This document shows positions 1 to 64,000 of a stretch of 64,000 nt of DNA, piece after piece; the stretch's first letter is position 1; each line of letters starts with the position of its first letter. A program made the position numbers and the translations under genes. The notes under the pieces are model-generated. The model was not told where the DNA came from, did not search any database, and was given only the letters and a program-made list of their open reading frames with translations. The DNA lies in the NCBI GenBank assembly GCA_028753945.1, contig JAPNXP010000016.1:868001-932000 (forward strand). The letters run 5' to 3'. The stretch is from Hexactinellida sp. DTS-2022 (lineage: Eukaryota > Porifera > Hexactinellida).

Positions 1-2135
1 AATCCGAATTGGTGTCTATTGGATCATTTTGAAGCCTGGAAGTAAGAACAGATTTAAACTTACAATTCTGAATCAGAGGAGAAACTATTAGTGGCAGAGT
101 ATACAAGAATGGTGCAATCTTACGAAGTTTGAGCACTAAGTTTACCATTCTTGCCATTTGATAAAATCCATCTCTCAATCCAGAATAAGTTAAGAAAACC
201 GAAACGCCAATCGTCTTCCGAAGGGGAGCAGAATATATACCATTCAAGTGAAAATGTTTAAGGGGAGTATTCACATTGAAGATCTTCCATATCTTACCAA
301 TAATATCCACGAAATTCGGAGTACGTTTTTAAACCTTGAGCGTGAATAGTTCTGTATTTAAGAGCTGCACAAGTTGAATCATTGAAAACGCGGAGTGTTA
401 GATTAACATTCTGGCGTTCAAAGCTAGTTGGCCAACATGCCTTATAATTCAGTCTGTGGGCTTGTTTAACGATCAAGTGTTCTTCAGACATGTACAGTAA
501 ACGAATATCCTCAAACTTAGCCTCGTTCAATTTATTAGTATCGTAAATTGAAGGAAATAAGAGCATGTCTGAATATTTGAACGTATGATCATAATCCGTC
601 AAGTTTAGCCTATTGTTTCTGATAGATTTCAATATGTGTACGAAATCAAATATAATATACAATTTTCGGCCGGAGGACACAAAATGTGGAACTGCAGAAG
701 TTAATGTCATTTGGTCAGAAGAAAACAGTTTGAATAAACGAAGATTCAGTGAATTGTTATCTGTAACAAGTAATTCAACAAATAGGTTGCATTTTTCGAT
801 ATCCAATATCACAGATTTAACTATCGGATAAAGTTCCTCCACAGTAGAAAAATTTGAGGGAATAGCCTCACAACTTGTGACCATTTTTTGATAAACTAGA
901 CACCATCAGAGCAAAAACTTTTTTAGTTGGAGTTGTAGGATCTATCTCTCCGATTATTCTTCCACCTAAATAACAGACAATATATAAAGTGTCTAAGTAG
1001 ATTGCCAGATTGTATTATATGTACATACGTATGCTAGCATTACCTTGGTACGAGATATCTGATGCACGTGGATTTCGTCCATGTTGAGTACAAGATGCCG
1101 TTCCCTCTCTAAAAAATCAGCAGTTAAGTTTTTAAGCACATAAGTGTATTCATTTTCCAATCCAATACTCGATGATAGAAGACGAAGAGACTTTGTTGTC
1201 AGAAGGAATAGGTAATTTAATGATTGGAGAAATTTGTAGCAGGCTGGTGAGATTAAGTGCGCTTTTAATGCAATAGTCTAGAATTGAAACTATAATTAAT
1301 ATTGACCTAATTATTATAAATAATGTCAAAATTAACATGTTTAGAGAAAATGCTACCCTGTGTAACAATGTTATACCGCCGTTGTTTTATGGGAACAAGC
1401 GAGTTTTCGAGCTGACAAATATTAAATTGAAAACTGGTCAAGTGAGGTATGTTTACAGATTTCATACTATTTCCATTCATTTGATCTGTATCTTGTAAAA
1501 TAGAAACTGCTGAACATTCTGTGACGCTTCCTTGATATTCACCAGAACAGAATCTGATTGGATTATATCCGAATCTGGTTGAAAGTTAATAATATAATCA
1601 AAAGAGTCTCAATCTGTCGTAAGTCATTTATTTTATCCAGTGGCAAAGGTACCTGTTGCTCAAAACTATTAGCTGAAACGGTTAAATATGAATTAATTGC
1701 AAGAGTGGATTCAACTCTGACGAACTGATCGAACAATTGCAGCCTGAGTATATGTAATGTATTAGAAGAATACCAAATGAACCAATCTTGTTTTTAGTTT
1801 CAAGGTGGATAATTTTTGTCTGAGATCAACAAAACTATCCAAGGAGTAAAGAAATTTTTCTTGCATTTCTTCAATTAAATTATACTTGAGACTTTTAGCA
1901 AAGTGTGCTTCTTCCTTTGATTCTCGGCTATAACGCTCACAAGTAGCAGAATTGGAGGTAAATAAGATTGAAAAATTACAGGAACAGCATTGAGACGATA
2001 AGTAGGTCTTTCACGTGGTACTTCAGAGTAAGTACCATCAGCTTGTAAGTATCTGACTACTCGTATCAGGTCCTCCTTTCGAAAATGGTGAATAAAGATG
2101 AAAATCCTGTTCTATGTAAAGCTCGGATCCAATCA
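1..2135 (-). mobile_element. Decayed P-type (THAP) transposase, cut by the left window edge
   Basis: P-element superfamily transposase remnant read leftwards from about 2135. Around 2030-2090 the minus strand keeps the end of a THAP zinc finger (HFRKEDLIRVVRYLQADG), similar to the THAP protein at 62899. Fragments near 1380-1440 and 1130-1275 match that protein in order (CQLENSLVPIKQRRYNIV, then LKAHLISPACYKFLQSL). The longest open piece, 294-884 (196 codons), carries RNase-H-like transposase features: VTDNN and DFVHILKSIRNN. Several frameshifts and stops separate the pieces, so it is not functional. About 1278-1356 looks like an intron (see findings). It abuts the inverted-repeat element starting at 2136. 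Family assignment is firm; the left end lies outside the window. Confidence 0.8.
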
Positions 2136-4850
2136 GTCAAGTATTTGCTCATTTCATTTCCAGGCCAGTGTTTACTTTCTAATTGCTCGTAAAATAAATT
2201 ACCTATTGTCATGGAATAAACTAAACTTAGTTTTCAAATACGCTGGAAACATCTAAAATACTTTTGAGACTGATTTCTCAACGGATTTAACCACAATGAC
2301 GTAATCAAATATGCATATTAATACTAATTATGAAGTAGAGATTGAAGTAGAGATTCAGTGAACAAAAGCTAAATAAGTCACAAGAATGGTCATTAAACTG
2401 ACTAGGCAACATGTACGTACATCGTCAAACAGCACTTTTAAGACTTAGATTAAAATCTAACAATACATTTCAAAAAATACAAAACATATGGTTTGATAAC
2501 AATAGTATAATTATTTACCTACATTGAAGTTGAAAAGAATTTGAGTGAAAGGAATGACATAATTTGTTACTGTATTTAGTTTTTTTGTTACGGTAGTTAG
2601 TTTTTTAAAATGCATTAGGTTTAAAAACGGCAAAGTTAGAATTTCAAATTATCTGAAAATTAACATTTATTTAACATCATTGCCATATATGGGTATGTAT
2701 ATTGGATTACGTCATTGTGGTTAAATCCGATGAGAAATCATTCTCAAAAGTATTTTAGATGTTTCTGGCGTATTTGAAAACCTAAGTTTAGTTTATTCCA
2801 TGACGATAGGTAATTCATTTTACGAGCAATTAGAAAGTAAACACTGGCCTGGTAATGAAATGAGCAAATACTTGACTTATCTAGCCGTATTATATAGTAG
2901 GCCATGGGTAATCTAAAGACAGTGGCTTTTGGATGACCTTTGTAATTGGTCTTGCATCAAAAACAGAATAAGTATTAGGCATGAAATGCTATGCTAGTGC
3001 TATAGTATTTAGAAAAGATAAAATAATATGTAGTATAGTTCGGGACAGTAAAGTAACGAGGAAGGGTAGGGACTCACATAGGAAAGATTCGACTAAACCA
3101 TTTATGGTTGCTTATTATGACGAAAATAATAATATTATGCAACGATAAGGTAAAGTTCAATAATAGATACATAACTTTGGGCAATTATGAGGAAATAATA
3201 GACGAGAGGGATACCCTTCTAACCTATCCATGGTCCAGTTTATTTGTCGTTTCCAGTCCTTATATTACGTAGTTCACGGTTGATGCAAAATATAAATATA
3301 AATTGGGAAGAGAAAACGAAATTCCAGTAGATGACATTTTCGTATTGTAATAACGGGATGTTGGTTAAGAAATTAAAATATCCCATCGCGCCTATCCTAA
3401 TATGATTCCACAAATAAATAACATACTATATAGCCGTCTAGGATCCTAAGGTATTAAACATTTTGTTAATGAATGATGACAAGTAGTAAATTGGTTGAAT
3501 AAAGATATAGTGGGTTCAACATACTTTTTGTTCTTTGAAAAATTTTGAATCCGTGGTGAGTTTAACTGATTCCTTAACATTGTGACCTGCATTAGAAAAA
3601 GAAGTAGAATAAGAACTATGGGAATTTGATTCAGAAGTTGAGCTAAAGAAAGAGAAAATTAATAAACATAAAGGGAAATGAGTGACATGAAATAGTAATC
3701 AAAGAAACAATATTAAATTTTGAAGAATCGATCTTTCGGGACGAAAAGAACGACCGTAAAATGGCGAAATATATGAGCAAAGTATCTAAAATTATGATAA
3801 TATAATTTAATTTTATAAAAATACAAGGCCTATACCTTAGTCCAGAACCCGTCCAGAATTCACTTTCTTAGGCGCGAACAAGGTCCGGCACAACACATAG
3901 AGGCTCAAGAGGGAATAATAATAAAAATTATGCAATCAACTTAGATATTCCCCCAATCGTACCCAAAATGAGAAATACTTTTACAATATTGTGAAATAAT
4001 TGTATGAAATGATTATGTTAAAAACTGTAAATTAGTAAACAATAACAGTATAACCTAACTAAACCGAAATTCGTTATGTTAGGGGGAAAATGTCGGAATG
4101 CATAAATGTCGGATTATGCAGGCTCTAAGGAAATAGTTGGTTCTGATGAATTCCGGAACGTAGATGGTCGGATTTGCAGGTTCTGCTTCATCAGTTTTCG
4201 TGACCACCTTTAAATCACTCCGGCAGTCTACGGTTAAAAGTGCTGTTTGACGATATACATGTTGCCCAGTCAGTTTAATGACCGTTCTTGTGACTTATTT
4301 AGCTAATGTTTACCGAATCTCTACTTCAATCTCTACTTCATAATTAGTATTAATTACCATATTTGGGTATGTATATTTGATTACGTCATTGTGGATAAAT
4401 CCGATGAGAAATCATTCTCAAAAGTATTTTAGATGTTTCCAGCGTATTTGAAAACTAAGTCTAGTTTATTCCATGACAATAGGTAATATATTTTACCAGC
4501 CATAGGCGTCGATATTTTTGGTATCCTTCAAAATCTGGGGGGGCCAAAAAAGGTTTATCTCTATACCTCATTATTAATATTATCTCATTATTAATATCAC
4601 TACACAATTAACAATAAATTAACAATTTGTTTTTGTAACACCTTGCGAATGAATCTGTAGAATGAATAGTCGCATTCATTGTAAAAAACAATCAATCTAT
4701 GAAACATCGAGGTTAATAAACTGGGGGGCCTGCCCCCCCTGCCCCCCCATTAATGACGCCTATGTTACCAGCAATTAGAAAGTAAGCACTGGCCTGGAAA
4801 TAAAATGGCAAATACTTGACTTATCTAGCCGTATAATATAGTAGGCTATG
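2136..4850. mobile_element. Non-autonomous P-like element with long inverted ends
   Basis: About 320 bp at 2136-2460 is the inverted copy of 4230-4850 (the right arm is longer because of an insertion at 4501). The outer right end reads TAGTAGGCTATG, the reverse of the CATAGCCTACTA end of the P-type element at 25734-28023. The first ~30 bp of the left end are missing where it meets the transposase remnant. A third copy of the end lies at 2680-2906 in the same orientation as the right arm. The interior 2907-4229 shows no gene or known repeat. Confidence 0.6.
4501..4764. mobile_element. hAT-like MITE, CATAGGCG family
   Basis: Ends are CATAGGCGTC and GACGCCTATG. It is flanked on both sides by the exact 8-bp duplication ttaccagc (4493-4500 and 4765-4772). 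It interrupts the right arm of the P-like element; the uninterrupted arms at 2155-2330 and 2690-2890 are the empty site. The right part is G/C-run rich. Non-coding. Confidence 0.88.
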
Positions 4851-5240
4851 CGTCAACTTATTCATATATATCAGTTTAGGATAACAAATATCATTTAGGC
4901 CGCGATCTAAAAAGTGATGAAACTTATAGTGCAATCTCTATAGTTTAAAATTTACAAAACTATTTTACCCCGAACGGAGGCGCACTAAACACTTTATTTT
5001 ACAAAAGGTATACCACTTCAGTAAATATATAGATTCATGAACGATAAGAAGCTCATAAATTCTCAAAACGCAACCATTGTGAGAGAAGCTTCCAAACCAG
5101 TAACTTTATGGATCACGACCATTTAGTATGTGATTAATTTCAAACAATTCAGTGTCAATTTGATGAATTAAAGTTTTGTAGGAGCTGAACTGTCGGCAAA
5201 TTAGTGAAAACATACTTTTTTGATATACTCAGATGTAAAT
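4851..5240. other. Intergenic, nothing recognised
   Basis: AT-rich sequence with no convincing ORF, inverted ends or repeats. Confidence 0.5.
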
Positions 5241-5242
5241 AA

Positions 5243-5560
5243 TACACTGCATAATGGATATAGTGATATATTGAAAATAGAGATAATTTAGCCGCTTCAG
5301 ATGTGTCCCCGAGCAAATCCCATACCAATTTTATTTTGGTTATAGTGATATCAGTATAGGATATAGTGATAATTTGTGCCACATATTATACAAGAATAAT
5401 GGATTTTACCTTCCTTGGCCACATAATTTCATATTTTACAGTATGAATATCGCTACCAGTTGAATTCGATAAGGAATTTGATTATACTTATGAGAATATA
5501 AGGATTGACACTGCATATATTCATATATTAGATGCAGTGATACTGTGGATGTAGTGATAT
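5243..5560. repeat. Cluster of GGATATAGTGATA motifs, pogo-like remnants
   Basis: The motif GGATATAGTGATA or a close variant occurs near 5253, 5339, 5359 and 5543. The same motif is subterminal at both ends of the outer element 6131-8490. This looks like piled-up fragments of that family; no complete copy could be bounded. Confidence 0.4.
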
Positions 5561-5570
5561 AATTAATATA

Positions 5571-6133
5571 CAGCCTACCAGGGGTTCATCCAGGAGCGCG
5601 GCATACGCCTAGAGGCGTATAAATCGGGATATGTTGCATTTAGGAGCGCGAAAACTGCCGAAAGTCCCCATAGAATAATGCAAAACTAACCTTTTAGGCG
5701 GACAAAATTCATACTCTAGTGACCTAGGACAGTTAGGAGTATTCAATTCTACTCCAGTATAATACCCTGCAGTACACCCTCGATAATCCAAACAGAAGTG
5801 TTAAGATTTAAGAAATTCTGTTCCGATTAGTGAATTCGTTCGGATTAGTGAAGTAATGCAATTTCTATGGGCATCTATAAATGAGAATCTCGATAATCCG
5901 AACCAAACTTGTACAAACCTTGTATATCCGCACTAAACATCTAGTGTACTCCATGAAAACTTTTCAGAGACTTAGCTTTTACACTTCCAATGCAAGTGTA
6001 AAACTTTCGTGTAAAATTTACAAAGTGTAAAACTTTCAACTACGATTTTTCCTACTTTTATTGGAAAAATATTTTGGTGTCTCCTGTTGTGATTAACGAG
6101 GGTTCGGATTAGCGAGGTTCGTATTAGGTACTG
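5571..6133. mobile_element. pogo/Tigger-like non-autonomous element interrupted by hAT
   Basis: The left end CAGTACACCCTCGATAATCC (after the insertion) pairs with the reverse of the right end, where GATTAGCGAGGTTCG leads to GGTACTG. A TA precedes the left end at 5569-5570. The hAT element at 5579 sits inside the first 8 bp, so the terminal 8-mer appears on both sides in diverged form. No coding capacity seen. Confidence 0.5.
5579..5769. mobile_element. hAT-like MITE, AGGAGCGCG family
   Basis: Starts CAGGGGTTCATCCAGGAGC and ends AATACCCTG. Flanks cagcctac and cagtacac agree at 5 of 8 positions. Related copies: 57124-57302 (exact duplication) and an end at 17684. The interior repeats AGGAGCGCG and AGGCGTA. 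Confidence 0.55.
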
Positions 6134-6361
6134 ATATATTGGATATAGTGATAATTTTGCCAAATATCCCATGCCCCTAGGGCCGGCGAGAGGGGGGGGT
6201 TGCTTGGGGTAAAACCGGGGGGCCCGGATCGGGATATGAATGTTTCTTTAGGACTTTATAATATTGAGTCTGCAAAATAGTTATTGTGCCTTATAATACA
6301 TCTTTCATCACAATATGAATTCCTTCGTTTCACTAATAATTGTTATCATCAATATACAGTA

Positions 6362-7589
6362 CTAGCTTTGTACCCGTGCTTCGCCGCGGTATTCAAATTC
6401 ACGGGATGTCTTATAATGAGTAAATAATCATATTTACAAATGTTATTGATAGTATTTCTAATAGCCGAAGCGCCGCCCTCCGCCACAAAAAGGCTTCTTG
6501 GCAGTTCCTGCAAAATATCATTATGTTCCAAAGAACTTGTTATATCTGTACCTCTTTAGTGGTATTACCACTTGGGAAGTACATAAGATAACTGTATATT
6601 CGAAGTATCATTTGTCAGTATTGGAGCTTAGTGTTGTAAAATGAAATTTGAATTTACGTGCTTCCTGACCTGACAGTACCCAGAAGTGTGCAGGGAAAAT
6701 TAATCTGTCCTGTATATCAGGATCGTCAGAAGGGGGGGGCACAGGGGGGCACGTGCCCCCCTCAAAAATCTCGGTGCCCCCCCCACGGTGCCCCCCTCAT
6801 CTGTGCATCCCCTCGCCTGTGCCCCCTTCCCCTGTCCTAATAGAAGAAATAACAACACCAATGATATACATGAGTTCAAATGTCATGATACTACTGCTCT
6901 TATTCGATGTGAAACTATCAAAAAATACATAAAATCACGTGGGGTTTTATACTACTAAGAATTAGTTTTGGTCTGTGCCCCCCCTAAATTCTGATTGCCC
7001 CCTCCCCGATAACACGCTTCCGACGCCCCTGCTGTATATTTAGATTAGTTGTAAGCTGTGAATTCCAGTTGGTTAGTATGTTGTTATGTTTTTACTCTGT
7101 ATTATGTCATGGTGTCCTAGTTCTATAGCAAGGGAGATTCAATTGTTGTCTTCTTTCATACACAATTGACCCATTGAATTATAGACCAATAAAACTCGAG
7201 TCAGAATAATGTGAGAACTGTGCAATCTGATAGGTCAAGGTCGGTACCCTCGCAAAGTGTGAAAAATTGCAAATTATGCATTATATTGACTTTAAAATAT
7301 CATATTTGGATTCCTCATACACTAAAACCTAGATTGCACGTTTGAAATGTTTTCCTAGCAGCACTGTGAACTTTTGATAATTCCCAATGAAATGTATGGG
7401 AAGGTGCCAAAAAATAACATATTTTGAGTTAACTTCGCGAGGAATATAAATATCTCTTAAAAACTCCTTATTCAGGGTGGTGGGGTAACTCCTAGATGGC
7501 ATACAAATTTTGGTTCAGATCTGTTGTGATTTCTCGGAGGAGATGTGAGGACAGACATACACACAAACCTACTACTTTATATATATAGA
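6362..7589 (-). mobile_element. Non-autonomous Helitron
   Basis: On the minus strand it begins TCTATATATATAAAG after an A and ends in CTAG followed by T, the A/T target of Helitrons. About 9 nt before CTAG is a GC-rich hairpin (GCGGCGAAGC arms, 6370-6400). The first ~200 bp resemble the start of the coding Helitron at 18156, including the run leading into CTCACATCTCCTC. No Rep or helicase sequence, so it depends on a relative. It carries a hAT element at 6718. Confidence 0.75.
6718..7031. mobile_element. Repeat-filled hAT-like MITE (GTGCCCCCC motif)
   Basis: The left end CAGGATCGTCAGAAG pairs with the reverse of the right end, CAGGGGCGTCGGAAG. Exact 8-bp duplication ctgtatat at 6710-6717 and 7032-7039. 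The left third is made of GTGCCCCCC-type repeats in both orientations, with more near the right end. It sits inside the Helitron, so it is the youngest layer. Confidence 0.85.
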
Positions 7590-7623
7590 TCTCATAAAGG
7601 ATCCAATGTGTCACTAACACAAT

Positions 7624-8139
7624 CAGCGGCGTAGGAACAATATTGTGTTTGGGGGCCGCGAAAATCATCAACATTATTTCTATTGTCTCTTAGTTTGCTA
7701 AATACTCCTCGAATTAATAATTTTTCTTAAGGCTATCAAGAAATAAGATCGTTTAATAAAGTTTTCTTGCAGTCATTTAATCCAAAACACAAAAAAAACA
7801 AATTTAAATTAGAAAATTAGAAAGCTAATTCAAAAGTATATTAGCGAATAATTAATGGGATTATGCTATTCTCGCAAATATATATGATATCCACAGATAT
7901 ATACTATGGATTCAACACTGTTTGTATATTTAACTATTAACAAGTCAGTGACTTCATTATAAATGGAATAGTAAATAGAGGTATTCAATAATTCAAACTA
8001 ATCGCATCATATATGCCCGATATTTATATGCAGATAAAATCTTTATGATATATAGTAAATTCATTGGGGGGGAAGGCCTCCCAGTGTTGGATGTTGGGGG
8101 GCCACGGCCCCCCCAGCAACCCCCATTCCTACGCCAATG
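7624..8139. mobile_element. Putative hAT-like element
   Basis: The left end CAGCGGCGTAGGAAC and reversed right end CATTGGCGTAGGAAT form imperfect inverted ends. Flanks aacacaat and aataaatt match at only 5 of 8 positions. AT-rich interior; G-run-rich right end. Confidence 0.45.
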
Positions 8140-8492
8140 AATAAATTGTTACTAATTGTATTTCATTGGTTGAAACAATATTATTAGTTTTTGCTAAGCT
8201 TGACTCATTGAGAAATCCTATATATTTTTTAACAAAAATTTCATTTCACTTGACCAATTATATTGTCTTACAATAATATTATCATTGTTCTATCTTTAGT
8301 GAAATTTTCGTCTAATTGGGAATTTGTTTCGAGTTGCAATTTATTTTGGTCTAATGTTTCGGGAATTATAAAAATTCAATCGTGGTCGGAGGATGTGGAG
8401 GGGCCCGGCCAGAAATCTTAGCAGGGGGCCAATAATTTCTGTCGACGGCCCTGCATGCCCCACCATTATCACTATATCCATCATGTACTGTA

Positions 8493-9095
8493 TTTCCAAA
8501 ACTGGGTTCTAAAACCTAGGTGATGTAATAAACAAATAAAAAAGATTCCGAAACGCGCGAAAATATAATCAATAATTATGAATTAAGAATAAAGTTTTGT
8601 TAACACACCAAAAATATATTGTCTAGTCAATGAATTGTCTAGAACCCCGGTTAGGAGACAAATTACATCATTTTTGGTAATCCCATTCAGTTTGCAGCTA
8701 CCGATAACCTATATGTCAATACAGTGGAACCTCGCGTATCGGGGCACCTCCGTCCAAGCGCTCAGCGCCCCGATACGAGGGAGTGCCCCGATATGCGGGG
8801 TTCTAAGAGAACTCCAACATGTTGGGTTAAAACAATTAAGTTAGCACCAACACAACAAATCATACAAATATAGTCAAAACCTAGAGTTAAGGTTGATTTT
8901 CCAGCAGTACTACACATTAAAATTTCACATTATATTTTACCTACACTAGGAGTCACAAATCTATGATATTCACGGATTTTTTTTTGAGTCGAACAAAATG
9001 TAATAACCCTAGGTAATTCAACTGAGGTTAATTGATAGTAAGAATTCTAAGGTGTGGTACAAGGTTTTCCAAGGGGGGGGGGTCTCGGTCCCTAA
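8493..9095. other. Intergenic with one pogo-like end
   Basis: At 8722 a TA-flanked CAGTGGAACCTCGCGTATCG end is followed within 100 bp by a second, reversed GTGCCCCGATATGCGGGG copy, so it looks like a collapsed pogo-type MITE without its outer right end. Nothing else recognised. Confidence 0.4.
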
Positions 9096-9465
9096 ATATG
9101 AATTCCCATTTCCCATTCGCCAATAATAAATTTCATATGGATAAAGTTAACTAATCTCGAGATTTTAACAATATTACCATATATGGAAAATGGAAAGGTG
9201 TGAACATCTCATAACTTACATTCCACAAATATTTTCTATAAACCAATATGACCGTTGGACTCCCAAATATGAATTCCTATACGAAAATGATACATTTCAT
9301 ATGTATAAAGTTAAGTAATCTCGAGATTTTAACAATATTACCATATATGGAAGGGTGTGAAAATCGCATAACTTACATTCCACAAATATTTTCGATAAAC
9401 CAATATTACCGTTGGACTCCCAAAATATGACTTCCTAGACGACAATAATACATTTCCTGTGTCTA
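9096..9465. repeat. Tandem repeat, about 160-bp unit, just over two copies
   Basis: Units begin near 9096, 9264 and 9421 (AAATATGAATTCC or variant). Each contains TAATCTCGAGATTTTAAC and TTACATTCCACAAATATTTTC. The third copy breaks off after ~45 bp. Units differ by substitutions and short indels, so the array is not very recent. Confidence 0.8.
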
Positions 9466-9553
9466 GCATTAGCGGATTACGGGATATCAATAAGTAACAA
9501 TAATGTTTTAGGCCTACGCTAATTTTACCGTAAACGAAGTTTACAGTCCATAT

Positions 9554-9916
9554 CTAAGTTGTTTAATACGCGTATTGCGTATAATACGTATTATGTGTAT
9601 TATATCAATTTATATGTAATACGCTATCGATCAGCATGTATATTATACGCTAATCTATGATCAACTAGGAATGTTTTCAAAGTATTTCAGTAAAGCATAT
9701 TTTTAAATATTATTGTAAATACAAGATTCTAGCAAACAATACTATACAGATTATCTATGAGTCCATTAACAATGAAAGAATAACTATTAAACAGAAAGTT
9801 GTTCAAAGGAAATTTCATGAGCTCGATATTATAACTAGGGTATAAGTATAATACGTATTACATTATACGTATTATACGTAATACGTATCCAATAAAAGAC
9901 GTATTAAACAACTTAG
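9554..9916. mobile_element. Repeat-filled MITE with 8-bp duplication (ATACGTATTA motif)
   Basis: Perfect inverted ends CTAAGTTGTTTAATACG and its reverse. Exact duplication gtccatat at 9546-9553 and 9917-9924. The end motif continues as repeats of ATACGTATTA and variants at both sides of an AT-rich core. The CTA...TAG ends are not the usual hAT CAG...CTG; I group it with hAT by duplication length. Confidence 0.75.
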
Positions 9917-9924
9917 GTCCATAT

Positions 9925-10289
9925 ATTAAAGAAGTCCCTGGTTAAATTAACACATAATTAGCTCGGCTATACCAATAAGATAAGAATGCCAGGTTCAGGG
10001 AGGTGCCCATTTCTGAGAGGTGAGGATCCAGAGGTTTGAGTGTGTAGGATTTACACATACACATTTAATGTTGGTAGCGAACAATTACCCCTATTAGGAT
10101 CTTCTCAATAAAAAGACATTCAGCAATTTGGATCCAAAATATTTCCTCATAAATATTATGCCCGGTAGCTTTTAAGACCTTAAGTTAGAATGGATAAAAT
10201 GAAACAAACCTCATTGAACTTGAACCACTCAAGTCACTATCTGAATCAGATAAAGAATCAGAACCAGAACTACTTTTAGAACTTGAAGA
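9925..10289. other. Intergenic, nothing recognised
   Basis: AT-rich sequence without ORF or bounded repeat, apart from the small reading frame that follows on the minus strand. Confidence 0.4.
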
Positions 10290-10292
10290 CAT
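10188..10292 (-). CDS. Short Ser/Asp-rich reading frame, possible first exon
   Basis: A 35-codon minus-strand frame starts MSSSSKSSSGSDSLSDSDSD. Such acidic serine-rich stretches occur at the N-termini of some nuclear proteins and transposases. A possible splice donor (GAG then GTTTGT) lies near 10207. I found no downstream exon. It may be a chance frame. Confidence 0.2.
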
Positions 10293-10774
10293 TTGATAAG
10301 AATGTGTAACTTATCAATAAATAATAATAAATAATTTCCTGTAGTATTTTCTTTTATCTCGTTGCAAGGCCAATGAATACAATTTACGACGAATGGAAAT
10401 TAGCTACATGAATAAAGTATATTATAAATTAATTAAGGTTGATTGACAAGTATATACACTTCATACAATTCAATGTCAAGTATAGTATAGGGTTGCAAAT
10501 TGCAATGCACAAAACAGATAACATTTATCGAATTGTATATCATATATGAAAAGTACACAGCACATGTCTTAGGTAAGGTGATCCAATGGTCGATTTCAGG
10601 AAAAAGAACTAAAAGCAACATTTGTTGTCTGATTTTTTAAACAAAAATCTACTTTGACATGCTAGGTTTCCGAATGCGAAAGAAAAATTCGAATGGGTAA
10701 TTATTTTGACCTTACTAAAGGTCAAAATCGCAGTAACTTTGTGGAAAAAATCCGGGAAGTGATCTTGTTGCTGT

Positions 10775-13081
10775 CAGGGTTGCCAATCCAATCCAATCGA
10801 GAGAACTTATCGATTATCGATTGCTGAATTTTGTATCGATTGGATTATCGATTGGATTGCCCAAAGTTTTCATCGATTGGATAATTATCGACGGATTTTA
10901 TCGATTATCGATTTTTAATTAATCGATTTTTTCGATTTTTACGAGTAGGGCGAATAATATTAGTATATTTATTTGTTTGGACGAATAAGCATGAAAAACA
11001 TAACAAAATTATGGCTAATGAATTAAACACCTCCATAAAAATGTGAATTCAAAATTTTTGCTGTTTGTTTGCACTTTATATACGGTATTGTTTTATGTAA
11101 ATATCCATATTGAAGCATCTATAGATGTTATTATGTAAGGCCAAACTATACTCAAGAATGATATTGAGATTATGATCTTTTTGGATAGTACCCTATAAAA
11201 TAAACCAGCATTTAAAATTTCAGCAGTTTCTGACTCATACTTTCGAAGTTGCGACCTTTTTAGAGCTTAGGAATGTATGCATCATCATCAAAAGCTGAGT
11301 TTTCAGATGGACGATCATAACTTTTGGTCTAGATTTCACAGATTTGGTTCAATATGCTTGAAATCAAGTTTAAATGAATGAATACATATGTTCCTTTATA
11401 GAAATACGTTTTTTAACACTTCCGAAAAAAACTTTCAGAGTTACAGCAATTTGAAGTCAGATTTCTACCGCCAACCTATAACATTTCAATGTTTGGCAGT
11501 CAAAGACTGACTTCAATGGGCTGTTACTCTGAAAGTTTTTGTCGGAAGTGTTAAAAAACGTATTTCTATAATGGAACATATGTATTCATTCATTCAAACT
11601 TGGTTTCGAACATATTGAACCAAATTTGTGGAATCTAGACCAAAAGATATAATGGTAGGTTTTTACATACACCACTATTTTGACTCAAATCAAGTGAATT
11701 TATATATTTATAACTATTTTGCAAATGCTTTCATCCGTTTTTCATATGAGTTGGTAATAGTACATAGATGTGAATACAAAGTTAGTGCTAAGCTCTAGAG
11801 TTTATAGTTTTCGAGAAAAATATTTGAAAATCATCAAAAATGGGCACACTTTATGCCCATATATGGTCATTTGGAAAAATTGTGCGAGTTAGGGTCTCAA
11901 AATGTATTATTGAGGGATAGTAAACCGGGTAGAGGGATCATTTTGCACTCAAAATTTTATTTATTGGTCTACGGGTTACTGAGATTCAAAATAGAAAAGT
12001 GAAAGGACCACCCAATGAGTTGAAAGGTCAGAAAGTTTTAATTGCTTGAGCGTTCACAGTTTTTATCCTAATTGTTTGAAACCAAGTGTAAACTAATGAA
12101 TATATATTCAATTTGGAAATGACCCTTGATCTAAACTCTACAATGCGAACTTTCAGAGTTCCTGCCCTTTGAAGTCTGACTTGGCACATTGACAATCCAA
12201 ATCTGACTTTAAATGACTATAAATCAGAATTTTTCGATTAGAATGTTGAAAATTTTGGTTTAGATCCTAAGTATATATGCAAAGATACTATTGGATGAAT
12301 AACAACAAAATTGATAGTAAATTATGGCAGTGCGAGCCTACAAACTTTTTAACCCATTTGAAAAAGTCACCCTCCATGATGTTCATCACATTCCAGGATC
12401 TTATAAAGGTCGCTACAGCAAAACTATGGGTCAGATTCACCTGAAATTTGAAATGTAGGTATACTTTACAGGGTACTATCCAAAAACAATCGAATTAGGA
12501 TTTATCTGACGAGCATTGTGGGGCCGTAATTTAAAATTTCGTCCGAAATTGGCTATATAACAGGGAATTCCTGGGTCACAGAGCCCTACTGACTTCAAAT
12601 CTACTCAGAATTCAAAAAAAATTTGGCAGATTATTTACCAGTGTGAAAGAAACAGGAAAACGAATTAAACTCATTTTCCCATTTGCAGTATAGTTTGGCC
12701 TTATGCTGCTCTAAACTTAAATGTATAAATTCATAATATTGTTGTTCAAATACTTTTGCCTGGGTACTAGTGTCATATTTCTTACTCATGGAGACATGAT
12801 AAACAACCCTAAATAAATATTCTATAAATTATAATAATCGATAGAAAATCGATAAATAATTGATTCTAAAATCGATAAATAATCGACAAATAATTGATAA
12901 AATATCGATAGAAAATCGACAAATAATCGAGAGAAAATCTATAAATAATCTATAAATAATGAATGATTTTTATCGATTATCGATTGGATTGGATTGTCAG
13001 ATCATATCATCGATTGGTTGGTTATCGATATCGATTGCCAAAATTAACATCGATTGGATTGGATTGGATTGGCAACCTTTG
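10775..13081. mobile_element. Large repeat-filled hAT-like element (TATCGATT/GATTGG motif)
   Basis: The left end CAGGGTTGCCAATCC pairs with the reversed right end CAAAGGTTGCCAATCC. Flanks gttgctgt and gtttctgt match at 7 of 8. The first ~160 bp and last ~250 bp consist of TATCGATT and GATTGG repeats. Inside, 11307-11490 and 11495-11655 form an imperfect hairpin, and TATGTAAGGCCAAACTATA near 11135 recurs inverted near 12690. Apparently non-coding. Confidence 0.78.
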
Positions 13082-13244
13082 GTTTCTGTAGAGGTTAATA
13101 AATATTATTTACTTGATTTTTCAAAAAAAATTAAGGATAAATTTGTACCACGAAAAATAATTTCATTTTTCTTTTTGAGCAACAAGTTAGGCATTTAATG
13201 TCAAATTATTAGGAACAAAGAAGAATGATTCTCCACTCCTGTAA

Positions 13245-13575
13245 GACAAAGCTAATATCAAATATCAATCAAGGTAGCTTAAATGTTCGATAGAAGTAAG
13301 TTTGTGAAATCGAATCAAATACAATACTTTAGACACCTCTCTAAGTTGCTAAAAGTTCGGTCTTAATTCGAACTTAAGTTCGATCTTAATTCGTAGTTAC
13401 TAAGAGCGGTATTCACAAAGATTTAAGTTCGATGATAAGACCGAACTTCAAGCAACTTAGAGAGTTAAGTAATCTATTTGATTCGATTTTCACTAATTAG
13501 GTCATAAACGTTGTTCAAACATACTTGTATCGAACATTTAATCTACTTTGATTGATATTAGACTTCAAATAAAAT
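13245..13575. repeat. Foldback element centred near 13400
   Basis: Arms 13250-13345 and 13435-13570 are imperfect inverted copies (CTAAGTTGC, TTCGGTCTTA, GATTGATATTA and others). The centre reads GAGCGGTATTCACAAAG, resembling PIF/Harbinger MITE ends. Superfamily uncertain. Confidence 0.5.
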
Positions 13576-13635
13576 AAATATTTTTGAAAGGTTTCTGATA
13601 TTGTCTGTAAACATCACATGATATAATTGGTAGTA

Positions 13636-14130
13636 CAGTGCAACCTCTATAAGTGGGGTCTCTATAAATGGGGAACCTCTATAAGTGGGGAAATTTTGGT
13701 CCATATTCCTTAATTTCCATACAAATGATCCTCTGATAAGCGGGGAAGTGGTGAATGGGGGACCTTAATTGTAAAGGAATTAAGATCCCCATACAAAATG
13801 ACCTCTATAAATAGCGGAGATGGACAAATCATAATACTTATAAATTATGCTGCATTTCTAATAAATACATTATAAAATTCTACAGAATAAATATTTTTGA
13901 TGGCTAAACTCTAATCTTCTTTAAGAAATCATCGGCGGTGGATCAGAAATTAACTAAATTGTCAAAATAGACAAATACTGGCTAGAACTTACATCAATGG
14001 ATGTGTTATAAGTGTATATTTCATAATATGACCATATGTAGCGTCTATCCATTTAAAATTATAACTGGGGAATGGGGGGCAATTCAAATTTTTCCCGTCC
14101 CAAGCTCCCCCACTTATAGAGGTTGCACTG
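13636..14130. mobile_element. pogo/Tigger-like MITE
   Basis: Ends CAGTGCAACCTCTATAAG and its reverse, flanked by TA on both sides. Terminal sequences contain further copies of the AACCTCTATAAGTGGGG theme. The core is AT-rich and non-coding. Confidence 0.85.
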
Positions 14131-14335
14131 TATATTATTCTTGGCTTGTATGAATAAACATACCTACATTGTTTGAAATGTATGTATAATCCTACCTAGT
14201 TCTAATATGCATTACCATAATTAAATGGTTTATATATTTATTCGCACGACTGTTGGAAATCATTTACATGAATTTCCCAACAGTATTTGACGTTTCAATC
14301 TATAATACTCCCTCTCTTCTTCTATTAACTTAAGC

Positions 14336-15160
14336 CAGTGGTTCCCAAACTTTTCCAAAAAATTTCACGACATTACCCCCTAACCTATCTTTTTGCTATA
14401 GTTCCCCCCAGCACTACAATGTAGAATTTTGGTATTGAAATAACTGAAAAACTAAGTGAAATATAAATAATACTGTCAATGACAGTGATGTGCTCCGTTA
14501 CTAGTAACATAGTAACGGTAACGGTAACGGTAACGGTAACGGAAAAAGTAACGGTAACGGATGTCGACAAGTGACGGTAACGGAAAAAAGTAACGGTAAC
14601 GGACATCCGTTACTTTGACTAGTTACCGTTATCTTTAATCAGTTACTCTTACCAATACTTTACCGTAACACATACGTTAAACTTATTCCTTTACCATTAC
14701 GACGTTATTTTAAATCAGTTACCGTTACATTAAGGTAAACTGTGCTGAATAAAGGAAAACGGATAAACTTAACAAAAGTAACGGAGTAACGGTAACGGAA
14801 GAAATAAAGTAACGGTAACGGAGTAAAAGTAACGGGTGAAAAAAAAGTAACGGTAACGGAACAAATAAAGTAACGGTAACGGAGTAACGGTAACGGAACA
14901 AATAAAGTAACGGTAACGGGGTAACGGTAACGGGAGATATAAAGTAACGGTAACAGGTAACGGAAGATTTAGTAACGGAGCACATCACTGGTCAATGAGA
15001 ACTGTCAATATTATGAATACTAGGTATTTTTTAATTACTCAGTAATTAAATCATTCAGTGAGACAAAGTAATCCAGAAAATTTCATTAATATTTATAAGT
15101 ATACCTATGACGAATTCCTCCCAGAGGATGGCCAAATTCCTCCCAGGTTGGGAACAACTG
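14336..15160. mobile_element. hAT-like element split by a second hAT element
   Basis: Ends CAGTGGTTCCCAAACTTTT and CAGGTTGGGAACAACTG with the exact duplication acttaagc at 14328-14335 and 15161-15168. Without the insertion at 14483 it is about 300 bp. Right side has two CCAAATTCCTCCCAG-like repeats. Confidence 0.88.
14483..14990. mobile_element. Repeat-filled hAT-like MITE (GTAACG motif)
   Basis: Ends CAGTGATGTGCTCCGTTACT and its near-exact reverse. Exact duplication gtcaatga at 14475-14482 and 14991-14998. Most of the interior is GTAACGGTAACGG in one strand orientation, with a short middle stretch reversed. Long frames here encode only repeat peptide and are not genes. Confidence 0.92.
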
Positions 15161-15195
15161 ACTTAAGCTGTGCTGAAAATACAGCCATCTGTTGA

Positions 15196-15955
15196 AACAA
15201 AACTTCCCGATGAATGGAAGTAAGTCTGCAGCACTCAACTCGACCGAATCATCTTGGTCATCAACAGTTCGCCTTCTCTTCTGACTTTTCTTTGATGGCT
15301 TATATGTTGTCGTGATTTCAACTTCTGGAGACTCTGAAATTGCACTATTTTCAATTTCAACGGGACTCTGCTGATGCTATCATGCTATTGGATGCTATTG
15401 GAATTTCATTGTTCCCAGCTGGTGTTTGGAAAATATCAACAGCACCTGAAATTCCGCTAAAAGCAGGGGTGTTTTCAAACATCTCTGTTACCCGGTCTGC
15501 AGAGTCAGAAATACTTCTATCTGCTGATATAATGAGCATGTCCTCTTCTTCCACATGTCCAACAGTGTTTGTACCCCCCCCCCCAGTATTTCTGGCTTCC
15601 CTAAAGCTTGCATCAATTTTAGACTTGGCTTTTAGATTAAGGTTAGTCCATTTTGTCTTAACGTCTTCTACAGCTCTGCCATTGCCATATGTTCAATAAG
15701 TTTGACTACAATGTCTCTCCAGATTTGTTTTACTTTTTCTTTTTGTCAGCACTATTTCCTGAGGCTCTCAAAATCTCACCTGCTGATTCAATTCATTAAT
15801 GAGACTGAATTCTTCTTCCCTGGTCCGATTTGTTTTGCGGTATTTGTCCATTTTTTCGGTATTGTTGATGCAAAGTACTCAGCAGGAATTTTATATACTG
15901 TAGGACGCCGACTTACTAAATTATTAATTACACTGTTTATTTTCGTACTCAAATG
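15196..15955 (-). pseudogene. Broken Myb-like partner protein of PIF/Harbinger
   Basis: Reading leftwards from about 15955, fragments include EEEFSLINELN, VEDVKTKWTNLNLKAKSKI near 15600-15660, and a glycine run, as in the Myb/SANT-like DNA-binding proteins that PIF/Harbinger elements encode beside the transposase. A clean piece spans 15357-15554 (MEEEDMLIISADRSI onwards), ending in Lys/Arg-rich KPSKKSQKRRR near 15270. Frames are interrupted at least twice. In known elements this protein helps transposase reach the ends and the nucleus. Its place downstream of the transposase on the same strand supports the call. Confidence 0.65.
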
Positions 15956-16213
15956 ACGCATTAATTTTGATGTTGATAGCGTTCAATTTATTGTATTTCT
16001 CATTTCCAATGTTAATATTTTGTTTTAGTGAACTGTTTCATGTTACAATATACAATGCACGTGTTGTTTATATGTTTTGTTTAATCTTTATGTATGAATG
16101 CAATAGATACAACTTATGCTATTTGAAATACTCCTAAATTAGATTAATTGTATAGTAGCGTTTAATACAACTAAAGTTATGAATAACAAACTGATCATGA
16201 TCCCTATAGTGTT

Positions 16214-17147
16214 TTGCAGCAAAATGTCCAGTTTCCTCAAATGCGAACGGTTCATCCATCAAACTTGTATGATGATCAATATGGAATCTTCCAACATGGG
16301 TTGCTTCCAAACAATAGCCATATTATGAAGAACAGCACATGCAAGATAAATAGTGCAGACTTTATCTGGAGCCATGCGGATCTATCCATGAAGGCAATGA
16401 AATCCTCTGTTCCACCTCCCAAAGGATTGTTCGATAAATACACTCGTTTTAGTGGGAATTATAATTCTCTTGGACATTTGAAGCAGGTTGCGGGTAAGGA
16501 GTTAATAAATAGGATTTCAGCATATACCCGCTATCAGCTAAGATATGCTCTCCAACCAAGAAGTTATTCTCCACATATGTTCCAACCTGAGAGCTTCCAA
16601 ATACGTGAGTCATGTACTGAACCGGGGAATCTTGCCAATACATTGGAAAATCTATAATCAGGTAGACAGATAGCTTGAACATTTATGGAGTGGTAGAAAT
16701 GTCTGTTTACATAATCAGCATCATTTTCAGAAGGATTTTGAATACGAACATGTGTTCCATCTACAAGTCCAAGAACGCCGGATAGGTTCGCGAGAGCATA
16801 AAACTGGGACTTAATCGTAGCCTTGTCAGCAGAACCGGGCATGCTAAAAACTTTGAATATACCGATTGTAGTCCGAGTGCAACGGCTCTAATGTACCTGC
16901 AAGCTGAGGGTTGGCTCACGGAAACTCCATCACCACAAATTATCTGAAAAGTCCCAGATGCAAAAAATTGGAGAGCAACACAAACTTGTACATGTGGATG
17001 TGCAGTATGAGATCTATCAGTTGAATTAAGATGATCAACTATGATCTCTTTAATCCTTATTATAGCTGACCTTGAGAAGCGGTAACGCTGTACCGATTCT
17101 AGATCATCATATAATTCCAAAGGATCACTACGATCTCTGAACACTCT
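16214..17147 (-). pseudogene. Broken PIF/Harbinger DDE transposase
   Basis: DDE_Tnp_4-type transposase in three minus-strand frames. 16761-17144 gives the N-terminal part (DPLELYDDLESVQRYRFSR; VCVALQFFASGTFQ; GVSVSQPSACRYI). 16564-16842 gives the core with the first acidic residue in LVDGTHVRI and the second in PGSVHDSRIW. 16449-16682 and the left continuation give LADSGYMLKSYLLTPYPQP and then IEQSFGRW with the expected glutamate and ACAVLHNMA. All catalytic residues are present but at least two frameshifts break the gene. Element ends and the 3-bp target duplication were not found. Confidence 0.85.
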
Positions 17148-17164
17148 CTCGAGAAAGAGAATAT

Positions 17165-17683
17165 TCGGATTCTTCTGTTAAAAACAATGGAATAATTCCT
17201 GCCATTTAGATAGAAAAAGAAGAGTATGATAATAGCACTAAAACAAATGAAAATCTGCTTGTCATTCGAATTCTAAACCTAATTTTATTCGAGTAAATTT
17301 CATCGGAGTGCAAGTAAGATCACATTGGTATTTCAACAGCATACGTTATTACATTGTACATTCCTAATCACATTCAAAAGATGTGTTGGTTGTCAGGAAG
17401 ATTCCTTATCTTCGTTTGATTTTAAGGTCTTATCCAGTTGGAGGTCTTATATAATCCTACTTCGAGTTTAGGTTCTTATTTCGCTCCTATGATAAATAGG
17501 AAGTGTATAATCATCAGAGATACATACTAAAACATTGAATTTTCATAATAGATTCCAATCAAGTCAAAACAATATTTGCATCACAAATATCATGAGATTC
17601 TCCAGCCGGCGTGCAGGCAGTACAACTACATAAATAGAAGCCATGTATTACAGGAGTTGGGAATAATTCTTCTTTGTTCCTAT
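17165..17683. other. Intergenic, nothing recognised
   Basis: AT-rich, no gene; may include the undetected right end of the PIF/Harbinger element. No inverted ends could be paired. Confidence 0.4.
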
Positions 17684-17830
17684 CAGGGTGTTATCCAGGC
17701 GTATTGAACGCTCCTAAAGGAGCGTAATTTTGATGTATTTTAATCTAGGCGTACAAAGATCGTGTCTAGTCGTACAATATCGAGAGATGCTCCCATAGAC
17801 TTAATACAAAATGTGTAAACTAGGCGTACA
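17684..17830. repeat. hAT-like fragment, AGGAGCG family
   Basis: CAGGGTGTTATCCAGGCG resembles the starts at 5579 and 57124, and the interior repeats GGAGCG and TAGGCGTAC. No matching right end or duplication found. Confidence 0.4.
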
Positions 17831-17928
17831 AAATGAAAAATGAACGAGATCAAACTAAATCTATGCGCGCAGAAATTTTTGTCTGGATGACACCTGGTTC
17901 CTATAATTTGACATTAATTGCCTCAACT

Positions 17929-18142
17929 ACATACCTGCCAACCTATTTGAGTCATGTCCCTGTACAGGGCTCCAATTTTCACCTGTACATTGGACAAAAT
18001 CCCTGTACACCTCCCAAAATTTTCTCGCTAGCTGCACTCGCTCGTCGAGGGAATTACTGAAGACATAACAAAAATATCACTTTGGAAATGAGAAAGCATT
18101 GAATTATATACTGTACAGGGGATCCCAGTACCTTGAATAAAT
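17929..18142. repeat. CATACCTGCC dispersed repeat
   Basis: Begins CATACCTGCCAACCTATT and contains CCCTGTACAGGG. Inverted homologue at 39260-39832 and partial copies at 28131 and 33534. Ends resemble hAT termini, but the right end is diverged and no duplication is visible. Confidence 0.5.
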
Positions 18143-18159
18143 ATCTATATATCTATCTA

Positions 18160-18343
18160 CAGTGGAGCCTCCCATAACGGACACTCCAAATAGCGGACAA
18201 CCTCTAAATAACGGACAACCCTCGTGGCACGGATTTATTTATTTAGCATATGTCTAATAGAAAAGCAACCTCTAAATAGCGGACCTCTAAATAACGGACA
18301 ACGGTTCCGGTCCCAAGGTGTCCGTTGTTCAGAGGCTCTACTG
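18160..18343. mobile_element. pogo/Tigger-like MITE inserted at the Helitron 5' tip
   Basis: Ends CAGTGGAGCCTC and GAGGCTCTACTG, flanked by TA on both sides. 184 bp. It landed within the first four bases of the Helitron. This copy is the empty site for the Tc1-like insertion in the related copy at 29837-30484. A shorter relative is at 29389. Confidence 0.9.
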
Positions 18344-18777
18344 TATATATATAAAAGACAATGTCTGTCTGTCTGTCCTCACATCTCCTCTGAGATGCCT
18401 GAACCGGTCTATACCAAATTTTGCATATTATCTAGGAATTACCTGATCACTCAAGATAAGGAATTTTTAAGAAAAATATTCACATCTTCCATCCCCAAGG
18501 TGCCAAAACCTTTAACCAATTAAATTCGAGGGTTGTGCCAGTATGGATTAGCATCTAGCATTCAATTAGTATATTAGGATTTTTATGTCTCTATGAATTG
18601 TAAAGTGTGCATTATAGAATGCCAAACTGTGACTGTAATATAATTGGGCGAGAGTAAATTAATTCATTCAATCAGTTATTTGTGTTCCGTTGTATAACCA
18701 ATCAGCTATTTGTATTCCGTTTATAGCTGTTGTGTTCCTATATGATTCCCATAATATAAACAAAAATTGAATATACA

Positions 18778-19184
18778 CAGGGGTGGTGAATCTGCTGTAT
18801 CAGCTAATTATTAGCTGGTAACAGCTGAGAATTCGTCCCCAATTGGCATTCAACCTTAACTGCATTTAAGTTTTTTTTAAGCTGTTAACAGCCAATGTGA
18901 GCTGTTAACAGCCAATTCTAGTTCTTAACATCCAATTCAAGCTGTTCAAATTCAATAATTGCATCAGTAAAATTAAGAAAACGGGACAAGCAAAGAAAGT
19001 TATACTCAAAAATGTTTAGATTCGAATTGCATATCGTATTTAAATAACAGTGAAAATGAAACTATATGATTATATAATAATATTTCAATTATTGCATTGG
19101 TCAGTATCTAGCTGTTAACAGCTTCGATTTTCATTTGCTGTTGACAGCCAGTGGCTGTTAACAGCTTGGCTGTTTCCATCCCTG
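18778..19184. mobile_element. Repeat-filled hAT-like MITE (GCTGTTAACAGC motif)
   Basis: Starts CAGGGGTGGTGAATC, ends CTGTTTCCATCCCTG. Exact duplication aatataca at 18770-18777 and 19185-19192. The self-complementary 12-mer GCTGTTAACAGC and one-base variants recur at least six times on both flanks of an AT-rich core. Confidence 0.9.
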
Positions 19185-19341
19185 AATATACATATAGACC
19201 AATAAAATTCAACCTTACATTTGTGTTGTTGGACAATTTAACAGTCATACCTATTGCTATATATAGATCGGGTTGAAATATTTTTGCAAACTTCAGTCAT
19301 AATTGACATAATAAATTCAAACCTGTATTCAACTAATACGT

Positions 19342-20219
19342 ATGCCACTTAAAAAACGTTCGCATGTTGGTAATGATTGTAAACAAACGCCCAATAGAGC
19401 GAGAAAGCGAATAAACGGGAAAATGAAAGTTACTACCAAACTTGACCAAAGACAAGTCCGTCTTAAAACAGATCGAACAACAACTGCAGCTTCGCGAAAT
19501 TGCGAATCTATTGAACAGACGCAGGGCCGTCTTCAAACAGATCGGATAACTACTACAACCTCGAGAAATTTCGAATCTGTTGAACATAAGCAGGCCCGTC
19601 AGCAGAAAGATCGGACAACTACTGCAACCTCGAGTTCCAAAAAATGGGATAATCTCTCTGGCGCTGCTTTTTCATATGATTCCAATGCTGACTATAAGAA
19701 CCACCCTTCTCTGTTGATTAGTTCCATGACAGAAATATGTTCCTTTTGCAATGCTAAAAAATTCAAAGGAGAGACAGCAGGCTTATGCTGTAATAACGGA
19801 TAAGTACAGCTGCCCAATCTAGAACAACCACCTGAACTGCTGGAATATTTAATGCTGGGATAGACTGATGATTCAAAACATTTCTTCGAAAACATACGCA
19901 AGTATAATTCTTGCTTTCAAATGACATCTTTTTGGTCAACAAAAAAATTAGCGAGTCCGGATATATGCCAACCTTCAAAATTCAAGGCCAAGTTTACCAT
20001 ACAGTCGGATCGTTGCTTCCTCTACCAAATGAGTGCCCTAAATTTCTTCAGATTTATTTCATGGGGGATGATATTGCGGAGGCCATTCAGAGGTGCAACA
20101 CAATCCCTGGAGTTAGAAATCAAATAGTTCTCTCACTTCAAGATATGCTGCACAACTATAACAGTTATGTTACTTCATTCAAATCAGCTATAGAAAGAAT
20201 GTCTAACGAGGAATACTGA
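19342..20219 (+). pseudogene. Helitron Rep/helicase, N-terminal region
   Basis: 19342-19803 starts at ATG with a basic leader and three ~20-residue repeats built around TDRTTTAASRN, then a zinc-binding segment (CSFCNAKKF ... GLCCNNG) usual at the N-terminus of Helitron proteins. After a stop and at least one frameshift, 19911-20219 continues with PTFKIQGQVYHTVGSLLP and KFLQIYFMGDD. These features precede the Rep domain in PIF1-type Helitron proteins. The reading frame is broken. Confidence 0.8.
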
Positions 20220-20299
20220 ATTATAATAAAGCTGATAAGATCCCTGAGGGCGAACATGAGCGAAGATTTAATGCTCCAGTCAGAAATGAGCTAGCCATA

Positions 20300-21640
20300 T
20301 TGATTGTTGGACAAGAATTCGAAAAACGAGATATAGTCTTAGAAAAGAGAAGCAGTGGCCTAATAAGAATTGCTGAAACCCATCGTTCTTATGACAACCT
20401 TCAATATCCTTTAATTTTTTGGCAAGGAGAAGATGGATACAACTTTAAAATTCTGCAACTGGATCCCATTACCAAGGTTAAGAATCCTGGAGAAAAAGTT
20501 TCCTCTATGGACTTCTATGCATATCGTTTCATGATTCGTGATGACAACTTCAACATTATTCAACGCAGCAGGAATCTATTCCACCAGTTTGCTGTGGACA
20601 TGTATGCCAAGGTAGAGACAGAACGGCTCACATTTATTCGACTAAATCAGAAGAAGTTACGTGTAGATTATTACATCTATCTGAGAGATGCTGTAGCTGG
20701 TGATGGAAATTCACACAATATTGGCCAATTAGTTATTTTACCTTCACCTTTCACTGGAAGCCCGAGCTACATGCATGAAAGAACGCAGGATGCTATGACT
20801 TATGTCCGGAATTATGGCAGACCAGATTTGTTCATAACATTCACCTGCAATCCGCTTTGGCCTGAGATTACTGATTCAATAATGGTGGCCCAGAAATCGC
20901 ATGACCGGCATGATATTATTGCAAGAGTATTCCGGCAAAAAGTTATCAAGCTGATGGATCTTCTTACAAAAGGAAGTGTTTTGGTAAAACACTCTGCCAC
21001 ATGTACACTATCGAGTGGCAGAAACGCGGTCTCCCACATGCCCACATATTGATTTGGCTTAGAGAAAAAATCCGACCAACTATGATAGATCAATGCATCA
21101 GTGCAGAATTTCCTGACCCTGAAGAAGATCTCGAATTATAAAACATCATAAGAAGACAAATGATTCATGGACCGTGCGGAGCTCTCAACAAGAATTCTCC
21201 ATGCATGAAGGATGGCCGTTCCACAAAAAAATTCCCAAAACGCTTAGTGGCTGAAACACAGTGTGGTGAAGATGGATATCCCAAGTACCGAAGAAGAGCA
21301 CCTGGTGAAGGTGGTTCCTCAGCAACCGTGTGACAAGGACAATTGGGAGAGGTGACTGTTGATAACAAATGGGTAGTCAGTTACAGTCCTTTGCTGTGCA
21401 AAATCTTTAATGCCCATATCAACGTAGAGTTTTGCAACTCAATCAAATCTATCAAATATGTTTGCAAATATATCAATAAGGGTACAGACCAGGCGGTGTT
21501 CGCACTTTAAAAAGAAGGAAGGGATGAAATAACTGAATTTCAACATGGACGTTATATTAGCAGCAACGAGGCACTGTGGAGACTCTTCAGCTTTCCGATC
21601 CATGAGCGATATCCAACAGTCATGCATCTCAGCTTTCATC
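20300..21640 (+). pseudogene. Helitron Rep (HUH nuclease) region
   Basis: 20300-21052 encodes YPLIFWQGEDGYNF, LFHQFAVDMYAKVETERL and GRPDLFITFTCNPLWPEI (first Rep motif). After a shift of frame near 21000 comes EWQKRGLPHAHILIWL, whose His-x-His (codons 21037 and 21043) is the metal-binding HUH motif. YVCKYINKG with the two candidate catalytic tyrosines (codons 21457 and 21469) follows. Known function: nicking and joining single-stranded DNA during rolling-circle transposition. All catalytic motifs survive, but frameshifts and stops break the chain. Confidence 0.88.
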
Positions 21641-23814
21641 TAGAAAATGGCCAACGTATCTATTTAACAAAAGAGACATTACATCAACAAATAGAAGCTC
21701 TCACCAACACCACACTTACAGCATTTTTTCAACTTTGCCAAGAAGATGACTTTGCCAAAACTATACTCTATGTGGAAGTCCCAAAAATACTCACCTGGGG
21801 ACCGAGTAACAAAAAGTTCGAACGACGTACCCAAGGAGCAGCCGTAGAAAGATTTCACGAAATCAAGGCAAGTGATGCACTTGGGAGAGTTTACACAGTC
21901 CACCCCAATAACTTTGAATGCTTCTGTTTTAGGCTGCTTCTACATCATGTTCATGGTCCAAACTTCATTCCAACAATTGAGAACTGTGAGTGGTCATGTT
22001 TATCCAACTTACAGAGCAGCATGCAACGTATTGGGTTTGTTGGAATACGATTCTCATTGGAATGATACCTTATCAGAAGCTGCTACGACTGATTCTTCGA
22101 CAAAGCTTAGATACCTGTTCGCCATCATGTTAGCAACATGTGGACTATCAAACCCAAAGCAACTATGGGAAAATCATAAGGACAGTCTTTCAGAAATGTA
22201 CACCGTCAAGTCCACCAGAATAATCGTACTGTTGAAATAAACTACACTGATGACATCTACAACAGGGCTTTGATATTGCTAGAATATTTGGTCCTGTAAA
22301 TACATGGCAAAGCCCTACAAGAGTTTGACTTACCGTCTCCAGTCCGCACCAACGCCCCAATTGCCAATCGAGAAATCTTGAAAGAAACGAATTACTGCAT
22401 TGACCAATTGGAGTCATACATTCAGGGTAATGAACCTCTGTTAGTGCCAGATCAAGCCGCTGCATATGATAGGATGAGACTAACTGTTCAGGAAGAGAGT
22501 TGAGGCATAATATTTTTGGATGCCCCGGGTGGAACTGGCAAGACTTTTCTCATCAATCTTCTCTTGGCAAAGATTAGAAGCCAGAACAAGATACGCTTGC
22601 AGTAGCATCTTCAGGCATTGCAGCAACTTTATTGGAGGAAGGACGAACTGCTCATTCTGCATTTAAATTGCCTCTAAACCTGTCTCACAATGAAACTCCA
22701 ATGTGCAACATTAAAAAGGGATCTGGTTCTGCAACACTCCTGCAAAAATGTCACCTTATAGTCTAGGATGAATGTACCATGTCACATAAGAGTGCATTTG
22801 AGGCTTTAGACAGAACTTTGCAAGACATACGCAACAACAACCTTTTGTTTGGTGGTGTAACTTTGGTAATAGCAGGTGACTTTCGCCAAAACATTACCAG
22901 TAATTCCACGGAGCACACCAACAGATGAACTCAATGCATGCCTGAAAGCATCTTACCTTTGGCACATGTTGAAAAATTAAGATTGACTACAAACATGCGA
23001 GTACACTTGCAATCTGATGTTGGTGCTGCTCACTTTTCTGAACTTCTCTTGCAAATTGGGAATGGTACTCTACCACTTGACCCTAAAGGTCAAATTATCC
23101 TGCCAGCAGGTAGTGGTAGCATTGTCCATACAGGAGAAGAGCTAAAGAATATGGTTTATCCAAACATCATCCAACACTATCAGGATAAAAAATGGCTGTG
23201 CGAGAGAGCAATTCTTGCACCAAGAAATGACAAATTTGAAATAATAAACATCTCTTTACTAAAGCAACTACCCAGAACAGAAATAGTGTACAAGTCCATA
23301 GATACCGTTGTTGATGCGAATAATGCTGTCCAATATCCAGCAGAATTCCTCAATTCATTGGATCCACCAGGGTTACCACCACACCACTTGGTACTCAAGA
23401 TTGGAGCACCAATAATGTTACTTCGAAATTTAGATGCACCAAAATTGTGTAATGGTACGCGACTTTCAGTGAAATCTATGACGCCTCACGTATTTGAAGC
23501 CACAATTCTAACGAGACCAGCCAAAGGAGAAGATGTCCTCATCCCAAGAATTCCACTCTTGCCAGTGGATATGCCAATTCAAGAGACTTCAATTTCCGGT
23601 TAAATTAAGTTTTGCTATGACCATCAACAAATCTCAAGGCCAATCTTTAAAGGTAGTTTGTCTCCACCAGGAAACGGGATGTTTAATGCATGGACAACTA
23701 TATGTTGGGTGTTCTCGAGTTGGATCCAGCTCAAATCTCCACATATTAGCGAAGGATGGCAAGACGATTAATGTTGTATATCCTAAAGCTCTCAATAAAG
23801 TCAATCTTCCTTAA
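21641..23814 (+). pseudogene. Helitron PIF1-type helicase region
   Basis: 21641-22250 holds the linker before the helicase (VYTVHPNNFECFCFRLLL; LPTYRAA-like). Walker A is DAPGGTGKTFLINLLL near 22519-22566. Walker B lies near 22765 (DECTMSHKSAFEALDR), followed by GGVTLVIAGDFRQ. The best open part is 22938-23603 (LRLTTNMR, ERAILAPRN, GAPIMLLRNLD) and continues, after a frame change near 23580, as LSFAMTINKSQGQSL and LYVGCSRV, ending with a stop at 23812. The enzyme would unwind DNA 5' to 3'. Several breaks make it inactive. Confidence 0.88.
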
Positions 23815-24211
23815 TAAATTAACTAGCCAGTGGAACGAATTAGTCGCCATAAATCAATGTGCGTCCCAATATTTCGGAAAACGGAAGGGGTTTAGGATTG
23901 GGAAGCAATATCAAATGTAGAAACAATAATTCAGTTAATAATAATCCAGTTAGCAATAACCAATAGGATTAGTATCCCAGTTGCTAGTAAACAATAGGAT
24001 AAATACCCCATTTGGCAGTAGTCAATAGGATTATACCTTTAACAATAAGCTTATATATATGCATAATAATTCGTAAACACAAAATGCTGTGTAATCCTGG
24101 AACTAACACCTTTTGTGGAACCCGCGTATATACAATTAGAAAAACTAGCAGAAAAGTGTAGTAAACTAGCAGAAAAACGCCGCCCAGGCCAGAGGGCGAC
24201 TTTTCGGCTAG

Positions 24212-24967
24212 TATATATATATTTCCAAATTACTATCATCACTGTAGACATTGCTAATGTTAAATTATGGCAGAATTGACTATGAAATCCTGTTTTCCGT
24301 CTAGCATAGAGAGTCAAAACGTCAAACTGGTTTTGAAAGTCGCTAACGAATTAACAATATCTGCGCTAACTATCCAGAATATTTAAATAGTACTCCTGAG
24401 TTTGTTGAGACTTTGATCTTGTTGCCATGTGAGCCTGTCTGGAACTGTAGATTGTTTTGACGAAGTTTGTAGAATAATAATAATAATAATGCTAACTGTT
24501 TAGTTTTTTTGAAAGCTGTGTAAAGTTTTAAGTAAAGCAATGTTCATCAATGTTAGAGGTGTATAAACCACACATCAACCGCGAAGCGGTTGGTGTGTGG
24601 TTGTGTTCTGCCGCGAAGCGACCTAGCAAGCGAAGCGCGCTAGTTTTAGATGATAACACAACATACAATGAGACACAAGTATACCAATTTATGGGATTGT
24701 TACGTCACGTACGAACTAATTTTGATTCAGCTCTTACATTTTTGATTCAATCGTTAACAGGCTAAACAGAAGAGAAGACTTGATTCACTAATGAAGCTTC
24801 AAAAAAGAGGACAGCGAGTATTCGATTGTTTGGGAGAAGTTATCAGAGCGGGAAATCTGGTGCTTCCAACCTGCCAGATCCCCATACAGAAATATCCCCC
24901 GATCCTTGAATTTTTCTACTGTATGATAAAGAACTTCATATTTTACTATGGTGGTTCAGAATCAGAT
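24212..24967. other. Intergenic with a second Helitron-like 3' end
   Basis: 24570-24643 contains several CGAAG-looped hairpins (CCGCGAAGCGG; GCAAGCGAAGCGCGC) followed by CTAG and T, like a Helitron 3' end. A 71-codon frame at 24550-24765 overlaps it and is not recognised. ATA triplets at 24470-24490. Confidence 0.45.
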
Positions 24968-25123
24968 CAGAGGCGGCGCGAGAGTGGGGCCAGGTGTTCC
25001 TGTATCCCACCTGAATTTAAGTGTGCCACACCTCATTAATGTAAGTGTGCCCAGTTTAATAGCCTGTGACCCATCTTTGACGCATTGTGTCCCACCAGTG
25101 GAAGCTGGCTAGCGCCGCCACTG
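24968..25123. mobile_element. hAT-like MITE, CAGAGGCGGCGCGAG family
   Basis: Ends CAGAGGCGGCGCGAG and TAGCGCCGCCACTG. Flanks aatcagat and gttcagat match at 6 of 8. A second copy with a perfect duplication is at 44923-45060; both contain repeated GTGCC(C)CACCT blocks. Confidence 0.8.
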
Positions 25124-25184
25124 GTTCAGATTATATTGAATTTGTAATTCTAAAATTTACCTCGCAATATGGTGAAAAATAGGT

Positions 25185-25450
25185 GCGTGACCTACGTTAT
25201 AATAAGGCCTATTCAGTGTTATCAAAATGTGGACTATGGATACTGTCGAAGGCCATTGTAAAATAGAGGGCACTTCTTTATCTCAATTATTAGTAATGCT
25301 AGACCTGAATATGTTTTTGTAACTATATGAGAACATCCGAATATGATATATAGAACCTTTCAGAATTGAAATATGTCATCATTTGATGACGTAATCGTCA
25401 ATTTTCGTTCGAATTATCATGTTTTTAAAGCCCTGTTTTAACACAGTTAA
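25185..25450. repeat. Half-copy of the giant palindrome family
   Basis: From GTGACCTACGTTATAATAAGGCC to the GTTTTAACACAGTTA region this matches the left arm of the palindrome at 55775-57607, without the 559-bp hAT insertion found there. It is therefore a third witness of the empty site. Confidence 0.75.
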
Positions 25451-25726
25451 CCGAAATTTTTAGTGTTAGCTTCTATGGAAAAGATTTTGTTCTTGGGGAG
25501 TTATCCAAATTGAGCGGTTGTCCCGATTAACCAGTAGATCCAATTAAGCGACTCTACTATATTCTATTAGATATAACATTGTTTTATAAACCATAAGCAC
25601 TGTACAATGTTGTGTAATATTTACGTATTTTTTTAAATAATTCGCCTGAAGATTTGTGGGAAGATTAATTTTTGAGGGAATTTTGCGAAACAAATTTTTG
25701 GTGATCTAATCCTGTAAAAAATATGT
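25451..25726. repeat. pogo-like remnant and AT-rich sequence
   Basis: 25500-25560 (GAGCGGTTGTCCCGATTAACC, then CAATTAAGCGACTCTACTA) resembles the right end of the 54635-54819 and 33286 pogo-like families. No left end seen. Confidence 0.35.
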
Positions 25727-25733
25727 CCTTAAC

Positions 25734-28023
25734 CATAGCCTACTAAACATAAGGCCATTTCACTGAGCCAAATGCGCCTGGACCAGGGATAAGATGAAGG
25801 CGATTTTCTTGTATACCCATAATGTAAATATACATATTTTGATTAAAACTCTAAATGCTTTTCTGGTTTAGAAAAATAGTTAACGAGATTCGTCTGTCAA
25901 TATTAGTTATTCTAATTACAGATTCTCTTTAATTCAATCATACTTTGCCTTTATAATGCTAGCTCCTTGTTTATTTATATCCTGAACTCATGCCCAACAC
26001 TTGTTCTGCTCCCAGATGTGCTACTGGATACTATAGTGACCATAGTGGTGTTGCAGTATTTCACTTCCTTCTGGGCCGCAAGATATAAATGATAAATGAA
26101 AACGTTTTCTGCATAGAGATGGTGAGTATATGATATATATGATATATATGATATGATATGATATAGTTGGACATGCTTAATTAATTACTTACCAGTTTTC
26201 CTTTAAGCTTAACATCACTTACATACTTTAATTAATAAATAACTTATATGTAGACCGTATATTTCTAGACCAGGTTTTCTTACATATACATTAGTAATAC
26301 CCATAGACGGCAGGGGGTTTGGTCTACAGAATTTATAGACGGTCGACAATTTTTTGGCTTATTTGTATGGGCTTTTTATATAGACCGTCTACATATAAGG
26401 ATGCTCTTTAATTAATCATACGTAATTATGTAATTATATGCTAGATCTTCACACACTGGAAACATTTTCGTTTGTGCTAAACACTTTGATCCTGATGATA
26501 TCATTGACACACAAACTTATCTTGACATGATGGCCAAACGAAGATACGACCAATAATATTTACATTGAAGTAAAGCGCAGTACCTAAATACCTTCCTGGT
26601 GGCCCTGATCGTCTTAACCACACTGCACTATCAAGTATCAGCGGCTTGATAGAGACAAAAGGAGCATGATTTACAGATCCAAGACTCCAAGTATGTCAAG
26701 TTGTGCTAAATGTAAAAGTTTTGTATTTTAACCTGTTTTATGTTATTGTATATAGGCAATGAAACAGAGTGTTGACTTGTACGAAGAAGAACAGAGAAAA
26801 TTCACTGTCTCTAAATCATCTGACATTAAGATCTCCAAGGATTGTTTTTTGGCACCTTGATACCACATTTATATTGTCAATAAGACATCAAATATTGTCA
26901 TTTCAGTCCAAAACATTATTACTATTGACAAGTTTCTTCAAGTTAGAGTGTTATAATCGTGGAACCCTTGCGAATCTCTCAATCAGCTGGATGTTTGAAA
27001 ACCGATAGATATGGACATTGATTGATTAATCAACACTCTTGGAAGGGAGTTCGTCTCAAGGAACGAGATTCCAGATGTAAAACTACAATGTATTGGTTCG
27101 TCAAGTCCTGGAAAATGAGAGGGCACTTAAACAGTCTAATATTCTCAAGTTGTATAATAGGAAAGATTATGTCCATAAAGATAGAGATTCGTTTATGGAA
27201 TTTATCAGCAGCTTCGAAACCCATGAAAATTATCTTTATCGCAGCCATCTGGAGAATTGTGATTTCACACATAATGTCTGTGGCCACTCTTTTGAAGATT
27301 TTTCCTGAATTCATACACAAGACAACCTCTTGCATTTATCGGAGAATATGCTGCCTTTCTTATTAAGGAAATTGTCTAAAATCTCAGATTTGTACCCCGA
27401 TCGTTGTTCAGTACTCACTGAAAATATACGGAATTGAATGGAAATTGAAGACCCGAATTTTAACTTTTGCCTTTTGATTGGCCTTTTTGATCGTGGCTGC
27501 TTAAAATGGCCCTTCCAATTACGTGCTAAATGTGGTATTTACACCTTGGAAAGTGTTTACAATTATGTTTTCGATCGGATTCAAGCAACTCCCCCTCCTA
27601 AAACTCGATAGTGAAAAGTGCGAAGACTTCGTTGATGAGTGTATAGATTGCTTAGTACAGAAGGAAAATCAATTTATTACTTTAATTTTAACAACAGTAG
27701 CCAATTGTACTTAACAGCAACAAGGCAAAGAACCATATTGTATTATTGTTCCTATTACCTACCCCAAAGAAAATCATGAGAGATTCCTCTAAATATTTGC
27801 TTAGTTTTCATAATTATACTATCTAGTTTGCATGTAATAATAATACTTGAGCTTGAAATTATGTTGGTAGACAACTATGACCCATATATAAAACTTTGAT
27901 ATGTGTAGTTGATATAATGAGTCTAGTATTAATCAGGTAATTGGTTACAGTTAGAAAAATAAACCCGCCTTTAACTTATCCCTGGTCCAAAGCAGTGAAA
28001 TGGCCTTTATATAGTAGGCTATG
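25734..28023 (+). mobile_element. P-type THAP transposon with inverted ends and target duplication
   Basis: Inverted ends of more than 60 bp start CATAGCCTACTA and share AGGCCATTTCACTG and GGACCAGGGATAAG. A 7-bp duplication ccttaac flanks it (25727-25733, 28024-28030). Inside, ATG at 25990 opens a THAP finger (MPNTCSAPRC, then FHFLLG), interrupted by a stop at 26086. A donor-like GTGAGT near 26117 and FVCAKHFDPDD near 26465-26500 suggest a THAP domain split by an intron. Further pieces at 27090-27330 and 27470-27560 (IGLFDRGCLKWPFQL) match the C-terminal part of P/THAP9-like transposases. Many frame breaks: a dead copy that still shows complete ends. Confidence 0.8.
26243..26399. mobile_element. 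Small MITE in the intron-like part of the P-type element
   Basis: Perfect 13-bp inverted repeats CTTATATGTAGAC and GTCTACATATAAG. A repeated TAGAC core with several further inverted copies lies between. No clear duplication, so the superfamily is open. Confidence 0.5.
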
Positions 28024-28030
28024 CCTTAAC

Positions 28031-29032
28031 GTACTATTATAGGCTTCGTAAAGCACCCGGGTACCCGGACATGTCCTGTCGGCCCTGAGGAGTTACCCGG
28101 ATTCCGATTAAAGTCCGGTTAAAAGTCATACCTGCCAACCTATAAAAATCTCTGGGCACCCAAAATATTTTCTCGTACGCTCGTCTGGGAATCCCTATAC
28201 GCTTATAGTAATTGGAATTACACTAAGACATTGCATTCATGTTGTCAATACAGATAGCATGGCAAGGAATACATAATGCTATTTATATTTTTTAAGGATT
28301 TACATAAACTTAATTAAGACTTGATTCCTGTTTTATTGCCTCGAGAGTCTTCTAATCTATCATATGATTGTACAGCATTTATCACACATGAGTCCAATTT
28401 TCATCATCAACTGTGACAATATTACTTTTCAAAATATTCATAAAATTATAACTAAATGTTATAAATGAAATCCCTACATTGAGATGAAAGAGCTCTCTGA
28501 GAGATGTGCAAAGCCGCTGAGATTTTGTTTCTAGGTGGTATATCAACCAAAATGTCTGGCACAACGACACATAGTGTTTAGGTAATGGCGGAGTCAGAAA
28601 AAATAACTTCATACGGTATTTGCTTAAACTTTCAAACGAATTCGTTTGTTAGTTTTTGAATTAAAAAATGTTCCACCCACTTTAGCAAAATATTTGATTT
28701 AGTTGTGTTAAAGTGACAGAACCTAGAATTTGAATGATCATTGATGCTAAAATGTTGTTCCTAAGCTACATAATATATATATATTTAAAATAGAGAAAAA
28801 TATTTCTAGGAAGTTAGAGCTAAGCTCTACCTCATTTGTAGACCCGAAGTTGAATTTGTATCCGCGTCATCATTTATTGCGACATGCCACCACCTTGTAT
28901 GGGACCTGATCTGACTTGAGTTAACAATTAGGGAACTTTCCCTGATAGGATAGTAGTTGGGATTTCATTTAGATATATGCAGTCATAATTGATTGCTAGA
29001 GTCTGAGAAAGTAAGTATACATTTCTAAGCAG
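28031..29032. other. Intergenic, with a CATACCTGCC fragment
   Basis: 28131-28200 resembles the left end of the repeat at 17929. 28060-28130 has repeated ACCCGG/CCGG. The rest is AT-rich with no gene. Confidence 0.45.
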
Positions 29033-29100
29033 GGTATTACCCTATTTTATCAGGCTACTACCCTATTTTATCAAGGTATTATCCTATTTAATCAGGATAT
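29033..29100. repeat. Short tandem repeat, about 23-bp unit
   Basis: Three to four imperfect copies of TATTACCCTATTTTATCAGG. Confidence 0.7.
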
Positions 29101-29388
29101 ATTTATTTTCTTCGAACTTGATATCACATTCTTTCCTTTTTAAACATTACTTTTCTAACTATGGTTGTGAATTCTTAATGTTCTCCCATGTACGTATTAT
29201 AAATTTTAACAGCTGTATTTTGTTTAATATTGTTAATCATTATTAAAACATTCTCATATTCTGTGTATACTCTACTGATATATAGATATATCTTTGTATC
29301 GGGATACGGACTATTCGGTACGCGGACATTTCGGTACAGGACAATTTGGTACGCGGACACTTCGGTACATATTGTAATATTGATTATA

Positions 29389-29489
29389 CAGTGGAGCCTC
29401 CCATAACGGACACTCCAAATAGCGGCAAACCTCTAAATAACGGACAACGGTTCCGGTCCCAAGGTGTCCGTTGTTCAGAGGCTCTACTG
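29389..29489. mobile_element. pogo/Tigger-like MITE, short form
   Basis: TA-flanked, ends CAGTGGAGCCTC and GAGGCTCTACTG, 101 bp. Same family as 18160-18343 with the middle deleted. Sits just inside the left MULE end. Confidence 0.9.
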
Positions 29490-29836
29490 TAGCTCTTTGA
29501 TATATAATTGTAATTGTAAATATTGAATTAACAAGAAATATCATAATGGACTAGAGAGATTGAAGTAATGTGATGCATGATTACAATCATAGGCGCCGAA
29601 ACTCTCCAGCGCCAGGGGGGTGTAACTCTACATTTATATGTGAAAGGTCAAAAAACCGATTCCTATGGTGCATGTACGCAAAGTTTGCAAGTATAAGATT
29701 AAAATTGGGGTGCGCGCGGAGCGAACGTTGCGAGCGATCCTTTGGATATTCTGGGGGCAAGCAACCTAGAAAAAAATGTACTGCGAGATACCCAGATATC
29801 TATTTGTTTTGAATGAATTATACGTATAATTTACTA

Positions 29837-30484
29837 CAGTAGAGCCTCTGAACAACGGACACCTTGGGACTGGAACCGTTGTCCGTTATTTAGAGGTTGT
29901 CCGCTATTTAGAGGTTGCTTGTCTATTAGACATACACTACCCGGACAAAAGTATTCGACCACCCAACATTTTCCCATTGAAAATAGTACTATACTAGGTT
30001 GAACAATGAAAGATTGTGTTTTCAAATTACATGAGATATTGATATTTCGATAACAAATTCGTATTCTGCGCATTCGAATTAACAATTGTAGAAGCTTTCA
30101 ATTAAATCCCTTTTCTATTCGGTTAAAAATTATCATCCTGTGACAATATATACCACTTTTCCCAAATTGCCACTATGGGAGAGATGGGAACAGGTGGCAC
30201 ATGTTGCCATTTGATGATAATTTCAGCCAAATTAATATGTTATCAATTTGAAAGAATCTAAAATGGGTAATTAGCATGCGTAGAATACGAATCTGAAATC
30301 AAAATAGCAGTATGTCATAATGTTTTAATACATTGAACAATATTATTAGACCTACTATAGTACTATTTTCAATGGGAAAATGTTCGGTGGTCGAATACTT
30401 TTGTCCGGGTACTGTATGCTAAATAAATAAATCCGTGCCACGAGGGTTGTCCATTTGGAGTGTCCGTTATGGGAGGCTCCACTG
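29837..30484. mobile_element. pogo/Tigger-like MITE, fourth layer
   Basis: TA-flanked, ends CAGTAGAGCCTCTG and GGGAGGCTCCACTG. Once the 29935 insertion and one TA are removed it matches the 184-bp copy at 18160 in reverse orientation. Confidence 0.9.
29935..30414. mobile_element. Tc1/mariner-like MITE, innermost layer
   Basis: Inverted ends of nearly 60 bp starting CA(C/G)TACCCGGACAAAAG, flanked by TA. The target is the ACATATGC of the pogo MITE, seen uninterrupted at 18250. The interior has no transposase frame. Confidence 0.9.
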
Positions 30485-30899
30485 TATACTAAATTATATT
30501 GAACATTGTATTTTTTATTCAGAGGGCACGGTAACACCGCACCAATAATGTTGTCCCCTTCAATTTACGGGGTGGACGCGCACCCCCCTGTTTGCGCCAC
30601 TGCTATGGTGGCTTAAAATCATTATTTTTTTGACTGGCATAAATATATAAATCATCCAATGTTATTTAGAAAAACTCCTCTTGGAATTATAATTTTCAAT
30701 GGGTTTACGTGTATGTTTTATACTTTAACAATAAAGAATATTTCTAATATACCCTCCCTGAACATGAGGGGTATACCCATAATACCCTTCCTGATTCTTT
30801 CCTCAGCCAGTGGGGGTGAAACCCTCCCTGACAAAACCAGGGAGGGTGTAACCCCCCCTGACCCCCCACATTCGGCGCCTATGATTACAATAGGTAGTA

Positions 30900-31900
30900 T
30901 TAGTAAATAAGAACCCATGTAACGTACATACCAATTCTATGCGCCACGCCACGTATGAATTCAAATGGCTCTCTATGTAGATAGCTAATAATTAGATTTT
31001 TAAGTCCTTCCGCATTGTCTTTATCTTTCTGTCGCTTCGAAGGCTTTTCTCCAGCAATATATATGCTTGTTTGAGTTCTACAAGCCCCTGTTCTTGCTTC
31101 AATGTATTCATAAACGCCAAATATTTGGATTGTAGCATCCGACAGTCGCATATATGATCTATCATCTATGCCATTCTTCGACTGCGTTGTTTGTTTTAGG
31201 AATTCCCTGAAGGACTTCATGGTTCCACATTTCAATTGGATAGATCCGATATTGATGGTTGCCACCGGGTCTTCTACTCCCTATCTAGGTGCGATCAAAT
31301 TATAAAATTAATTCTTTGGATGCGGCATTGGTAAATGCACAATCACAGCTTCGAAATACTGACGAACGTCGAAAGGCGAGACAAAAGCAAGACTTTGTAG
31401 GAAATGTATCCTCAGAGCAAAGTCTTCATCAATGTTGTACTGTGCTTGCATGCCTTCAGCTTGCACTTTACGCCAAATATTTTGGGTAAGATGAAAGAAG
31501 CAGTCTTTGTTATTCATGGTTGGCCAGAAATGCTGGAAACTGTTGATAACTGCTTTTTCAAAATCTACTATCAGATGAGTGGGCAGAGCATCAGGACAAA
31601 GGATTTAAATTTGCTCCACATCCCATGTATGTCGCCTCTATTTTGTTTGCGAGTAACACGAACAAACTTGGTAGTAGATGACCATCTTCCAAAGGATTCG
31701 TCCACCACGTAATGCATGGATCACATAGAGTTGTGTAAAGTGCGTAGGAGCAGTTTTGAATGTGCCATCAGCCAGCAAAACTGAGCACCATTTAACATTT
31801 CAACATTCTGATGAGTCCCAAAAATTAGAATACGGTGAAATTCGGGTCTTGAATCAAAAAGGAGGAATTAATCTCCTTTAACTCTTCTCTTGTATTGTTC
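30900..31900 (-). pseudogene. Broken MULE transposase
   Basis: Minus-strand pieces match animal MULE transposases in order. Near 31800-31860 EFHRILIFGTHQN precedes the catalytic core. 31308-31517 carries CFFHLTQNIWRKVQAEGM and LQSLAFVSPFDV, the region after the second catalytic acid. Near 31185-31250 one frame reads MWNHEVLQGIPKTNNAVEEW, the typical NNAVE-WH motif with the expected glutamate. 30950-31110 reads AGEKPSKRQKDKD and IRGVAHRIGM, as at the family C-terminus. At least three frame changes and several stops; inactive. It explains the Mutator-type ends and duplication around it. Confidence 0.8.
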
Positions 31901-32164
31901 AGGGATTTCAAGATCTTATAGACTTATTGGTTGCGGTGCACATTATTGTGACTTGTCTCTGACGACGTATCGTACGTTTGATGCTTTCTAATTTGTGCAA
32001 CTTAGTTGCTGCACCTACACTAACTGTCAAAACTTTCCCCAAATAATTTGGTGGGTAGTAGCTTTGTTATATTGGGCCTTCCTCTTAATCCCTATTTTGG
32101 TTTCCATACAGGTAACTAGATGATAGTCGGGGCCATGGAGGTGTTTATTTGTTCGCTTCACTAT

Positions 32165-32648
32165 CAGGGTTGCCAACTCTCACGCTTTAGGCGTGAATCT
32201 CACGCTTTTTTTAAAATCTCCCGCTCTCACGCTTAGATTCGAAATCTCACGCTTTATTATAAAATGGTAAAATTGTCAAAAACGTAGTGCGATTTGATTA
32301 TAAGGTCACAAAAAGTTACTAAAGAATACAACGAGGAGCACTAGCTTAGTATGAACTATTTTAGTACTATTAGTCTTGAATTAGTAGATTTTATTATTTT
32401 GCATTACAATAGATAATTACTCATGTTAGTTTTTTTAGTAATTATTCGCATTATTTATCAAAATAGATAGGTAGCATAAAATTCATGGGCGAGGCAAAAT
32501 AAACTCTTATTATACTGCTTTCTGAAGTGAAAAATAATTTATCACGCTTTTCAGCCAAAATATCACGCTTTATACTATATTCCTCACGCTTTTTTAAAAT
32601 TAAGGACAAAATATCACGCTTTGGGCTTAAAAAAAGTTGGCAACCCTG
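32165..32648. mobile_element. Repeat-filled hAT-like MITE (TCACGCTTT motif)
   Basis: Ends CAGGGTTGCCAACTC and AAGTTGGCAACCCTG. Exact duplication ttcactat (32157-32164, 32649-32656). TCACGCTT occurs four times near the left end and four near the right, all in the same orientation, around an AT-rich core. Confidence 0.93.
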
Positions 32649-33157
32649 TTCACTATTGCCATTTTCTTTGTATGTAATCTAGCTTTAAACTCTCCTTTTT
32701 TTTCTCGCTGCCAGTGAGTTAATTCTCCTTTAGTCTGTCTCTGCACGACTTAATCAGTTTAAATTCAGGTTGGCTTTCCATAAGAAACGTATGTTGGATT
32801 ATGTTGGAGTAAATATACGAAACATGTTGTGAACAAAATATTTACTTTATATAAGTTTTCCAAATTATATCTACTCAAGGTGGAAAAAAACAAAATACCT
32901 ATCACCTACTGGCATTCGATAATTCGCCAATATTTGTTGGTTTGTCTTTACCACCTACCTAGAACAATGAACAATAATGATGCCATTGTAAGATTATTAA
33001 ATTGTCAATTTACATGGATTAATGTTACTAATATTCAAGTTTTATGGAATTCCCGTTTAGGAAAAACTTATTGAAATCTACATCAATATTACAATATGGA
33101 CCGAATTGTCCGTACCGAAATGTCCGCGTACCGAATAGTCCGTATCCCTTTTGTATC

Positions 33158-33780
33158 TACAAAATCGAATGAGGATCCTCAGGGCTTATTTTGGAATTCA
33201 GGGGTATTTCGTTTCTTGATCGGACAGGTTCATGATTTGAAGTAAAATTCACACATACCATGCAATTGTCGCATTTTTTAAAGTACCGTCAACTCCGCTT
33301 AATAGAGCCACCGGATAATAGATTTCACTGCTTAATAGGGTAGAAATTTTGCAGGATTTATGGGACGGAATTACATGTTGACTTAATTAAATATTTTCGG
33401 TTATTAGATTTCTCCGGGGTCAAAGCAACCTGGTCCCGAGGTGACTCTATTAAGCGGAGTTGACTATTAAAATGTACCTAATTTCTTATAACTCCCACAT
33501 TATCAGAGTTTAAAACGAAAATTTAATACCTCATACCTGCCAACCTATTAGAGTCAAATCCCTGTACAGGCCCCCAATTATATTTTTATAGATTTTTTAT
33601 TAAGTTTTCTCCTTATTATTGGTCTATTTAGTGCCAATATGTTCCAAAAAAAACTAAAACGGGTTTCATCAGACAAATACACCCCAAAATACATTTTAAC
33701 AAACATTTAGAGTTAATAATTGACTTATTTCATCATGCTACTTTTTATAGATATATCTCTAACTATTATTTCCTATTCTC
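33158..33780. other. Region upstream of the MFSD11-like gene
   Basis: 33286-33466 is a pogo-like MITE (GTCAACTCCGCTTAATAG and its reverse) with a worn right end. 33534-33640 is a fragment of the CATACCTGCC repeat. The last 140 bp before the ATG are AT-rich; I see no clear TATA-box or splice acceptor. Confidence 0.5.
33286..33466. mobile_element. pogo/Tigger-like MITE
   Basis: Left end CCGTCAACTCCGCTTAAT after TA; right end AAGCGGAGTTGACTA. Same family as 54635-54819, which has clean ends. Confidence 0.7.
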
Positions 33781-35244
33781 ATGTGCTCTGTCTTTAAACC
33801 ATGGAAATATATAACCAGAGAAATATACAATGTATTCATTTTAGGGATGTCATTCGCTTTTTTATTTATGGCATTCAGTACGACTCAAGCTCTTTCGGTT
33901 TCTTCACTAAAAACAGCTTTTCCCCCCACAAATACGACTCAAAACTTCTTTGTCGAAAACATAGGATATTACACCTTGCTACTTGTATATGTAATATTTA
34001 CCATTTCAAATATATTTGCTCCCGGGATTGTTAAGTTGTTGGGACCTAAAATGGGCCTTATAATATCTGGATTATCGTATGTATTATTTGTTGCAGTGTA
34101 TATATACCCTTTGGTATACACTCTATATATAATGGCTTGTGTGATTGGTGTAGGAGCAGCCGTTCTATGGACTTCACAAGGAACACTGTTATTAGATAAT
34201 TCTAATAATGAGACTATCGAACGTAACAGTGGTATTTTTACTGCTGTGTTTTTATTCAATTTCATTCCTGGCAATTTATTTGTACTTCTTTATTTGGGTA
34301 ATTCTATTGAAATTTCATATCTTCATCGCTATATTATTTTTTCCTTTCTGACTTGTCTCGGATTGATAGGCGTATTCCTTTTCTTTTTTATTGTCCCACT
34401 TCAGCGAAATAGAAATACTGAAGTAGACAAAACTTTATGCCGAGGTAATGTACATCATTATTCCAAGGACTTTTTCAGTGGTATATTGGATATAATTCGT
34501 GTATCCATTCGCATAGAAAGTTTATTCTTATTTCCTATTTTCTATGTTTCCGGTCTTAGTGTTAACATTTATGCTGGTGGTGTGTATGCAACTTGTTTCG
34601 GGACAGTTCAAGCTCCGAATTACCGAGTTGGATTCGCAGCTCTATCGCTTTTGCTTTCAGGAATTGGAGGAGTAATAGGTAGTTCTATATTTGCTATCAA
34701 CGGGCGTCTGTCTAGGTATAAATTTGCTCGTAAATCGATGTTGCTCATATCTGTATTTATTGCTTCTATTGCATCAATATTAATATACTACAATATGCCA
34801 TCCTATTGCAACTTGCCTAATACTCGTTTCCAGTTACTTGACGGTGAGTTGATCAAGCCTTCCAATGTGTATGTGGCTCTATTCTGCTCTATATTATTGG
34901 GTTTCTCAGATAGTATTATTAAATCCATTATTTACTCCAGTATTAGTTTAGCTTATGAAAAATCTTTATCCGCTCCAGCAGTTAGTTTATATAAATTTTT
35001 TGAATCGTTATCGTTGACTATTTCTTTTTTTTACAATCCTTTACTTAATCTATATATGCAGATGCTAATTTTTGAAATTGTTATTTTTGTCGCTCTTGTA
35101 TCTTATATATTTTTTGACTTGAGAGTAAGATCAAATTTAAGAAAGAAAAAGAGTTCTGAAGGACTCAAGGAATCATGTTCAGGGGAAAAACTTCAAAATA
35201 CCATAGTATTATCAACCTTTAGTGATGATATTCACCCTATATGA
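33781..35244 (+). CDS. UNC93-like major facilitator, MFSD11 type
   Basis: Intact single-exon frame of 487 codons. Predicted polytopic membrane protein with about 12 helices (roughly residues 17-37, 63-81, 92-112, 114-135, 151-172, 183-207, 246-270, 286-306, 318-338, 362-392, 400-420, 424-446). The start NVFILGMSFAFLFMAF, GVGAAVLWTSQGTLL (123-137) and ERNSGIFTAVF (147-157) match the UNC93 family and most closely MFSD11, whose usual length is about 450. An N-glycosylation site NTT lies at residue 51 in the first outer loop. The C-terminal tail after 447 is basic, then polar. UNC93-like proteins are MFS-fold membrane proteins; the substrate of MFSD11 is not established. The ATG at 33781 sits a few residues before the first helix, as in MFSD11. 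A possible polyadenylation signal ATTAAA lies at 35374. No introns, unlike most animal orthologues. Confidence 0.88.
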   Translation: MCSVFKPWKYITREIYNVFILGMSFAFLFMAFSTTQALSVSSLKTAFPPTNTTQNFFVENIGYYTLLLVYVIFTISNIFAPGIVKLLGPKMGLIISGLSYVLFVAVYIYPLVYTLYIMACVIGVGAAVLWTSQGTLLLDNSNNETIERNSGIFTAVFLFNFIPGNLFVLLYLGNSIEISYLHRYIIFSFLTCLGLIGVFLFFFIVPLQRNRNTEVDKTLCRGNVHHYSKDFFSGILDIIRVSIRIESLFLFPIFYVSGLSVNIYAGGVYATCFGTVQAPNYRVGFAALSLLLSGIGGVIGSSIFAINGRLSRYKFARKSMLLISVFIASIASILIYYNMPSYCNLPNTRFQLLDGELIKPSNVYVALFCSILLGFSDSIIKSIIYSSISLAYEKSLSAPAVSLYKFFESLSLTISFFYNPLLNLYMQMLIFEIVIFVALVSYIFFDLRVRSNLRKKKSSEGLKESCSGEKLQNTIVLSTFSDDIHPI

Positions 35245-36094
35245 ATTTATACCCTACTTTTTATCAATTATTATTTTATTTTATTGTTAATTATATTTAA
35301 AATCGATTACTGGAGTAACTGAGTTATGCAATGTAGTTCATTGAACTCTATTTGAAATTTTTAATCGTCATCAATTAAATAATTTTCTCATCTATCTAAA
35401 CAGGGATGTACACAGCTTCTAATCGATGCTCATGCCAAATAAGGTTGTTTTTGATTTTTGAATATCTACTAATACAAACTAGAATATAAACAATCGTCTA
35501 ATTTATATTTTAATATTATTTTCTTATTTAGATTATGTATTATTATGAAAAAAGGCGAAAATTTAGCCAATTGAAGGGAGTCAACTCCCCCCACATTTAT
35601 GCCCTCGCCACTTACATCTAGATTTACAACTAAAAATATTAGCTATGTTAGCAAGAGACTCATCACTCAATATAATCACTCTAAAGTAACACTTGTGACT
35701 TTCTCCTGTGACTTTTCAACCTCAAGGAATAAACACATGTAAACTGCATTCAAAATGATTTATGTGGATGATTTCATATAGATAAGGACGAGCACCCGAG
35801 AAGCGGACATCTATAAACAACCGACTAAAGCCATGTTCCCAAAGTGTCCGTTATTCGTTGACTCCACTGTAAATCAATATACAGTGGAGACTGGAGTTCG
35901 CTTAATAGAACCCCGTGTTTGGGACTAATTCTGGTTGCTAATAAGGCTGGATTCGGTTAACCGTTTCTGACTTCAGTTAACGGCTAGAGATTCTAGTAAC
36001 AAGTTAGCCGGTTGGTTGAAAATCAGCAAAGTTATTGGGAAATTAATGTACGTATAAAGTATTAAAAATTATTGAATTTTATCAGATGTTAGTC
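35245..36094. other. 3' flank with pogo-like ends
   Basis: 35795-35872 ends GACTCCACTGTA and is followed by a TACAGTGGAG start at 35880: two neighbouring pogo-type ends, both lacking partners. Otherwise AT-rich and non-coding. Confidence 0.45.
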
Positions 36095-36400
36095 CTAAAA
36101 TTTTAGGGTAGATAAAAATCATGATTAAAAAAAATCTAAAAAATCCGATTTTTTTATCTAAATCAGAATTTTGACTTTAATTGTCTTTTTGCAATCTATA
36201 TCACACTGGCGTATATTATTTGGCTAATAGAATAATTACATTGATAATTACTCATTATCAAATTATATCAATGTATTCTTTTCTTTTCGCAAAAACAACA
36301 GACATAAAAAATCTGATTTAAAAAAAAAATCGGATATTTTTATGTAAATCATGATTTTATTAATAAAAATTATTGAAATCAATCAAACAACTCTGACCTA
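36095..36400. repeat. AAATC-rich inverted repeat
   Basis: AAATCATGATT and AATCCGATTTTTTT at 36115-36170 recur inverted at 36310-36360. Resembles hAT MITEs with AAATCATGATT-type interiors, but I could not find a duplication. Confidence 0.45.
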
Positions 36401-37012
36401 AATCCATTTCTCATCACCACTTAATAAATCTTCTTAGACAACATTGATTTAAATTTACCTAAAGCACGAATTGTATCAGTCAATGTATGCTATTTTGGAA
36501 TTAATGTCAAGATTAAATCACCAAACCTCAATATGTGGAATAACGCAGCAATGGGATGATACATTCGCGGTTGATGTGTAGTTTATACACTTCTAACATT
36601 GATTATAAAGCGTAAATAGGCCTAAATAGTCGAATTTAACATTGTGAAATTTTATTGATTACGTCATCATGCGATATTGAGTAAGTATATTGGCAATCTG
36701 GTGCAACCAACATGTCGGCATCATTAAAGAACATGTTCTATTAAATTTCCAGATGTTTCTCTCTTGAAGGGCGCGAATTATGTGCGATTAAGTTAATTTT
36801 CAGGGTTCACGAAATGTGACAATGACGTCATAACTTGTCGAGGTGTGAGAAATTTTGAGTGGAAACCTCAACTTGTTGGCGGGTGCCAAAAGTTACCCCT
36901 ATATGTCAAAATCACATTTTGAAATCGTCCACTTAATTCAATCAACTCGTAACATACAAACAAATATAGCACATACCCACATACCCAGCCTTGTGTTTTA
37001 AAAGTATAGATG
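36401..37012. other. Intergenic, nothing recognised
   Basis: No ORF, inverted ends or tandem repeat seen. Confidence 0.4.
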
Positions 37013-37264
37013 GGCGCAAAGTTTTACAAGTAGCGAGTGACCTTCGGGGGGTCGGGGGGCTTGATCACCAGAAAAAAATTTGTTTGCGAGATTTCCAGAT
37101 ATAGATTTGTATTGAATGAAATATACGTGTATTTACTATCCTATATTATATTGAACATTTTATTTTCTATCCAGAGGGCATGGTAATACCCGATCATAAA
37201 TGTTTCCCCCATCAACTTTACTGGGGGGCGCACGCCCCCCTCGCTCCCCCTGTTTGCGCCACTG
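37013..37264. mobile_element. hAT-like MITE, GCGCAAA family
   Basis: Right end CTGTTTGCGCCACTG and interior match 29671-30602. The left end TGGGCGCAAAG is worn and the flanks do not form a clear duplication. Confidence 0.55.
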
Positions 37265-37665
37265 GATATACAGTCTTGTGTTTTAATAGCAGAGATCTAT
37301 AACGTGAATCGATAAAATATTTCGAGATTTACAGTCGATCTAGAATAATGTTGTCAAGCTAGCAGAGTGGAGGGGTCAATCGAATAGATAGGGACACAAT
37401 TTGAGAAAGAATTACTTGTACATTTAAGCGTTGCTTTGGAAAATTATTCCAAATATGGTTATGTAATATATCAAATTGTTGGAAATTTACGCTGTGTACA
37501 GATATGGTGAATATAAGTTGATTAGATCTGATATGAGAACGTTACTTCTAGTGAACGTCGGGGATTTTCTATGGTCAAGCAGAAATTCCCCAAACAGATT
37601 TCATTCGAAATTCAAATTCTATTATCCTCGGGCTGATGCCATTGCAATCCTCCTGATAATCAAAT
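37265..37665. other. Intergenic with a dispersed repeat fragment
   Basis: 37423-37490 (GCGTTGCTTTGGAAAATT to GGAAATTTAC) matches 50342-50415 in the same orientation. Nothing else recognised. Confidence 0.4.
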
Positions 37666-37792
37666 AAAAAAATCCCAAATTGCAGCCTGTGCCGACGCAT
37701 TTCCCTTTGGACGCACTACATTTGGTGGTTGGGTTAGTAGTAGTCCCTCCAAGGGGAAATACTTTCGGCACAGGCTACAATTTGGGATTTTT
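37666..37792. repeat. Foldback element, copy 1
   Basis: Arms of about 45 bp: AAATCCCAAATTGCAGCC and TGTGCCGA with their inverse, around a short loop. A second copy lies at 52573-52697. Confidence 0.8.
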
Positions 37793-38485
37793 CGACATGT
37801 CGTGAACGCCTCATGGTCTTTACACCCATTTATCAAGTTGATACGGGACAAAGGAACGATTGATAAATTTCAAGCTTCATTCTATCTTAAACCATCTTGA
37901 GTTTAAACTTTAAAGCCATTCATAATTATGTATAGATAATAAATTTCGAGATAATTTATATAGAGCTCAGCTCAACTAGTGTTCAGTTTTGACTAATAAT
38001 AATTGATAGGGATTCAATTCAAAGTCTCATATAGTAATCCATAAACCACTATTACTAGATTGATATTATTGAATGATGGAATATGGTTCGATAATATTGT
38101 ATGTTTAGTACTGTTTACAACTTTGGATTTCGAATAATTAAATTCGGTATACCAAGTGTTTTCCTAACTCAAAGGCTTCTAATATTGATGTAATGTTCTC
38201 CTTTATAAATATCAAAGTAATCATATACGTACAATTGAATACACTTCGACACAGATTGTTCTGTTGTGTTCTTGGAATTTACTTTTTCGGTCATTAATTT
38301 AATTTATTGAAAGTCTATTTCTTCTTCGTTTTGCAGAAATTGGTTCCCGGTGGGACCAATTTCTGCAAATTAGATTTTTAGAATTTAAATTAGAAGTATT
38401 CATTGAAAATATGTCCAAAATAAGGAACCAAGGGGGAAAGTTACAAGACAAGTGGATTGGCCCATACATAAACCTATATTACATT

Positions 38486-38591
38486 CATAGGCGCAAACTT
38501 TTGACCTGTAGCCAAAAGTGCCAGTGGTGCACCTCAATACAAACTACAGGTGGACCTAGCACCACCTGCACCACCGTACTTTGCGCCTATG
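38486..38591. mobile_element. hAT-like MITE, CATAGGCG family, smallest copy
   Basis: Ends CATAGGCGCAAA and TTTGCGCCTATG; exact duplication attacatt (38478-38485, 38592-38599). 106 bp, with repeated GTGCACC/TGCACC. Confidence 0.9.
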
Positions 38592-39259
38592 ATTACATTG
38601 CAAGTTTTCAAATCTAAAACAGTACAAGTGACAAACTAACTAAAGCAGAGATAATGGATCAACTCTTATCTATGTAGGCACATCATAAGTGATTGAATCT
38701 ATTCGAACCAATACACCACTTTCACCCTTTCATGAAAAAGTCAAAAGAGACGCGATATGTATTTCCGAGATTTGCTGGAGGGAAAAAGAACACTATCCGC
38801 CAGCATACGAAGAAACTGTGATTTTAATAATCGTGAAACCAGCTTGGAAATTTCTGAAAGTTTTAAGCGAGTGGTATATAAAAATTCCAATTTTCCAATT
38901 CACTGCTGAAGACTTCAAATTTTCATCACATTAGGGCAGGGGTGGGCAAACTTTTTAGTCCGCGGGCCAAAATTGCTAAATGTCATAGCGTTTCGGGCTT
39001 GAGAGTGAACATTTCCTATTTAACTCATTTTTTATTTGATTTGCAGTAGCATTAATGGGAAATAAACTATGATACTGAAGAAGTATAAACTAATTTAATG
39101 ACATATTAGGAAGTATAAAGAACTAGTGGGAGTTGTGCAGTTGATCCTGCGTTTTTATTAGTTTATCAAAATTTGGTTCTCTGGCTGAAGTAGCAATACA
39201 CATAAGCTGAGAAAGGTATTCATCTGTCAATAGTGATCTTGGAATAATTATGATAAACT

Positions 39260-39832
39260 ATATTATACGTGCCAATCGTATAGGGATCCCTGCACAGTAA
39301 AAGAATTTTAACCATTTTGGCCATTCTATACAGGCGTACAGGGATTTATTCCATTTATATAGGGATTTTTAATTTACTAATTATGAGTAAATAATGCCTA
39401 AAATGTCTACAGGAGTGATAGTATATCTGCCATGCATTCTGCATTGACTACATAAAGGCGGCACGTTGTTTCTATATTTATTAAAGTGTATAGTAAATCC
39501 CTGGACGAGCGAGCGCAGCGAGCGAGATATTTTTGGGGATGTATAGGAATTTTGGCCAATGTACAGGGGGAAATTGGAGCCCTGTATAGGCATAGGCGTC
39601 GGAAATGGGCCCGTGGGCCCTTCGGGCCACCCGGCCCGAAGGCTCCGGTGCCGGCCCAATCGATTCTGGGGCCGCTACATTCACGGCATCACTAACACAA
39701 CTATGGGCCGGGCATGGGCCGGGTAGAGCCGGGTAAACCCTTCGGGCTGCCCGGCCCATGCCGGGTGACCGGGTGGGTCCGACGCCTATGTGTATAGGGA
39801 TATGATTCAAATAGGTTGGCAGGTATGCTTTA
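39260..39832. repeat. CATACCTGCC repeat, inverted copy
   Basis: The reverse of 39800-39832 reads CATACCTGCCAACCTATTTG. The rest matches 17929-18142 in reverse, including the CCTGTACAGGG segment. Interrupted at 39591. Confidence 0.6.
39591..39790. mobile_element. Repeat-filled hAT-like MITE, CATAGGCG family (GGGCCGGG motif)
   Basis: Ends CATAGGCGTCGGA and TCCGACGCCTATG; exact duplication tgtatagg (39583-39590, 39791-39798). GC-rich interior of GGGCC/GGCCC, CCCGG and CCTTCGGGC blocks, unlike its AT-rich surroundings. The empty target is seen near 17960. Confidence 0.92.
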
Positions 39833-40257
39833 TGTGGCCTAGACTACCAAAAATATGGACTTCTGTTGAGGTCAAGCGGGCCGGTTAAATATCGTAGGCG
39901 GGCCGTAATTTTCCCACCCATGTATTAGGGTCAAGAGAGAATGAACTACTCTACCAAGATTCTCTCCCTATTTTCCAACAACTGTTATGTGATGCAGATA
40001 AATCTCAGATTCATGAAGACTTAGCAAGCAGTGTTGCTAGAAACTTGCCCTTCACCTTAAAAGTAGTTGGAAGATAATTGTGTCAATTGGGAATGAGAAT
40101 ACAATGGAATGACCCTGGTAAACACATGTGACATGTTCCGTTGATAATTTAAAATCTGCGCTAGGCTTATTTATGCAAACTCTCTCAAACTCAATTAAAT
40201 TAGCCTCAATTTCAATATCTACTGATGTTCAAAGAATTATTCAAATGGATAAAAGTA

Positions 40258-40508
40258 CAGTCAACTCCCGTTATTACGAAGTGCTCGGGACAGTAGTTTC
40301 ATTTCGTTATACGTATGCAGAATTCGTTATACCCGGAGTAAACTCAATAGCTTAGAGGCTATATGGGATTCAAAGACTTGTTATAAGCGGAATTTAGTTA
40401 TATCCATTTCGTTGTAACTGAAGTTTTAATAAAGTAATAAGATAGAATGATTTCCGGACTATTGAATGACTTCGTTATATCCGCCTTGGTTATAACGGGA
40501 GTTGACTG
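40258..40508. mobile_element. pogo/Tigger-like MITE
   Basis: TA-flanked, ends CAGTCAACTCCCGTTAT and TAACGGGAGTTGACTG, with TTCGTTAT repeated inside. 251 bp. Confidence 0.9.
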
Positions 40509-41240
40509 TATAAAATTTAATGAAATACGATGCTGGATTGCCAACAAATTAGTTTACCCCTGGAGGGATCTCAATTTAACTTTTTGAGATTCGAAAGTAA
40601 GTTTATTCGAATACTGGAAGATTGTAACTCATGCACTAATCATTATAGTGTTACTTTCCAATGTTGGAGTTGCTGTTATATCTCAGAAAAGTGGCTTTGC
40701 TTATCTTCAATCTATACATTCAAGATAATTGTCAGAAGATGATAAATATAAATATTAGTTCAAGTTTTCACGGTCTTAGATGCAGGGATCCATTCAGTAG
40801 CCATTATTGAACAAATATCACAATAATTTTATTGTAATGGATGTACTCATTCTTCTTGTTCGGGGGTCTTATTTTGAAGGGGGGAACAGATTCTGCATAA
40901 AAAAATGTATTTGCATAAATTGGTCCACAGGACCAATTTCTGCAAAACGAAGAAGAAATAGACTTTCAATTAAATTAAATTAAATTAATAACCCAAAAAG
41001 TAAATTCCAAGAGTACAAACAGAACAATGTAATGTCGAAGTGTATTTAATTGTATATAATACTTGCATATTTCTAAAGGACAACATTCCATCAATAATAG
41101 AAGCCTTAGAGTTAGGAAAACACATATGGTATACCGAATTTAATTATTCGAATTCACAAGTTGCAAACTCACTATATTATCGAACCATAATCCAGTATTC
41201 AATAATATTAATCTAGTAATGGTGGTTTATGGATTACTAT

Positions 41241-41534
41241 CATAGGCGTCGTTGCTGGGGGCGGGGGGGTCTCGCCCGCCCCAGATTTCGTCCCTCAGCT
41301 GGCATTTGTCTTGAAAATTAGTTGAAACAGTGGAAGATGACAGGTTTTTAATTTGTCCAAAAATGCCAAGTTGCATAAAGCTTTCTCAGTAAATTTACAT
41401 CTCACTTCAGTTATAAATTTAAAAATTATGTGTGATTTTTGCTTATTAATTGTAACATAAAATAAATGTCTTTTAAATGTTCTCTGGCTGCCCCCCCCAG
41501 AATTTCAGAAAAATTGGTAAGTTCGAAGCCTATG
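41241..41534. mobile_element. hAT-like MITE, CATAGGCG family
   Basis: Ends CATAGGCGTCG and CGAAGCCTATG; exact duplication attactat (41233-41240, 41535-41542). The matching arm at 38025-38060 shows the target once and uninterrupted. Confidence 0.93.
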
Positions 41535-41825
41535 ATTACTATATGAGACTTTGAATGTCTATCAATTAATTATTGTCAAAACTGAACTCTAGTAGAGCTA
41601 AGCTGTACTAGAGCTGAGCTCTATATAAATTATCTCATAAATTGTATAAATAGGTAATTATTTTAGCAATGTAATTCACGGTGATTTGAGTTAAGTCAAC
41701 AAATTCCATATTTAATTAATTTGCTTTATTCCAAGTGTTGGTAAAAGTACTAGGGATGGGACGGATGCTAATTTTCCAAATCAACGAATACGGATGTGCA
41801 TGCGGAAGCCAAATTTCTAACTTCC

Positions 41826-42364
41826 TTGAGTCGGGTTCTAAATCCGCACCCCTAGGCAAATTTGAAGCCGTGCCGCCCTTCAAATTTTCGAATACATGTC
41901 CTAAAAATAATATTTTGAAAAAAACAACTAAATATCAGGTGCTATCTCCATGTTCATAATACATTAGGTTGGACGAAATTTCAACTATGCATACTTAGTT
42001 TGTGGGATACCTAACTCTAGATGAAGCCCTGATTGGAACCTGATAAACCTGGGAAGTTATGGCCCTGCTAAATTCTAAAAACAAACAAAACATTGATTAC
42101 TTGGAATTTACGAGGAAAAAGTAATAGAGAATTGGGCCATTTAGTTTACGGATTATAAAATCAAATTGGGTGAAAAATAAGTCTAATTGATGTGTGTTTT
42201 GGATTATGGGTGTGGGATAATCAGAGAATGAGCATTTTCAATTTACATAAGCAAGTGATCGTTGTGTGAACTTCAATTGTTCACTCAGTTTACAAATATG
42301 CCGCCCCCTAAATTGTGCCGCCCTAGGCGACTGCCTAGTTCGCCTAGTGGAAGGACCGGCCCTG
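41826..42364. mobile_element. hAT-like element, CAGGGCCGG family, worn left end
   Basis: Right end GGAAGGACCGGCCCTG preceded by CTAGGCGACTGCCTAG and two TGCCGCCC blocks. The left side has CGGGTTCTAAATCCGC, CCCTAGGC and GTGCCGCCC in mirrored order. No duplication found. Confidence 0.5.
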
Positions 42365-43149
42365 CTATTAATATACAGTGGACTCTCGTAATATGAAACA
42401 GGGATTAGGCGAACAAGGTTTAATTCCCATACAAACACATGCGAATGAATGCACAGCAGACTATTAGGGAGTATGAACTGTGTAAGTAGTAAGCATATCT
42501 GGCCTTTCTAAGAGTCCACCTGTAGACAAAGGGTCCCCATTTAGACTTTAACTGAAATAACTATATGAAAAATATTAGAGAAGTAGACTTAGTGTAGCGG
42601 CACAACCATTCAATTGTTCATTTGTTTGATAAAAGCACCAAATTTGTTAACATGTATTTTTATGTAGTGCGAACATTTTTGGATATTGAGGCAATTGAAA
42701 GAGTGTCTATGGTGCAGTTCAAATGCTTTTCCAATCTTATTTATTTATCATGGGTATTTATTAAGTCAACTGTAAATAAATTAAAAGTCTAATTAGCTTA
42801 ATGAGCAAAAATATACTTGTAATATTTAATCTAATTCTAATAAATTACCCCACACCTCTGTATAATTTGGGAATTGAGATATTTTAATATAAATATAATG
42901 TAACTTGACTCTGAATCAAATCGTAACTGAACACAAATCTAAGAGCAGTATACTACAAAGCAGAAATGTTGACTTGTGAATGACTGTAATGATTGGACAC
43001 AGCAGCTATTATTCATCTTTAGATTGAAGTTAATGAAAGCATAAATCGGTTCTGAAATAAACAAGACAGCCCGCCTGTATAACTAGACAGTATCGGTCTT
43101 TCATAATAAAACCCATTGCTTTGTTCAAGAAGAAGATTCGCTTGTTGGC
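42365..43149. repeat. Dispersed repeat, inverted relative of 49900-50620
   Basis: 42640-42850 (TAGTGCGAACATTTTTGGAT, AATTGAAAGAGTGTCTAT, CATGGGTATTTATTAAGTC, ATTAGCTTAATGAGCA) recurs inverted at 49915-50600. A pogo-like end (TACAGTGGACTCTCGTAA) stands at 42375. The rest shows nothing. Confidence 0.6.
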
Positions 43150-44462
43150 ATGTGACGCCGTGAAAGGTTCAATCACTATCTATCTAGTCAACGTCCCAAT
43201 TCATTTATCAGTTCAGATGTAATATCTGAAATAATTAACATTTGCTCCACAACTTGTCCGAGCAATAAAGGTGCTGCCCGCCAGAGGTTCTACAGACTTA
43301 GAAAAAAGTACCTCGTCAAAGAGTTAAATTATCGCAAATACCTCTATGAAATCGCAACTAACTCACAGAACTTGTTGAGAGTAGTCTCCAAAGAGTCACT
43401 CTTTGATTTGTTTGAGAATAATCATGCAGAGGGTGGAAAGCTCCTTGGAAGAGCAGACTATTTGCAGTTCTCAAGCAAAAGTATTGTGAATTTCCTTAAG
43501 AATCACTCTAAGTTTTTCTGAATTCCTGTAATGAGTGCCAACCACAGATATGTACAAAACAATTGAAGAGCAGTCAGTAAACGTATATAGTCTTCAACTT
43601 TGCCTCAAGAGGTAAATCGACCTAATTGATTTCCAGGACACTCCTGAAATCAACAAACGCTACAGCTTCTTATTAGTGTATAAGGACCACCTTACCAAAT
43701 TTGTTGTCCTTCGTCCATTGCGAAACAAGTCTGCACAGGAAGTAGTCGAACAACTTCTGGACATAACCTGCCTGTTTGGACCGTCACACATCCTCAGAGC
43801 GATAATGGCAAGGAATTAAAAAATATCAATCTTGCAACGATGATCCGGGAGAAATAGCCAGAATGTAAACTAATTCATGACAAGGTTAGACATCCACAAT
43901 CTCAAGGCTCTGTTAAAAGAGTGAACCGAGTGATTAAAAAGGTATTAGGTTCCTTCATGTGTAAAACAAATGATTCGTGTGGGTCAAGTATGTGAACATC
44001 GCTCAATATTCTATAAACACTAGCCCACACTCCACGCTAGAAAACAATACTCCTTACCGCATCCTCTTCGGCAGAGAACAGGGTGTTCAAGGTTTAGAAC
44101 ACTTTGGGATCCCTGAAGAAATTGCTGCGGATGTAACAACAGAAGAAGAAATGAATCGGTAAGTAGATTTAACGTAAATAGAAAGTGTCTAAAAATTACT
44201 GCCTCTAATATGAACTGGGTTATACACTCTTTTTGAAGAGGATGTAATATAATTTAATCCAATTCAACTAAATCGAGTATCAAGCAGTCTAAATAATTCT
44301 CAATATTTTGGAGTTTGCTCGAACCAGATGAAATCAGTATTATAGCTGAGAATAAATATTCCTTGATCATTCTTAGTAAGACCGTTCTGTATTCTTCAAA
44401 CTTGTGCATCCATTTAGAGGTTTTAATAATGGTGTCTGTCCCCATTGTTCTTGTATCTAGAC

Positions 44463-44659
44463 CAGTGGTTCTCAACCGGGGGTGCGAGGTAGGATTCTGG
44501 GGGGTGCGGGAAAAGAGTACAAGTTCTGTTTATAGTAAAAAATCAACGATATTACGTTTACCAGGGGGTGCGAGAGTTAATTTTGAAAGCTAAAGGGGTG
44601 CGGAAGTTGAATTTGAAAGCTGAAGGGGTGCGGAAGTTTAAAAAGGTTAAGAAACACTG
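44463..44659. mobile_element. Repeat-filled hAT-like MITE (GGGGTGCG motif)
   Basis: Ends CAGTGGTTCTCAACC and GGTTAAGAAACACTG; exact duplication atctagac (44455-44462, 44660-44667). GGGGTGCG recurs five times in one orientation, twice within a ~31-bp unit containing TTGAAAGCT. Confidence 0.93.
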
Positions 44660-44922
44660 ATCTAGACAATTACAATCCATTTTTTCTTTGATTAGAGTAA
44701 ATAGGAAACGACATCGAAATTGTACGATACGATCCGAATGTAGTTTTACTGTCAAGATCTTCATTATTGTCAGCACTCGAAGTCTTGGTAAACAACTAAA
44801 TATGCTTTGTGGCTTTAAAATAATATGATAATATTGATTAATGCTCATCTTCTAGGTTTAAAGCCCTTCAGAAATCCACGTTCGGATTCGAGATTATTTG
44901 CATTTAATTTAATACCCACCAC

Positions 44923-45060
44923 CAGAGGCGGCGCGAGGATGGGGCCAGGTGGGGCCTGTGCCCCACCTCATTAACGTAAGTATGCCCCAGTTTAATAGCC
45001 TGTGCCCCACCTGTGACGAAATTGTGCCACACAAGTGGCGGCTGGCTAGCGCCGCCACTG
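44923..45060. mobile_element. hAT-like MITE, CAGAGGCGGCGCGAG family
   Basis: Ends CAGAGGCGGCGCGAG and TAGCGCCGCCACTG; exact duplication cccaccac (44915-44922, 45061-45068). Same family as 24968-25123; repeated TGTGCCCCACCT. Confidence 0.92.
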
Positions 45061-45468
45061 CCCACCACTGTTAGGCACTAATTTTGAGACACCAATAAAA
45101 ATACACTATAAACTCAGCTGAATATTGTGATATGTATACTCACCTCCAGGTTCGTAGCTCATGTTGAAGAGATGGAGGACAATCAGAGCATTTTGGAACC
45201 TCCTGATGTAAAACTCGTTAACTTCCCAAAATCGCTAGCTTCCACGAGTCTCAGGATTCATACATGAGAGAGATTAATCAATCAAATATTTATAGCAAGT
45301 TCGATATAAATATTACTCCCATTGATAATCCAGCCTGCTATCAGTGTAATTGGCCAACACAGGAGTCATATATGTCACTAACATTCCCTAATCCATCATC
45401 TCTTAATCAGTTTATACCTATTCCTACATCGTCTTATTCCCCAAATAATAGTCCTCTATATTCAAATA

Positions 45469-45662
45469 CAGTCAGGTCTGCTTATTATGAACAAGATTTC
45501 GTCTGCTTAATATGAAGATTTTTTATTATGAACAAACCCTACGGTCCCAATTTAACAATTTACATAGGGTTTGTCTTATGTTGAGTTCGCTTATTATGAA
45601 GTCTCTATATTATGAAGACAATTTTTGGTCCCTTGAACGTTCATAATAAGAGAACCTGACTG
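45469..45662. mobile_element. pogo/Tigger-like MITE
   Basis: TA-flanked, ends CAGTCAGGTCTGCTTATTA and AATAAGAGAACCTGACTG; the TTATTATGAA motif recurs inside. Interrupts the integrase fossil. Confidence 0.9.
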
Positions 45663-46570
45663 TACTCACCTCGCCTGTGACTTAGATCCACATTATTCGA
45701 CAGACTCAATTCATTCACACTTCAGAACTAGTACGTAGTAGGATTTCCCAAGCCTCAGGACTAGAAGGGAGTCAGCAAAAACCTCTTTGTGCTGTTTGTT
45801 GTAAATTTCTTCTCTCGCTCACCAATGTCCTGGATTTCAGCTTCCTGTTCACACCATATGTGGATTTCCAGTCGCAGGATCAGAGGATTATGGATCTCCT
45901 GTTTGGTGTGTGAGTGTCGTCTCGGAGAGAGAGAAACCACACTTGAGCAAGGCCGAAAAACAGCTAAACGTGGCCAAGAAAAACAGATAAAGATAATGGA
46001 AAAACAATCAATAAAGAAGGCTAGGGTACTTGAAATTGGTGACAATATTCTCTTACCTATTCCAGAGGTCGATAAGAGGTCTCCATTCGATCCCCCTAAT
46101 CTTCCAGGGGTGATAACATACCGATCTGAAGAAGGGTATTAGAAAATTGGTACATAGGCTGGTACACTAGACAGGTGTTATCTTTCCACATAATGTGAAT
46201 TTTCCCAATCAAATTTTCTGTCACCTGAAGAAGTTCCTGAGAGTATAGTGACACTCCGGAAAGCAATCCTAGTCTCACCTCTCTGGCAAGAGCAGCTAGT
46301 TTGTAATTGCACCAGTGGCTGTGGGTCTAATCGCTGTAGGTGTAGACGTTATCAAAACTCTACAACTCCAAGTGCCACAGAAAACGGTCTTGCCATAACA
46401 AATAAGTAGGAAAGTAACAGAATTAGAAAATACTGAAAAGTAAAATTCCAGTTAGGATCAGTACAGCATCTTGGTAATTGAAGTTGCTACTGGTAAATTT
46501 CGATACAATGATTTTATTGCGATACATAGTTCTTATCAAGTTGGATCCTGTGCTTAACGGTTAGTTTAAA

Positions 46571-46795
46571 AGTACAGTGTACCCTCGGCCCTCGCTAATC
46601 CGAACCTCGTTAGTCCCAATGAAATACTACGTAATAATTCCAATTCCATTTAAAATTATACTTTTCCACGACATGGTCCCAATTTAACAACTTACATAGG
46701 ATTTGTGTCAAGTTGAGTTCGCTTATTACGAAATATCTCTATGATGATCACTATTTTTGATCGCTTGGAATTTCATCATACGAACCTGACAATAT
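46571..46795. repeat. Composite of two pogo-like fragments
   Basis: 46571-46640 starts CAGTGTACCCTCGGCC and continues CTCGCTAATCCGAAC, related to the ends at 5571 and 6133. From 46680 the sequence switches to the right part of the 45469 family, ending CGAACCTGAC. No intact element. Confidence 0.55.
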
Positions 46796-46799
46796 TTCC

Positions 46800-48600
46800 C
46801 CTTCACAAGTTATAGTTATTATTTACTAACTGTATCAATGGATGGATGCGGTTACTAGTGAGAGTTATTTTGATATAACAAAAGTAGGAATATATCACAG
46901 TGTGGCAAAATAGCGATTTAGGGGTAATAGGTATTTACCCTAATGGTATGCGTAAAAGTTGCAATAGTACAGATAGGAAATCGACTCCGTAGAATCCAAA
47001 AAATATTGTTAGTTTTCTTCAAACTCAACTAGAAATATGTGAAAATGACATCATCATTCATTTTTTTGAATATTTTTAATATGGGTCAAAAATAATCAAA
47101 TATTTATCACTATATATTTTATGCTGATAAATAAATTGATCATGTATCATGTGCGTAGGCTTCGGTAGGTTTGGTAGCCATGGTACTACCAATAATTTAC
47201 ACAGAATCAGTATTTTATATTAAACATAATCAAAATTGTCCCAAAAAGGCCTACCTATGATGACACATAATACATAATACCAATCTATAACTCGAGGCAC
47301 GCCCGATGTATTACACTGCAAAAGCTACTCTACCTTAATTTAAGATTTTTTATGGAAACAAGAACTAAGTTATTATGCCTAGGAGGCTAATACTAATAAT
47401 TCAGTAACTATGTAGTATGAATTGACATTTATTGATAGCTTTCCATAAGATAAATAATGTATAATTTGTCTTGTACGCAGTTTGTAGGACCTTTATATAC
47501 CTTTGTAGCTTTGAAACCATTTTATACAAGTACAAGTTCGCTATTACCCTATATAGGGACTGATGTATCATGTACATTCTCTTTAAAAGACGTGTGGCGA
47601 GCTAATTTTTGATGAAATGGCCGTATATATTTGTTACATGCTTCCATAAACTCGTCTGAAATATTTTTACCCGTAGCCACTAGTATCTGTTAAAATATAT
47701 AAGCGATATGAATTTAAGGATACTGCATGCGAAACATGTATTAGCGGTATGGGTGGTTTTTGACTCTTTGAAGTTATTCAAGTGAAATTCTCCAATCACC
47801 TCTGTAATTGCATAACTAAGCATAAAATGTTTGCAGCATAACTAAGTTCACTCTATTTTTGGAATATGATTAAATTCTTTAGGATAAGGCTTCCCATAGG
47901 TGTAATACTGATTTTTTACTTTTCGAAAAATTCAATCGAATAAAGTATAGTCGATATAGCTCCAATAATTTCAGTGATTAATCAGTACTATTATAACTAC
48001 ATTTGCTGACCACTTCACATCCCTAACCCAAGTTTAACCAACGATTAACTTCCCAATCCTAAAATTCGTCAATAAAAGTGCTAAAATGTGATATTTTTGC
48101 CCTTGATTGGGCTCCACTAACACACTAATTGTTAGTTTACTTCAATGAGGTCGCAAAATGATCTTTATACTATTTAGAAATATATCTGAAATTTGGAAGC
48201 AATCCCTTGCGAACTTTATTAAATTCAATTTGGGATAGGTCATCAAAACATGAATTGAGTAAATGAAGGTTGAAGTTTTTTGATTATGACGAGCATATGT
48301 GCAACAAATTTGTATGTTTTATACCCGGGTATAGTATCATTATACTAGTTGATTTTCATACGAAATACTACAAATGTTTTGAAACCATTATAGTAAACAA
48401 ATAACTTGATTTTTAAAAGATTTCAATTCATTTATACAAGTCCGCTTTCTTTTGGGACACCCGCAGGAAAGGAAATTTGATGAAATTGGCAGTGAGAATT
48501 GATCGAAATTCAACTGAAAGTTCATTCCAGCAATGTTTTCAACTACTATGTACATGCACCATGTAGAAGTATAGAATCTTTCAATTGAATTTGCTGTATG
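46800..48600. other. Long intergenic stretch, nothing recognised
   Basis: AT-rich with no frame resembling a protein, no paired ends and no tandem repeat that I can support. Confidence 0.45.
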
Positions 48601-48604
48601 TCCA

Positions 48605-48690
48605 AAAATAATCAAAAGATTGTCACTACAGGGATTCGAACCCATAACCTCAAGCATACATTCTCCATTTGCTTTCCACCGTGCAGTTGA
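48605..48690 (-). repeat. tRNA-like sequence, possible SINE head
   Basis: The minus strand reads ATGGGTTCGAATCCCTG, a good Pol III B box and T-arm, preceded by a weak A-box-like GCACGGTGGAAAGC. The D and anticodon arms do not fold convincingly, so it is more likely a SINE or tRNA remnant than a working tRNA. Confidence 0.4.
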
Positions 48691-49675
48691 TACATATTAG
48701 TAATATATAATCTGATATTAGTATCAATATGCACTATAAATAACCATCAAGGTAAATAAATGTGAGGAATGTAGACATAATCACCGATGTCATCAAAAAT
48801 GACATCACTAATAATGAATTTTTGACCTAAACAGTATAGATTTTGGAAAATTTGCACTTCCAACAGAATTCCAGGTTATTTTTGCGTGTTATTTCATAAT
48901 AATCACCACTTTAATTTTTAATGGTAAATACCGCAAAATTTGGCGGCAAGCATCCTTAAATTATGATAAATAATGGTTTACTGTAAACTAAAGGGAAATT
49001 AGCCAATTGTGTTGAATGTTCACAATGGGAAAAATAAAAATCAATCCGATTTTTTTCACGTCCATATGTAAATTTGCATAAATTTGGTTAGGGCGCCCTA
49101 GGGCGGGTCAAAAAACTATAAAAAATCAAATAAAACATATATAGATTGAGTCTACACAAGCATCTTTTTGTCAAATTGTGTCAACGAAAAGATGCAACAC
49201 TTATCACACCGCAAAAATTCAGAGTTCCCAAATTTGAAAAACAGACGAACATTGGCTACAAAATTGTTTCCAAAAACAATCGAATCTAAATGTAGTCCTT
49301 GTAATTTCTAAGTATATGGTATACTTTAGCATGCAAACTACTTCAAATTAGAAAAAAGAGCAAAATGAATGTAGAATAACAATTTGAAATCGCACATATT
49401 TTGCGGTTTTTCAACAATTTAATTGTTATCCAAAAATAGACTTACTTGAAATTGATGTTATTAGGCTCTTGTAACAATTTAATGGATCAAAATTGCATTT
49501 TATAAGGAAATAATAATTGACTAAATAATCTTGTGATTTTTGCCTATTACGCCTATTTCTACACTGTATATTTCTACCCAAGCCCGTCCATTCCACTTAC
49601 CTGCGTCAACTTTAAAGTAATAGAGGATCATTATATTAAGATACTTGAGGCATTACAATCGAACTTGTAATGCCT
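48691..49675. other. Intergenic, nothing recognised
   Basis: AT-rich, non-coding. At its right edge 49650-49740 has a small inverted repeat (GAGGCATTACAA) and a hAT-like CAGTGGCGTAG start without a clean partner. Confidence 0.4.
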
Positions 49676-49899
49676 CAACAGTGGCGTAGCATTGCTTCAA
49701 AAAGTGGTCCGGCCAAAGCCGGACCTGCTCCTACGCCTATACTCAAGTAACAAGTTTTATTTATGTATTTGGGAAACCTCAATACATACCACAAATATTT
49801 TCATCAAAAGCTCTAGAGGAACGCACAACAATTCGGCTAGAATGACTTACTGGAAAGTAATCACTGGAATATGGTCATCCATGCGCTATATAATTGTCA

Positions 49900-50620
49900 A
49901 TAAATAAATGATATTTCTTAATTAGATTAAATATTACAAGTTATATTTCTGCTCATTAAGCTAATCAGATATTTAATTGATGAGTTTTTACTTAACAACC
50001 GATGATCGGCGTTTGTATTAAAAAGCCTCGCTACTTTCTACCGATTGTTTTTTTATGTGTATAAAAAAAACACCATCGGTAGAAACTAGCCAGGTTATTT
50101 AACACAAACGCCGATGATCGCGTGGATAAGTGAATTCATAATTTATTTACAGTTGACTTAATACATACCCATGATAAATAAATTTGATTGGAATAGCATT
50201 TGGACTACTCGTTCCGACTAGAAAAGCAGTCGAAACGCGTTTGGACTGCAACATCTATATGAGCCATAACAGCTCGCCAAAGTAACCACGTCCTATAGTG
50301 TTCGCCGTACTTGACTCGCATAAAAACTTGATCAAATTAAGTCATATCAGCGTTGCTTTGGAAAAATTCTTCCAAATATGGTCATATGATATATCAAATT
50401 ATCGGAAATTTACTTCGAAACCGAATTCAAAAATAAAAGACTATATAACTTCATTTGAACAAGTTTTTATCGGGAGACAAATCCGGTGAATACTATCGGA
50501 CGTGGTTACTTTGGCCAGCTGTTATGGTCGATATAGACACTCTTTCAATTGCCTCAATATCCAAAATGTTCGCACTACATCAAAGTACATGTGTACAAAT
50601 TTGGTACTTTTTCAAAAAAT
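49900..50620. repeat. Dispersed repeat with foldback insertion
   Basis: Inverted relative of 42640-42850. Interrupted at 49978-50140 by a hairpin whose arms carry CCGATGATCGGCGTTTGT and TTTCTACCGAT. 50342-50415 is shared with 37423. Confidence 0.6.
49978..50140. repeat. Foldback (hairpin) insertion
   Basis: Arms of about 75 bp, imperfect, with loop GTGT near 50060. Absent from the related sequence near 42770, which supports insertion. Confidence 0.6.
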
Positions 50621-51160
50621 GAACAATCTGTCGAACTTTTATGGCTATGCGGCTGAACTAAGTATAAGAGAAATGGACTTGGAAAATGGATTATTAGTGA
50701 CGAAGTATATTACATACAAAAACTGTGCAATTTGAAAAATATTAATATGGTTGAATAACAAAATTATGTTAGACAATTAGGGAAGTGGACTATTAGAGAG
50801 AACAGATTGTAATTGAGAAAGGACGGATGTGAAATTCATAAACTCCGCGGATGCAGATGTTAGGCGGATCCGAGATTTTTGAACTCCGCGGATTCGGATG
50901 TAAAGGCGGAGTTGATAAATCATGCGGAGTTCAGGGGATACGGATGAGGAGTTTACTTTGATATGAAGGTGATATATCATGGAATTATGTGGGAAGTGAA
51001 ATTTTTTGAAAATTATTTCCCCAAAGTCTTCAGAATGTCAATTGTATGACGTCATTATTGATGACTTAGCACTTTCAATATCGCAATTGACATTCTTTGA
51101 TACTTGTATGTAATATATCGTCCACTTAAATAATTATATAAACTACCATTAATAAGCACA
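50621..51160. repeat. AACTCCGCGGAT repeat cluster in AT-rich sequence
   Basis: 50840-50945 holds about four GCGGA-centred repeats (AACTCCGCGGATG, GGCGGATCC, AACTCCGCGGATTCGG, GCGGAGTT). It looks like the repeat-filled elements, but ends and duplication could not be found. No gene around it. Confidence 0.4.
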
Positions 51161-51164
51161 TATA

Positions 51165-51235
51165 TCTCAGTGGTTAGCTTATATGGCCATCAATCAGTTG
51201 ATCATGGGTTCGAATCCCTGATCTCCATATATTTT
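51165..51235 (+). repeat. tRNA-like sequence, possible SINE head
   Basis: ATATCTCAGTGGTTAGC resembles an A box and ATGGGTTCGAATCCCTGA is a B box with T-arm pairing, about 50 bp apart as in tRNA genes. A T-run follows. The acceptor stem is poor; tRNA pseudogene or SINE most likely. Confidence 0.45.
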
Positions 51236-51837
51236 TCTTTGCTTATTGCATTATCAACTGATTATTTGTCTATATAACATTTCAAATCAATTATCATATA
51301 TATTTAGTATATACCTGCTGTATCCCAGCTAGCGTAGACATATTAGACATACTATAACATTAATCACGACGTTATTCCTGGATTATTTCTTCCAAAATAT
51401 GTCCGAAAAGAAACCGGACAACGATAATTTGGCAACGTCTTGCTTAGAATTCGATTAATTATAGCAAATTATATATTTAATTGATTAAGCGAACGGTAGT
51501 TTAATTAACTGATGATCCCAGAACGGGATGAAACACCATCTTATTGAGGATATATTTGCCTAAGTTTTAACAAAACTTCAAACGTAATTATCTCAAAAAC
51601 ATAGAAATTCTGATTTCTGAGGATTTTAATTAGAAATCTATTTATCCTATAAGCCTAAAATTCATAGGGATTCTTATACGTACATATCATTTGCAATAAT
51701 TGCAACCATTTTCAGAATCAACAAACATCTTCATCATATGATCAGGACAGTGGAGGTGGGAAAAACACAAATTTGGTACCTTTTAGACGTGTTATCACGA
51801 ATATCCTCGCTGTTGAGAAATTAGCAATCTAATACAC
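51236..51837. other. Intergenic, nothing recognised
   Basis: AT-rich, no gene or bounded repeat. Confidence 0.4.
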
Positions 51838-53425
51838 CCTTACACAGCTGGCGCTTTACTGTGCCGACTATACTATAGTATAGTGGCCCAGTATTGAAAT
51901 CACTGCCTTTATTTCTATATTTTTTCTCCGTAGACGGTGCCCTGGCCAGAGCTTTATAGTTGATGAGCTGAAACTTGGCATGTAGGTGCGATGGGTGTAG
52001 GTCTAATTTGCACCTGGGGTTACGATTTTTGATTAACAAATTTTGGCACATCTTTAACACCTTTCAAAATTTGTCTGGTCCATAACTCAAAAAATGTTAT
52101 ACTAAACCCCCAATTTTTATTTCACCATTGGATTCATCTTCAAATTCTGCGTCTGATGGGAGAAGAATATTTTTTATAATGGTTTTTATTTCTGCCATAA
52201 ATGGGGGTTGAAATTTCTTTGTTTACTCGCACTTCAATTTTAATAAAACTGTTAATTATAATTCTATTGTTTCAACTTGCGATAATTAATTGATTCAACT
52301 TATAAATTCCAGCTGGATTCTATTTAATTGTAGTATTACTATACAATGGATTAAATATAATAAAATAATATAAGGAATTTGTTGACTAACCCAACTCACC
52401 GTGGATAACATTGCTAAAATAAATAACTAATAATATAATTTATTATCAATACATAATGAATGAATGGCATTAAACTCAAGATGGTTTATGATAGATCTAT
52501 TATCTACCGTTCCTTTTGACTCGGACCAATGAACAAATAGTTCTTGACTCCTTGAGGCGTTGATGACGGCGAGAAAAAATCCAAAATTGCAGCCTGTGCC
52601 GACAGCATGCTCCTTTTGGCTCTATCAATAAGCAACCAACAAATATAGTACCACCAAAGGAACATGCGTCGGCACAGGTTGCAATTTTGGATTTTTTAAT
52701 TCTAGTTTCCATGAATAGACACTAGAGTTTTTGGAACTTGCGGTTATATAGTTTCTTACCTAATATTCTGCAAAGTTTCCAACTTCAGTATTCCGCCTAT
52801 GTGAAGCATTTTGTAACACTATCGAATCGCATTCCTAAATATTTTCTAAGTTGTTTTTAATTAAAATCCTGTATCCTTAGATGTTCTATTAAGTCAGTTA
52901 GAGATATTTAATTACTTACAAATTGCCTAAATGTAGAATTCTCTCGTATCGCTAATGCAAACTTCCTCAGAAGCATCCTTATTACAAGTTGAAACAATAG
53001 AATTAGATTCAATATAATTATTACAAGTTGAAACAATGGAAATTGATTTAACAGTTTACTGAATCGGAAGTGTGAGGAAATAGAGGAGATTGGCACCCAA
53101 ATTATGGCACTAGGCCAAATTGAACATTTGTGATTTGCCAAAAGGTGTAGAATTTAATTCTCTATCCAAATATGTAATTTTTAGTAATCTCACTATTATA
53201 TAATTCATGTTATGAGCCATGATTAGTTTAAATAGGTGTTGTAATTCTTTGATCAAAAACCGTAACCCCAGGTGCAAATTAGACGGTCACTCCGCATCTA
53301 CATGCCAAGTTTCAGCCCTCAATGTATAAAAGTGTGCCCAGGGCACCGTCTGCGGATAAAAAATATAGAATAAAGGCAGTGATTTCAATACTGGCCACTA
53401 TACAAAAGTATAGTCGGCCATGGCC
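51838..53425. mobile_element. Foldback-type element with about 200-bp inverted ends
   Basis: Left 51855-52035 and right 53250-53425 are inverted copies (GACTATAC, TGAAATCACTGCCTTTATT, CTAATTTGCACCTGGGGTTA). Inner arms near 52235-52310 and 52985-53060 are also inverted (TTGTTTCAACTTG). It holds the foldback at 52573. No ORF of note; duplication not resolved. Confidence 0.65.
52573..52697. repeat. Foldback element, copy 2
   Basis: Arms AAAATCCAAAATTGCAGCC and TGTGCCGA with inverse near 52670-52697; sibling of 37666-37792. Confidence 0.8.
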
Positions 53426-53429
53426 TACT

Positions 53430-54630
53430 TAATATACGGTTATATGTATATGTCGCCGAGAAGACAATAAAACAAAATGCCAGTTTCTAATTTTCATCTA
53501 GGATAAACTATGCCTCCTATTGTTGTTATTTGGGTTGTATATGGGTAATCAACCATTGCGATTCCATTAGATCCACTTTTGAGAATCTCAGATTTGTGGT
53601 TAAGGGGAACACTTATTGAATTTAAATGTGTTCATTTGTAAGCAGCTAGTTTAGAAATAGTTTGTTGCTAAGAGATTTTGATGTCTCACTTCACATTGAT
53701 TGCATACACACATATTTCTCAATAAAATTTTTGAGACGAATTTCCAATAAGACTTAGCAATCTTGTTAAGATTAGCAACTACGCAAAAATTTGCAGGTAG
53801 AAGCTAGACGAGATAGTTTTGTTGTCGGGTTCCCCGATAATAAAATAGTGTAAAAAGTTAATTAATCACTCTGACAACGGGATAGTATTTCAATAAACTG
53901 AACACAAATTATTACTCAAGTAAATCATAGACTATTTTTCCAATTAAAAAAGTTTGAAAGTATAGAACGGCTGCGTATATACTTAATGGTCTCATTAGTT
54001 ATTACGGCTATTCAGAGTCGATCTAGAACTAACTGTGTCTTGTTCTAATAAAGAAAACTGTGATTTTTTAATTGGCTAATAAATCTACCATTGCAAGTTA
54101 GAACATTATCATGGCTGTGGACTTATATATTCACAATAGCATCAGGATGTTAGTTTGCCCTTTCTTGTATCGTTTATCTTATCAAAACTCCAATTTATTG
54201 ATTTCTTAATTTTGTCAAGTACATGACATAATTTTATTGACCTATTGAGTCTAAATAATTGCAGTTGAAGTTGGTTTGAATAAAAGCTCTTCGCTAAGAC
54301 TATTTTTGAATAAATAAATAAGCTTAATATGTGTAATTAATATAGCATGGGCGTGCAAACAATGCCAACTAAACACGCAAAAGGCTCATAACTTATAAAT
54401 TTAACACTACGTATATGTAAATGTTCATACGATTCAATATAAATTGATTCGCCGTCTTTAGTCCTTACTAAAATATCAAACGTGTTTCATCTTAATAATA
54501 ATAATTATTATCTAATTAATAACTCCCTGGCGATATAATATTTCTCTCCTGATACAGTACAAACATAATAGCTTATGATTAATAAGTTAAGCTATTTAGG
54601 CGCCATTTAATGATGACACCACAAATATAC
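53430..54630. other. Intergenic, nothing recognised
   Basis: AT-rich, no supported gene, ends or array. Confidence 0.45.
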
Positions 54631-54634
54631 TATA

Positions 54635-54819
54635 CAGTCAACTCCGCTTAATAGGGCCACCTCGGGACCAGGTTGTTTTGACCCGATTAAGCGGAGAAAC
54701 CGATTAACCGAAAATATTGTAAGCCAAACTGTAATTCTGTCCTGTAAATCCTGTGAAATTTTGACCCGATTAAGCGGAGAAACCGATTAACCGGTGGCTC
54801 TATTAAGCGGAGTTGACTG
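54635..54819. mobile_element. pogo/Tigger-like MITE
   Basis: TA-flanked, ends CAGTCAACTCCGCTTAAT and its exact reverse. The GATTAAGCGGAGAAACCGATTA motif occurs twice. Clean copy of the 33286 family. Confidence 0.92.
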
Positions 54820-54821
54820 TA

Positions 54822-55774
54822 TATACAATCCGAGTCAAAAAACTACAAGAAAATGAAAATAATTTGCTAATATACTTAGAATACATTTTCCGAATATATA
54901 ATGATAAAGAATATATATAAACCAGCAATTATATACGTTTTATGGACGAAAATAGTAAGTTGTAATTCGAATAATACTTGTATTTTAGCATGTGGTTGCT
55001 TTATAATTTTTTAAAAATTTAGAATGTCGCCATTTTGTGATTTAGTAGCCTTTGGGGAATTTAAATTTATCCCTATTTAGTATTCCTATTATAAAATTAT
55101 TAGAAAGTAGGAACTAACTGAAACTTATGATATTTGCAAAAATTTTACTAGTTTAAACTTTAAAAATATTATCTTATTAATTGTATTGAAATTCAGTAAG
55201 TTATTGCGAAGGTGGTCAGAACCTGGTCTGCAAAAATTCTGCCCAGGTTTGACCTAGTCAGTTTGTATTAGTGCACGGCCCTGGCTAGATTTAGAAAAAT
55301 TTGAAAAAATATTGTGGTTAATTAATTATTACTATTTATTAATTAGAGTGCAAATGGATACCGTATTGCTTCGTATAAGCGCCGGGTCAATTACTTTGGA
55401 ATTGGTTTGTTCAAATTAAAACACATTATTTGTTAACAGGATTGTAATTATATTGATTTTGTAAACTACAGTATCTCTACTGTCACCGAGCACCATTCGA
55501 CCTACCTACAAATTATTTTCTATATTTTCCAATTCACGAAAACAATAAGACCGGGGACCTTATTATAAGCAATTCGAAGCAGAACCTCGTTTGTTTAAAC
55601 ACCAAGGGACAGTCTAAATGTGTACTCCTTATCAGGGATTGGTATTAACCAATGTCATTTCTATTGAAATAATTTCAAGGGGACTGGAATAGTGTTCGTA
55701 TTAATTAACGAGGTTCCACTTCCACTGTACGTACATTTACTATGTATTTATATCTAATAATAATATTCTTGCCC
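54822..55774. other. Intergenic, nothing firm
   Basis: AT-rich. 55550-55735 has pogo-like traces (GACCGGGGACCTTATTATAAG; CGAGGTTCCACTTCCACTG) that may be ends of one worn element. Confidence 0.35.
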
Positions 55775-55943
55775 GTGACCTACGTTATATAAGGCCTATT
55801 CACCAAATTTGTGAACCGTGACCATGGATTAAGGGAAGGCCATTGATAAATAGGTTATTTGTCGTTATCTAAATAACTAGTAGTGATAGACCTCATAAAT
55901 GTTCTATAACTATATAGGAACATGGTATAAAGGTATACATAGC

Positions 55944-56502
55944 CAGAGTTGTGGATTTGATTTGATTTGGATTTGATTTGGATTTGATTTGGATGGATTT
56001 GATGCATTTTAACAGGAAAATGATTTGATTTGATTTGGATTTGATTGACTATTATTTGATTTGATTTGGATTTGATTTAATGTTTGAGTCAAATCCTTTA
56101 AAAAATTTAATTTACGTACTATACAATTTGTAATACATATGATATTGATGATATTACACTAATAGTAGACTCGTAAATCCGAATTTTGGAAATTCGAACA
56201 GATTTTGTTAGCTAGCGTTTGTATTAACGTGAATAAATATCTGTATAATACATAGTATATATTATATTATATTATATTATATCTAACTAAGTACGCATCT
56301 CAATTAATTATCTCTGAAGTATTTGGATTTGATTTAGATGGATTTGATTTGGATTTGATTTGGATGGATTTGATTTGGATTTGATTTGGATGGATTTGAT
56401 TTGGATTGAATTTGATTTGGATTTGATCTGGATGGATTTGATTTGGATTTGATTTGATTTGATTTGGATTTGAATGAAATATCAATCAAATCCACAACAC
56501 TG
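55944..56502. mobile_element. Repeat-filled hAT-like MITE (TTTGATTTGGA motif)
   Basis: Ends CAGAGTTGTGGATTTGAT and ATCAAATCCACAACACTG; exact duplication tacatagc (55936-55943, 56503-56510). Blocks of TTTGATTTGGA and GGATTTGAT, all on one strand, fill both flanks of an AT-rich core. The other palindrome arm shows the empty target. Confidence 0.95.
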
Positions 56503-57123
56503 TACATAGCATCCTTCAGAATTGAGCTATGCCATCATTTGTTTACGTAATCGCTATTTTTGGTGGGTATTATCGTGTTTTTATAGCCTGTTTTCAACAT
56601 AGTTACACGCGTTATAAATGTTCAAAATTGGAACATGATGATACGCATAACTAGTTAGATGAAATATATCGAAATTATCAATGGAATGTTGACACATTCC
56701 TCGGTTGCCAAGGAAATGAATATTTCTAAAATGACCCATATCTCAAAACTATCTATTTTATGTTAACTAGGCTAGAACTGATCCATCCGCAATAGGTAAC
56801 TTCCTATTCATTGATAATACATTTTCTAGGCCTAACTACAATAATTTTTGAGATAATAAATAATTAGCACTTAATTCCTTATGAGGTTATACACTCATTA
56901 TCTCAAAAATTATTGTAGTTAGGCATATACAATGTATTTTCAATGAATAAGAAGTTACATATTGTGGATAAATCAGTAATAACCTAGTTTGCATAAAATC
57001 GATAGTTATGAGTTATAGCTCATTTTAGGAAATATGCATTTCCCTGGCAACCGAGGATTGTGTCAACATTCCATTTATAATTTCGATATATTTCATCTAA
57101 CTAGTTATGGGCATCATCATGTT

Positions 57124-57302
57124 CAAGGAATTATCTAGGAGCGCGAGACGCTCCTTTGGAGTATGATTTGGAAAATTTGAATTTAGGAGCGCGAAAATTT
57201 GGAATCCTCTCCTATACCGTGACATTAATTTGTGATTTAGGCATATAAAATTGGATCAGACCACGATTAGGAGCATATTACAAATCGCTGTATAATACAC
57301 TG
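57124..57302. mobile_element. hAT-like MITE, AGGAGCGCG family
   Basis: Starts CAAGGAATTATCTAGGAGC, ends GTATAATACACTG; exact duplication atcatgtt (57116-57123, 57303-57310). TAGGAGC/AGGAGCGCG repeats inside. The opposite palindrome arm shows the empty target. Confidence 0.88.
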
Positions 57303-57902
57303 ATCATGTTCCAATTTTGAACATTTATAACGCGTCTAAACTATGATAAAAGCAGGCTATCAAAACACGATAATACCCACCAAAAATAGCGATACGTAAT
57401 CAAATGATGACATAGCTCAATTCTGAAGGATGCTATGTATTCCTTGATACCATGTTCCTATATAGTTACAGACAATTTATGAGGTGTATCACTATTAGTT
57501 ATTTAAATAACGATAAATAACCTATTTATCAATGGCTTTCCCTTAATCCATGGTCACGTTTCACAAATTTGGTGAATAGGCCTTATCTATCGTAGGTCAC
57601 GTCTTGCCTTATTTCATCACACTGATGACAGTCATAATTAACTCAACAAATAACAATATATTCGCTGTATTTTGTTAGAATTAGTAAGTTTTAGGTAGGT
57701 ATAATTCATTATCATTTGGTTATAGTACATTATTTATACCTTCATTATTTAATTTTCCCATTTTATGAATAGTAAACATCGTATTTTTAGCAATTGATGT
57801 ATTGATTAACGCAGTTTCACTTCATTATACTTCCCTATTCAATGGGAAGCATATGGTTAGTTTTCATTGATATTATCTTAGATCAAATGATTTACTTTCT
57901 AA

Positions 57903-57920
57903 ATGTGTGGTAATGAATAA
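57903..57920 (+). promoter_or_regulatory. Short upstream frame overlapping the carrier start
   Basis: ATG at 57903 opens a five-codon frame (MCGNE, then TAA) that overlaps the carrier ATG at 57913 in another frame. If transcribed from upstream it could lower translation of the carrier. Transcript start unknown, so function is inference. Confidence 0.4.
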
Positions 57921-58881
57921 GCTATCATCACATGATACTCCACCTAAACTCCATATTCTGATTCTCGCTTCATCAATTGGGGGTATTTGTTCAGGATTTG
58001 TTACATTACCATTCGAAGTTGTAAAAGTTCGGCTCCAATCTCAATTGTTAAATGTTTATTCTACTTCGCTGATATACTGCAATAAATATATACAAAGTTT
58101 ATGTATTTGTACTCATACATGTAATTATTATAAACATAATGCGTTTTCTGAGACTTGTATTATGTTTAAACAAATATTGAAAGAAACAGGACCAAAGGGT
58201 TTTTGGAGAGGTCTCTCACCCACATTATTGCAATCAGTTCCTCAGGTCACTATATACTACACATTGTATCAGAAATTGAAACATTCTTTAGGTTATATTA
58301 ATTCAGATTATTCCAGTTGTTTTATCCCAGCTGTTGCTGGAATTGGTTCAAGAATCATAACGTGTTTTATGGTTGCTCCATTAGAATTGCTCCGAACTAA
58401 TATGCAATCTTCTACTATATTCACCATCAAAGATTTATATCTTCTTTCAGTAGAATCGATAAGATCAAAGGGTTACATTCCATTATGGCGTGGGTTTAAG
58501 CCAATGTTAATTAGAGATGTTCCTTTCACAGCGTTATATTGGAGTGGGTTTGAAACATTTAGGTTTAAGTTGCAATTGCATTGTAATAGTATTCACAATA
58601 AAACTAGTGATGTGTTAATAACTATGGTATCAAGTGGAGTGTGTGGAACTGTTGCTGCTGCCCTTACAACGCCAAGCGATGTACTGAAAACGCAAATAGA
58701 AATAAGTATTCAGGACACGAAGTTTCAAAATCCAACCTTAATTCGTAATATTCTTAATATTTATATGAAATATGGGATTAAAGGGTTCTTTAAAGGAGTT
58801 GTACCAAGGTGTGTTAAAGTTGGACCTGCTTGTTTAATAATGATGACAACATATGAGTTTATCTCGAACTTTTTTTCTTAA
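57913..58881 (+). CDS. Mitochondrial carrier, SLC25A39/SLC25A40 (Mtm1-like) type
   Basis: Intact single-exon frame of 322 codons from ATG 57913 (a longer reading would need a GTG start). Three carrier repeats are marked by PFEVVKVR (from residue 33), PLELLRTN (from 156) and TPSDVLKTQ (from 253). RGLSPTLLQSVP, LWRGFKPMLIRDVPFTALYW and GVVPRCVKVGPACLIMMTTYEF match SLC25A39/A40, the inner-membrane carriers required for mitochondrial glutathione import. The first matrix loop is long and holds five cysteines (56, 64, 66, 70, 82); in mammalian SLC25A39 cysteines of this loop are reported to sense iron-sulfur status. Repeat 3 has Ser between Pro and Asp, within family tolerance. Carriers usually have six helices and work in the inner membrane. 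No intron, unlike most animal orthologues. Confidence 0.9.
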   Translation: MNKLSSHDTPPKLHILILASSIGGICSGFVTLPFEVVKVRLQSQLLNVYSTSLIYCNKYIQSLCICTHTCNYYKHNAFSETCIMFKQILKETGPKGFWRGLSPTLLQSVPQVTIYYTLYQKLKHSLGYINSDYSSCFIPAVAGIGSRIITCFMVAPLELLRTNMQSSTIFTIKDLYLLSVESIRSKGYIPLWRGFKPMLIRDVPFTALYWSGFETFRFKLQLHCNSIHNKTSDVLITMVSSGVCGTVAAALTTPSDVLKTQIEISIQDTKFQNPTLIRNILNIYMKYGIKGFFKGVVPRCVKVGPACLIMMTTYEFISNFFS

Positions 58882-59703
58882 TTGATATCCATGAATCTTA
58901 TTATTTTAGAATTTATACTAGTTTCATCTCTATATTGCTTAAATTTCAAGTATTAATGATGTATTTTGGACGATCCATTATATTTCAATGAATTTATACT
59001 TCTTTAGTTTATTTATGATCTTTTATCATCGCTAGTTGGGTTGGGCCGGTCCGGCTGCTCTCAAATGACCACATATAACTTTGGATAATTACGTTTGTCT
59101 TCTAATGATAAAATCTAATGACAGAGATGACTCGTCAGTCAATTGGCAGTTTGTCGAGCTCATTCTACTATGATTCAAGCCTTCATAAAATTTGCATTTA
59201 AATATATTCGAGCCCTTCGGCCTTGATCTCTCGGCAAAGGGTTCATTAACCATCTAGATCTTCTTATTTATTTCTAAATTAAGCAGAGCAGAGTGTATAT
59301 TTTTCATTATAAATGTTTATGCAAATTTCTTCTTGCTTTATTGCCGGTATATAGTAGGTAGGTAGGTAACACAATAAAAATATAAATTAAGTATGAAACT
59401 ATTGAGAATTTTTATTTTTAATTTAGATAACTTTAAAATCGCTAATATTTTTCAGAGATATAATTCAGATTCGAAGTATTAAAAAGCTTAGTTGATGGTC
59501 CAATGAAACTATAAGGCCCTCTTGGGTCATCAACTTAAATGATATCTGTTAATAAATAGTATACGTATTATAATATTTTTCTTAAGTCAATCGGACTCAG
59601 TTTTCTTGTACCCTCACATTGAAAATCCATTGTGTATGTGCTTCTGGGAAATTCAATTTTAAAAAGCACCCTTTATTCAAAAGGATATGTCTAAAATTAT
59701 ATG
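58882..59703. other. 3' flank of the carrier gene, nothing recognised
   Basis: AT-rich; a GTAG tetranucleotide run near 59355; possible polyadenylation signal AATAAA at 59373. Confidence 0.4.
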
Positions 59704-59711
59704 ATAACACT

Positions 59712-60056
59712 CAGAGTGGACCATGGGTCAGATGGGTCACTTAAATTGATGGGTCATGGGTCACGGCTCTGTGACACATGACCCTTGACCCATTTGGAAT
59801 TTCGATCTTTGCCCAGTTATAGTACGAATCAAATGAACCCAGAAACATTACAGAGTATTTCTTTGGTATAAGAAGTCTACCAAAAGTAATTGATTGACAA
59901 GTATCATCATTTATTATAAGTAGGATTGTGTTACATAATGTTTAGATATTAAAAATTAGATATTTAAAAAGGTCACTGGGTAACACGATGAGTCAAAGCG
60001 TTACTTGATGGGTCAATGGGTCATGGGTCACCAATGTTGACCCATGGTCCACTCTG
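59712..60056. mobile_element. Repeat-filled hAT-like MITE (ATGGGTCA motif)
   Basis: Ends CAGAGTGGACCATGGGTCA and TGACCCATGGTCCACTCTG reversed at the right edge. Flanks ataacact and atagcaat match at 6 of 8. ATGGGTCA or variant recurs about eight times, mostly in one orientation, on both flanks. Confidence 0.88.
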
Positions 60057-60104
60057 ATAGCAATAAGGTTGTCAATGATACTGTAGTTTGTTTACACAGT
60101 TCTT

Positions 60105-60281
60105 CAGGGACTGAACCTATAAAAAGCACTATATAATACAAAAGTCCAAAATTCACACCTTTGAAGTCAAAAAAAGGCATTAAAGGTGAAGTAATCCTGC
60201 ATATTTTTGGAAAAATTGTTTCGTCACCGCCATGGGAGGTCAACAGAGCAGTTGGTTAACAAAAATAAAGTTCAGTCCCTG
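60105..60281. mobile_element. Short hAT-like MITE
   Basis: Perfect ends CAGGGACTGAAC and GTTCAGTCCCTG. Flanks cagttctt and catcactt match at 5 of 8. Non-coding. Confidence 0.6.
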
Positions 60282-61244
60282 CATCACTTGTATATAAGCT
60301 CTGTTTCAAGTTTCAATTGATTCTCATCATTCTTCATCCTTTTAGAGCAAATGAATGACGCCAGGTCGATAAAAAAGTAACTTTCAATATTAGACCTTCT
60401 ACTATTATTGAGTAATTTCTAATCGACGGATCAAAATCGACTCGGTAAACAAACAAGTGCGAAATTCATTTATAATAGGTTCAGTCTACTAAGCTATATA
60501 CATATTAATTATTCAAAGTGATTGTGTTGCAGTCAAAGTGCGTTTTCAGTTATAACGCGAACTGACTAGTCAAAACGTGTTTTGACTGAAATTTTCAGTC
60601 AAAGTGCGTATACTTAGAATTCTATTATTATTTTGCTTTAATTAATTAAGTATGTTTAGATAGTTATGTAGCATTATTTTAAAAGCTTCAGTAGTTATAA
60701 GAATATCAGAGCCCTTCGGTCTCTCACAACAATTGAGTTTTATTAATAATCTACAGATTAATTAACGTTTATCCATTTTCCCTCCATTTTTAATTAATTA
60801 ATAATTCTAACCACTCCAATACATTAGAATATTATTCTTAAATTACGTAATATGTTTGTTGTAGTAGAGCTAAATTCAATATTTTGTAAGATTCCAGCTT
60901 ACTATAGTCAGCGAAATATACATTTCTATTGTCATTGTTACCTTCAAACAGGATGTACTGTATGCATAGTTACCATTTTATAATGGCAGTGTTTTGCTTA
61001 TACCCATCATATGATAATATTTGTTTGGTAATTTATCTATTTATACTTCGCAGTTAGTATGTGGATTTTCTCGGAATCAAACAGTAAGTAATTGATTTGT
61101 ATATTGAGCACATTTAATTAATCGATTTGTAGATTGAATACATATAATTCTTCTTCAAATCTACGCTAGGAAATGATAGAGTATGGTTATGCTGCAAGCT
61201 GACGCAATTTAACACTTTCCTTAAAAGTAGCGGTAACAATTATC
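60282..61244. other. Intergenic with a small palindromic cluster
   Basis: 60537-60610 contains AGTCAAAGTGCG twice and AGTCAAAACGTGTTTTGACT. Otherwise AT-rich, no gene. Confidence 0.4.
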
Positions 61245-61379
61245 CAAGGGCGGCAAGTCCTTTCGAAAAGTGGTACGGCGGAGAATTTTACAGTATATGA
61301 ATGTGGTACGGCAAAGCTGGCAATCCTGAAAAGTGGTACGGCGCTCGCCGCACCAGCCGTATCGGGTATGCCGCCCCTG
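61245..61379. mobile_element. Probable repeat-filled hAT-like MITE (GTGGTACGGC motif)
   Basis: Left CAAGGGCGGCAAGTCC and right GTATGCCGCCCCTG form imperfect inverted ends. GTGGTACGGC occurs three times in one orientation. No clear duplication in the flanks. Confidence 0.5.
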
Positions 61380-61496
61380 TTATCGCTTTAGTTGTTAACG
61401 CTGCTGTAGGTAAATAATATTGGTATATATACTCGGTGGTACTATAGTTCCCCAGCTACAAGCGTGCTAATTTTACTTTCCTACTAACTCGCGTAA

Positions 61497-62640
61497 TGCT
61501 TCATTCAGAATCTTCATCCTTATCCTCATATCACACGGACTCGGACGAATCGACCCCAGAAATGTCTGCTCCCAGCAGGTTCCCAACCTTCCTTCTATAA
61601 CAGTGAGTATGCCCCAAAGCAGTGGCGCTACCAAACGCTCGACTGATGGACCTCAGTCTAAGTCGAAGCAAATAAGAACGGATCAATTACCCGTTCATTA
61701 CTCACGGATGCCAATTTCAAACAAACGGAGCACTGGGCTGATCCCAGCAGTGGCCAAGGACATTGTTCCTAGAAAGGCCGTTAGGGAGAAATTCTCCCGC
61801 TTAACTCCGTCCTCTAGTCAGGACGAGGAGACTCCATTGAGTTCTCTAGTGGCACACTCTCCCCTACAGGAGACGTTCAATGCCAATATTCTCCAAACTC
61901 TAGCCAAGCTGGAAAGGAGAATATCAGGATTATTACCTGAGGATCACGGCGACAATAAAAGTCAGCCAGATGACGTATTGCTTCCAGCCGAGCTGGAAAC
62001 TGATCTTCAATATGCCCAGTTCCCAACCAGGCGCATGGGATACGAGCTCCGCTTTTGATCCTGCCTCGTTAATTGAGAACGAGTACTTTGAGGATACGTC
62101 ACTAGAAGTGGCGGATTACATAACTAATGTTTCTCAAACAGGCTGTCTTCCGAGGAACAACGAAAGGCTACCAAACAATTCAAGAGGCCAGACATAAACT
62201 TAATGAAAGTGCCTCGGCTCGATCCTTTCTTGGCGGATAGATTCCCCTTTGTTCTAAAGAATGACAACGAATTAGTTGAGATTCAACGTCACTTATTACA
62301 AAGTGTTGGTCCGCTCTCAATATTAGCTAATAAGCTATCCAAAGGAGATAGCATCGACGACTCTACGTTGACTACTCACATTTCAGCAGCGCTTACTCTG
62401 TTGGGCTCTCTAGCAGCATTCATCACAGAGAAACGATGACGACAGAGCATACAGGCTTTTGATAAATGCCTGAAATTAGACCTCAAGAGCTTTCCCCCAG
62501 ATTTCGACTCGCCATTATTATTTGGGGAATCCCAACTAAATAAGCTCTGTCATAGCCTACTAAACTCAGGCCTGACAAGTGAATATGAAATGTTGACCAA
62601 GGATGGAAACGAAGTCATTGACTAAGTTTCTCAAATTTCG
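61497..62640 (+). mobile_element. DIRS-type retrotransposon gag-like segment (fossil)
   Basis: Three plus-strand pieces (61603-62058, 61970-62197, 62203-62630) show a Ser/Pro/Lys-rich N-terminal part followed by LDPFLADRFPFVLKND, LVEIQRHLLQSVGPL and DSPLLFGESQLNKL. These recall the gag-like protein of DIRS-family tyrosine-recombinase retrotransposons. Broken, with at least three interruptions. No reverse transcriptase, recombinase or terminal repeats in the window. Age: moderately old. Confidence 0.55.
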
Positions 62641-62898
62641 TGGCATAGTTTCTAGTTATGTCTGCTGTCAACTATAATCATTGTGGTTGTGAAAAAAATA
62701 TTTTTGTCACCCATAATATTTATACACATCCTAAATATTTTATAAAACATTTCCTATTTAGTTCATTCTTTGCTACGTACACTTATAAATTGTAATAATT
62801 ATATCCATTTATACTAGGACTGTTTAAGAAAAAATTTATGAATTTTTGCGTCTATATAACCCTGTTTATCCATTTCTTTTATTATTAGCTTCTTGACC

Positions 62899-64000
62899 AT
62901 GCCGAATAAATGTTCTGCACCTAATTGTAATAGCAATTATTACCCACAGAGTCCTTATATTCCTGTATTCAAGCTTCCTAACGAACCGCCTGAATTGCGG
63001 CAGAAATGGATAAACTCGCTTCATGGAGAAGACATCACCTCCCTCAAACATATATTCGTCTGCCTTAAACATTTTCGCGAAGAAGACGTAGAGCAAATGT
63101 ATAAATTACAAAATGCAGATGGTTCAATAACCGAAATTCCAAGAGGCCAGCCCAAGTAACGGAAAGGTGCTATTCCTTGCTTTCTACCAGACTGTCCTTC
63201 ATACTACTCAGCTCCATCTTCTCGCGATCATCGATTTTCTTTCGAGTCAAAGCAGGAAGACCGATTCACAATAGCACTACAGCTTAGTCGTGAGTCACGA
63301 ATGGCAGAAGAAGCTAAATACCATATTAAAACTCTTGAAGAGTTGGTAGAAAAGTTGCCATTACAAACTCTTCCTTCTAACTGGTTATATTGGTTGTCAG
63401 CTGATGGTGAAGTTTATTTTGTCACACTTTCAAAATCTCATCATAACATTTCAGTTCAGTCCTCTTTGACTATCAACTCTACACTAGATGTGAAAGCATT
63501 TCGAAAAGAGGAGAATATTACTCTTTCACTGAATCAGATAAATGATATCCGACAAATCGAAGTTTTTCTCACTGAGATTGGGGACACATCTACACTTCCT
63601 TCACCATCTGACTCTATCCAGCAACATATTGAGAACGCACGATGTCAAATTTCTAAAGCAATATCAAAACTTGAAGTATCAATTTCAGCTTCATCAGACT
63701 CACAGGACTCAATAGATAATTCTTCTAGTCTAGCTCGACTTCAGTTTGTTACTTGCCAACTTGAAAACTCCATTGTATCTAAGACCCGAAGAAGATACAA
63801 CATTATCACTCAAGTTTTGGCATTGAAATCACATCTCATTTCTCCTAGCTGTTACAATTATCTGCAATCTCTAGATTGCCTTGCTCTTCCTCATTATCAT
63901 ACACTTGAAAAGCTGTATTCATCGTTTGGATTAGATAGCGAATACATCACTTATCTAAATCAAGCAGCAGTTAACTTTTCTCCTCAAGAAAAAAATGTAG
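62899..64000 (+). mobile_element. P-type THAP transposase, nearly open, cut by the right window edge
   Basis: ATG at 62899 starts MPNKCSAPNC, the first half of a THAP finger, then VFKLPNEPPELRQKW and FVCLKHFREEDV complete the C2CH pattern. A single in-frame TAA at 63157-63159 follows PRGQPK. The same frame then stays open for 280 codons to the edge: RKGAIPCFLPDCPSYY, LEELVEKLPLQTLPSNWLYW, INDIRQIEVFL, CQLENSIVSKTRRRYN, LKSHLISPSCYNYLQSL. This is the N-terminal and coiled region of THAP9/P-type transposases; the catalytic part lies beyond. No intron within the THAP domain, unlike 25734-28023. Youngest of the three P-type copies by its intactness. Left end not found. Confidence 0.85.

Follow-up and report, generated by a model that had tools for sequence, protein, structure and literature searches.

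Ten non-autonomous elements in the window

The window analysed here is a stretch of 64,000 nucleotides of Hexactinellida sp. DTS-2022 DNA (contig JAPNXP010000016.1, positions 868,001 to 932,000). A sequence-only reading had listed ten hAT-like elements in it, and when boundaries were searched within +/-4 bp, the best boundary fell on the coordinates given in that reading in all ten cases:

Element 1, 6718..7031, unstranded: non-autonomous hAT; motif GTGCCCCCC; TSD CTGTATAT, exact
Element 2, 9554..9916, unstranded: tip CTAAGTTGTTTAAT; palindromic motif ATACGTAT; TSD GTCCATAT, exact
Element 3, 10775..13081, unstranded: tip CAGGGTTGCCAATCC; motif TATCGATT; TSD 7/8
Element 4, 14483..14990, unstranded: tip CAGTGATGTGCTCCGTTAC; motif GTAACGG; TSD GTCAATGA, exact
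Element 5, 18778..19184, unstranded: palindromic motif GCTGTTAACAGC; TSD AATATACA, exact
Element 6, 32165..32648, unstranded: tip CAGGGTTGCCAACT; motif TCACGCTTT; TSD TTCACTAT, exact
Element 7, 39591..39790, unstranded: tip CATAGGCGTCGG; motif GGGCCGGG, weak array; TSD TGTATAGG, exact
Element 8, 44463..44659, unstranded: tip CAGTGGTTCTCAAC; motif GGGGTGCG; TSD ATCTAGAC, exact
Element 9, 55944..56502, unstranded: tip CAGAGTTGTGGATT; motif TTTGATTTGGA; TSD TACATAGC, exact
Element 10, 59712..60056, unstranded: tip CAGAGTGGACCATG; motif ATGGGTCA; TSD 6/8

Their hAT identity is borne out by hAT-type ends and 8-bp duplications, the latter exact in eight elements and decayed in elements 3 and 10. The left tip starts with CAG in eight elements, with CAT in element 7 and with CTA in element 2. 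Within an element, the 14-base tips have 0-5 mismatches between left and right; in element 3 a 1-bp shift raises this to 8/14 (CAGGGTTGCC vs CAAAGGTTGCC). Lengths range from 197 to 559 bp, again excepting element 3, the middle of which (11136-12703) is a separate inserted repeat.

The window was also scanned for inverted 12-bp tips flanked by an exact duplication of length k. As k rose from 4 to 12, the scan returned 46, 13, 13, 5, 15, 1, 1, 0 and 0 pairs; five shuffled controls at k = 8 gave 0, 0, 0, 1 and 1 pairs against the 15 observed. These 15 comprise six listed elements (2, 4, 6, 7, 8 and 9), five further hAT-like elements and four other inverted repeats, elements 1, 3, 5 and 10 being absent because they fall below the scan thresholds.

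Nine of the ten elements belong to repeat families in the genome; element 7 had no separate entry in a set of 40 scored candidates. The elements have the features of MITEs, being short, bounded by tips and a duplication, without transposase and, in the nine repeat families, present in many copies. For element 1, 40 places including the element itself were scored, at 90-100% identity; copies of element 2 are numerous (80-90%), and those of elements 5 and 8 have 83-95% and 96-98% identity. A 19-mer of the tip and motif of element 3 has 297 exact genome matches, and one from the tip of element 4 has 237, with none for the reversed control in either case. A second family-3 copy, in L091/L092, has the TSD ATCCTATG on both sides, and element 4 is itself nested inside a hAT-like element (14336-15160). 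Family 9 has copies and length variants (40 of 156 candidates scored), and the right array of family 10 differs in length between copies (40 of 418 candidates scored).

Motif arrays and their extent

The count of the commonest 7-mer of each element was compared with 200 random window stretches. None of these equalled the counts of elements 1-6, 9 and 10, while 1.0% reached that of element 8 and 3.5% that of element 7; the earlier claim of a motif array in all ten elements thus stands firmly for eight, is borderline for element 8 and weak for element 7. The distance from the left tip to the first motif copy is 11-42 bases. For the five further hAT-like elements the corresponding values were 27%, 100%, 84%, 4.5% and 100%, and an array is not universal among hAT-like elements of the window.

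Element 4 has 33 motifs and element 9 has 37 (GATTTG, both strands counted), whereas all eight fetched family-1 copies have 6-8 GGGGCA/TGCCCC. As had been predicted, copies with the same ends and duplications vary in array number (23-55 motifs over 27 family-4 copies) and the arrays of this family are confined within the tips, the flanks having just 0.22 motif per 600 bp. The suggestion that arrays seed repeats elsewhere found no counterpart, as 397/402 GTAACGG dimers lie in family-4 loci, in what is a small and biased sample of fetched DNA.

Arrays of this kind could arise by neutral microsatellite growth, in which a slippage-prone word expands with no link to a transposase. The longest perfect (GTAACG)n run spans 2-20 units over the 27 family-4 copies, with 6 bp as the commonest motif spacing, tandem 6-, 11- and 15-bp units are present in elements 4 and 9, and inner sites are dispensable in Hermes. 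We nevertheless consider this origin unlikely: motif copies in families 6 and 8 and in the coding element L070 (below) are separated by unrelated spacers, one word is common to both ends and the inner tip, and two observations on coding elements, given in the following sections, speak against it as well.

Coding elements and their arrays

Ten hAT transposase loci (A to J) were taken from 150 scored hAT places, picked for long frames and hence not random, and L070 brought the set to 11. Terminal 6-mer counts were compared with 200 shuffles, and in 8/11 loci (A, B, C, F, G, I, J and L070) the count lay beyond all 200; D, E and H gave no significant terminal array in this test. That coding elements carry the array too is the first observation against microsatellite growth. 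Leaving L070 apart, strong family-specific subterminal arrays are present in 7/10 loci. Target duplications had no match at A and J and near matches only at C and I. A BED finger (PF02892) was recognised in A (6.5e-9), B (7.1e-10), J (5.3e-6) and I (6.6e-7); in C the match falls below the cut-off, and in the Pfam scan of A, B, C, D, H, I, J and L070 none was found in D, H and L070.

The sequence-only reading had expected hAT partners with the same ends and motif. This was realised in family 6, by the 5.1-kb element L070; for families 3 and 4 the search covered 100 listed tip sites each and found none. With specific searches for these three families, a transposase-bearing partner was found for 1/10 window families. 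L070 has the tip CAGGGTTGCCAACT at both ends, the TSD GTTGTACT on both sides and a transposase domain (PF05699, 1.1e-5); its finger region contains a stop codon. TCACGC occurs seven times on one strand and once on the other, and the majority strand is that of the short copy, element 6, where 8/9 lie on one strand. L069 was rejected as a family-6 partner, its tips being decayed and none of its reading frames reaching 90 residues. Of the 237 family-4 tip sites the first 100 were inspected, and no two of them form a convergent pair 1.3-40 kb apart; the family-3 candidate C1:14801406-14804357 (a 2.95-kb pair) proved to be a copy with inserts, with no transposase in the 1.5 kb examined. Family 1 has a coding relative, F, with the same motif but a different tip. 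The finger of L023 resembles that of I, but no array end was seen adjoining and the locus was not retained.

A further proposal was that selection had favoured amplification of the binding motif in short elements, which would thereby outcompete other copies for transposase. Motif number is indeed high in elements 4 and 9 and varies among copies, and for foldback elements the available text of one study proposes that more repeats with transposase sites lead to more transposition (PMC4079207). In the three comparisons with coding relatives, however, the short copies have no clear excess: 9 TCACGC on both strands in the family-6 copy vs 8 in L070, 10 GTAATT in the J-type left end of L034, a putative short copy, vs 14 in the left end of J, and 6-8 motifs in the eight family-1 copies vs 7 in F. 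The best cases, families 4 and 9, are without a known partner, and we regard such competition as improbable. Arrays are already present in coding elements. From their presence in L070 and in 7/10 further coding loci, they are mainly presumed transposase-binding sites that coding elements already carried.

One base and one finger residue in three sister families

Words and fingers differ among the hAT loci compared, in agreement with the earlier idea that motif and finger diverge family by family. The families A, B and J have the common tip CAGGGTTGGG[GT]TCAA and the array words GTATTT, GTACTT and GTAATT respectively (AAATAC, AAGTAC and AATTAC on the reverse strand), with the variable base being T in 25/27 sites of A, C in 35/40 of B and A in 22/23 of J. 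Such a single-base change, shared by almost every site of a sister family, is the second observation against neutral growth of a microsatellite. Tip pairs, defined as adjacent convergent sites within 3 kb and copied by hand from the site list, had the same variant at both ends in 32/32 cases (first 100 of 395 sites).

Thr-Ser-Asn is conserved in the BED fingers of A, B and J. These fingers diverge at the site equivalent to Hermes Arg70, just ahead of the first zinc-binding His, with Leu in A, Lys in B and Thr in J. This alignment was made from the residue numbers in the Hermes paper and equal spacing; no database match underlies it. When five fingers were combined into a profile, it matched the solved structures of ZBED1 (4e-6) and ZBED2 (1.6e-4) and did not match that of Hermes, and the B finger alone matched no solved structure. 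The ZBED1 finger likewise has Thr-Ser-Asn; its DNA site differs. In Hermes, Arg70 contacts the base that corresponds to the variable one, according to the accessible part of the structural report (PMC10368747). As read from the sequences, site and finger co-vary across the three sister families.

Strand layout of the arrays

Motif and strand were chosen per element, and 18 bp per tip were left out in one of two counts. D, E and H (no significant motif) and elements 2 and 5 (palindromic motif) were set aside, leaving 16 informative cases. In 14 of them both ends have the motif on the same strand although the tips are inverted, F and element 7 being the exceptions (binomial P 0.004, which overstates independence because A/B/J, C/I, 3/6 and 1/F are related); the strand preference is slight in B (8:6, 7:5) and I (5:2, 4:3). 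This upholds the earlier observation that arrays mostly keep one strand.

The arrays might alternatively be long inverted ends, as in foldback elements, or serve a host factor. In favour are the palindromic motifs of elements 2 and 5, and the element 3 word TATCGATT is similar to TATCGATA, which Drosophila DREF binds via a BED finger in the available text of PMC6179265. Same-strand arrays at both ends are, however, not foldback arms, and the long inverted arms of repeats that define foldback elements are lacking here; the strand and flank evidence led to rejection of both the foldback and the host-satellite reading, and we hold arrays of foldback arms or for a host factor to be highly improbable.

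Interpretation and significance

We estimate at roughly 70% the probability that the ten are non-autonomous hAT transposons whose arrays are family subterminal repeats, putative sites of the finger of their own transposase. The array would consist of copies of a short site to which the family's transposase binds through its N-terminal finger (of BED or a similar type) and would be a part of coding elements already, the short copies looking 'all array' because the coding middle was lost. Site and finger would change jointly, so that a new specificity would reach nearly all sites of an element, and tandem units may then lengthen and shorten through slippage or gap repair. The binding of finger to site is presumed from sequence; that a higher site number raises affinity is a conjecture which Hermes data partly oppose, and the way in which arrays change length is likewise conjectural.

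More tentatively, and with somewhat poor odds, this one genome may offer a readable series of BED specificities, in which a change of one recognition-helix residue went along with a one-base change in almost every site (AAATAC in A, AAGTAC in B and AATTAC in J; AAGT in Hermes), while same-strand arrays under inverted tips make the ends unlike and help the transposase to tell left from right. Three sister families one letter apart would be a possible way to read finger-DNA recognition, and many hAT families with presumed sites in high copy allow predictions on specificity and recognition. The questions touched are how transposases stay family-specific with many sister families in one nucleus, and how DNA is read by BED fingers, which are also used in host regulators (DREF, ZBED proteins).

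Comparison with known systems

The arrays are a variant of a known arrangement, the hAT subterminal repeats. A literature search, with coverage mostly outside subscription journals and so no proof of novelty in print, found no description of amplified hAT motif arrays, of a one-base series, or of same-strand subterminal repeats as a rule.

In Hermes, the available text of PMC10368747 describes a BED finger (Thr65-Ser66-Asn67 and Arg70) bound to subterminal AAGT, with 17 and 14 AAG(T/C) sites at the two ends, mostly antisense on the left and sense on the right; whether this equals the same-strand layout found here depends on the convention of that paper. Hermes resembles the present families in having short sites inside both tips, and the family B word AAGTAC contains AAGT. 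It differs in that the arrays here are dense, near-tandem and spread over many families of one genome, with sisters shifted by one base (AAGT, AAAT, AATT). The Hermes data argue against many sites being needed. In Tol2, as described in the same text, the palindrome AAGTACTT adjoins the tip and five AAGT lie in the first 50 bp (PMC10368747); the word is that of family B, in fewer sites than the families here have.

Galileo (P superfamily) and the Tetris foldback element have internal tandem repeats, with extra transposase sites in Galileo, in the accessible part of PMC4079207; unlike the present elements, they have a THAP finger (Galileo), 220-bp units (Tetris) and repeats within inverted arms. 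Herves of Anopheles has a CG/AATTCAT motif at both ends, of which four direct repeats suffice for binding (PMC3143072, in the portion available); like the window families it has one motif at both ends, and unlike them it is a single family with several sites. For CGGBP and hAT-19 fingers, the available text of PMC8097297 reports four hAT proteins, each with a motif that is matched in its own subterminal region, different fingers likewise preferring different words; binding was measured there, whereas here the evidence is sequence alone but spans several families in one genome.

Results

Ten hAT-like elements, each with short inverted ends and 8-bp flanking duplications around a repeated word of its own, had been described in the sequence-only reading; nine of the ten proved to be repeat families.

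The ten elements of the window (forward strand) and their matches in a genome of 112.4 Mb in 18 contigs, about 40 candidates being scored per similarity search
6718-7031, element 1: at least 40 places, own locus counted (40 scored of 105 candidates)
9554-9916, element 2: copies elsewhere
10775-13081, element 3: tip and motif 19-mer, 297 occurrences (reversed control 0)
14483-14990, element 4: 40 places scored of 247 candidates
18778-19184, element 5: copies elsewhere
32165-32648, element 6: 14 near-complete places at ≥87%, own locus included, and shorter relatives, among the candidates scored
39591-39790, element 7: no row of its own among the 40 candidates scored
44463-44659, element 8: copies elsewhere
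55944-56502, element 9: 40 scored of 156 candidates
59712-60056, element 10: 40 scored of 418 candidates

Checked base by base, the stated boundaries of all ten were the best of those up to 4 bp away. The duplication was exact in eight, with 7/8 matching bases in element 3 and 6/8 in element 10. The window was also scanned blind for inverted tips of 12 bp with an exact duplication of k bases, which returned 46, 13, 13, 5, 15, 1, 1, 0 and 0 pairs for k=4-12, the 15 at k=8 comparing with 0-1 in five shuffles of the window. A similar scan of 320,146 bases (window and fetched loci) returned 88, 12, 84, 7 and 7 pairs for k=6-10, many of the 84 being copies fetched through similarity searches and about a third of them a non-hAT inverted repeat within the insert of element 3. 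This insert (11136-12703) is a repeat in its own right, roughly 1.57 kb long and bounded by inverted ends AAGGCCAAACTATACT..., with copies elsewhere at 94-98% identity; 33 of its best 40 rows fall on contig C11 (15.6 of the 112.4 Mb), where three lie at intervals of 4,094 bp.

In eight elements, not one of 200 random window stretches reached the count of the commonest 7-mer; in elements 8 and 7, whose arrays are borderline and weak respectively, 1.0% and 3.5% of them did. In five additional hAT-like elements of the window without a strong array, 27%, 100%, 84%, 4.5% and 100% of random stretches reached the 7-mer, so that arrays are common and not universal. Element 4 is itself nested in a hAT-like element at 14336-15160 (tips CAGTGGTTCCCAA, duplication ACTTAAGC). 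The following further elements have CATAGGCG tips and 8-bp duplications, with G-rich words and no strong array:

4501-4764
29588-30883
38486-38591
41241-41534

The same tip class occurs in element 7 and in coding element D, one of the loci described below.

Array number was followed in family 4, the genomic copies of element 4, whose tip 19-mer has 237 genomic occurrences (reversed control 0). Both tips were present in 28 of 30 fetched loci, with an exact duplication in 26, one mismatch in one and none in one. Counts were made in the 27 copies with at most one duplication mismatch, two of which carry further inserts. Beyond this set, tip pairs only some 200 bp apart exist, as at C4:3250912. 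On the array strand, TAACG occurs 8-30 times left of the core and 10-22 times right, against 0.22 copies per 600 bp of flank; the copies hold 23 to 55 motifs in total, and their longest uninterrupted (GTAACG)n run is 2 to 20 units. Ends and duplications are therefore constant in these copies while array number varies, and the arrays stop at the tips, as had been proposed; neither array-less copies nor arrays in the flanks were seen among them. The Ac site is AAACGG, which the element 4 word resembles, a lead only. In one copy, a 728-bp insert with TTAAGGTTAAAT tips lies within the array (L052 2031-2758).

A coding partner was found through element 6. L070, a 5.1-kb element on contig C17, has identical 14-bp tips, the duplication GTTGTACT at both sides and a hAT dimerisation domain (PF05699, 1.1e-5), and is not intact, having a stop in the finger region. 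TCACGC occurs 7 + 1 times per strand in L070 and 8 + 1 in element 6, the seven being placed five close to the left tip and two close to the right. The short form therefore did not gain its array on its own, and the idea that short copies amplified a transposase-binding motif to outcompete others finds no support in this pair. Upstream of the transposase, L070 carries an OTU-type (OTU-like cysteine) protease domain (324-1292; PF02338, 4e-9).

A PF05699 search scored 150 places of 638 candidates, and ten loci with long frames (A-J) were chosen, of which only the ends were fetched. Clear tips and exact duplications were present in B, D, E, F and H; in G the duplication is present and the left tip is damaged, in A and J the tips are present but no duplication was seen, and C and I show near-match duplications only. 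Eight of the eleven coding loci (A-J and L070) have, in the 200 bp next to their tips, a 6-mer whose count was reached by none of 200 shuffles (A 25 copies, B 26, C 15, F 7, G 26, I 14, J 24, L070 8); beyond each tip the same word has 0-2 copies per 200 bp. D, E and H had no such 6-mer. The element 1 word GTGCCCCCC also occurs in F, beneath a different tip. By eye, the window at about 8385-8455 resembles the right end of E (GGCCCGGCCAGAAATCTTA...CGGCCCTG).

The observation that, in the clearest cases, arrays keep one strand through the element was largely borne out: with tips inverted, the majority strand is identical at both ends in seven of eight coding arrays (exception F) and seven of eight non-palindromic window elements (exception element 7), some majorities being slight and several families related.

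A, B and J are sister families with a common tip, CAGGGTTGGG[GT]TCAA, and N-terminal identities of 32.7% over 110 residues (A-J), 39.0% over 82 (A-B) and 37.0% over 73 (B-J), the J sequence being assembled over a putative intron. They share the word GTA-x-TT, x being T in 25/27 sites of A, C in 35/40 of B and A in 22/23 of J (chi2 135.6, which gauges uniformity per element only, as sites within an element are non-independent). The tip pattern has 395 genomic occurrences, its reversed control none. In the first 100 places listed, each of the 32 convergent pairs spaced up to 3 kb carries one variant at its two ends (G in 23 pairs, T in 9). Common descent explains this, but the pairs do show a joint change of the two ends.

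Pfam recognises a BED finger in each of these three families, and in A, B, J and I the second zinc Cys is 17 residues from the first zinc His, matching Hermes (C54 to H71). In the available text of PMC10368747, Hermes contacts bases through R63, Q64, T65, S66, N67 and R70, the last touching G17 and T18. The equivalent residues are K,A,T,S,N,L in A, K,V,T,S,N,K in B and T,S,T,S,N,T in J. With the sites read on the opposite strand, the R70 equivalent is Lys for AAGTAC (B), Leu for AAATAC (A) and Thr for AATTAC (J). Arg or Lys opposite G is a common pairing. That this residue sets the variable base is a prediction from three families and not proof, since other finger positions vary too. Fingers I and C, both with CCCGG-type words, share Ser-Thr-Lys-Gly at contact positions, C having a different loop and scoring under the Pfam cut-off. 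A BED finger close to that of I (STKGLHVH) lies at L023 3632, with no recognisable end nearby.

Discussion

A multimeric transposase might hold several sites at once through single weak fingers, with family-specific words maintaining specificity. Slippage, unequal exchange or gap repair could carry an altered word from site to site within the array, and short elements would persist by retaining tips and array. Three left-end sites were observed bound in Hermes (available text of PMC10368747), and its inner sites are dispensable, about 70% of activity remaining without them; long arrays may hence be mostly slack, or important in competition.

Hermes sites have been described as antisense at the left and sense at the right, which may equal the same-strand layout seen here. 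That arrays give ends their identity is a guess which Hermes does not confirm, since it needs unlike ends, and a left/left element was not rescued when unequal sites were put back in its first 50 bp (same portion of PMC10368747).

The element 3 word resembles the DREF site TATCGATA, again a lead only (PMC6179265, in part). No earlier description of such arrays, series or strand rule was found in the open-access literature, which is weak evidence of absence. As far as the available text of these sources extends, Hermes (PMC10368747), Herves (PMC3143072) and hAT-19 relatives (PMC8097297) are established cases of subterminal sites, family-specific words and BED recognition, Tol2 being covered by a motif mention only (PMC10368747), and the idea that more sites give more transposition is already published for foldback elements (PMC4079207). 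Three aspects appear to be new: the scale within one genome, the one-base series paired with a finger residue that matches it, and the tendency of arrays to keep to the same strand.
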